Under the pieces are notes generated by a model that saw nothing but the letters and a program-made list of their open reading frames with translations, searched no databases and was not told where the DNA came from. The position numbers and the translations under genes are program-made. From an uncultured Lysobacterales bacterium (GTDB lineage: Bacteria > Pseudomonadota > Gammaproteobacteria > Xanthomonadales > SZUA-36), in assembly GCA_937927755.1 (NCBI GenBank), contig CALBDB010000178.1, forward strand, positions 1-33,137: DNA of 33,137 nt, given 5' to 3'. Below are positions 1 through 33,137 of the stretch, piece after piece (the stretch's first letter is position 1; every line of letters begins with the position of its first letter).

Positions 1-1286
1 TTGAGCACGATGGAAACCTCACCCTTCCAGCACTCGAGAACAGGCATGCCGCCAATCGGGCCGTCGGGATCGGTCAACGCCGAGGGATTAACGATGTCAT
101 TTGCGCCGATGATGACCGAAACATCAACATCCGGGAAATCATCGTTGATCTCGTCCATCTCGAAGACGATATCGTAAGGCACCTTGGCCTCAGCCAGCAG
201 TACGTTCATATGGCCAGGCATACGTCCGGCAACCGGGTGAATACCGAAACGCACGTTGACACCCTTTTCACGCAGTGCCTTGGTGATTTCATGCACAATA
301 TGCTGGGCCTGCGCTACCGCCATGCCGTAACCAGGGATAATCATCACTTCCTTGGCATTGGCAAGCAGTTCTGCCGTCTCTTCAGCCTCGATCGGAACAA
401 CCTCTCCCTGGTCCTCGCCGGAACCGGCGGCAGGTGAACCGCCACCTGTGCCAAAACCACCGGCTATCACGGCCAGGAACTTGCGGTTCATCGCCCGGCA
501 CATGATGTAACTGAGGATGGCGCCCGAGGAGCCAACCAATGCACCGGTTACGATTAACAGGTCGTTACCGAGCATGAAGCCCGTGGCCGACGCCGCCCAA
601 CCGGAATAGCTGTTGAGCATGGAGACCACGACCGGCATGTCGGCGCCACCGATGGCCATGACCATGTGGATACCGAACAGCAGTGATACGGCCGTCATGA
701 TGATCAACGGCAAGGTGCCGCCGCCGGCTGCTGATTCAACCACGAAAGCGTAACCGTAGTAGACCACAACAAGCAGCAGGATCAGGTTCAGCCAATGACG
801 TGCCGGCAGCATCAGCGGGTTACCGCTCATCTTGCCGGACAGCTTGCCAAAGGCGATTACGGAGCCGGAGAAGGTCACTGCACCGATCAGGATACCGAGA
901 TACGTTTCGATATCGTGGATGGTCAGTGCTGTACCCGAAAAATGTTCCAGGCGTCCCGGGTCCATAAAGTTGGCAAAACCAACCGCGACCGCAGCCAGGC
1001 CAACCAGGCTGTGCAGGATAGCCACCAGTTCCGGCATCTGGGTCATCTGCACACGGCGTGCTGCGATGAGACCGATGGTGCCGCCAATCAGCAGCGCGAT
1101 GATCAGTTCAACGTATGCCTGTTCGACGATACCCCAGATGGTGGCCGCCAGTGCGATCGCCATACCGATGATGCCGTACCAGTTACCCCTGCGGGCGGTT
1201 TCCTGGTTTGAAAGCCCACCGAGGGCGAGGATAAAGAGGATGGTCGCGATGATGTACGAGACCGCTAATATTCCATTGTATTCCAT
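1..1286 (-). CDS. pntB: NAD(P) transhydrogenase subunit beta PntB (3' end cut by window)
   Basis: Membrane subunit of the proton-translocating transhydrogenase, which couples hydride transfer from NADH to NADP+ to inward proton flow and supplies NADPH. The visible 428 codons begin [19 protein letters not shown] and continue through a chain of hydrophobic helices, including the typical stretch around [24 protein letters not shown]. The family is about 460 residues, so only some 35 residues of the NADP-binding C-terminus lie beyond the left edge. The ATG at 1286 is supported by a GAGGAG ribosome-binding site that overlaps the pntA stop codon, 10 bases upstream; the two subunits are therefore co-transcribed and probably translationally coupled. 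No frameshift is seen. Identification is confident; the truncation is a window effect. Confidence 0.96.
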
Positions 1287-1296
1287 GACAGTCTCC

Positions 1297-2835
1297 TCAC
1301 TTCCTGAACATTTCAAGCATGCGACGCGTCACCGCGAAGCCGCCGAAGATGTTCACCGCTGTAATACCCACGGTAACTACCGCGATCCACTTGATCAGGG
1401 GTGTTCCCGAACTGATCTGCGTTAGCGCACCGATCACGATGATGCTCGAAATCGCGTTGGTCACGCTCATCAGCGGCGTATGTAATGCCGCGGTGACATT
1501 CCAGATCACCATGTAGCCCACAAAGCAGGCCAGCACGAACACGGTAAAGTGCGCCATGAAGTCCTGCGGTGCGACTGCACCCATGCCGAGCAATGCAAGA
1601 CCGGCAATGACCATACCAATGATCGGGCCTGCAACGGATTTCTTCTTCTCTTCCTTAACCGCCGCGACAGGAGCCGGTGCCGGCTCGGCCTTGGCAGGCG
1701 CGGCGGAAAGTGTGGGCGCTGGTGGTGGCCAGGTGGTTTCACCATCCTTGCACACGGTTGCACCGCGGAACACTTCGTCCTCCATGTCAACATTGATCTG
1801 GCCGTCCTTTTCAGGGGTCAGGTCGGTCAACAGGTGACGCAGGTTGGTGGCGTACAACTGGCTGGACTGTGCGGCCAACCGGCTGGGCATATCGGTATAT
1901 CCAATCAGGGTCACACCGTGGTGGATAACGACCTCGCCAGGCTCGGTTAACTCACAGTTACCGCCCTGCTCGGCCGCCAGGTCAACGATGACGCTGCCGT
2001 CTTTCATGGATTCGACCATCTCGGCCGTCCATAGCTTCGGCGCCGGCCGTCCCGGAATCAGGGCAGTCGTAATCACGATATCCACGTCCTTTGCCTGTTC
2101 GGCAAACAAGGCCATCTCGGCCGCGATGAACTCATCGCTCATGACCTTCGCGTAGCCGCCTTCACCTGAACCATCTTCATCTTCAAAGTCCAGCATCAGG
2201 AACTCGGCGTCCATACTTTCGATCTGTTCCTTCACTTCAGGACGTGTATCAAAAGAACGAACGATCGCGCCCATGCTCTTGGCTGCGCCAATGGCTGCCA
2301 ATCCTGCAACACCGGCGCCGATAACCAGCACCTTGGCCGGCATGACCTTGCCGGCGGCGGTGATCTGGCCGGTGAAGAAACGCCCGAAATGCTGCGCGGC
2401 TTCAACGACGGCGCGGTAACCTGCGATGTTCGCCATTGAACTCAACGCGTCAACTTTTTGCGCGCGTGAAATACGCGGCACGCTGTCCATCGCCATGGCG
2501 GTCACGCCGCGTTCGGTCAGCTTCTGCAGTAGTTCGGGGTTCTGTGCAGGCCACAGGAAACTGATCAGCGTCTGTCCGGACTTCAGCCGATCTGCCTCAT
2601 CATCTTCCGGTCCACGTACTTTCAGGATGATATCGGAATTGCTCCAGATTCCATCCAGCGTATCAATAGAACAGCCAGCTGCCTCGTAACTCGCGTCAGA
2701 AAAATTGGCAGCGACACCCGCATTGGACTCGACTGCAACATCAAAGCCCAGTTTGATTAACTGGGAGGCCACGTCGGGGGTTGTGGCTACGCGCTTTTCA
2801 CCCGCATATATCTCCCTCGGTACACCGATTCTCAT
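1297..2835 (-). CDS. pntA: NAD(P) transhydrogenase subunit alpha PntA
   Basis: NAD(H)-binding subunit of the proton-pumping transhydrogenase. The protein has 512 residues, matching the E. coli-type fused alpha subunit (about 510) rather than the split PntAA/PntAB form. The N-terminal half is the alanine dehydrogenase/PNT domain, starting [17 protein letters not shown], with the [20 protein letters not shown] region at 124-143 and a Rossmann dinucleotide motif GAGVAG at 173-178. An Ala/Pro-rich linker (about 372-400) leads into about four transmembrane helices at the C-terminus. The ATG at 2835 gives the canonical N-terminus. It is the first gene of pntAB; a candidate promoter lies upstream at 2957-2997. 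Confidence 0.97.
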
Positions 2836-2956
2836 AAAAACTCTCCGGTTGATTTGCCGTTTAAAGCTTGGGTAATTTCGATTTAATGGTCTCTTTTTTG
2901 AGTATTTACCAGGTATTTTATTACGGCTGTCCTGGCGACCACGCCGATTCGACGTG

Positions 2957-2997
2957 AGTATACCCAGAATTGACTTCTGAATGACGATCTAGGTCAA
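2957..2997 (-). promoter_or_regulatory. Candidate pntAB promoter with FNR-like box
   Basis: On the minus strand a good -10 hexamer, TATACT, lies at 2962-2957 with no recognisable -35. A dyad TTGAC-CTAG-ATCGT occupies 2997-2984. It matches 7 of the 10 specified bases of the FNR/Anr consensus TTGAT-N4-ATCAA. Its centre falls about 41 bases upstream of the start expected from the -10, the position used by class II FNR activation. The sequence and spacing are seen directly; regulation by an FNR-family protein is inference from a degenerate site. Confidence 0.3.
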
Positions 2998-3052
2998 TTA
3001 AACCTCAATGATTACCCGACAAACGGACAGATTTTTGTCGAGTGCTGGAAGA

Positions 3053-3277
3053 CTATTCCTCGGGCAGTTCGGTGCGCAATCCAAGTGCGTGGATTTCGTT
3101 GCCCATCAGTTCACCCAGGGTGGCATACACCATCCGGTGTCTTGCCAGTGTGGTCTTGCCTTCGAACGAGGCACAGCGGACCACGGCTTCAAAATGGACA
3201 CCGTCTTCACCGCTGACGGTTACCTCGGCGTTGGGCAGACCTTCACGTATCATTTGCTCTATTGTCGCGCTATCCAT
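3053..3277 (-). CDS. ibaG: BolA/IbaG-family iron metabolism protein
   Basis: Small BolA-fold protein of 74 residues. BolA-family proteins pair with monothiol glutaredoxins and bind iron-sulfur clusters or act in acid and envelope stress. The sequence shows the family core: an N-terminal helix (IEQMIREGLPNAEVTV), the strand region with HFEAVVRCASFEGKTTLARHRMVY, and the helix ATLGELMGNEIHALGLRT. The acidic, short IbaG (YrbA) form fits better than the longer BolA. In E. coli ibaG lies between the mla operon and murA, near yrbG; here yrbG is the divergent neighbour, which supports the assignment although the mla genes are absent. It lies downstream of no same-strand gene in the window and probably has its own promoter in 3278-3505. 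Confidence 0.85.
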   Translation of the reverse strand: MDSATIEQMIREGLPNAEVTVSGEDGVHFEAVVRCASFEGKTTLARHRMVYATLGELMGNEIHALGLRTELPEE

Positions 3278-3400
3278 ACACTATCTTCCTTCGAAACCGG
3301 GCGATGCTCCTTCATGGCGGATCGACGCACCGGAGAACACCTGAATATATTGAACCGCGTGACCGGGGGAGGACAAACGGAATGACCTTTCAGAAGCGGC

Positions 3401-3406
3401 TATAAT
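3401..3406 (+). promoter_or_regulatory. Perfect -10 hexamer ahead of yrbG
   Basis: The 228-base divergent space between ibaG and yrbG (3278-3505) holds a perfect TATAAT at 3401-3406 reading toward yrbG. No convincing -35 lies 16-18 bases upstream. It would give an untranslated leader of roughly 90 bases. I see no other structure in this space. The call rests on the hexamer alone. Confidence 0.3.
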
Positions 3407-3505
3407 AATGGATTCTATTGTCATAAAAAACTCCCCATTGATGCAGACTGACTTAAAGGCATTTGCACTCCGCCGTTTAGACACCCAGCAGGACCACAGC
3501 ACCGT

Positions 3506-4495
3506 ATGCTGACGGCCATCATCCAACTGGTTGCCGGTTTCCTGCTGTTGGTCTGGGGTGCTGACCGTCTGGTTGCCGGCGCATCTGCAACTGCACGCAA
3601 CCTGGGCGTATCGCCGCTCGTTATCGGTTTGACCATCATTGGGTTTGGCACATCGGCACCTGAACTGGTTGTATCCGCCGTCGCCACGCTCAAGGGCAAC
3701 GCGGGGCTGGCCGTCGGCAACGCCATAGGCTCGAACATTGCAAACATGGGACTTGTGCTTGGCATAACGGCCCTGATCTACCCCTTGCGGCTGGAATCCA
3801 CTGCGCTTAAACGCGAATACCCGATGTTGCTGCTGGTCATGTTGATCTGCTTCCTGATGGCACTTGATGGCAGTTACAGCCATCCGGAAGGCTGGGCCCT
3901 GTTACTAAGCCTTGTGCTGGTCATTATCTGGATCATCCGGCTCGGTTTACGGCGACCGCTTTCAGACCCCCTGGCGGAGGAGTTTGACGCCGAGATACCC
4001 AAGGGCGTGCCGACCAAAATTGCCCTGTTCTGGCTGGCGGTCGGGCTCGTAGTACTGCCTGTCAGTTCAACATTCCTGGTCGATGGCGCAGTGACCATCG
4101 CCCGGTTCCTGGGTGTGACGGATACAGTTGTCGGCCTGACCATTGTTGCTTTGGGCACCAGCCTGCCAGAACTCGCCACGGCAATCACCGCCGCCCTGCA
4201 CAAGGAAGACGACCTCGCCATCGGAAATATCATCGGCTCCAATATTTTTAACCTGCTGGGTGTGTTGGGTGTCGCCGCCACCATCCAGCCGGTCAGCCTT
4301 TTACCCATTTTCCTCGCACGTGATTTTCCTGCGATGTTCCTGATAACCGGCGCACTGTACCTGATGGCCTCGGATTTTCGCGGGCCGGGCCGCATCGGCA
4401 GAAGATCGGGAAGCGTTTTGTTGATGATGTTTATCGGTTACTCGGTGCTGGTCTGGATGAGTTCCGGTCACGTAAAGGAACTGTTGCTTGGCTGA
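3506..4495 (+). CDS. yrbG: Calcium/sodium antiporter, YrbG family
   Basis: Inner-membrane cation exchanger of the CaCA superfamily, 329 residues with about ten hydrophobic helices. Both alpha-repeats are clear. The first has GFGTSAPEL at 46-54 followed by AVGNAIGSNIANMGLVLG; the second has ALGTSLPEL near 220 followed by AIGNIIGSNIFNLLGVLG. The acidic residue in each GTSxPEL motif is the ion ligand in this family. It precedes kdsD as in E. coli, where the gene is yrbG. The start at 3506 gives a hydrophobic N-terminus (MLTAIIQLVAGFLLLVWGADRLV) matching the family. A weak AGGA lies about 12-15 bases upstream. The exact ion specificity cannot be read from sequence. Confidence 0.92.
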   Translation: MLTAIIQLVAGFLLLVWGADRLVAGASATARNLGVSPLVIGLTIIGFGTSAPELVVSAVATLKGNAGLAVGNAIGSNIANMGLVLGITALIYPLRLESTALKREYPMLLLVMLICFLMALDGSYSHPEGWALLLSLVLVIIWIIRLGLRRPLSDPLAEEFDAEIPKGVPTKIALFWLAVGLVVLPVSSTFLVDGAVTIARFLGVTDTVVGLTIVALGTSLPELATAITAALHKEDDLAIGNIIGSNIFNLLGVLGVAATIQPVSLLPIFLARDFPAMFLITGALYLMASDFRGPGRIGRRSGSVLLMMFIGYSVLVWMSSGHVKELLLG

Positions 4496-4574
4496 CACCC
4501 CGACCTGGCACACAACATCCTTCCAGCAAACGGCTCTCTATATTCGATTGCATCCAATCAATTCGGGTTAGAAT

Positions 4575-5552
4575 ATGCGCATGGATAGCCAAGCCCTGAA
4601 AAAACTGGCCCGGGCCGTCATAAGTACGGAAGCCGCTGCCGTGGCTGCCCTGCATGACCGTATAGATGACGAGTTTGTAGAAGCATGCAAGATCATACTT
4701 GAGTGCCTGGGCAGGGTCGTCATCCTGGGGGTGGGTAAGTCCGGGCATATCGCCAGCAAGATTGCCGCCACACTGGCGAGCACCGGCACGCCTGCTTTTT
4801 TTGTTCATCCGACGGAAGCCTCGCATGGCGACCTGGGAATGATCACGGCCAATGACGTGGTGGTCGTATTATCCAACTCGGGCGAAGCGGACGAGGTCAG
4901 ACTAATTCTGCCGTTGCTTAAACGGTTGGGTGTCAGGATTATCGCCATGACCGGAAAACCTTCCTCAACGCTGGGCAGCCATGCAGATGTTCACATCAAT
5001 GTGGCTGTCGACGCGGAAGCCTGCCCATTGGGACTGGCGCCCACATCCAGTACAACTGCCTCCCTGGTAATGGGTGATGCACTGGCGATTTCATTATTGG
5101 AAACCCGGGGGTTTACGGCGGAGGATTTTGCCCGCTCACATCCTGCCGGCCAGCTTGGCAAACGGCTGTTGCTGCATATCCAGGACATCATGCATACCGG
5201 TGAAGAAATGCCGGTTATTTCAAAACAGGCCAGTTTGTCGGAAGCCATAATGGAGATGACCAAGAAACGGCTGGGCATGGTCGCGATCACCGATGACGAC
5301 CTGCTCGTCCAGGGTGTTTTCACCGATGGTGATCTCCGGCGCACAATGGAGTCAGCGCTTGACCCGCACACGACAGCGATTGGCGATATCATGACTAAAA
5401 ACGGCAAAACCATCCAGCCACAAGCGCTGGCAGCGGAAGCGGCTAAAATGCTGCAACAATACAAAATACAGGGGTTGCTGGTCGTCGATGATGAGCATCG
5501 CTTGCAGGGCGTTTTGAATTTCAATGACCTGCTGCAGGCAGGCGTAATCTGA
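4575..5552 (+). CDS. kdsD: Arabinose-5-phosphate isomerase KdsD
   Basis: Converts ribulose 5-phosphate to arabinose 5-phosphate, the first committed step toward Kdo for the LPS inner core. The 325-residue protein has an N-terminal SIS sugar isomerase domain (GVGKSGH at 52-58, HGDLGM at 84-89, then the CPLGLAPTSSTTASLVMGDALA segment) and a C-terminal pair of CBS domains from about 205. Length and domain order match KdsD (about 328). Two ATG codons are possible, 4575 and 4581; neither has a clear Shine-Dalgarno sequence, and a -10-like TAGAAT lies at 4569-4574, immediately upstream. It is followed 9 bases later by kdsC. Confidence 0.95.
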   Translation: MRMDSQALKKLARAVISTEAAAVAALHDRIDDEFVEACKIILECLGRVVILGVGKSGHIASKIAATLASTGTPAFFVHPTEASHGDLGMITANDVVVVLSNSGEADEVRLILPLLKRLGVRIIAMTGKPSSTLGSHADVHINVAVDAEACPLGLAPTSSTTASLVMGDALAISLLETRGFTAEDFARSHPAGQLGKRLLLHIQDIMHTGEEMPVISKQASLSEAIMEMTKKRLGMVAITDDDLLVQGVFTDGDLRRTMESALDPHTTAIGDIMTKNGKTIQPQALAAEAAKMLQQYKIQGLLVVDDEHRLQGVLNFNDLLQAGVI

Positions 5553-5561
5553 GGGGCCGCC

Positions 5562-6092
5562 ATGGATGCTGCGCTAAAGGAACGTGCCTCCAATATACGT
5601 ATGCTGGTGCTGGATGTTGATGGCGTCCTGACCGACGGAAAGCTGTATTTTGATCACGCCGGTAACGAAATGAAGGCGTTCAACACCCGCGATGGTCTCG
5701 GAATGAAGGCTTTGCAGCGTTGTGGTATCGAAGTTGCCGTGATTACCGGCAGGAAATCCGAAGCCGTTGCGCACCGTATGTCCCGCCTGGGTATCAAACA
5801 TGTTTACCAGGATCGCGAGGACAAACTGAACGCATTTTTGCATTTGCTGGACGCCACCGGTCTTGACGCCCACCAGGTCTGTTTCGCAGGTGATGACTGG
5901 ATCGACCTTCCCGTGCTGATGAGGGTCGGGCTGGCGGTCTCGGTTGCGGACGCCGAGGACCGTGTAAGAGACCATGCCCACTGGATCACTGACCGTAATG
6001 GCGGTGATGGCGCCGTCAGGGAAATTTGTAACCTTATCCTCGCTGCACAGGGCAAGGACCAATTCATCCTGGATGAAATTCTGGCATCATGA
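5562..6092 (+). CDS. kdsC: 3-deoxy-D-manno-octulosonate 8-phosphate phosphatase KdsC
   Basis: Removes phosphate from Kdo 8-phosphate to give Kdo. HAD-superfamily C0-type enzyme of 176 residues, slightly shorter than E. coli KdsC (188). The catalytic DVDGVLTDG motif has its nucleophile and acid/base aspartates at 18 and 20. TGRKSEAVAHR and GDDWIDLPVL supply the later HAD motifs; the usual GDDLIDLPVM is recognisable. The start is supported by GAGGGG just upstream, 9 bases after the kdsD stop. Its TGA overlaps the lptC ATG by four bases (ATGA), so translation of the two is probably coupled. Confidence 0.95.
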   Translation: MDAALKERASNIRMLVLDVDGVLTDGKLYFDHAGNEMKAFNTRDGLGMKALQRCGIEVAVITGRKSEAVAHRMSRLGIKHVYQDREDKLNAFLHLLDATGLDAHQVCFAGDDWIDLPVLMRVGLAVSVADAEDRVRDHAHWITDRNGGDGAVREICNLILAAQGKDQFILDEILAS

Positions 6093-6652
6093 TTACCCGA
6101 AAAACCCGACGCGGAATTGTTGTCCTGGTGATACTCACCGCCGTTAGCTTCTGGCTCAGCCGCAAACAGGATATTTATATTACGGAACCCGTTAGCGGCC
6201 TGGATCCAAAATTGAATTACGTGCTGCGCGATTTTGAATTACAGTTCTACGATGAAAATGGACAGCCGACCATGAACTTGCAGGCACCGGTTTTGAGAAA
6301 TGACCCGAAATTGCAGTTGGGCACCATTGAGCAACCGGTCATAAAGTTGAACAGGTCCGGTATGGTATGGAGGCTGGGATCGGAATCTGCCACAGTCACT
6401 GCCGACAAGGAACACGTCAACTTGCTGGGGCTGGTTCACGTGCAAAGAGTCGATCCGGCAACCGGAAACCGGGTTGAACTCAACACCCGGCAGGTACACA
6501 TTGAAGTCACAACGCAGATTGCCAGCACCGATCAGCCTGTCAGTATTTTTGACGGTTACAACCAGGTTGATGCCATTGGCTTTGAACTGGATATGAAAAC
6601 AGACCAATTTAAATTAAAACAACAGGTTAAAGCATATTATGCAATCAATTAA
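6089..6652 (+). CDS. lptC: LPS export protein LptC
   Basis: Bitopic inner-membrane protein of the Lpt bridge. It takes LPS from the LptB2FG transporter and passes it to LptA. The 187-residue protein has one N-terminal transmembrane helix (about residues 9-24, GIVVLVILTAVSFWLS), then a periplasmic beta-jellyroll region that includes the family-typical YVLRDFELQFYDENGQPTM. Length matches LptC (about 190). The ATG overlaps the kdsC stop by four bases, and the 3' end overlaps lptA by 14 bases, as expected in this conserved operon. Confidence 0.93.
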   Translation: MITRKTRRGIVVLVILTAVSFWLSRKQDIYITEPVSGLDPKLNYVLRDFELQFYDENGQPTMNLQAPVLRNDPKLQLGTIEQPVIKLNRSGMVWRLGSESATVTADKEHVNLLGLVHVQRVDPATGNRVELNTRQVHIEVTTQIASTDQPVSIFDGYNQVDAIGFELDMKTDQFKLKQQVKAYYAIN

Positions 6653-7241
6653 CCGGCCATACGCCAACCGGGCAAGCGTCACTTTATGCGCATGTCTGCT
6701 GCTTCTGAGTTCACCTTTATTGGCTCTGGAGTCCGACCGGCAGCAGCCCCTCGAAGTCAATGCCAATTCTACTGACGGTACGCTGGGTGATGGTGTCACA
6801 ACCTTGCGTGGAAATGTTGAAATCCACCAGGGCAGCTTGCACATCACCGCGGACGAAGCCGAAGTCAACAAGATAGACGGGCGTGTCAGCTCCGTGACTT
6901 TTCGCGGCCAGCCGGCATTTCTTGAGCAGGAAATTGAAGAGCAGGGCCTGGTACAGGCCACTGCAAATACGATTGACTACCAGGTCGCCAGTGGACTGGT
7001 AACGCTTGAAGGCAATGCCGATGTCAAACACCCGCAATACCAGATCAGCGGTGAATTGCTGACCTATGACCTCAACCTCCAGCATTTCGAGGGTAGCAGC
7101 GATAAAAATGGAAACGGAAGAATCCATATCCTGCTCGACCCGGAAGTCATTAACGACAGCACCAAAATAAAGAACGGAAAAAACGGAAAAAAAGAAAAAG
7201 ACGGGGATGATGTGGACAAACCCGGCGAGGGCGGTAACTGA
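6639..7241 (+). CDS. lptA: LPS transport periplasmic protein LptA
   Basis: Periplasmic protein whose oligomers form the filament carrying LPS from LptC to LptD. It has 200 residues. A signal peptide ends near [13 protein letters not shown], followed by the OstA-type repeats ([21 protein letters not shown], then [11 protein letters not shown]-like and [11 protein letters not shown] segments). The last 25 residues form a Lys/Asp/Gly-rich tail ([22 protein letters not shown]), encoded by an A-rich stretch; such charged tails occur in LptA. The stop overlaps no gene, but lptB starts one base later, so the two are tightly coupled. Confidence 0.93.
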
Positions 7242-7242
7242 T

Positions 7243-7962
7243 ATGCTGAAAGCAAGCAACTTGCACAAAGCCTACCGCAAAAAAGAAGTCGTTCGTGGTG
7301 TGAACATCGAGGTTGAACCAGGCCAGGTGGTGGGTTTGCTCGGCCCTAACGGCGCCGGAAAAACAACATGTTTTTACATGATCGTTGGCCTGATTCCGAC
7401 CGACAAGGGCAACATAACGGTCGATGACGTGGATATCACCCACAAACCGGTAAATGTCCGCTCCGGCCTCGGGGTGGGATACCTGCCGCAGGAAGCATCC
7501 GTGTTCCGGAAGCTTTCTGTTCGCGACAATATACTCGCGATCCTGGAACTGCGCCGCGACCTGGACGTAGACGGCCGCAATGAAATTTTACAGACACTGA
7601 TGGAGGAACTCGGTGTAGCGCACCTGGCCGAGCAGATGGGTCAGGTTCTGTCGGGCGGTGAACGGCGCCGCGTCGAAATCGCACGCGCATTGGCAGCCAG
7701 GCCGCGGTTTATCCTGCTGGATGAGCCCTTTGCAGGGGTTGATCCGATTTCTGTCCGGGAAATCCAGGAAATTATCAAGCACCTGACGGACCAGGATATC
7801 GGTGTCCTGATTACCGACCACAATGTCCGTGAAATGCTGGGTATCTGTCACCACGCCTATATCATGAACGAAGGCCGGGTGCTGGCCGAAGGCAACGCGG
7901 AAACAATCCTGGCCAACGAAGAGGTTCGGCAGGTTTATCTCGGTAACGAATTCCGCCTCTGA
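7243..7962 (+). CDS. lptB: LPS export ATP-binding protein LptB
   Basis: Cytoplasmic ATPase of the LptB2FG transporter. The 239-residue ABC protein has Walker A GPNGAGKT at 34-41, Q-loop LPQEAS near 81, signature LSGGERRR at 136-143 and Walker [11 protein letters not shown] at 156-165, followed by the switch histidine in ITDHNVRE. The in-frame ATG at 7207 would add 12 residues inside lptA; the ATG at 7243, one base after the lptA stop, gives the family N-terminus ([17 protein letters not shown]) and expected length, so I chose it. Its membrane partners LptF and LptG are encoded 13 kb downstream at 20806-22951. Confidence 0.95.
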
Positions 7963-7988
7963 CACCCAGGATTCTGCAAGCGCTCCCC

Positions 7989-9452
7989 ATGGTAAACCCG
8001 TCATTACAACTCAGGCTCACACAGAAACTCGCACTGGCGCCACAGTTGCAACAGGCCATTCGCCTGTTACAGCTAAACCGGATTGAGCTGCGCGACTATA
8101 TTCAGGAAGTGGTTGAAGCCAACCCACTGCTCGATCACGAAGAGAATGCTCAACAGCCCGACAGTACTCGTGAAGAGGTTTCACTCGAATCCGGCATGGC
8201 CGAGGCCCGGAAATCGGAAGATCAGCAAGATTACGCAACCGACGAGTACGCGTCCGACCAATGGCAGGCAGAACCGGGTTCCGAGCCCTGGATGGACAGT
8301 GGCGGCTGGTCCGATGACTTTCCGGACCGCCAGATTGCCGATACCAGCCAGGCCTCTCTGCGCGAGCATTTATTGTCCCAGGTCCGCATTGCACACTTCA
8401 GTGAACTCGATACAGCCATAGCAACGGCCATTGTCTATGCGCTGGATGATGATGGCTTCCTGCAAGACGGTATCCAGGAAATCCGTCAGAGCCTGTTGCC
8501 GGAAATCCGGGTCGAGGACGACGAGATCCTTGCAGTCCTGCACCGGGTGCAAAGACTCGAGCCCGTCGGTGTCGCCAGCCGCGACCCCGGTGAGTGCATC
8601 TGGATTCAGCTGAAGGCGCAACCCGCTGGAACGGCCGGTGTTGATCTGGCGCTTCGCCTCGCGCGTGACCACCTTCAACTCGTCGCAGCCAACGCGTACG
8701 AGGATATGCGCCGTGCAACCGGGGCAACACCCGAGGCTCTGAAGCAGGCCCTGGAACTGATCCGGGGTCTCGAACCCCGCCCGGGGGCACGTTACGACAA
8801 TCGTCACTACGAATACCTCGTGCCCGATGTCTACGTACGACTGGATGGCGATAAATGGATTACTACGCTGAGCCCGGAAAGCAACCCCAGTTTGCGGCTG
8901 AATAAGTACTACATCAACTTACTGCGAAAGTCCGGTGGCAAGGATGCAGACTACTTGCGGGGACGGCTACAGGAAGCGCGTTGGCTGTTGTCCAGCCTTG
9001 AGTTACGTAACCGAACCCTGTTGAAGGTATCACAATGTATCGTGGACACACAGCAGGGATTCCTCGAGGATGGCGAAATTGCCATGAAACCCCTGATTCT
9101 GAAAGATGTAGCCGAGCAGGTCGGTGTTCACGAATCAACCGTATCGAGGGCAACCACGCGAAAATACATGCTCACACCACGGGGTATTTTTGAACTGAAA
9201 TATTTTTTTTCCAGCCACGTGCGTACAACCTCCGGCGGCATTGTCAGTGCCACGGCCACCAAGGCCCGTATCCAGATACTTATAGAAAACGAACCAAACG
9301 GCCAGCCGCTGAGTGACCAGGAGATTTCTCAACTGCTACGCGAAACCGGAATTTGCGCAGCCCGCCGCACGGTTGCAAAATACCGTGAATCACTGGGGCT
9401 AGGCTCATCCAGCGAACGCCGCCGCACTTATCGACGAACGATTGAGTTCTGA
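7989..9452 (+). CDS. rpoN: RNA polymerase sigma-54 factor RpoN
   Basis: Alternative sigma factor that recognises -24/-12 promoters and needs AAA+ activators. The 487-residue protein has glutamine/leucine-rich region I at the start (SLQLRLTQKLALAPQLQQAIRL), an acidic region II (about 50-110), the core-binding region, a helix-turn-helix with VGVHESTVSRATTRKYM, and the invariant RpoN box ARRTVAKYRE at 458-467. Length matches E. coli (477). It follows lptB by 26 bases and precedes hpf, the standard order. I found no -24/-12 promoter in the spacers I checked. Confidence 0.97.
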   Translation: MVNPSLQLRLTQKLALAPQLQQAIRLLQLNRIELRDYIQEVVEANPLLDHEENAQQPDSTREEVSLESGMAEARKSEDQQDYATDEYASDQWQAEPGSEPWMDSGGWSDDFPDRQIADTSQASLREHLLSQVRIAHFSELDTAIATAIVYALDDDGFLQDGIQEIRQSLLPEIRVEDDEILAVLHRVQRLEPVGVASRDPGECIWIQLKAQPAGTAGVDLALRLARDHLQLVAANAYEDMRRATGATPEALKQALELIRGLEPRPGARYDNRHYEYLVPDVYVRLDGDKWITTLSPESNPSLRLNKYYINLLRKSGGKDADYLRGRLQEARWLLSSLELRNRTLLKVSQCIVDTQQGFLEDGEIAMKPLILKDVAEQVGVHESTVSRATTRKYMLTPRGIFELKYFFSSHVRTTSGGIVSATATKARIQILIENEPNGQPLSDQEISQLLRETGICAARRTVAKYRESLGLGSSSERRRTYRRTIEF

Positions 9453-9578
9453 TCCGGAATCGATAGAAAATTCTCGATCTGATGTATAAACTGTAAGTAT
9501 GAGCGGCGCATATTCAGCACCAGTTAGCCAACGGAAACAATACGCCGCAAACCCCGGAACACCTGAACCAAGGTCTGC

Positions 9579-9623
9579 TACCTATTGAGGTACGTGAGAT
9601 CGGCCTTACATTAATTGGTAAGG
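9579..9623 (+). other. Two small hairpins in the hpf leader
   Basis: The 195-base space between rpoN and hpf contains two consecutive inverted repeats. TACCT-ATTG-AGGTA lies at 9579-9592, and CCTTAC with an 8-base loop and GTAAGG at 9604-9623. The second ends 11 bases before the AAGGAG ribosome-binding site. A -10-like TATAAA at 9485-9490 has no good -35. The hairpins lack T-runs, so they are not obvious terminators. Whether they act on mRNA processing or hpf translation is unknown. Confidence 0.4.
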
Positions 9624-9647
9624 GTTTCACTGAAAAGGAGAATGTTG

Positions 9648-9977
9648 ATGCAGATAAATATTACCGGACATCATGTCGAGGTCACAACGGCACTGCGTAG
9701 TTATGTCACCGAGAAAATGCAAAGGATCGCACGTCATTCTGACCAGGTGAATTCGATCAACGTAATTCTGAACGTGGAAAAATTACAACACCAGGCTGAA
9801 GCAACAATCAACGCAAATGGCCGGACCATATTTGCCGCCGAATCTGAAATGGATATGTACGCTTCAATCGACAAACTGGTGGATAAACTGGATAAACAGG
9901 TCAGGCGCTACAAAGACCGTATCACCAACCGCCACCATGACAAACATGCCCCCATAGAGACAGATGGTGGATATTGA
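9648..9977 (+). CDS. hpf: Ribosome hibernation promoting factor HPF (short form)
   Basis: Binds the 30S subunit in the tRNA channel and promotes formation of inactive 100S ribosomes when growth stops. The 109-residue protein begins MQINITGHHVEVTTALRSYV and has the S30AE fold, including KMQRIARHSDQVNSINVIL and the SEMDMYASIDKLVDKLDKQVRRYKDR helix. Length corresponds to the short HPF of gammaproteobacteria, without the long C-terminal dimerisation domain. The start at 9648 is fixed by AAGGAG at 9635-9640; upstream ATG or GTG codons in frame lie on or before that site. Placed between rpoN and ptsN as in E. coli. Confidence 0.95.
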   Translation: MQINITGHHVEVTTALRSYVTEKMQRIARHSDQVNSINVILNVEKLQHQAEATINANGRTIFAAESEMDMYASIDKLVDKLDKQVRRYKDRITNRHHDKHAPIETDGGY

Positions 9978-10020
9978 CGCACCAATACCATCAACCTTAT
10001 TCATTACGTGACAAACAACC

Positions 10021-10476
10021 ATGCTAGATAGTGATTTACTAAGCCCTGGCCGTATTCTTGCGAACATAAGCATCAACAGCAAGAAGCGGCTTCTGGAATT
10101 AATCAGCCTGACCCTGGCGAAGAAAAACAAGGAACTGGATTCCAGGGAAATTTTTGAAAGTCTTTGTGCAAGGGAACAGCTTGGCAGCACGGGCCTGGGT
10201 AACGGCGTGGCCATTCCACATGGACGAATTTCCTGTGCCGATAATGTGGAGGCACTCTTCCTGAGGTTGGTCAAACCCCTTCCACTGGACGCCGATGACG
10301 GAATACCGGTGGATCTGGTTTTCGCCCTGGCGGTTCCGAATAACTTCTCCAAGGACCATTCTAAACTGCTGGCAAGTATCGCAGACCGCTTCAGCGACCT
10401 GGAGTTGCTGGAACAACTGAGAAAGGCAAAAGACGCCACCGAACTCGGGCAACTGCTATCAAGCTCACACCCGTGA
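10021..10476 (+). CDS. ptsN: Nitrogen-regulatory PTS EIIA component PtsN
   Basis: EIIA-Ntr of the nitrogen phosphotransferase system, a regulatory phosphocarrier that in enterobacteria affects potassium and nitrogen physiology rather than sugar import. The 151-residue protein has the PTS EIIA type-2 fold with the phospho-accepting histidine in GNGVAIPHGRI (His67) and the later DLVFALAVPNN segment. It is slightly shorter than E. coli PtsN (163). The stop overlaps the GTG start of rapZ by four bases. No NPr gene follows rapZ in this window, so its phosphate donor must be encoded elsewhere or be missing. Confidence 0.95.
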   Translation: MLDSDLLSPGRILANISINSKKRLLELISLTLAKKNKELDSREIFESLCAREQLGSTGLGNGVAIPHGRISCADNVEALFLRLVKPLPLDADDGIPVDLVFALAVPNNFSKDHSKLLASIADRFSDLELLEQLRKAKDATELGQLLSSSHP

Positions 10477-11366
10477 ATTCTGCTGCCGACATGCCCATCC
10501 AGGACATCATTATTGTCAGTGGCAGATCGGGCAGCGGAAAATCCACTGCCTTGAATGCGCTCGAAGACCTCGGTTATTACTGCATAGATAATCTACCCGG
10601 CGCCATGTTGCCGGATTTTGAACCACAGATTTCGGCAAACCCGGAACTGTACAGAAAAGTCGCCCTTGGGGTTGATGCGCGCTCACGCGAATCCGACCTC
10701 CAGGTCGTGATCGACTGGATGTCATCGCTGCGAAAAAAAGGTATACACTGCAAGCTCCTTTTTGTCACTGCAGACAAACCGGTTCTGATCAAGCGTTTCA
10801 GCGAAACCCGGCGGCGCCACCCGCTCACGGGCAACGACCATGTCCTGACGGATGCCATCGACAATGAAAAACAGCTTCTGCAACCAATGCACTTGCACGC
10901 CGACCAGGTCATAGACAGCAGCCATACCAATATCCATCAACTGAGGCGACTGGTCTGGGATTTTGTCGACCGGCGCCACAGCGGCCTGACGATTATCCTG
11001 CAATCTTTCGCGTTCAAACATGGCGTGCCGACGGAAGTGGATTTCGTGTTCGATGCCCGCATTCTGCCCAACCCCTACTGGCAGGAAGACCTGAAGGCCT
11101 TGACCGGCAAGGATGAAGCCGTCATTGCCTGGCTGGAAAATGATCGGAATGTATTGAAAATGACGCAGGACATCCAGGGTTTCATGACCAACTGGTTGCC
11201 GGCTTTCCAGAATTCCCAACGCAGTTACGTCACGATCGGGATCGGTTGTACCGGTGGAAAACACCGTTCGGTCTATCTCGCAGAAAAACTGGCCGCTTCA
11301 CTCCAGAAAGAAAATGACAACGTATTGGTACACCACCGCGAAATATCCTCATGGAACGATCCCTGA
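10473..11366 (+). CDS. rapZ: RNase adapter protein RapZ
   Basis: In E. coli RapZ binds glucosamine-6-phosphate and guides RNase E to the small RNA GlmZ, thereby controlling GlmS and cell-envelope precursor supply. This 297-residue protein has the N-terminal P-loop GRSGSGKS at 17-24, the EDLGYYCIDNLP segment, and the conserved C-terminal domain with SFAFKHGVPTEVDFVFDARILPNPYW and IGIGCTGGKHRSVYL. I chose the GTG at 10473, which overlaps the ptsN stop; ATG at 10491 is an alternative that would remove six residues. No glmZ-like RNA gene was recognised in this window. Confidence 0.94.
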   Translation: MNSAADMPIQDIIIVSGRSGSGKSTALNALEDLGYYCIDNLPGAMLPDFEPQISANPELYRKVALGVDARSRESDLQVVIDWMSSLRKKGIHCKLLFVTADKPVLIKRFSETRRRHPLTGNDHVLTDAIDNEKQLLQPMHLHADQVIDSSHTNIHQLRRLVWDFVDRRHSGLTIILQSFAFKHGVPTEVDFVFDARILPNPYWQEDLKALTGKDEAVIAWLENDRNVLKMTQDIQGFMTNWLPAFQNSQRSYVTIGIGCTGGKHRSVYLAEKLAASLQKENDNVLVHHREISSWNDP

Positions 11367-11440
11367 GTTGCAGCGGGTCATGTTTCCGCCCACCTAAATA
11401 AACAGCCCTGTAAAATTTCCCCTAAATCCGGCAGCCGCCT

Positions 11441-11449
11441 TGTTACAAT
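11441..11449 (+). promoter_or_regulatory. Candidate extended -10 promoter for mgtE
   Basis: In the 155-base space between rapZ and mgtE, TG at 11441-11442, one base, then TACAAT at 11444-11449 form an extended -10 element. No strong -35 is visible. The predicted leader is about 65 bases, too short for an M-box magnesium riboswitch. Confidence 0.35.
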
Positions 11450-11521
11450 ACGTCTTTATGCCGGGTTGATGCGGTTTGACAGACTATTCCCGGATTTCCT
11501 ACTACAAGGTTGGCGAAAGCG

Positions 11522-12886
11522 ATGCGTGATATTCAGCACGAAGAAAAAACAGCCCGTCACCTGGAGCGTTTATCCGAGGCGCTGGACAGTGGCGTTCAAT
11601 CGCAGGTCAGGAAGTTGCTCAACAGCCTCAATGGCGCAGAGATCGGTGACCTGCTCGAATCACTGCCACAATCCCGCCGCCAGACCGTCTGGAACCTGGT
11701 CAAGGTCGACCTCGATGCCGACGTACTTGTAGAAGTAAATGACGAAGTACGCGCCGGCCTGATTCGTGACACCTCACCCGATGACCTGGTCCAGGCGATG
11801 GGTGACCTCGATATCGATGACCTCGCCGACATTCTGAATGATCTGCCGGACGCCGTCATCACCGAGGTCTTGCGCGCGATGGACAGGCAGGACCGCGACC
11901 GGCTGGCCCAGGTCATGTCCTATCCGGAGGATTCTGCCGGCGGCCTGATGGATCCCGATGTGGTCACGGTGCGCCCGGATGTCAGCCTGGATGTAGTGCT
12001 GCGCTATTTGCGTGTGCGCGGTGAATTACCGGAGGTGTTTGACCAGTTATTTGTTGTCAACCGCGCCGGCAAATACCTCGGCCAGCTCAAGCTTTCGGAT
12101 GTATTGACCAAAGACCCGGCCAGCCAGGTCACTGACATCATCGATAAGTCCACCGACCCGATTCCGGTCGATATGCCCGCCAGGCAGGTAGCGATCGAAT
12201 TTGAGCATGATGACCTGGTTTCAGCTCCGGTTACCGACCCAAATGGTTACCTGCTTGGCCGGATAACCATTGACGACGTTGTCGATGTTATCCGTGAAGA
12301 AGGTGACCACATGGTGCTGACGGCTGCCGGCCTGGACGAAGAAGACGATATGTTTGCACCCGTGGTCCAATCAGCACGCCGGAGATGGGTATGGCTGGGA
12401 GTCAACCTCATCACGGCACTGTTGGCGGCCGTCGTCCTGTATTCCTTTCAGCCCACACTGGATCAACTGGTCGAACTCGCAGTCCTGTTCCCCGTGGTCA
12501 TGAGCATGGGCGGTATAGCCGGTACACAAACCCTTACATTGATGATCAGAGGTATGGCAACAGGCCAGGTCAGCGCCAGCAATTCCATGGCCATCCTCAG
12601 AAAGGAACTGGCGGTGGGTGTTCTCAATGGAATTGTATTTTCCATCATCGTCGCCGCCATTGCCTACTTCTGGTACGGCAACCCCGGCTTGGGAGTTGTC
12701 ATGGGCATCGCAATCATTGTGAACCTGGTCGCCGGTGCGCTGGCAGGCGCGCTGATACCGGTTATTTTGAAACGTATGTCAATTGACCCGGCACTCGCAG
12801 GCGGTGTTGTTCTGACCACCGTGACCGATGTCATCGGTATTTTTGCCTTCGTCGGCCTGGCCAGTTATGTACTGCTCGTCCACTGA
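11522..12886 (+). CDS. mgtE: Magnesium transporter MgtE
   Basis: Magnesium-gated Mg2+ channel of the inner membrane. The 454-residue protein has the N-terminal superhelical domain (to about 130), a tandem CBS pair (about 135-255) that senses cytoplasmic Mg2+, a connecting helix, and about five transmembrane helices from about residue 285. The pore segment carries MSMGGIAGTQTLTLMIRGMA, and a later helix has DPALAGGVVLTTVTDVIG. The ATG at 11522 gives a family-like start, MRDIQHEEKTARHLERL; a TTG at 11510 in frame would add four residues. MgtE follows rapZ in several gammaproteobacterial genomes. It also heads a run of same-strand genes to 17472. Confidence 0.93.
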   Translation: MRDIQHEEKTARHLERLSEALDSGVQSQVRKLLNSLNGAEIGDLLESLPQSRRQTVWNLVKVDLDADVLVEVNDEVRAGLIRDTSPDDLVQAMGDLDIDDLADILNDLPDAVITEVLRAMDRQDRDRLAQVMSYPEDSAGGLMDPDVVTVRPDVSLDVVLRYLRVRGELPEVFDQLFVVNRAGKYLGQLKLSDVLTKDPASQVTDIIDKSTDPIPVDMPARQVAIEFEHDDLVSAPVTDPNGYLLGRITIDDVVDVIREEGDHMVLTAAGLDEEDDMFAPVVQSARRRWVWLGVNLITALLAAVVLYSFQPTLDQLVELAVLFPVVMSMGGIAGTQTLTLMIRGMATGQVSASNSMAILRKELAVGVLNGIVFSIIVAAIAYFWYGNPGLGVVMGIAIIVNLVAGALAGALIPVILKRMSIDPALAGGVVLTTVTDVIGIFAFVGLASYVLLVH

Positions 12887-12909
12887 GACTCGCAGACGGG
12901 AATAATGGA

Positions 12910-15402
12910 ATGATTTCCGGTATGCAGATTCTTCTGATAACACAGGAACCACCGCTGGCCCTGGATGCGGTCGCGACCGGTAATGCCGTACGCACTTCGC
13001 AACTTGTGTCCGCACTGACCCGCGCCGGGCATGTGATTACGCAAACGTGGCTGGATAGAGAGAACACGGGGCGCCCGGGTGCATTTACCAGTCGTGATCA
13101 GTTGCAGGCCATTATCAACCGGCAAAATCCTGATGCCTTCCTGGTCTCTTACTGGGAACTCCTGGAGTTGCTGCCTTTCGATCTCCCACAACCGGTGATC
13201 GTGGATTTTGTCGCACCCAGGCCATTGGAACTGCTTTTTGAGCACCCGGAAAAGGTCTGCGCCGAGCTGAGCCTTTTGCAAAGAAACCTTTCAAAATGCG
13301 ACCTGCTGCTGACCGGCAACGAAGCCCAGCGCGACCTGCTCTGGTTTAGCATGCTGCAGGCCGGGTTTGATCTTCGGGGAAATGAGCCGATCCTGGTTTT
13401 ACCACTCTCTGCAGAAGTCGCTGGCAAGCCGGAATCCGATCCCGGAACCGATGGCTGGACACTCGTTAGTGGCGGTGTCAGCTGGCCCTGGCGGAAATCC
13501 GAAGAATACTGGCAAGCCATCCAGGCCATGAAGAATGAATCGGGTGAAGATGCTCCCCGGTTGGTTCTGTTCGGTGGACCCTACCGCTGGCACGATGTAT
13601 CCGGGGAAGAAGATGACAGGGGCCATGCAGAAACTTCAAAACATACCGGGCCGGGCCGGGCCGCCAGCGATGTCCAGACCCAGGGGCTGGCGCCCTATGA
13701 CCACTTCAGCCGTTTCCTGCTCGAATCCGCCCATATCGGCCTAGAGGTCGCGCGGCCAAATATTGAAAGAAAATACAGCCAGTCATTCCGGTCACTCGAA
13801 TTCCTGCGCCACGGCCTGCCCCTGATCTGCAATGACTACCTGCCGATCGCCGCGCTGATCAAGCAATACAAGGCGGGCTGGACCATCAAGGGTCCGGAAG
13901 AACTGGCCGGCTTACTTCGCAAAATCATGTCGAAGCCCGAAGAGTGGAAAGCCCGGTCTGAGAACGCACTGCGCCTGGTTGAAGAAGTCCTGAACCCGGA
14001 CATTGCCGCTAAACCATTGCTCGACTGGCTGGAGATGCCGGCAAAATCGCCCCAATTGCCGGGCAGTCGGCGTCAGCCAGCACCCACTGTTCTCGGTAAA
14101 CCGCCATTTATCCAGCGGCTTAAACGTCAGGCCGGCCTGGTAAGACGTGTCGTACTCAGCCGGGTTTTCCAGTCCGGATCAGCTAACGGTACTGGCGATA
14201 ACGTATTGATCGTTACACGCAGCGATATATTTCCGGCTGACCATGGTGCAGCGGTTAAAATCGTTGAGACCGCAAAAGCTCTGTCACAGCATGACCGCAA
14301 GGTGGGTATTGTCAGCGATGACCGGAAAACCTGGTGGCTTTTTGATAAAGGCCAGGTGACAAAACACCGCCTGCCCTTCTGGTTGCGTTTCCTGAGTCTG
14401 CCACGTTCGGTATCGCGCCTTCTGCATTTCAGCAAGGACCTGCCTGAAAGCAACAGTTTCCTGTATCTTCCGCTGACTGACAGCAGCTTCTTCTGGCATT
14501 GCCTGTACGTGGGGAAGAAACTGAATGCCGGAATCCTGCAGGCGGAATTCCCCGCTTATGCGAAGCCGTGTATAGACGCCAGGGAAATCCTGAACGCGGC
14601 TGTCGTGCTGGTGGAGCACAATGTTGAGTATGCCAGGCTCAAGGCACAGGTCGCCGAACTCAGCCGGGACCAGTTCAAAAATCTGCAGGCCATCGAGGTT
14701 GATCTTTGCAACCGTTCGGATGCTGTCATTTGCGTCTCGGATAACGACCGCCAGCGACTGCTGCACGACGGTGTGAAACCCGATCTGTTACACACCATTC
14801 CGCACGGCTTTGATCCTGAGCCTTACAAACTCCCGGCGGTTGAGTCATTGAGGCAGGATTTTGGATTGGCGGATGACGCATTGCTGATAGCGTTCCATGG
14901 CACGTTTTCCTATCCGCCCAATCGTGATGCGCTGCAGGTTTTCGCCAATTTACTATTGCCCCAACTGGCAAAAAGTAAATATTCCTTCCACGTCATCGCC
15001 ATCGGACGCAACCCACCAACCGAAAACCTTCACCCCAACATCCACTTCACGGGCAGTGTTGATGAGGTTGGCCCGTGGCTGAAGGCCTGTGACATGGCGG
15101 TAGTTCCGTTGCGCGAGGGTGGTGGCACACGGATGAAGATCATTGATTGTTTTGCCGCCGGCCTGCCCGTTATCAGCACCTCAAAAGGTATCGAGGGTAT
15201 TCCCGTTGTCAATGGCCGCGAAGCGGTTATTGTTGATGACTGGTTAAGCATGGAAAATGAGATTATGGAGTTGGCTGAATCCGTGACACGACGGGAGAAA
15301 TTATCGACCGCCGCCCTGGAATTTGCCGATGAAATGGACTGGGTGAGCATAACAAAGCGTTACCTGGGAATTTTTTCAGCAATCCGGCGGATACCCAAAT
15401 GA
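12910..15402 (+). CDS. Tandem (two-module) GT-B glycosyltransferase
   Basis: An 830-residue protein that looks like two glycosyltransferases in one chain. The C-terminal module (about 433-830) starts with a Rossmann-like strand (NVLIVTRSDIFPADHGAAVKI), has VEHNVEYARL and VICVSDNDR, and ends with the GT4 donor-site motif GGGTRMKIIDCFAAGLPVIST at 737-757. The N-terminal module (about 5-400) also begins with a strand-type motif (MQILLITQEPPLALDAVATGNAVRT) and has SGGVSWPWRKSEEYW and RSLEFLRHGLPLICND, which resemble GT-B folds more weakly. No transmembrane helix is evident. It lies 23 bases after mgtE and 72 before the putative ceramide synthase, suggesting lipid or envelope glycan glycosylation; acceptor and sugars are unknown. 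ATG at 12922 is an alternative start. Confidence 0.82.
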   Translation: MISGMQILLITQEPPLALDAVATGNAVRTSQLVSALTRAGHVITQTWLDRENTGRPGAFTSRDQLQAIINRQNPDAFLVSYWELLELLPFDLPQPVIVDFVAPRPLELLFEHPEKVCAELSLLQRNLSKCDLLLTGNEAQRDLLWFSMLQAGFDLRGNEPILVLPLSAEVAGKPESDPGTDGWTLVSGGVSWPWRKSEEYWQAIQAMKNESGEDAPRLVLFGGPYRWHDVSGEEDDRGHAETSKHTGPGRAASDVQTQGLAPYDHFSRFLLESAHIGLEVARPNIERKYSQSFRSLEFLRHGLPLICNDYLPIAALIKQYKAGWTIKGPEELAGLLRKIMSKPEEWKARSENALRLVEEVLNPDIAAKPLLDWLEMPAKSPQLPGSRRQPAPTVLGKPPFIQRLKRQAGLVRRVVLSRVFQSGSANGTGDNVLIVTRSDIFPADHGAAVKIVETAKALSQHDRKVGIVSDDRKTWWLFDKGQVTKHRLPFWLRFLSLPRSVSRLLHFSKDLPESNSFLYLPLTDSSFFWHCLYVGKKLNAGILQAEFPAYAKPCIDAREILNAAVVLVEHNVEYARLKAQVAELSRDQFKNLQAIEVDLCNRSDAVICVSDNDRQRLLHDGVKPDLLHTIPHGFDPEPYKLPAVESLRQDFGLADDALLIAFHGTFSYPPNRDALQVFANLLLPQLAKSKYSFHVIAIGRNPPTENLHPNIHFTGSVDEVGPWLKACDMAVVPLREGGGTRMKIIDCFAAGLPVISTSKGIEGIPVVNGREAVIVDDWLSMENEIMELAESVTRREKLSTAALEFADEMDWVSITKRYLGIFSAIRRIPK

Positions 15403-15474
15403 CAGAAAGGCGTTCCAGAGTAGGCATCCCCACAGCCTTTTTACCGGTGACGCAGACGACTTGGAATTTGCATC

Positions 15475-16620
15475 ATGACTGAAATTTCCAACGCAAAAAT
15501 TCAAATCAAAAAGGTTTCCGGCAAACAGGCGCTCAATGCATTTATCCGGGTTCCCTGGCGTATTTACAAAAACGATCCCAACTGGATTGCGCCACTGGTT
15601 TCCGAGCGCAAGGGGGCCTTTTCACCCAAACATCCGTTTTTCAAACACGCAGCCTGGCGCGCCTGGGTAGCCGAACGTGACGGCACGCCGGTAGGGCGCA
15701 TATCAGCACAGGTAGACCAACTACACCTTCAACAACATGGCAACAATACCGGGTTTTTCGGGCTGATCGAGTCACCGGATGACGATGAGGTCTTCTCGGC
15801 ACTATTTGAAACTGCAGAAAGCTGGCTTCGCGAACAGGGCATGGAACGGGTTACAGGGCCTTTCAACCTGAACATCAACCAGGAAATCGGCCTCCTGGTC
15901 GAAGGTTCTGACTCTCCACCCTATATCATGACCGGGCATGCACCCGCCTACTACGGCCCGGCCATTGAACGATGCGGCTACCAACCGGTTCAGGACCTTC
16001 TCGCCTATGAACTTGATTCCGGCTCGCTGAGAATCCCCAGGATCATGCAGGCCCTGATCGACCGCAGCGGTGACCGAATCAAGGTCAGAAACCTGGATCG
16101 GAAGAACAGCGGTGCCGAACTTGAAGTCATGCGGGACATTTTCAATGACGCCTGGAAAAACAACTGGAATTTTGTGCCATTTACCCGTGACGAATTCAAT
16201 GCCATTGGCAAAGAACTGTTAATGATCGTTCCACCTGATTTCATCCAGATTGCCGAAATCGATGGTGAAGACTCCGCTTTTATCGTCCTGCTGCCAAATA
16301 TCAACGAGGTAATCGCCGACCTGAACGGCCGGCTGTTGCCAATTGGCTGGGCCAAGCTCCTGTGGCGTCTGAAGGTGAAATTCCCCAAGTCAGGCAGGGT
16401 GCCACTGATGGGGGTCAGGGAGAAATACCAGAACACCCGCTTTGGCCCGGCACTCGCCTACATGACCATCAAGGGCGTAATCGATGCAGGCAAGGCCCGG
16501 GGATTGGAACGCGTGGAAATGTCCTGGATTCTTGACCACAACCACGGTGTCAGGAACATCATTGAAAGCGTGGGCGGCGACATAACCAAACGCTATCGCA
16601 TGTACGAAAAAGACCTGTAG
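15475..16620 (+). CDS. GNAT-fold acyltransferase, probable bacterial ceramide synthase
   Basis: A 381-residue soluble protein of the GNAT-like family often annotated only as N-acetyltransferase. Typical features are the N-terminal IRVPWRIYKNDPNWIAPL at 24-41, FFKHAAWRAWVAERDGTPVGRI, the central GPFNLNINQEIGLLVEG, and a C-terminal half with WKNNWNFVPFTRDEF and VEMSWILDHNHGVRNIIESVGG. The N-acyltransferase that makes (oxidised) ceramide in Caulobacter is a GNAT-superfamily protein of this general type. The presence of serine palmitoyltransferase, ACP, reductase and acyl ligase genes 11-16 kb downstream makes that role likely here. The sequence shows the fold; the ceramide synthase assignment is inference from context. 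It sits between the tandem glycosyltransferase and a MobA-like gene on the same strand. Confidence 0.68.
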   Translation: MTEISNAKIQIKKVSGKQALNAFIRVPWRIYKNDPNWIAPLVSERKGAFSPKHPFFKHAAWRAWVAERDGTPVGRISAQVDQLHLQQHGNNTGFFGLIESPDDDEVFSALFETAESWLREQGMERVTGPFNLNINQEIGLLVEGSDSPPYIMTGHAPAYYGPAIERCGYQPVQDLLAYELDSGSLRIPRIMQALIDRSGDRIKVRNLDRKNSGAELEVMRDIFNDAWKNNWNFVPFTRDEFNAIGKELLMIVPPDFIQIAEIDGEDSAFIVLLPNINEVIADLNGRLLPIGWAKLLWRLKVKFPKSGRVPLMGVREKYQNTRFGPALAYMTIKGVIDAGKARGLERVEMSWILDHNHGVRNIIESVGGDITKRYRMYEKDL

Positions 16621-16647
16621 TGAAGACCACGCCAAGCAGAATCCGTA

Positions 16648-17472
16648 GTGTCTGAACAAGCGATAAAATTTCGAACGGTCGTGCTTGCAGGTGAACGTCC
16701 GGGCGGCAACGCGCTGAGCCATGCCTTCAATATCCCGGCCAGTGTCATGGTCCCTGTTGCCGGAAAGCTGGCACTGGCACACGTGATTCAGGCAATAGCT
16801 GACAGCCGGGAAGCCCATGGCGGGATCATCTGCGGCCCTGCGGCCGATATCGTTGAAACCACCCCTGAACTGAAATCCCTGTTGCAGACTTCCGGTCACC
16901 AATGGCTGGAGCAAGCCACGGGACCTGCCGCCAGTGCTATATCGGCCCTGGAAAAACTCAACCACTACCCTGCCCTGTTGACCGCCGGTGACCATGCCCT
17001 GCTCACGGGCGAAATTATTGACGACTTCTGCGGGCAGGCACTGACACATACCCCGACAAGGCATTCAGGATACGATCTTGTAGTCGGATTCGTGCCCTTC
17101 AAACTGGTGAATGCGGCCTGGGCTGACAGCAAACGAACCGTCCTGAAGTTTGCCGACGGCGGGTTTTGCGGGAGTAACCTGTTTGCCGTTCTTAGCCCTG
17201 AAGGCCTCAAGGCACTTGCCTTTTGGCGCCAGGCGGAAGCCGACCGGAAACAGCCCTGGCGGATAGCGCGTCGTTTTGGTTTTGTTGCCCTGTTGCGGTA
17301 TCTGTTCAGACGGCTGACGCTGGAAGATGCAATGCGGTCATTATCGGCCGCTGCGGGTTGCCGGATCGGATATGTCGAGGTGAAATTTGCCCGGGCTGCT
17401 GTTGATGTTGATTCAGTTGAGGATCAGCGGTTGGCTGAGCGGATCTTATCTTCCAAAACACAACGGAGTTAA
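16648..17472 (+). CDS. MobA-like nucleotidyltransferase-fold protein
   Basis: A 274-residue protein of the MobA-like NTP transferase superfamily. The N-terminus has the nucleotide-loop signature VVLAGERPGGNALSHAF (11-27) and VPVAGK at 35-40, with later ALLTAGDHALLTGEII corresponding to the metal-binding aspartate segment. In the family form I know, a lysine follows the first loop, a few residues before PVAG; here that position is Ser (IPASVMVPVAG), so nucleotidyl transfer may be altered. The start is GTG at 16648, 27 bases after the acyltransferase stop; no upstream ATG fits. The C-terminal half (WRIARRFGFVALLRYLF onward) is basic and amphipathic and could touch the membrane. A role in lipid headgroup synthesis is inferred only from neighbours. 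Confidence 0.7.
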   Translation: MSEQAIKFRTVVLAGERPGGNALSHAFNIPASVMVPVAGKLALAHVIQAIADSREAHGGIICGPAADIVETTPELKSLLQTSGHQWLEQATGPAASAISALEKLNHYPALLTAGDHALLTGEIIDDFCGQALTHTPTRHSGYDLVVGFVPFKLVNAAWADSKRTVLKFADGGFCGSNLFAVLSPEGLKALAFWRQAEADRKQPWRIARRFGFVALLRYLFRRLTLEDAMRSLSAAAGCRIGYVEVKFARAAVDVDSVEDQRLAERILSSKTQRS

Positions 17473-17501
17473 GCTTCCTTGTAGGATTCTGTAAGGCCGT
17501 T

Positions 17502-17598
17502 ACGGCGCTGCGGGGTATCTCACCCCGGGACACGCCGTGAACCCATCCATGGGGGCTCTTCCGCGAACACGACTGCAGGGACGTACTCGCAGCGTGTT
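17502..17598. repeat. Hairpin-rich extragenic element between convergent genes
   Basis: The 190-base space between two convergent genes is packed with dyads. An outer stem ACGGCG/CGCCGT (17502-17507 with 17533-17538) encloses an inner stem CGGGGT/ACCCCG (17511-17516 with 17522-17527, loop ATCTC). A CCCATCCATGGG dyad follows at 17542-17553. A second hairpin pairs AACACG-A-CTGC with GCAG-CGTGTT (17566-17598). The segment CGCCGTGAACCCATCCATGG resembles, from memory, an extragenic repeat found scattered in many gammaproteobacterial genomes. There is no second copy in this window that I noticed. It may also serve as a bidirectional transcription stop, although it lacks a T-run. Confidence 0.55.
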
Positions 17599-17662
17599 TC
17601 ACAAGCAATTACCCTGCCCGTGGTGCGCGGCCTCGCACACCCCCTTTAAACGCCCAGAAAAA

Positions 17663-19267
17663 CTACCTATCAAACAAGCTATTCAAATGCACCCCAAGCC
17701 GATGCGTCAGAGCCAGCAAGGTAAGCGTAGGATTAGCCCACCCCCCTGTTGGAAATACCGAGCTGCCAGCAATGTGAAGGTTGTGGTAACCATGCACGGT
17801 GCAGTTGGCATCCACCACACCCTCTCTGGGGGATGTGCTCATACGAGTAGTCCCCATGTGGTGATAACCGCCGATGGGGTGATTGCCGACGCTGATATCG
17901 ACCGGCCAGTCCGGTTTGCCGTCTTCCAGCCATTCGTATGTTGTTACCTTACCGAGGCCAAGCCGGTCAAACTCCTGTTGCAGGGTTTTGCCAAATTGCA
18001 GCATGGTTTCCTTGTCCAGGGCGCTCAACCGCCAGTCAAGGTCAGCGCGCTGGCACCCCAGGGCATCCTTATCGGCGGACAGGCGCACCCGGCTATCGGG
18101 ATTCGGGGCCTGTTCAGCCCTTGCGATTACATACAATCCCATGCGGTTCAGCTTGACGCCGAATCGTAGCAGCGGCATGGAAACATGGCGCTGTAGCCAG
18201 TCCTGGCTGCCTCTCCATGTTTGCCAAAGACGGCGGCCTGATTTGGTTGGCGACAAGGCATGTTTAATATTCAGGTATGCCTTCTTGCTCAGTGTTGCGC
18301 CATTGGCCGGGTCTTTCTGAAGCTTGAAAGTTGCCGCACTGTTCAAAACACCCAGGCGCTTTTGCTGCGATGGCGGCAATACCAGCGCTGGCGCTACCGG
18401 TGTATCTGTTTCCGGATAACGCTTGCGATACAGGGCCCAGAAATGTGCGGGGTCCTGTGTCTCAATATGGGCGATTCTGCCGTGCGGGTGTTCCATGAAG
18501 TAGCGGCCCAACTGGTCATAATGGTTGCCGAGCCCGTCAGGTTCCACGTCGTTGGACAACATAAGCAACCTGGCATTTTCTATCGCACCGCATGCCAACA
18601 CGAAATGTTGGGCTTTCACCTGCAATTTCCTGCCCTGCATGGATTCGGCATCCAGATGTGTGATGCCCGTTGCGTTTTCACTGGCCCGTAGACCGGTGGT
18701 GTTTGCGTGCAGCACGATGCGTACGTTTTCCGAGTTGACCAGGTCGTCGCTGCGCCGGTGGTTGAAACGTTCGGCCAGGTTGTCAAAGCGCCAGAAGCGC
18801 GTGGTAATTTTGTCAGGATCAAAGCCTATTGGGTTTAGCTGCAGTTTCTCCCAGATGCCCTGCTCGTAATCAAACTCGCCCAACTCGAGTGAATCGTGTG
18901 CGATTCGGTAATATGGCTGCAGTTCATCCAGGGTGATCGGCCATCCGCTATGCGGAACCCAATCTCGTTTTTCAAAGTCTATCGGGTCCAGGGGAACACT
19001 GCGCCCACCCCAGATATTCGTTGTTCCGCCAAAAAAACGTAACCGGGAATGATCGAGATCATAGTATTCCATACCCACGTTTCTGCCTTCGAACAATGAC
19101 TGTGTGTCTTCTTCGTAATCCATCCCGCCGGCTTCCAGGAGTACTACGTCACGTCCTGCATTCATAAGGTCCCTGGCCAATGCAACACCCGCCGCACCGG
19201 CGCCGACGACACAGATTCCCCCCTCCAGATGAACGTCATGGGTGGACTTTTGAAGATCGATTAACAT
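17663..19267 (-). CDS. GMC-family FAD-dependent oxidoreductase
   Basis: A 534-residue flavoprotein of the glucose-methanol-choline oxidoreductase family, which oxidises alcohol groups. The dinucleotide-binding motif VGAGAAG is at 21-27 and is followed by VVLLEAGG. FFGGTTNIWGGRSVPLDP marks the flavin region, and LACGAIENARLLMLS the second FAD segment. The C-terminal substrate domain has GGYHHMGTTRMS, HIAGSSVFPTGGWANPTLTLLALTHRLG, with the histidine and asparagine positions expected at the active site. No signal peptide is evident. It faces away from the nucleotidylyltransferase at 19455 and shares the 19268-19454 spacer with it. Substrate is unknown; oxidation of a lipid or headgroup hydroxyl is one possibility given the context. 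Confidence 0.85.
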   Translation of the reverse strand: MLIDLQKSTHDVHLEGGICVVGAGAAGVALARDLMNAGRDVVLLEAGGMDYEEDTQSLFEGRNVGMEYYDLDHSRLRFFGGTTNIWGGRSVPLDPIDFEKRDWVPHSGWPITLDELQPYYRIAHDSLELGEFDYEQGIWEKLQLNPIGFDPDKITTRFWRFDNLAERFNHRRSDDLVNSENVRIVLHANTTGLRASENATGITHLDAESMQGRKLQVKAQHFVLACGAIENARLLMLSNDVEPDGLGNHYDQLGRYFMEHPHGRIAHIETQDPAHFWALYRKRYPETDTPVAPALVLPPSQQKRLGVLNSAATFKLQKDPANGATLSKKAYLNIKHALSPTKSGRRLWQTWRGSQDWLQRHVSMPLLRFGVKLNRMGLYVIARAEQAPNPDSRVRLSADKDALGCQRADLDWRLSALDKETMLQFGKTLQQEFDRLGLGKVTTYEWLEDGKPDWPVDISVGNHPIGGYHHMGTTRMSTSPREGVVDANCTVHGYHNLHIAGSSVFPTGGWANPTLTLLALTHRLGVHLNSLFDR

Positions 19268-19386
19268 GTTCTTAATCCGTGGTCTGTTAAGCTTGCGAGC
19301 GCCGGGAAGAATGTAGAATTTAAGTCACCAGGCACATTGCACAACCCAATGGAAAATCGTGCGGCTGATTGTAGCAATTCTGCGTT

Positions 19387-19414
19387 TTGCAGATCTCTGA
19401 AATCATGTTCTAAT
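19387..19414 (+). promoter_or_regulatory. Weak candidate promoter for the 19455 gene
   Basis: In the divergent spacer 19268-19454, TTGCAG at 19387-19392 and TCTAAT at 19409-19414 are separated by 16 bases. The -10 matches five of six consensus positions and the -35 three of six. It would start transcription about 35 bases before the TTG start codon at 19455. Confidence 0.25.
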
Positions 19415-19454
19415 GCGCACGTTCTTGCAGCAGATACTGCAAAAAGGAGTTTTT

Positions 19455-20183
19455 TTGAAAGCCATAATACTAGCTGCAGGCCAGGGCCGCCGATTGCTTC
19501 CGTTGACTTCGAACCTGGCCAAATGCTGTTTGCCGCTTCATGGTCGTTCGATTCTCGAGTGGCAATTGAGCCAGATTGCAAAGTGTGACATCGACGAGGT
19601 CATAGTGGTTACCGGGTTTGCATACGAGATGGTCGATGCCATCGTAGACAAGGTCAAAGGCCTGAATGTGCGGACCTTGCACAACCCCATGTACGCCCAC
19701 ACCGACAACCTTGGTACCTGCTGGGAAGCGCGCTCTGAAATGGACGGGCCATTTGTGCTGATGAATGGCGATACGCTGTTCGAGGCCAGGGTCCTGCAAC
19801 AATTGCTCGCTTGTGACAAGGGTTATCCCGTCACCATTGCCACCGACACAAAAGCCCATTTTGATCTCGATGACATGAAAGTCATCACCGACGGTGACAG
19901 GTTGCTGAAAGTGAGCAAGCAACTGGACATACACCTTGTCAGTGGTGAGAGTATCGGCCTGATGGTATTCAACCAGGCCGGTGCGGATGCATTCACACAA
20001 AAACTCGAAGAGATGATGGACAAGCCAGATGCTCTCAAGCTCTGGTATCTGTCTGCAATCGACCAGCTTGCCAGCGAGGGAATTGCTGGTGTCTGCTCGA
20101 TTCACGGTATGAGTTGGTGTGAAGTCGACGATGCATCTGACTTTGCCGCGGCAGCCGATGTCGTAAATAAATGGCCGGAGTAA
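19455..20183 (+). CDS. Sugar/polyol-phosphate nucleotidylyltransferase (LicC/IPCT-like)
   Basis: A 242-residue nucleotidylyltransferase that activates a phosphorylated small alcohol or sugar. The N-terminus KAIILAAGQGRRLLPLTSNLAKCCLP holds the nucleotide-binding GxGxR-type loop and catalytic-type lysine (Lys22). MNGDTLF supplies the metal-binding aspartate, and WCEVDDASDF the second acidic site. Overall pattern is nearest to choline-phosphate (LicC) and inositol-1-phosphate cytidylyltransferases rather than hexose-1-phosphate enzymes; this is judged by eye. The start is a TTG at 19455, chosen because AAAAAGGAG ends five bases upstream and translation then begins exactly at the conserved domain; an ATG at 19413 would add 14 residues. 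It probably makes the CDP-alcohol for the phosphotransferase at 23953, which is inference. Confidence 0.8.
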   Translation: MKAIILAAGQGRRLLPLTSNLAKCCLPLHGRSILEWQLSQIAKCDIDEVIVVTGFAYEMVDAIVDKVKGLNVRTLHNPMYAHTDNLGTCWEARSEMDGPFVLMNGDTLFEARVLQQLLACDKGYPVTIATDTKAHFDLDDMKVITDGDRLLKVSKQLDIHLVSGESIGLMVFNQAGADAFTQKLEEMMDKPDALKLWYLSAIDQLASEGIAGVCSIHGMSWCEVDDASDFAAAADVVNKWPE

Positions 20184-20206
20184 GCCTCGGTTTTGAGACA
20201 GCGGGG

Positions 20207-20701
20207 TCAGTCGACCGGCGCAACCTCGATCAAGACACCATCTTCTCCACCGGCCTGGTATCGTTCCGTTTCGATATCGTATTCGATCACCATGCTTCGA
20301 ATTACCTCGTCTTCCAGTTTCAGCGTGGCACCACCGGATAGCTTCAAAAGGCTGGTGGAACGCTGATACTCGATCTCCGGAGCCGTAGCCTCGAAAGTGC
20401 CCTGCCCTCCGTCCTTATCCCGGGTGATCAGGAACCTGGCTGGTGAACCCTCAAGATAGACTTTATCCGGTCTGTCCGGCTTGCCGTAAACGGTTGCCTG
20501 CCCGGATTCCAGCCTCCAATAGTGTGTCTGCATGATGAAATGACCTTTGAAATGAAGCACGCCGGGCTGTATATCCTCGCTGGCTTCATCCGCAGATATG
20601 CTGATTGTTCCCAGGCCAACATCATCTGCCGGTGACGCCATTACAGGCAAAAGCACCAGCAAATACAATACTGACAGGCACCAAAGCCCCGCTTTTAACA
20701 T
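20207..20701 (-). CDS. LptA/OstA-like periplasmic protein (second LptA-type gene)
   Basis: A 164-residue secreted protein distinct from the LptA at 6639. It has a signal peptide (LWCLSVLYLLVLLPVMASPADD) followed by one OstA-type domain. The series ISISADEASEDIQPGVLHFKGHF, ATVYGKPDRPDKVYLEG, ATAPEIEYQRSTSLLKLSGGATLKLEDEVIRS and IEYDIETERYQAGG gives the repeated strand-turn pattern of LptA/LptC. It is divergent from lptF, with a 104-base shared upstream region, so the two may be co-regulated. Length fits an LptA protein without the C-terminal tail. It could be a paralogue for LPS or for another lipid. Fold assignment is fairly firm; the cargo is unknown. Confidence 0.75.
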   Translation of the reverse strand: MLKAGLWCLSVLYLLVLLPVMASPADDVGLGTISISADEASEDIQPGVLHFKGHFIMQTHYWRLESGQATVYGKPDRPDKVYLEGSPARFLITRDKDGGQGTFEATAPEIEYQRSTSLLKLSGGATLKLEDEVIRSMVIEYDIETERYQAGGEDGVLIEVAPVD

Positions 20702-20770
20702 TTCAATCTCTTAATGCCCGTTAACACTATGCAGATACCCGGTGTTGCACTTTCGCTCATTTACCAAGGG

Positions 20771-20776
20771 TATACT
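20771..20776 (+). promoter_or_regulatory. -10-like hexamer ahead of lptF
   Basis: TATACT at 20771-20776 lies in the 104-base divergent spacer between the LptA-like gene and lptF. A TTGCAC at 20745-20750 is 20 bases away, too far for a normal pair. The hexamer alone supports this call. Confidence 0.25.
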
Positions 20777-20805
20777 ACGCGCAGTACGTCTTGCCTTACA
20801 AAAAT

Positions 20806-21891
20806 ATGGCCACAAACAAGATCATCGATCAATACCTGATCCGGGAAATCGTGCATCCATTGCTTGCGATTTGCACCGCCCTGGTGATCATATTTATTAC
20901 TTACAGTTTGAGTCGTTTCCTGGTCGATGCCGATGCAGGGCTGCTACAGCCTATGGATGTGGCACGTCTGACTTTTCTGAAATCTATAATTTCGCTGGAT
21001 GTATTGTTACCGCTCAGCGTGTTTCTGGCTGTTATGACCGGTCTGGGACGTCTGTATACCGACTCCGAAATTTATGCCATGCGTGCCAGTGGTATCAGTG
21101 AGGCGCACCTGTTACGTCCGTTGATGCGTCTGACGCTGGTTTTGGCCATCAGCGTAGCCCTGCTGTCTACCGTGGCACGGCCGTGGGCTTATACACAGTC
21201 CTATTCAATCAGGGCCGCGGCGGAGGCCTCAGCCGAGACCGGACGAATCCGGGAATCCAGGTTTTATAGTTTTGGTGAAAGCGAACGTACCGTATTTATT
21301 GAGCACATTGCTGAAAACGGCAGTGACCTGGATGGGATTTTTGTCCGCACCCGCAAGGGTGATGATTTGCAGGTCATAACCGCTGCCAAGGGGTTCTTTG
21401 AGTACTTTGCCAACCCCGATTTTCACCGGCTACTGCTCACAGATGCACGGGTATTCAAGAAGGTACAGGAAGGAACGGACCTCTCAGCCCTGTTTGGTAA
21501 ATTTACTATCTGGCTCCCGGTTGAAAACCCAAAGACCCCTGGTTTCAAGGTCAAAGCGGCCTCAACCTGGTTATTGAGACACTCCGACAACCCCATTGAG
21601 CGGGCGGAGTTTCAATGGCGTCTGTCCACTCCCGTTTCGATGCTGCTTCTGGCGATGGCTGCTATCCCGTTGAGCCGTAGCCGCCCCCGGCAGGGGCGAT
21701 ATGCAAAGATGCTGGTGGCGCTGGTAATTTATGCCGTTTATTTCAATCTGCTTGATGTTAGCCGCAGCTGGGTGGAACAAGGCAGTAGCACCCAAATCTG
21801 GTGGGTTCCCAGCCTGCTGGCACTATTGGTTGCGGCCTTGTATTTACCTGTAGTTCTCAGGAAGCGAAAGGACCGGCGTGCTCAGGGTTGA
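20806..21891 (+). CDS. lptF: LPS export permease LptF
   Basis: One of the two membrane subunits of the LptB2FG extractor. The 361-residue protein has the YjgP/YjgQ layout: two helices, the GLGRLYTDSEIYAMRASGIS coupling-helix segment that contacts LptB, a third and fourth membrane helix region, a periplasmic beta-jellyroll (about 130-260), and C-terminal helices with RWRLSTPVS-like and PLSRSRPRQGRYAKML. The latter (PLS.. PRQGR) is diagnostic for LptF. ATG at 20806 fits the family N-terminus (NKIIDQYLIREIVHPLLA); TTG at 20791 is an in-frame alternative. No strong ribosome-binding site is seen. It overlaps lptG by 14 bases. Unlike E. coli, no pepA is adjacent; neighbours are lipid-headgroup genes. 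Confidence 0.92.
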   Translation: MATNKIIDQYLIREIVHPLLAICTALVIIFITYSLSRFLVDADAGLLQPMDVARLTFLKSIISLDVLLPLSVFLAVMTGLGRLYTDSEIYAMRASGISEAHLLRPLMRLTLVLAISVALLSTVARPWAYTQSYSIRAAAEASAETGRIRESRFYSFGESERTVFIEHIAENGSDLDGIFVRTRKGDDLQVITAAKGFFEYFANPDFHRLLLTDARVFKKVQEGTDLSALFGKFTIWLPVENPKTPGFKVKAASTWLLRHSDNPIERAEFQWRLSTPVSMLLLAMAAIPLSRSRPRQGRYAKMLVALVIYAVYFNLLDVSRSWVEQGSSTQIWWVPSLLALLVAALYLPVVLRKRKDRRAQG

Positions 21892-22951
21892 CCGGTACAT
21901 CATGCAGCGCTTCCTGATCGGGATTATCCCGGCATTGTTGTTATTGCTGGCTTTATTCAGTTTTATGGCGCTTGCCGAAGAATTGGAAGATGTGGGCAAA
22001 GGGAGTTTTACACTCCCCGACGCACTGATGGTGGTATTCCTGACAACACCCAAACGCATCGTGGAACTGCTGCCGGTCACCGCACTACTGGGAGGATTGC
22101 TTGGACTGGGAGCAATGGCAAACAATCTTGAGCTGATTGCCATTCGAGCAGCAGGAATATCAAAGCGACGCATAGGGCAGACCGTTGCCGTTTTGGCGCT
22201 GTTCCTTTGTGTACTTATTACCGTTTTGCAGTTCTCAGTAGTGCCCGGGTTTGAACGTGAAGCTGCCACATTACGTGGTCAGGCCCTGCAAAGTACTGAT
22301 ACCGGATTTGGAGACACACAAGCGTTCTGGACTCGAAATGAAAAGCAGTTTATTCGCGTTAATAGTGTCGAGTCCGGCCAAACCCTGACGGGCATAGAAA
22401 TCTACCTCATCGATGCACAAGGCCGCCTGACCGAGTTAATCCAGGCATCCAGCGCGTACTATGCCGGAGGTGAAGACTGGCTGTTAACCAATGTGCTTGA
22501 AAGCAGGTTCAGGCAGGCACAGGTCGTTGAGACCAGGCTGGATAACATGCAGTGGGACCAGTTGTTATCCGCTGAACAGGCTTCTGTACTGATACTTCCA
22601 CTTGAGGCACTGGCGCCAAATGATCTGGTTAAAACCATCAAAAACCTCAAACGCAACCAACTAGATACCCACCAATATGAGATCGTGTTCTGGCAGCAAG
22701 TAAGCCTGTTACCCGGATTGCTGGCCATGGCGCTGATGTCACTACCCTTCCTGCTGGGATCGGTGCGTGCTGTTTCTGCCGGCCAACGGGCCATGATCGG
22801 TGGTCTGATTGGAATTGGTTTTTATCTTCTGCAACAGTTGAGTGGACAACTTGCCGGTATTTTCGGGCTTAACCCCGCCCTGGTAATCCTTTTACCGCCA
22901 TTCCTGCTTCTTGCCATTGCAATAGCTGCGATACGTCACCGCAACCTATAA
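21878..22951 (+). CDS. lptG: LPS export permease LptG
   Basis: Second membrane subunit of LptB2FG, 357 residues. It shows the LptG-type start (VDRYIMQRFLIGIIPALLLL), TTPKRIVELLPVTALLGGLLGLG with the coupling segment NNLELIAIRAAGISKRRIG, a periplasmic jellyroll, and C-terminal helices with EIVFWQQVSLLPGLLAMALMSLPFLLGSVR. The GTG start at 21878 lies 14 bases inside lptF and has AAAGGA about six bases upstream; ATG at 21902 would trim the conserved VDRYI and is less likely. The 3' end faces the metallophosphoesterase gene with a 9-base gap. Confidence 0.92.
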   Translation: MLRVDRYIMQRFLIGIIPALLLLLALFSFMALAEELEDVGKGSFTLPDALMVVFLTTPKRIVELLPVTALLGGLLGLGAMANNLELIAIRAAGISKRRIGQTVAVLALFLCVLITVLQFSVVPGFEREAATLRGQALQSTDTGFGDTQAFWTRNEKQFIRVNSVESGQTLTGIEIYLIDAQGRLTELIQASSAYYAGGEDWLLTNVLESRFRQAQVVETRLDNMQWDQLLSAEQASVLILPLEALAPNDLVKTIKNLKRNQLDTHQYEIVFWQQVSLLPGLLAMALMSLPFLLGSVRAVSAGQRAMIGGLIGIGFYLLQQLSGQLAGIFGLNPALVILLPPFLLLAIAIAAIRHRNL

Positions 22952-22960
22952 GCCGGCTAC

Positions 22961-23839
22961 TCACTTTTGCAATTGCCACGTTTGTTCATCAACAGTAGCA
23001 AATTCCAGTTCATCTCCGGATTCCATTGCCAGTGATTTCAGCGCCATGCGAAAAGACCGGAACTCACCATTGTCTTCAATATCAATGACACGATAAGACG
23101 CATCGCTGATACTCGACGCCGCCGATGTACAATAAATACGGGAGTCACCCCATTGCTGTTCCCGGTTATGGTGGAGATGGCCATGAAAAACAAGCATTGG
23201 CGGGAATGGCTCCAGTATCGCTTGCAATGCAGCGGCATCTGCCAGCCCCTTACGTCGATTTGTCATACCCGGCAATGGCGGATGATGAATCAACAGGCAC
23301 ACCAATTGTCGTTCAGTGGCAGCCTGTTCCAGCAATACCGAAAGTCTTTCCAATTGCTCCTGCCCCAATTTCCCACTGGCCGTAAAGACAGGAGTCACAC
23401 AGGCACTTGAAAGACCGATCAGGCTCACCCCCTCCAGTTTCCGTACAACAGGAAAATCGTCACTGCCGGAACCCAGATCATGGAACAGGTATTTTGCCCA
23501 TTCACGTTGGACGTTATCAGCACTACCGTGTGCGTAGACATCATGATTGCCCGGTACCAGCATTACCTGCTCTACAGGACCCAGTTCACCAAGCCATCGT
23601 CCTGCCTGCTCTATCTCCTTTATAAGACCGATTTGAGCAAGGTCACCGGTTAACAGTAACTGGTCCGCGTTTTCGGCCTTGACTGCAGTGACAAGTCGTT
23701 CAAGTACTGCCGGCAGGTATTTCTTACGGCGGTTTTTGTGCCAGGAAATATAACCAGACCAGCGCTTGCCGCGTAAATCAAAAAATCCTACACCGTCAAG
23801 GTCAGTGAGGTGCGGGTCGGTGACATGAACCAGCCGCAT
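22961..23839 (-). CDS. Calcineurin-like metallophosphoesterase
   Basis: A 292-residue two-metal phosphoesterase. All signature motifs are present: DPH at 8-10, GD at 65-66, GNHD at 97-100, HHPP in the middle, and GHLHH near 225. No signal peptide or membrane helix is seen, so it is probably cytoplasmic. The layout resembles CpdA/Icc-type phosphodiesterases and some lipid phosphatases. An in-frame codon 51 bases upstream would add 17 poorly conserved residues; MRLVHVTDPHLT at 23839 is the natural start. Flanked by lptG and the CDP-alcohol phosphotransferase but on the opposite strand. A role in removing phosphate from a lipid headgroup intermediate is possible but unproven. Confidence 0.83.
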   Translation of the reverse strand: MRLVHVTDPHLTDLDGVGFFDLRGKRWSGYISWHKNRRKKYLPAVLERLVTAVKAENADQLLLTGDLAQIGLIKEIEQAGRWLGELGPVEQVMLVPGNHDVYAHGSADNVQREWAKYLFHDLGSGSDDFPVVRKLEGVSLIGLSSACVTPVFTASGKLGQEQLERLSVLLEQAATERQLVCLLIHHPPLPGMTNRRKGLADAAALQAILEPFPPMLVFHGHLHHNREQQWGDSRIYCTSAASSISDASYRVIDIEDNGEFRSFRMALKSLAMESGDELEFATVDEQTWQLQK

Positions 23840-23952
23840 TAAACCGGCACCCCGGCTTTGCCGCTTCTTACCACACTGTCTATAATCCAAGCATTCATCA
23901 AAACCTTAAGCCAACCGGCCCTTCTCAACTGTAGCCCGAGTCGCAATATAGC

Positions 23953-25176
23953 ATGACCATTTACGCGCTTGTTTCTGAAAATTCAACGGTTCGGTTATGG
24001 GGACTGGATTCCGGCCAACGCCTGCAGCGGCAACTGAGGGCAATCGGCAAGGACAAGCCGGATCAATTCAGCGGTATTCGCTGGCTGAGAAATGCCGGTG
24101 ATGCTCCCGCCAGCGCTCGCGTCCTGTTGCTCAATGGGTCCTTCCTGTTTGAAAACCGCACACTCAACGGCGTGCTGGAGAGTGACAATTCCATCCTGTT
24201 ACACAACGATGGCTCTGCTGCCGCGGCCTTTGTAGACGCCAGCCGTGTTCGCGAAACACTTGAGTACATGCAGACCCCCGACCGGGTTTTTCCGCAAGGC
24301 CTGCAAACGGTTCACACGAGTGATATGGAAGCATTTGACGAGAGCCTGCGGCGGTCGACCAGGCCTTTGCTGGAGCCGGTCAGCACCGGGCGAAAGACCG
24401 AACTCGAAAACCGCCTGTACGGCAATGCCTACCGGGGCATTACAGACCTGGTGACAAAGTTTGCCTGGCCGAAGCCCGCAAAACGCGTGGTGCACCTGTG
24501 CGCCGACCTGCATATTTCCCCGAACATGGTGACCAGCCTGGGATTATTGCTGGTCGTGGCCGCCTGCTACCTGTTCCTTCAGGGCCAGTATGGCTGGGGT
24601 TTACTGGCCGGCTGGATAATGACCTTTCTCGATACGGTCGACGGAAAACTTGCGCGCGTTACGATCCAGTCGAGCAAATTCGGCCACCTGTACGATCATG
24701 CAATTGACCTGTTCCATCCACCGTTCTGGTACATCTATTGGGGGATGTCGCTGGTGAATTTCCAACCGGTCCTCGGTATGGAATTAGGGCAGATGTACTG
24801 GATAATCGCCATTGGCTACATTGCCGGGCGTGTTGTTGAAGGTCTGTTCCCATTGCTGGGGAACTGCAGTATTTTTACCTGGCGGCCTTTTGACGCCTGG
24901 TTCAGGCTGGTTACTGCCCGGCGCAACCCCTGCCTGATCTTATTGACGCTAAGTCTTCTTATAGGCAGGCCGGACTGGGGATTTATTGCCGTAACACTCT
25001 GGACTGCCTTGACGACTTTCATTCTTATTCTGCGGCTGATCCAGGCATTTTTTGTCAGGCTGACAGGCGGGCCGCTGGTTTCATGGCTGAGTGAAGAAAA
25101 TGTCGCAAGCGGCCCGCATGCTTATTCTTACTCCATCTTCGGTGCGACCCGGGGGGCATATGCACGGCGAAGGTGA
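23953..25176 (+). CDS. CDP-alcohol phosphatidyltransferase with degenerate nucleotidyltransferase-like N-domain
   Basis: A 407-residue membrane protein. Residues 227-252 contain the complete CDP-alcohol phosphotransferase signature: D227, D230, G231, A234, R235, G244, D248 and D252 at the exact family spacing. About six hydrophobic helices surround it. The first ~145 residues form a soluble domain with LWGLDSGQRLQRQLRAIG and RVLLLNGSFLF, reminiscent of a nucleotidyltransferase core that has lost its P-loop. This two-part layout recalls the fused IPCT/DIPP synthases that make phosphoinositol-type headgroups. The stand-alone nucleotidylyltransferase at 19455 may supply the missing activity. It overlaps the next gene by about 17 bases. 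The acceptor (ceramide, diacylglycerol or an inositol phosphate) cannot be read from sequence. Confidence 0.85.
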   Translation: MTIYALVSENSTVRLWGLDSGQRLQRQLRAIGKDKPDQFSGIRWLRNAGDAPASARVLLLNGSFLFENRTLNGVLESDNSILLHNDGSAAAAFVDASRVRETLEYMQTPDRVFPQGLQTVHTSDMEAFDESLRRSTRPLLEPVSTGRKTELENRLYGNAYRGITDLVTKFAWPKPAKRVVHLCADLHISPNMVTSLGLLLVVAACYLFLQGQYGWGLLAGWIMTFLDTVDGKLARVTIQSSKFGHLYDHAIDLFHPPFWYIYWGMSLVNFQPVLGMELGQMYWIIAIGYIAGRVVEGLFPLLGNCSIFTWRPFDAWFRLVTARRNPCLILLTLSLLIGRPDWGFIAVTLWTALTTFILILRLIQAFFVRLTGGPLVSWLSEENVASGPHAYSYSIFGATRGAYARRR

Positions 25177-26131
25177 ATCACAGCAACCGGAAAACCGGAC
25201 AGTGACCGGGAGTGAGGGATTCCACGGGGAACCGTCACAGGATGCGGGTCTTGAACCGTTGCTTGAAGAGATCAGGAACAAGCACGGTGAAGCCTTGCTG
25301 GCCATCCTAGTTTATGGGTCCTGGCTGCGCGGCAAACGCGACACCATGCTCGACTTTTACGTATTGGTGGAAGACTACCGGACGCTCGATTCAGCCTGGC
25401 AAGGCTGGATGTGCCGCGCGCTGCCACCCAATGTTTACCACATTCACCAACAAGCCGATGATGCTGATCTGCAGGGCCACAGCCTTAGGGCCAAGTACGC
25501 TGTGTTGACCTTAAGCCGGTTTCATCACGCCATGCGGCACGATTTTCATTCCTACTTCTGGGCACGCTTTGCACAACCCTGCGAAGTCCTCTATGCCCGT
25601 GACCAGGCAACCCGGGATATCCTCACAAGTGCATTCAACCGTGCCCCGGCCACGTTTGTGCGTCGTGTCCTGCCGGCCATGGAAGACAAGTTCAGCAGCG
25701 GCGATTTGTGGGCACGGGGTTTGTCTCTTACCTACAAAAGCGAGCTGCGCACCGAAAGCAGCAACCGTGGAGAATCCATATACGACTTCAACCCCGGCTA
25801 CTACGACCGTGTTACCAACTCACTTGCATTGGAGAACACGAACTTTTCATATTCAGGGCCTGACAATGTCTATTTCAACCACAGCAGCCGTTTATCCAGG
25901 CGGCTGTCTCCATTGATCTGGTGGGTCCGCCGTGTACAGGGTAAAGTGCTGTCGGTCCTGCGCCTGGGCAAGGCGGCCTTTACATTCAATGAGCCGCTCG
26001 AATACCTTTTGTGGAAGATTGAACGTCACTCCGGGATATTCATCGAACCTACCCAGAGACAACTCGACCACCCGCTGATTTTTGCCTGGCCATTGTTATG
26101 GAAGCTCCGCCGCCGGGGGGCATTTCGCTGA
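25160..26131 (+). CDS. Tam41-like nucleotidyltransferase (possible lipid cytidylyltransferase)
   Basis: A 323-residue protein with an N-terminal nucleotidyltransferase motif ILVYGSWLRGKRDTMLDFYVLVEDY (YGS at 52-54, Asp65). Downstream, KYAVLTLSRF, YFWARFAQPCEVL, and VLPAMEDKFSSGDLWARGLSLTYKSELRTES line up by eye with mitochondrial Tam41, the CTP:phosphatidate cytidylyltransferase that makes CDP-diacylglycerol. Like Tam41 it has a single acidic residue in the LDF strand. The start is uncertain: GTG 25091, ATG 25100, ATG 25118 and ATG 25160 are all in frame; I chose 25160, just before the conserved region and with a GGGGGG upstream. Its stop overlaps the flippase ATG (TGATG). It may activate phosphatidate or ceramide phosphate; this is inference. 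Confidence 0.65.
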   Translation: MHGEGESQQPENRTVTGSEGFHGEPSQDAGLEPLLEEIRNKHGEALLAILVYGSWLRGKRDTMLDFYVLVEDYRTLDSAWQGWMCRALPPNVYHIHQQADDADLQGHSLRAKYAVLTLSRFHHAMRHDFHSYFWARFAQPCEVLYARDQATRDILTSAFNRAPATFVRRVLPAMEDKFSSGDLWARGLSLTYKSELRTESSNRGESIYDFNPGYYDRVTNSLALENTNFSYSGPDNVYFNHSSRLSRRLSPLIWWVRRVQGKVLSVLRLGKAAFTFNEPLEYLLWKIERHSGIFIEPTQRQLDHPLIFAWPLLWKLRRRGAFR

Positions 26132-27408
26132 TGCAGAACGGCGCCGCGGGACGGGTATTGAAAAACTTTGGCGTGGTGCTCCGCGGCCGGGGTATCGCTG
26201 CAATTTTAACCCTTTCTGCGACAGCATTGATGGCCAATGCCCTGACAGCCACCGAGTTTGGGCTCGTCATCCTGCTGCACACCTACGTGCTGGCCGTGCG
26301 TGGAATCCTCAATTTCAGAACTTACGAGGCCATTGTCCGCTTCGGTGTTCCGCTGCATGAAAATGGCGATGACGAGGGGCTCAAAAAGCTGTTTCGTACG
26401 ACAACTTTTATCGACCTGACATCTGCGGTCGCGGCTACTTCGCTGGGTGTCGCTGCGGCATCAATAGCCGGAGGCTTCCTGCACTGGGATGAACAGATGA
26501 TCTCCCTGGCTGGTTTGTACAGCCTCGTTATGCTGACCACCTTCATCAACACGCCAAACGGAATATTACGGCTATACGACCGTTTTGATGCGCTGAGCGT
26601 CTTCTATACAGTAGGTCCAACCGTCCGCATTACCGGTGTACTCCTTGCCTGGTACCTGGATGCAGGAATGCACGTATTCATTGCCGTCTGGGCGGCAGCA
26701 TTTGTTCTGGAAAACTGCTGGCTAATTGCCCGGGGCCGGCTGGAACTCAAAAAGCATATCAGTGGCTCGCTTTGGAAAGGCGCGAAATGGCGGGGTATTG
26801 AATACGCGAACCGTGAATTCCGGCAATTCATCATGGTGGTTTACTGGCAAACGAATATCGATCTGCTGCCAAAACACCTTTCGGTGCTCCTGGCAGGTAA
26901 CCTGCTGGGACCCGCCGCGGCCGGCATGTTCCGCCTGGCACGAGATTTTTCCAGTGTGCTGAGTAAGCCGGCGATGATGTTACGCGAAGTACTTTTCCCG
27001 GACCTGACGCGCATATTGCACACCGAAGCCACCGGCTTTCACGAGCTGGGTTACCGTGCGGTCAAGGTGGCCGGTGCGGCAGGCTTACTGCTGGTCCTGG
27101 TTTCCATACCTGCAGCAGGCCCCATTCTGGGCATTATCGGGCCGGAATACACCGGGGCTTCGACGCTGCTTACGCTGATGCTGCTTGCTGCAACATTTGA
27201 ACTTGCAGGGTCACCCTTACGTGCCGCCGCCTACGCCATGGGCAAGGTCGCCCCGGTACTGCGTATCCACCTGTTGAGCGTTCTTATCTACCTGGGCCTG
27301 TTCTATGTCCTGACACCGGTCATGGGTCTGAGCGGGCCGGGTCTGGCTGCGTGCACGGGCACATTGATGACACTGGTGTTGATGTTCAAACTTGTACGGT
27401 ACAGGTAA
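26131..27408 (+). CDS. MOP-superfamily lipid/oligosaccharide flippase (Wzx-like)
   Basis: A 425-residue polytopic protein with about twelve hydrophobic helices. The N-terminus (LKNFGVVLRGRGIAAILTLSATALMANALTATEFG) and the segments NTPNGILRLYDRFD, KHLSVLLAGNLLGPAAAGMFRLARDFSSVLSKPA and LREVLFPDLTRI are typical of the polysaccharide-transport branch of the MOP superfamily, which flips lipid-linked molecules across the inner membrane. The ATG at 26131 overlaps the preceding stop (TGATG), so translation is coupled to the Tam41-like gene; an ATG at 26098 would lie inside that gene. Together with the CDP-alcohol phosphotransferase this forms a three-gene overlapping unit. The cargo is probably the lipid made by those enzymes, an inference from coupling. 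Confidence 0.82.
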   Translation: MQNGAAGRVLKNFGVVLRGRGIAAILTLSATALMANALTATEFGLVILLHTYVLAVRGILNFRTYEAIVRFGVPLHENGDDEGLKKLFRTTTFIDLTSAVAATSLGVAAASIAGGFLHWDEQMISLAGLYSLVMLTTFINTPNGILRLYDRFDALSVFYTVGPTVRITGVLLAWYLDAGMHVFIAVWAAAFVLENCWLIARGRLELKKHISGSLWKGAKWRGIEYANREFRQFIMVVYWQTNIDLLPKHLSVLLAGNLLGPAAAGMFRLARDFSSVLSKPAMMLREVLFPDLTRILHTEATGFHELGYRAVKVAGAAGLLLVLVSIPAAGPILGIIGPEYTGASTLLTLMLLAATFELAGSPLRAAAYAMGKVAPVLRIHLLSVLIYLGLFYVLTPVMGLSGPGLAACTGTLMTLVLMFKLVRYR

Positions 27409-27428
27409 GTCCACCGCAAAATCACGGT

Positions 27429-28598
27429 TTACAATCTTGCAAATTCTTCAATTATTTTGCTGATCTGTTCCGGTGTGTGCGCGGCGCTAACGCTGCAACG
27501 TAAAAAACTGGCGCCACCGGGCGTCGCAGGCGGAAGCATCATGTTGACGTAAACACCGGCTTCAAGCAGTTTGTTCCAGTCGGCCAGGGCCGTTTCCCGG
27601 TTGCGGCAACGAACGGCTATCACCGGGCTTGCTTCCGGCCCGAGTTCAAACCCAAGCTCCCGCAATCCGCCGTAAAGCTGATTTGCATTCGACCACAACT
27701 TATCTTTCAAGCCAGGTCTTGTGCGTAACTGGTGAAGGGCCTCGCGGGTCGTGGCCACCACCGCCGGACTGGGGGATGCCGTGAACATAAATGGCCGGGA
27801 GACATAGCGGAACAATCCCAGCACATCGTGATGGCTGGCGCAGAACCCACCCATGGCACCCAGGCTTTTACTGAAGGTGCCAACGATAAAATCGACCTTA
27901 TTCAACACGCCCTGCTCTTCGGCAACTCCACAACCACTGGCGCCATAAACACCCAGTGAATGTGCTTCATCAACCAACAGGCTGGCGTTGAATTTCTCCT
28001 TAAGTCGTACGATCTGCGCCAGCGGTGCCCGATCACCCAGTACGCTGTAAACACCTTCAACAACGATAAGGCAACTACCAGTGCGGCCTTCCAGCCGTTC
28101 AAGCCGGCGTTCCAGGCTATGTACATCATTGTGTTTGAACCGGAATATATCCGCGCCGCTCATGCGGCAGCCGTCATAAAGACTTGCGTGCGCATCGGCA
28201 TCCAGCAATACAACATCGCCTTTGCCCAGCAATGCAGTAAGAACACCGAGGTTTGCGGCATAACCCGTGGAAAAGACCATGGCGTTTTCGCAGTGGTAGA
28301 AATCCGCCAGTTCCGCTTCAAGCTTGCCGTGGGTCGAATAACTGCCGTTTGCCATCCGTGAACCGGTGGTTCCTGTGCCGTGTGTCTGCATGGCTTCAAC
28401 GCCGGCTGCAACACAGTCAGGGTCAAAGGTGAGCCCAAGGTAATTATTGGTGCCCGCGAGAATGGTTTCACGTCCTTCAACTACGCCGCGGGTTGCGGTG
28501 TGGATGTTGTCAAAGACTACCGTCGTCGGGTCTTTCCCGGTATCCGCCAAACCTGATTTGAGTTGTTGTACTGCTGTGAATTTATCCAGAAGCGACAT
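27429..28598 (-). CDS. spt: Serine palmitoyltransferase-type alpha-oxoamine synthase
   Basis: PLP enzyme that condenses serine with an activated fatty acid to give 3-ketosphinganine. The 389-residue protein shows the alpha-oxoamine synthase hallmarks: NNYLGLTFDP, GTGTTGSRMANGSYSTHGKLE, the cofactor-stacking histidine in DADAHAS (His137), LLVDEAHSLGVYG (Asp210, His213), and the Schiff-base lysine in GTFSKSLGAMGGF (Lys244). The family also contains KBL, BioF and HemA enzymes. The immediately upstream ACP, plus CerR-type reductase and acyl ligase genes, favour serine palmitoyltransferase, as in the Caulobacter ceramide locus. The ATG at 28598 follows the ACP stop by six bases. Last gene of its operon and convergent with the flippase gene. 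Confidence 0.87.
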   Translation of the reverse strand: MSLLDKFTAVQQLKSGLADTGKDPTTVVFDNIHTATRGVVEGRETILAGTNNYLGLTFDPDCVAAGVEAMQTHGTGTTGSRMANGSYSTHGKLEAELADFYHCENAMVFSTGYAANLGVLTALLGKGDVVLLDADAHASLYDGCRMSGADIFRFKHNDVHSLERRLERLEGRTGSCLIVVEGVYSVLGDRAPLAQIVRLKEKFNASLLVDEAHSLGVYGASGCGVAEEQGVLNKVDFIVGTFSKSLGAMGGFCASHHDVLGLFRYVSRPFMFTASPSPAVVATTREALHQLRTRPGLKDKLWSNANQLYGGLRELGFELGPEASPVIAVRCRNRETALADWNKLLEAGVYVNMMLPPATPGGASFLRCSVSAAHTPEQISKIIEEFARL

Positions 28599-28604
28599 CG
28601 GCGA

Positions 28605-28877
28605 TTATTCCGGTTGTGCAGCGATTACAAAAGATGCCAGGTCCGTGATGGTCTGGATATCGGAAAGACTCTCAAGGTCTATCACGATATCAAAATGGTC
28701 TTCCACCTCCAGCATGAATTCCATCACCTGGAATGAATCCAGCTGCAACTCCGTGACCATATTGGTTGCTGGTGTAATGGTTTGTTTGCTTGACGGCGAG
28801 TCTGCCCAGTTATTTTTAAGGTACTCCGTTAGAATTTCAACAAGATTCTGACCCACTGTTTCGATCGACTTGTTCAA
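28605..28877 (-). CDS. Acyl carrier protein of the ceramide operon
   Basis: A 90-residue carrier protein with the phosphopantetheine attachment serine in ELQLDSFQVMEF (Ser48) and a following acidic helix (LEVEDHFDIVIDLESLSD). It is not the housekeeping AcpP, which carries the GADSLDTVE motif; this form is like the dedicated ACP between reductase and serine palmitoyltransferase genes in bacterial sphingolipid loci. It would carry the acyl chain from the ligase at 29922 to Spt. The start is TTG at 28877 with GGAG seven bases upstream; no ATG is available in the right place. A 110-base spacer separates it from cerR and contains a -10-like TACAAT on the minus strand, so an internal promoter is possible. 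Confidence 0.88.
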   Translation of the reverse strand: MNKSIETVGQNLVEILTEYLKNNWADSPSSKQTITPATNMVTELQLDSFQVMEFMLEVEDHFDIVIDLESLSDIQTITDLASFVIAAQPE

Positions 28878-28987
28878 AAATTATCTCCACCGGCCCGCGG
28901 CCAGGCCAAGGTTGCACAGGACTGGGGATTGTAGCGCAGGATGAGTCTTAGTGCGTTATTTGCACTACAGTTCCGACCGGCCGGCGG

Positions 28988-29920
28988 TCACGGTTCCGTT
29001 GCAAACAGTTGCCGGGCGCCTGTTTTCAGATCCAGCTTCGGCTCCCAGCCCGAAATGGCCGAAAAATCGCTGTTGTCACACAACCACTCAGGATGTGTGA
29101 GTTCGCGTACCTTACCCGGGGTCAACATCGGCGCGTAACCCAGCAGTGTTGAGACCAACATATTTGACCTTGCCGCAATATTCAGCAAAGCGCGGGGCAG
29201 CTTTATCATGCGGAAGTTTCCGTCTTTGACGGCTTCACCGATTGCGGCCCAGTCATACCCGCCGGCTGTGCCATCATCAATGGCAAAGGTCTTTTGGTAG
29301 CAAGGTTGCGGGGCCGATAGCCAGGCTGTTACCGCAGCGGCAAGGTCATCGACGTGCAACAGTGACAAGCGCTGATCCCGCGGCCCGGCGTGTGCAAGCA
29401 AACCGCGACGGATCATCTTCAACAGCGGCAACATTTCTTTATCACCAGGCCCATATACCGCTGGTGGGCGGATTATCGTCCATGGCAGGGAGTTCTTGCC
29501 GAGCAACAGCTGCTCACCCTGGTACTTGCTTCGGGCGTAGTCGGACAGGCCGGGCTGGCTCGCCGCAAGTGATGAAAGCAGCAGCATGGGTGGCGCTTCG
29601 GCAACGCGTCCGAGCGCAGCCAGCATGGCCCCGACACCCTCGACGTTTGCAATAGAAAAATCTGCGGCGCTGCGCCCCCTGACGCTGCCGGCACAATAAA
29701 TGACCGCACTGGATTCCGGTACTATCCCGGCCAGTTTATCAACATCCGTGATATCGACCGGAATCTGTTCAACATGCGGCGGCAGGCGCGTATCGATCTT
29801 GGCATCCGGGCGCACCATTGCCCGCACACGGTAGCCCTGTTCCACCAGCGCGGATACAAGACGTTGCCCGATGAATCCGGTTGCACCGGTAACAAATACG
29901 GATGGAGGTGTCGCCTGCAA
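28988..29920 (-). CDS. cerR: NAD(P)-dependent epimerase/reductase, CerR-like
   Basis: Extended short-chain dehydrogenase of 310 residues. TGATGFIG at 11-18 binds the cofactor, and the catalytic YARSK (Tyr128, Lys132) follows the LLLSSLAAS strand. IIRPPAVYGPGD is the usual later motif. In Caulobacter an enzyme of this class encoded next to spt reduces the 3-keto group of the acylated intermediate to give ceramide. Gene order here (ligase, reductase, ACP, Spt) supports that role. The start is a TTG at 29920, one base after the ligase stop; no ATG or GTG lies between that stop and the conserved core, so the TTG is likely real. Substrate is inferred from context. Confidence 0.82.
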   Translation of the reverse strand: MQATPPSVFVTGATGFIGQRLVSALVEQGYRVRAMVRPDAKIDTRLPPHVEQIPVDITDVDKLAGIVPESSAVIYCAGSVRGRSAADFSIANVEGVGAMLAALGRVAEAPPMLLLSSLAASQPGLSDYARSKYQGEQLLLGKNSLPWTIIRPPAVYGPGDKEMLPLLKMIRRGLLAHAGPRDQRLSLLHVDDLAAAVTAWLSAPQPCYQKTFAIDDGTAGGYDWAAIGEAVKDGNFRMIKLPRALLNIAARSNMLVSTLLGYAPMLTPGKVRELTHPEWLCDNSDFSAISGWEPKLDLKTGARQLFATEP

Positions 29921-29921
29921 A

Positions 29922-31679
29922 TCAGGCTGACTGCTTTTCGCCGGCCTTCGCCGCTGACCGCTCTACACCCTCGAGGGTCTTACGGGCGAGATAGTCCTGC
30001 TTGGACTGGGACCGGGAAAGCTTGCCGGACGACGTTCGTGGTAATGTTCCGCGCGGGGTCAGGTCAATCAGTACATTGATTCCAAAATGGGCGTGTATGG
30101 AGCGGCTGACCTCTTCGATGATGTGCTGACGACTGGCGGGATCTTTCTCCCTGGTTTCAACAACCAGTACCGCCTGTTCTTCCAAACTGCTGCCGGTAAC
30201 GGAAAAAGCGGCCACTCCTCCGAGTTTGACGCCACCGGTGCGCTGGGCCAGTACTTCCAGATCGTACGGCCAGATATTACGCCCCTTGATGATAATGACG
30301 TCCTTGCTACGCGATGTGATGACCAGGTGATTGTCGATCCGGTAGCCGATATCGCCGGTATTTAACCAGCCGTCATCTGTCAGCACCGCGGATGTGGCTT
30401 TATCATCCCGGTAGTAGCCACGCATAACGCTGGGGCCTTTCAGGTAGATATTTCCACAATGACGATTCTCCAGTTCGACACCATTGTCGTCCAGGATCAG
30501 GAACTCAAAACCGGGCAGGAGCTTGCCGCAGTCCACATACTCCGATGTGGAAACAGTGTTTCCATTTGAAGGTCTTGCCTCGCCGGTTTCAGCCATCAGG
30601 ACCCTGTCAACCACGTCGACAGCCAGACCCCGGTCCAGGGGCGCGAAACTGGTAGCCAGCACACACTCCGCCATACCGTAGCAGGCAACAAACGCCTTCT
30701 CGTCAAAACCACTGGCCCGGAGAATATCTGCAAACTCCTGCAAGGGTTCGGGATTGATCCGTTCGGCGCCAACGCAAGCCGCCCGCCACTTGCTGAGATC
30801 GTAAGACTCAACATCCGAGGGCCGCAATCGCCTGGCGCACAGGGCATAACCGAAGGTCGGTGCGGAAGAGATGGTTCCACCATTGTCGGAGAGTAATTTC
30901 AGCCATAGTCTCGGGCGCATTGCGAATGTGCGTGAGCCCAGGTAATCAACGGAAAGCTGGCCGATTAACGGTACAAGGATAAATCCGACGAGGCCCATAT
31001 CATGGTAGAAGGGAAGCCACGAAACGAAACGGTCTGCGGCGGTCAGCTTCAGTCCGTAACGTGCTATTTCCATCAGGTTGTTCAATACGGTTTTTTGCGT
31101 GATTTCAACACCGCGCGGAAAACTTGTGCTGCCTGAGGTGTACTGCAGGTAGGCCGGTTCGTCTTCACCCAGTGGTTCGAATTCGACATCGGCTACTGGC
31201 AAGGCATCAAAATCACCTTGTGTGCCGGCCATCAGCAAATCAAGGCCCTGCACGGCCTCTTCCATAAACTTGGAATGCGTAGCGGGGGCAACCACAACGG
31301 ATGCGCCGCAACTCTTCAACATCCGCCGCACCTGGCCTACGTAAGCGCCATGCGCGCCCAGTTGAATACCCGCGGGCAGTGCAACGGGGATCAGACCAGC
31401 GTACTGGCAGGCAAAGAAGAACCTGTGAAACATGGGGTCGGTTTCAGCAATGATCCCAACCCTTGCGCCGCGTTCACAGCCAAGCCGGATCAGGCGTTGC
31501 GCCAATACCATGGCATCATCGCGCAATTCTGAATAAGACAAGACAGTGGACAAGTGGCCACGTCCATCGTAAAAATTGTACCCGGTCTCGCCCTGGGCGG
31601 CGTACTCAAGAACTTCCACCAGGTTTTTATAACCAGTGACCTTTACGGGCAATTTGTGATTTTTTTGCGTTGGACTCAT
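29922..31679 (-). CDS. Fatty acyl-AMP ligase / acyl-ACP synthetase of the ceramide operon
   Basis: Adenylate-forming enzyme of 585 residues. YTSGSTSFPRG (about 180-190) is the P-loop-like A3 motif. WLPFYHDMGLVGFILVPL is typical of fatty acyl-AMP ligases. WLNTGDIGYRIDNHLVITSRSKDVIIIKGRNIWP carries the A7-A8 hinge, and PRTSSGKLSRSQ the C-terminal catalytic lysine (Lys553). Such ligases load a fatty acid onto a partner ACP, here presumably the carrier at 28605. It is the first gene of the four-gene minus-strand operon. The ATG at 31679 has no strong ribosome-binding site. A homologous activating enzyme is one of the five functions known to be needed for ceramide in Caulobacter. Confidence 0.87.
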   Translation of the reverse strand: MSPTQKNHKLPVKVTGYKNLVEVLEYAAQGETGYNFYDGRGHLSTVLSYSELRDDAMVLAQRLIRLGCERGARVGIIAETDPMFHRFFFACQYAGLIPVALPAGIQLGAHGAYVGQVRRMLKSCGASVVVAPATHSKFMEEAVQGLDLLMAGTQGDFDALPVADVEFEPLGEDEPAYLQYTSGSTSFPRGVEITQKTVLNNLMEIARYGLKLTAADRFVSWLPFYHDMGLVGFILVPLIGQLSVDYLGSRTFAMRPRLWLKLLSDNGGTISSAPTFGYALCARRLRPSDVESYDLSKWRAACVGAERINPEPLQEFADILRASGFDEKAFVACYGMAECVLATSFAPLDRGLAVDVVDRVLMAETGEARPSNGNTVSTSEYVDCGKLLPGFEFLILDDNGVELENRHCGNIYLKGPSVMRGYYRDDKATSAVLTDDGWLNTGDIGYRIDNHLVITSRSKDVIIIKGRNIWPYDLEVLAQRTGGVKLGGVAAFSVTGSSLEEQAVLVVETREKDPASRQHIIEEVSRSIHAHFGINVLIDLTPRGTLPRTSSGKLSRSQSKQDYLARKTLEGVERSAAKAGEKQSA

Positions 31680-32042
31680 AAAACTAATCGCAACGCGCCC
31701 ACGTTCATGCAGTACAAAGTAAAGGGGTCAATTCCCACAAAAACGGCCTCTTTTATTCAGGTTTCTGGCAGTCGGTCTGCAATACATCACAAACCTGGTT
31801 ATCCCCCACCCGCGCTTGGTATATCCGATTTTCGCAAACTTGGCCCATTAAGTCGTTAATTTAATGTAAATTTACCGCTGTTTGAGCATTATTATTATAA
31901 AAGACCCGGCCAGGAGGCCGTTACAACGGCGTCAATTCTAACAAATCAAACAACAAAAACGCTATTTCTCCTCACTTGTTTTGTGATTTTCCCTTCCGGT
32001 TCGCGGGTGCATCGCGCCCGACAATGGGGCAAACTGACTGAT
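31680..32042. other. Divergent intergenic region with dyads
   Basis: This 363-base AT-richer spacer separates the ceramide operon (minus) from the LysE-type gene (plus). It holds no convincing gene. Visible structure: an inverted repeat CAGGTTT/AAACCTG separated by 27 bases (about 31759-31799), the perfect palindrome GTAAATTTAC at 31866-31875, a TATAAA-type hexamer near 31896 reading plus, and a small hairpin CGGCC-AGGA-GGCCG at 31907-31920. Promoters for both flanking units should lie here. Confidence 0.5.
31866..31875. promoter_or_regulatory. Perfect 10-base palindrome, possible operator
   Basis: GTAAATTTAC is a perfect dyad within an AT-rich patch between the divergent ceramide operon and the LysE-type gene. 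Palindromes of this type serve as operators for dimeric repressors. No regulator gene is adjacent, so the assignment is speculative. Confidence 0.3.
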
Positions 32043-32660
32043 ATGACAATCGCAATATGGCTTACCGTGGTCTCCATATGCCTGCTTGGTGCAATGTCAC
32101 CCGGCCCATCGCTTGCCGTTGTTCTCAAACAGACCATTAGCGGAGGACGCAGGAACGGGATTATTGCAGCAGTCACGCATGGTTTGGGCATAGGACTTTA
32201 TGCCCTGCTCTGCATTTCAGGCATTGCATTCTTGATCACCAACACCCCATGGCTATTCAAAGCGCTGCAATGGGCGGGGGCAGCCTACCTGGTGTGGATT
32301 GGTATCAAGGGCCTGAGGGCGAAGGCCGGAGCCAGCGCGCCACTGGAAGCACAAGCGACCACGGGCAGCGCTGCGCGCGATGGTTTCCTGGTGGTATTCC
32401 TGAACCCAAAAGTCGCCGTGTTTTTTATCGCGCTTTTCAGCCAGGTTATCGGCAGTGAAACCTCGTGGATTGAAAAACTCGCATATGCCGCAACTGCGAT
32501 GTTCATCGACATGGGCTGGTACCTGGTTGTCGCCTGGGGTTTCTCAAACCAGCGCTGGCTTGGGCACCTCCAGGAACACGTGGTCTGGATGGAGCGGTTG
32601 TTTGGCATTATCCTGATCGCACTCGCGCTCAGAATACTGACGGGCGGTTTTGCCGGCTGA
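32043..32660 (+). CDS. LysE/RhtB-family amino acid exporter
   Basis: A 205-residue inner-membrane exporter with about six helices. The diagnostic N-terminal motif GAMSPGPSLAVVLKQTISGGRRNGI is present, followed by GAAYLVWIGIKGLR and FLVVFLNPKVAVFFIALFSQ, all hallmarks of LysE/RhtB permeases that export amino acids such as homoserine or threonine. The ATG at 32043 yields a membrane-start protein of normal length; an upstream ATG at 31983 would add 20 polar residues. Its TGA directly abuts the tsaB stop (TGATCA spans both), so the two genes converge without a spacer. Substrate cannot be assigned. Confidence 0.88.
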   Translation: MTIAIWLTVVSICLLGAMSPGPSLAVVLKQTISGGRRNGIIAAVTHGLGIGLYALLCISGIAFLITNTPWLFKALQWAGAAYLVWIGIKGLRAKAGASAPLEAQATTGSAARDGFLVVFLNPKVAVFFIALFSQVIGSETSWIEKLAYAATAMFIDMGWYLVVAWGFSNQRWLGHLQEHVVWMERLFGIILIALALRILTGGFAG

Positions 32661-33137
32661 TCACTGGTCCTTCTTTTTCCTGGCCACGTTATCCCGCAGG
32701 TAAACCGGTTGGGCCTGTTCAGCCGGCAGTGCCTCGGAGTCGCGGAGCCATTCCCGCGCCAGTTTGATTACACAAGAAGCCTTCGGCCATATCTGCGGAC
32801 GAATTCCGGCCAGGTTTCCTGACCGCTCCTTGAGGACATCGTAACGGTCAAAGCCAATGCCAATTCCGTAAGCATCAGAACCAGACGGGAATTGGACATC
32901 CACCGGAGCACAGACTTTCTCCTCGCTTGCCGGCACCATGATTCCGCGCTCATTTGTAGCGAAAATGCCGGTAAAAACCTCGTTCATGCGTGCATCAAGC
33001 GCAACCAGGGCATAGCCGACCCCATCGGCAACAGCGCTTTGCGCGGTCGCTGCGAGGCTGGAAACCGGTATGACCGGGCGATCCGAAGCCCAGGCCAGCC
33101 CCTGCACAACACCGATACCTATACGCAGACTGGTGAA
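32661..33137 (-). CDS. tsaB: tRNA threonylcarbamoyladenosine biosynthesis protein TsaB (5' part cut by window)
   Basis: TsaB partners TsaD and TsaE in making the t6A modification at position 37 of ANN-decoding tRNAs. The visible 158 residues read in from the right edge as FTSLRIGIGVVQGLAWASD, matching the family FTGLRIGI-QGLA motif, then VPVSSLAATAQSAV and ALDARMNEVFTGIF. The C-terminal part is variable, as in other TsaB proteins. The N-terminal ASKH strand region (about 70 residues) lies beyond the window, so the true start is not seen. In the family consensus a glycine follows FT, where Ser stands here. Confidence 0.88.
   Translation of the reverse strand, partial: FTSLRIGIGVVQGLAWASDRPVIPVSSLAATAQSAVADGVGYALVALDARMNEVFTGIFATNERGIMVPASEEKVCAPVDVQFPSGSDAYGIGIGFDRYDVLKERSGNLAGIRPQIWPKASCVIKLAREWLRDSEALPAEQAQPVYLRDNVARKKKDQ

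Follow-up and report, generated by a model that had tools for sequence, protein, structure and literature searches.

Organization of the locus

The window analysed here is the whole 33,137-nucleotide stretch of DNA from an uncultured member of the Lysobacterales. Its positions 15475 to 31679 are occupied by genes predicted to act in ceramide synthesis, head-group attachment, lipid flipping and lipid export. The relevant features are as follows.

4575..7962, plus strand: canonical LPS genes kdsD (from 4575), kdsC (5562), lptC (6089), lptA (6639) and lptB (7207); context, outside the island
12910..15402, plus strand: double GT4 glycosyltransferase (Pfam Glyco_trans_1_4, 1e-20)
15475..16620, plus strand: cerS (381 aa), predicted bacterial ceramide synthase of GNAT fold
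16648..17472, plus strand: CC_1153-type nucleotidyltransferase, MobA/CofC-like (Pfam NTP_transf_3, 5e-6)
17663..19267, minus strand: GMC-type FAD oxidoreductase (Pfam GMC_oxred_C, 1e-23), an addition specific to the host's family
19413..20183, plus strand: cpgD, CTP:phosphoglycerate cytidylyltransferase type (40-44% to the gene at the CC_1152 position of alphaproteobacterial clusters)
20207..20701, minus strand: lptA2, second LptA-like periplasmic bridge protein (Pfam LptD_N/LptA, 4e-10)
20791..21891, plus strand: lptF2, second LptF permease (Pfam LptF_LptG, 1.5e-59)
21878..22951, plus strand: lptG2, second LptG permease (Pfam LptF_LptG, 3e-64)
22961..23890, minus strand: CC_1158-type metallophosphoesterase (Pfam Metallophos, 7e-14; 32-37% to alphaproteobacterial cluster genes)
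23953..25176, plus strand: cpgA, CDP-alcohol phosphotransferase (Pfam CDP-OH_P_transf, 1.6e-11; 37-41% to alphaproteobacterial cluster genes)
25091..26131, plus strand: cpgC, Tam41-type CTP transferase of CDP-DAG synthase fold (32-37% to alphaproteobacterial cluster genes)
26098..27408, plus strand: MOP/Wzx-type lipid flippase of the CC_1166 type (25-30% to its counterparts in the BL21 and alphaproteobacterial clusters)
27429..28598, minus strand: spt (389 aa), serine palmitoyltransferase
28605..28877, minus strand: acpR (90 aa), dedicated acyl carrier protein
28988..29920, minus strand: cerR (310 aa), ceramide (ketosphinganine) reductase, extended SDR
29922..31679, minus strand: aasR (585 aa), fatty acyl-AMP ligase expected to charge AcpR

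The same gene order, flanked by mgtE and tsaB, is present in five other assemblies of the genus (L144, L149, L154, L159 and L162) and in partner loci. This recurrence of order and flanks rules out a chimaeric or contaminated contig, or a chance arrangement. The double GT4 glycosyltransferase is possibly a glycosphingolipid enzyme whose membership in the island is uncertain; its gene adjoins cerS in several members of the genus and is missing from that place in G006 (L159). The host's lineage is not named in the accessible part of a metagenomic study of sediment sphingolipids (PMC12619533).

A complete set of ceramide genes

The original prediction placed five ceramide genes in this region; all five open reading frames lie at the coordinates given, and profile matches, motifs and alignments agree with the assignment of each. 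With aasR, acpR, spt, cerR and cerS present, the rhodobacterial ceramide gene set is complete, and the five functions that Caulobacter needs to make ceramide are all represented. Four of the genes are packed head to tail in the order aasR-cerR-acpR-spt, with intergenic gaps of 1, 110 and 6 bases, and acpR adjoins spt in related clusters as well. In profile searches, AasR reaches 701 bits against the fatty acyl-AMP ligase model NF006624 (cut-off 600); its top solved relative is the fatty acyl-adenylate ligase 3pbk (479 bits), and it carries the motifs YTSGST and WLNTGD. CerR matches Pfam Epimerase (1e-21), contains the motifs GATGFIG and YARSK, and is 39% identical to the SDR of the E. coli BL21 cluster and 34-46% identical to other alpha- and gammaproteobacterial cluster SDRs. 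AcpR matches Pfam PP-binding (1e-8) and has its attachment motif, DSF, at residue 47. CerS, which matches Pfam Acetyltransf_1 (1.4e-5), aligns end to end over about 380 residues with E. coli BL21 YghO (49%) and with the products of cerS genes adjoining alphaproteobacterial spt (42-50%). Full-length similarity and synteny thus place this GNAT protein, as had been proposed, within the YghO/CC_1154 family, and its predicted function is that of a full-length ceramide synthase of this type.

Spt, KBL and BioF form one enzyme superfamily whose models cross-match, and Spt could in principle be a KBL or BioF paralogue, in which case no sphingoid base would come from the cluster. This explanation is extremely improbable. 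In profile searches, Spt scores 602 bits against the serine palmitoyltransferase model NF047599, above its NCBI equivalog cut-off of 500, and falls under the cut-offs of both sister models (338 bits against 426 for bioF, and 313 against 460 for glycine C-acetyltransferase/KBL). It scores 411 bits against the Sphingomonas SPT 2jg2 and keeps the PLP-site His, Asp/His, Thr/Lys and Arg. Its tree groups it with the Spts of gammaproteobacteria, E. coli BL21 and other proteobacteria, and the KBL that the genome encodes separately (C89) sits on a separate, fully supported branch. The linkage of spt to acpR, aasR and cerS also argues against a paralogue. We therefore rejected this origin on profile scores and tree, with KBL separated by both and BioF by profile only, and Spt is predicted to make 3-ketosphinganine.

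Head-group genes and a flippase

The ceramide genes named in the original prediction stand, but the account missed the head-group genes and a second LptF/LptG/LptA set that lie between cerS and the aasR operon. As to what the locus makes, these genes are more informative than those for ceramide. Orthologues of CpgA, CpgC, CpgD and CC_1153 of the Caulobacter CPG/CPG2 pathway were all found, and they match the head-group genes of the caulobacter-like alphaproteobacterial genome G388 and others. CpgA carries the motif DGxxAR(8)GxxxDxxxD at position 230, and the top solved relative of CpgD, which contains the motif LAAGQGRR, is the CTP:phosphocholine cytidylyltransferase 1jyk. For CpgC, both a profile comparison with the PDB (Tam41, E 0.012) and the predicted fold (Tam41 6ig2, 1e-8) point to the same relative. 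The CC_1153-type gene occupies the same slot after cerS in alphaproteobacterial clusters, with 29-39% identity. For the flippase, seven of 16 family members match Polysacc_synt (best 1e-11).

A second Lpt set that accompanies spt

The presence of kds and lpt genes in the window had been taken as a sign that the cell probably makes LPS. This holds for the lpt set at 6089-7962, for which Pfam matches are strong (LptC 9e-31, LptA 1e-18; kdsD, kdsC and lptB were assigned by inspection). However, the lpt genes at 20207-22951 are part of the sphingolipid cluster. LpxC and LptD are also encoded in the genome, and together with the kds and lpt genes they indicate that the cell makes LPS.

The genome contains two LptFG pairs, and the other pair (C147) adjoins pepA and valS, as does the LPS pair of E. 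coli. In their respective trees, LptF2 and LptG2 each group with spt-linked copies from BL21 and other gammaproteobacteria (SH-aLRT 98-99), on a branch that includes the sole LptFG of G140, a genome lacking LpxC, and excludes the host's own LPS pair. Among the members of the host's family tested, genomes with spt have four LptF/G genes and those without spt have two. More widely, spt genomes with LpxC mostly have four or five such genes, and one LptFG pair is kept in 25 of 26 spt genomes that lack LpxC, 16 of these pairs being in or near sphingolipid genes. Thus, the second LptF/LptG pair tracks spt rather than LPS. The genome has only two LptA-like genes, one of which is lptA2; its product matches LptA 2r19 by profile (6e-13), and its structural model (pLDDT 85) matches LptA 2r1a with TM scores of 0.70/0.83. 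Searches for LptC2 found only the single LptC of the LPS set, and there is no LptD2 in the genome.

Alternative head groups and export routes

The CpgB ceramide kinase was searched for and not found, either in the window or in related clusters of the host's family. The only DAGK gene in the genome (C185) lies outside the island, looks generic and is about 28% identical to CpgB of G388. The first head-group step is therefore unaccounted for, and the island is classed not as a CPG2 pathway but only as working like one. It is quite possible, though somewhat short of an even chance, that the product does not arise through the Caulobacter CPG route and that CpgA joins a CDP-activated alcohol directly to ceramide, by analogy with choline phosphotransferases that act on diacylglycerol; the head group might then differ. 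In the alphaproteobacterial clusters examined, CpgB adjoins cpgC and cpgA, whereas in the host's family, and likewise in L049-L053, cpgA and cpgC overlap or are immediately adjacent, leaving no room for another gene. The GMC oxidoreductase gene also favours a departure from the Caulobacter route, as it is confined to clusters of the host's family (66-82%) and is missing from the alphaproteobacterial, BL21 and other gammaproteobacterial clusters read. However, the retention of CpgA, CpgC, CpgD and the CC_1153-type gene is consistent with a phosphoglycerate product, and the generic DAGK could provide the kinase step.

A different doubt concerns export, since ceramide could be made while LptF2G2 and LptA2 serve LPS or another glycolipid and are merely co-located, the sphingolipid reaching the outer membrane otherwise. 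LPS genes do occur in the same window, LptC and LptD are single-copy and must be shared, and two genomes are exceptions to the general pattern: G403 has spt and no second LptFG, and G177, also an spt genome, lacks any LptFG match. Our literature search turned up no organism in which export by LptF2G2 has been shown directly, and on an Lpt route for sphingolipids it returned only the proposal in PMC11324152. Nevertheless, the grouping of LptF2G2 with spt-linked copies on a branch of their own, the way LptFG number follows spt within the host's family and the retention of a pair, often linked to spt, in LpxC-less genomes make this explanation unlikely.

A model for synthesis and export

In our view, positions 15475-31679 are probably an island for phosphosphingolipid synthesis resembling Caulobacter CC_1168-CC_1152, with genes for ceramide, a phosphoglycerate-like head group, a flippase and LptF2G2/LptA2 export. 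The intervening genes are orthologous to those of the Caulobacter phosphosphingolipid cluster, and the most likely predicted product is therefore an exported anionic phosphosphingolipid. The gene identities in this model come from the present analysis and the single reactions from characterised homologues (genetics and biochemistry in PMC11324152, PMC12275187 and PMC9386255); we infer the exact head group and the role in export. AasR would place a fatty acid on AcpR, and Spt would condense the acyl chain with serine. Drawing on CDP-activated precursors, the CC_1153-type transferase and the phosphoesterase, together with CpgA, CpgC and CpgD, could then attach a phosphoglycerate-like group, or two of them. 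The Wzx-type flippase is expected to flip the lipid, and LptF2G2, with its own LptA2 and shared LptB, LptC and LptD, might carry it to the outer membrane beside LPS. The absence of CpgB, LptC2 and LptD2 counts against the model, as does a GMC oxidoreductase that does not fit into the Caulobacter scheme.

A more specific proposal, which is tentative and rather doubtful as a whole, is that the host's family runs two parallel Lpt machines with LptB, LptC and LptD in common: an LPS machine, and LptF2G2-LptA2 for a phosphosphingolipid whose head group is joined to ceramide independently of a ceramide kinase. The route of bacterial sphingolipids from the inner to the outer membrane has been stated to be unknown (PMC11324152). 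Our counts sharpen this transport question, and the dedicated LptA-like bridge in the island suggests that LPS and sphingolipid may use separate bridges within one cell. In addition, the island is a naturally occurring example of head-group genes that lack the known ceramide kinase as a companion, and it adds to the gammaproteobacteria in which mixed LPS/sphingolipid outer membranes are expected.

Comparison with known clusters

The Caulobacter crescentus phosphosphingolipid cluster CC_1168-CC_1152 (PMC11324152, PMC12275187, PMC10331486) was compared through G388. Common to both are the aasR-cerR-acpR-spt block, cerS followed by the CC_1153 gene, CpgA, CpgC, CpgD, the phosphoesterase, the flippase and a second LptF/LptG. 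Unlike the Caulobacter cluster, the island lacks the CpgB kinase, the CC_1167 gene and LptC2, has LptA2 and the GMC oxidoreductase instead, and differs in gene order.

Precedents among gammaproteobacteria mean that the novelty originally claimed for this group was overstated. In the LPS-bearing E. coli BL21(DE3), the yghO-aasR-cerR-acpR-spt-lptGF region shares the same five ceramide genes, the second LptF/LptG and the flippase, and its Spt and AcpR/AasR have been assayed (PMC9386255). However, it has no match to CpgA, CpgC, CpgD or LptA2 and carries a gene for a YtfJ protein and thymidylate-kinase-like genes instead. Contiguous sphingolipid clusters are described for Azotobacter vinelandii and Pseudomonas luteola in the main text of PMC11324152, and these, like the Pseudomonas plasmid pPNP1, bring together genes for ceramide, the head group and LptFG in a single region. 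The pPNP1 cluster differs in keeping an acylglycerol (ceramide-type) kinase and in having an Asp/Asn hydroxylase. The same paper reports no orthologue of the CC_1166 flippase or of CC_1158 for A. vinelandii and P. luteola, whereas the island has homologues of both. Gammaproteobacterial clusters and the idea of a second LptFG are thus already published, and the ceramide genes are of a known kind. What differs in the island is an LptA2 in place of LptC2, a head-group gene set without CpgB and an added GMC oxidoreductase.

Ceramide and LPS genes

The original prediction assigned five genes to ceramide synthesis, and their coordinates and reading frames proved correct:

15475, plus strand: cerS, encoding a GNAT protein
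31679-27429, minus strand: aasR, cerR, acpR and spt

Spt scores 602 bits against the NCBI serine palmitoyltransferase model (cut-off 500), and in profile searches the BioF and KBL models each remain under their own cut-offs. Over its whole length the protein can be aligned with 2jg2, a solved Sphingomonas enzyme (411 bits), and its H137, D210/H213, T241/K244 and R367 fall opposite the His, the Asp/His pair, the Thr/Lys and the Arg that form the site for cofactor and substrate in that enzyme. In a 49-protein tree, Spt groups with gammaproteobacterial Spts, including that of E. coli BL21, and the genome's own KBL (contig C89, above the KBL cut-off) forms a separate, fully supported branch. Spt is thus distinguished from KBL by tree and profile, and from BioF by profile. 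AasR exceeds the cut-off of the fatty acyl-AMP ligase model and has a fatty acyl-adenylate ligase as its best solved relative, and the expected motifs were found in AcpR and CerR. CerS aligns over its full length with E. coli YghO and with the products of cerS genes adjoining alphaproteobacterial spt, which places it in the bacterial ceramide synthase family as anticipated. Caulobacter Spt and CerS are cytoplasmic and CerR is periplasmic (PMC11087976); in the window's CerR, a simple hydropathy scan picked out neither an obvious signal nor an obvious membrane segment.

The window comes from an assembly of 3.4 Mb that is 97% complete, in which it is contig C178. Among named records, those closest to this assembly come from Lysobacterales, Xanthomonadales or unclassified Gammaproteobacteria. 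The predicted coexistence of LPS and ceramide genes is borne out by LpxC and LptD in the genome and by kdsD, kdsC, lptC, lptA and lptB in the window, and therefore LPS and sphingolipid are probably made in the same cell.

A second LptFG pair

The genome carries four LptF/LptG genes. On contig C147, one pair has pepA and valS as neighbours, the arrangement seen in E. coli; this is the LPS pair, and the island holds the second. In a tree built by a quick method, island LptF2 and LptG2 each join spt-linked copies from E. coli BL21 and other gammaproteobacteria (SH-aLRT 98-99), apart from the LPS-type pairs of this lineage. LptC and LptD are each single-copy and would have to be common to both pathways. 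Two relatives have a TonB-dependent-receptor-like gene separating lptA2 from cpgD (L162 9070-11547; L054 5380-7815).

Copy number follows spt and LpxC. Within the lineage, the spt-positive members tested have four LptF/LptG genes and two spt-negative members have two, and seven of eight other spt-positive Pseudomonadota with LpxC have four or five. Among the spt-positive Pseudomonadota without LpxC, an LptFG pair is kept in 25 of 26 (exactly two genes in 24 of those 25), although this tally, compiled by hand from result tables, represents an association rather than independent tests because the sampled genomes are related (18 of the 26 belong to one family). In 15 of these LpxC-less genomes, the distance between the pair and spt is about 15 kb or less. 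In the spt-positive genome G177, no match was seen to either LpxC or LptF/LptG.

Genome G140, also among the 26, is closed, spt-positive and 3.7 Mb in size. It shares its GTDB class, which takes in the former Betaproteobacteria, with the window's lineage. No LpxC match was found in it, and its sole LptFG pair, which joins the LptF2/LptG2 branches, is clustered with CerS and the head-group genes CpgC, a DAGK, CpgA and a CC_1153 type (L229 4589-12116; with L135/L136). Its outer membrane is possibly LPS-less and sphingolipid-based.

Head-group genes

Ten further genes lie between cerS and spt. Comparison with the caulobacter-like genome G388 and other alphaproteobacteria identified orthologues of LptF2, LptG2, CC_1153, CpgD (CC_1152), the CC_1158 phosphoesterase, CpgA (CC_1159), CpgC (CC_1161) and the CC_1166 flippase, with CC numbers mapped through G388 and the gene order described in PMC11324152 rather than the C. 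crescentus sequence itself. CpgA is a CDP-alcohol phosphotransferase with a complete motif. CpgC alone has no Pfam match; some relatives match Tam41, its profile weakly matches Tam41 in the PDB, and its predicted structure has Tam41 as best match (E 1e-8; TM 0.42-0.48 by query length), in line with PMC11324152, which hints at a CDP-DAG synthase.

CpgB, the ceramide kinase, adjoins cpgC and cpgA in the alphaproteobacterial clusters examined, and is absent from the window, this lineage's clusters and five other gammaproteobacterial loci (L049-L053). The genome's only kinase of this type (contig C185, beside a histidine kinase gene) shares ~28% identity with CpgB of G388. Either this kinase serves the first head-group step, or ceramide receives its head group with no ceramide-1-phosphate intermediate. 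Caulobacter CpgD makes CDP-glycerate (PMC12275187); we infer that island CpgD would supply CDP-glycerate, from which CpgA could pass phosphoglycerate directly to ceramide, kinase-free. Enterobacterial spt clusters, in which no CpgB was seen, adjoin thymidylate-kinase-like P-loop genes (L163 29889-32258; L234 15243-15974) that might substitute for ceramide kinase.

Accessory genes and plasmid clusters

The gene at 12910-15402, which adjoins cerS in several genus members, encodes two glycosyltransferase halves in one 830 aa protein, and this protein could glycosylate ceramide. The G014 cluster (L156 8187-17122) is enlarged by sulfotransferase-like genes, one UDP-sugar dehydrogenase-like gene, and second CC_1153-type and phosphoesterase copies. 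It also includes a CDP-glycerol glycerophosphotransferase homologue resembling CC_1167 (Pfam 9e-7). Sphingolipid clusters at L050 (19557-20330), L049 (11107-11859), L052 (19581-20357) and Pseudomonas plasmid pPNP1 (L233 930-1697) contain an LpxO-like gene of the aspartyl/asparaginyl hydroxylase family (Pfam 1e-49 for L050), a candidate ceramide fatty-acid 2-hydroxylase.

Plasmid pPNP1 and a Klebsiella michiganensis conjugative IncFIB plasmid (L234) carry sphingolipid clusters with LptFG, one flanked on both sides by IS5 copies and one on a conjugative plasmid; close Spts occur in 23 plasmid records overall. The L051 contig is labelled Klebsiella pneumoniae, but the Spt it encodes falls among those of unclassified gammaproteobacterial assemblies; the record is probably mislabelled or misbinned.

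Comparison with known systems

Gammaproteobacterial ceramide gene sets, contiguous gammaproteobacterial clusters and the proposal that LptC2/F2/G2 export phosphosphingolipid are already published (PMC9386255, PMC11324152). New here are the comparative LptF2G2 count and a lineage in which LptA2 replaces LptC2, CpgB is missing and a GMC oxidoreductase is present. The Caulobacter cluster, in contrast, has no counterpart of either the LptA-like protein or the GMC oxidoreductase, and among the clusters compared the latter occurs only in this lineage.
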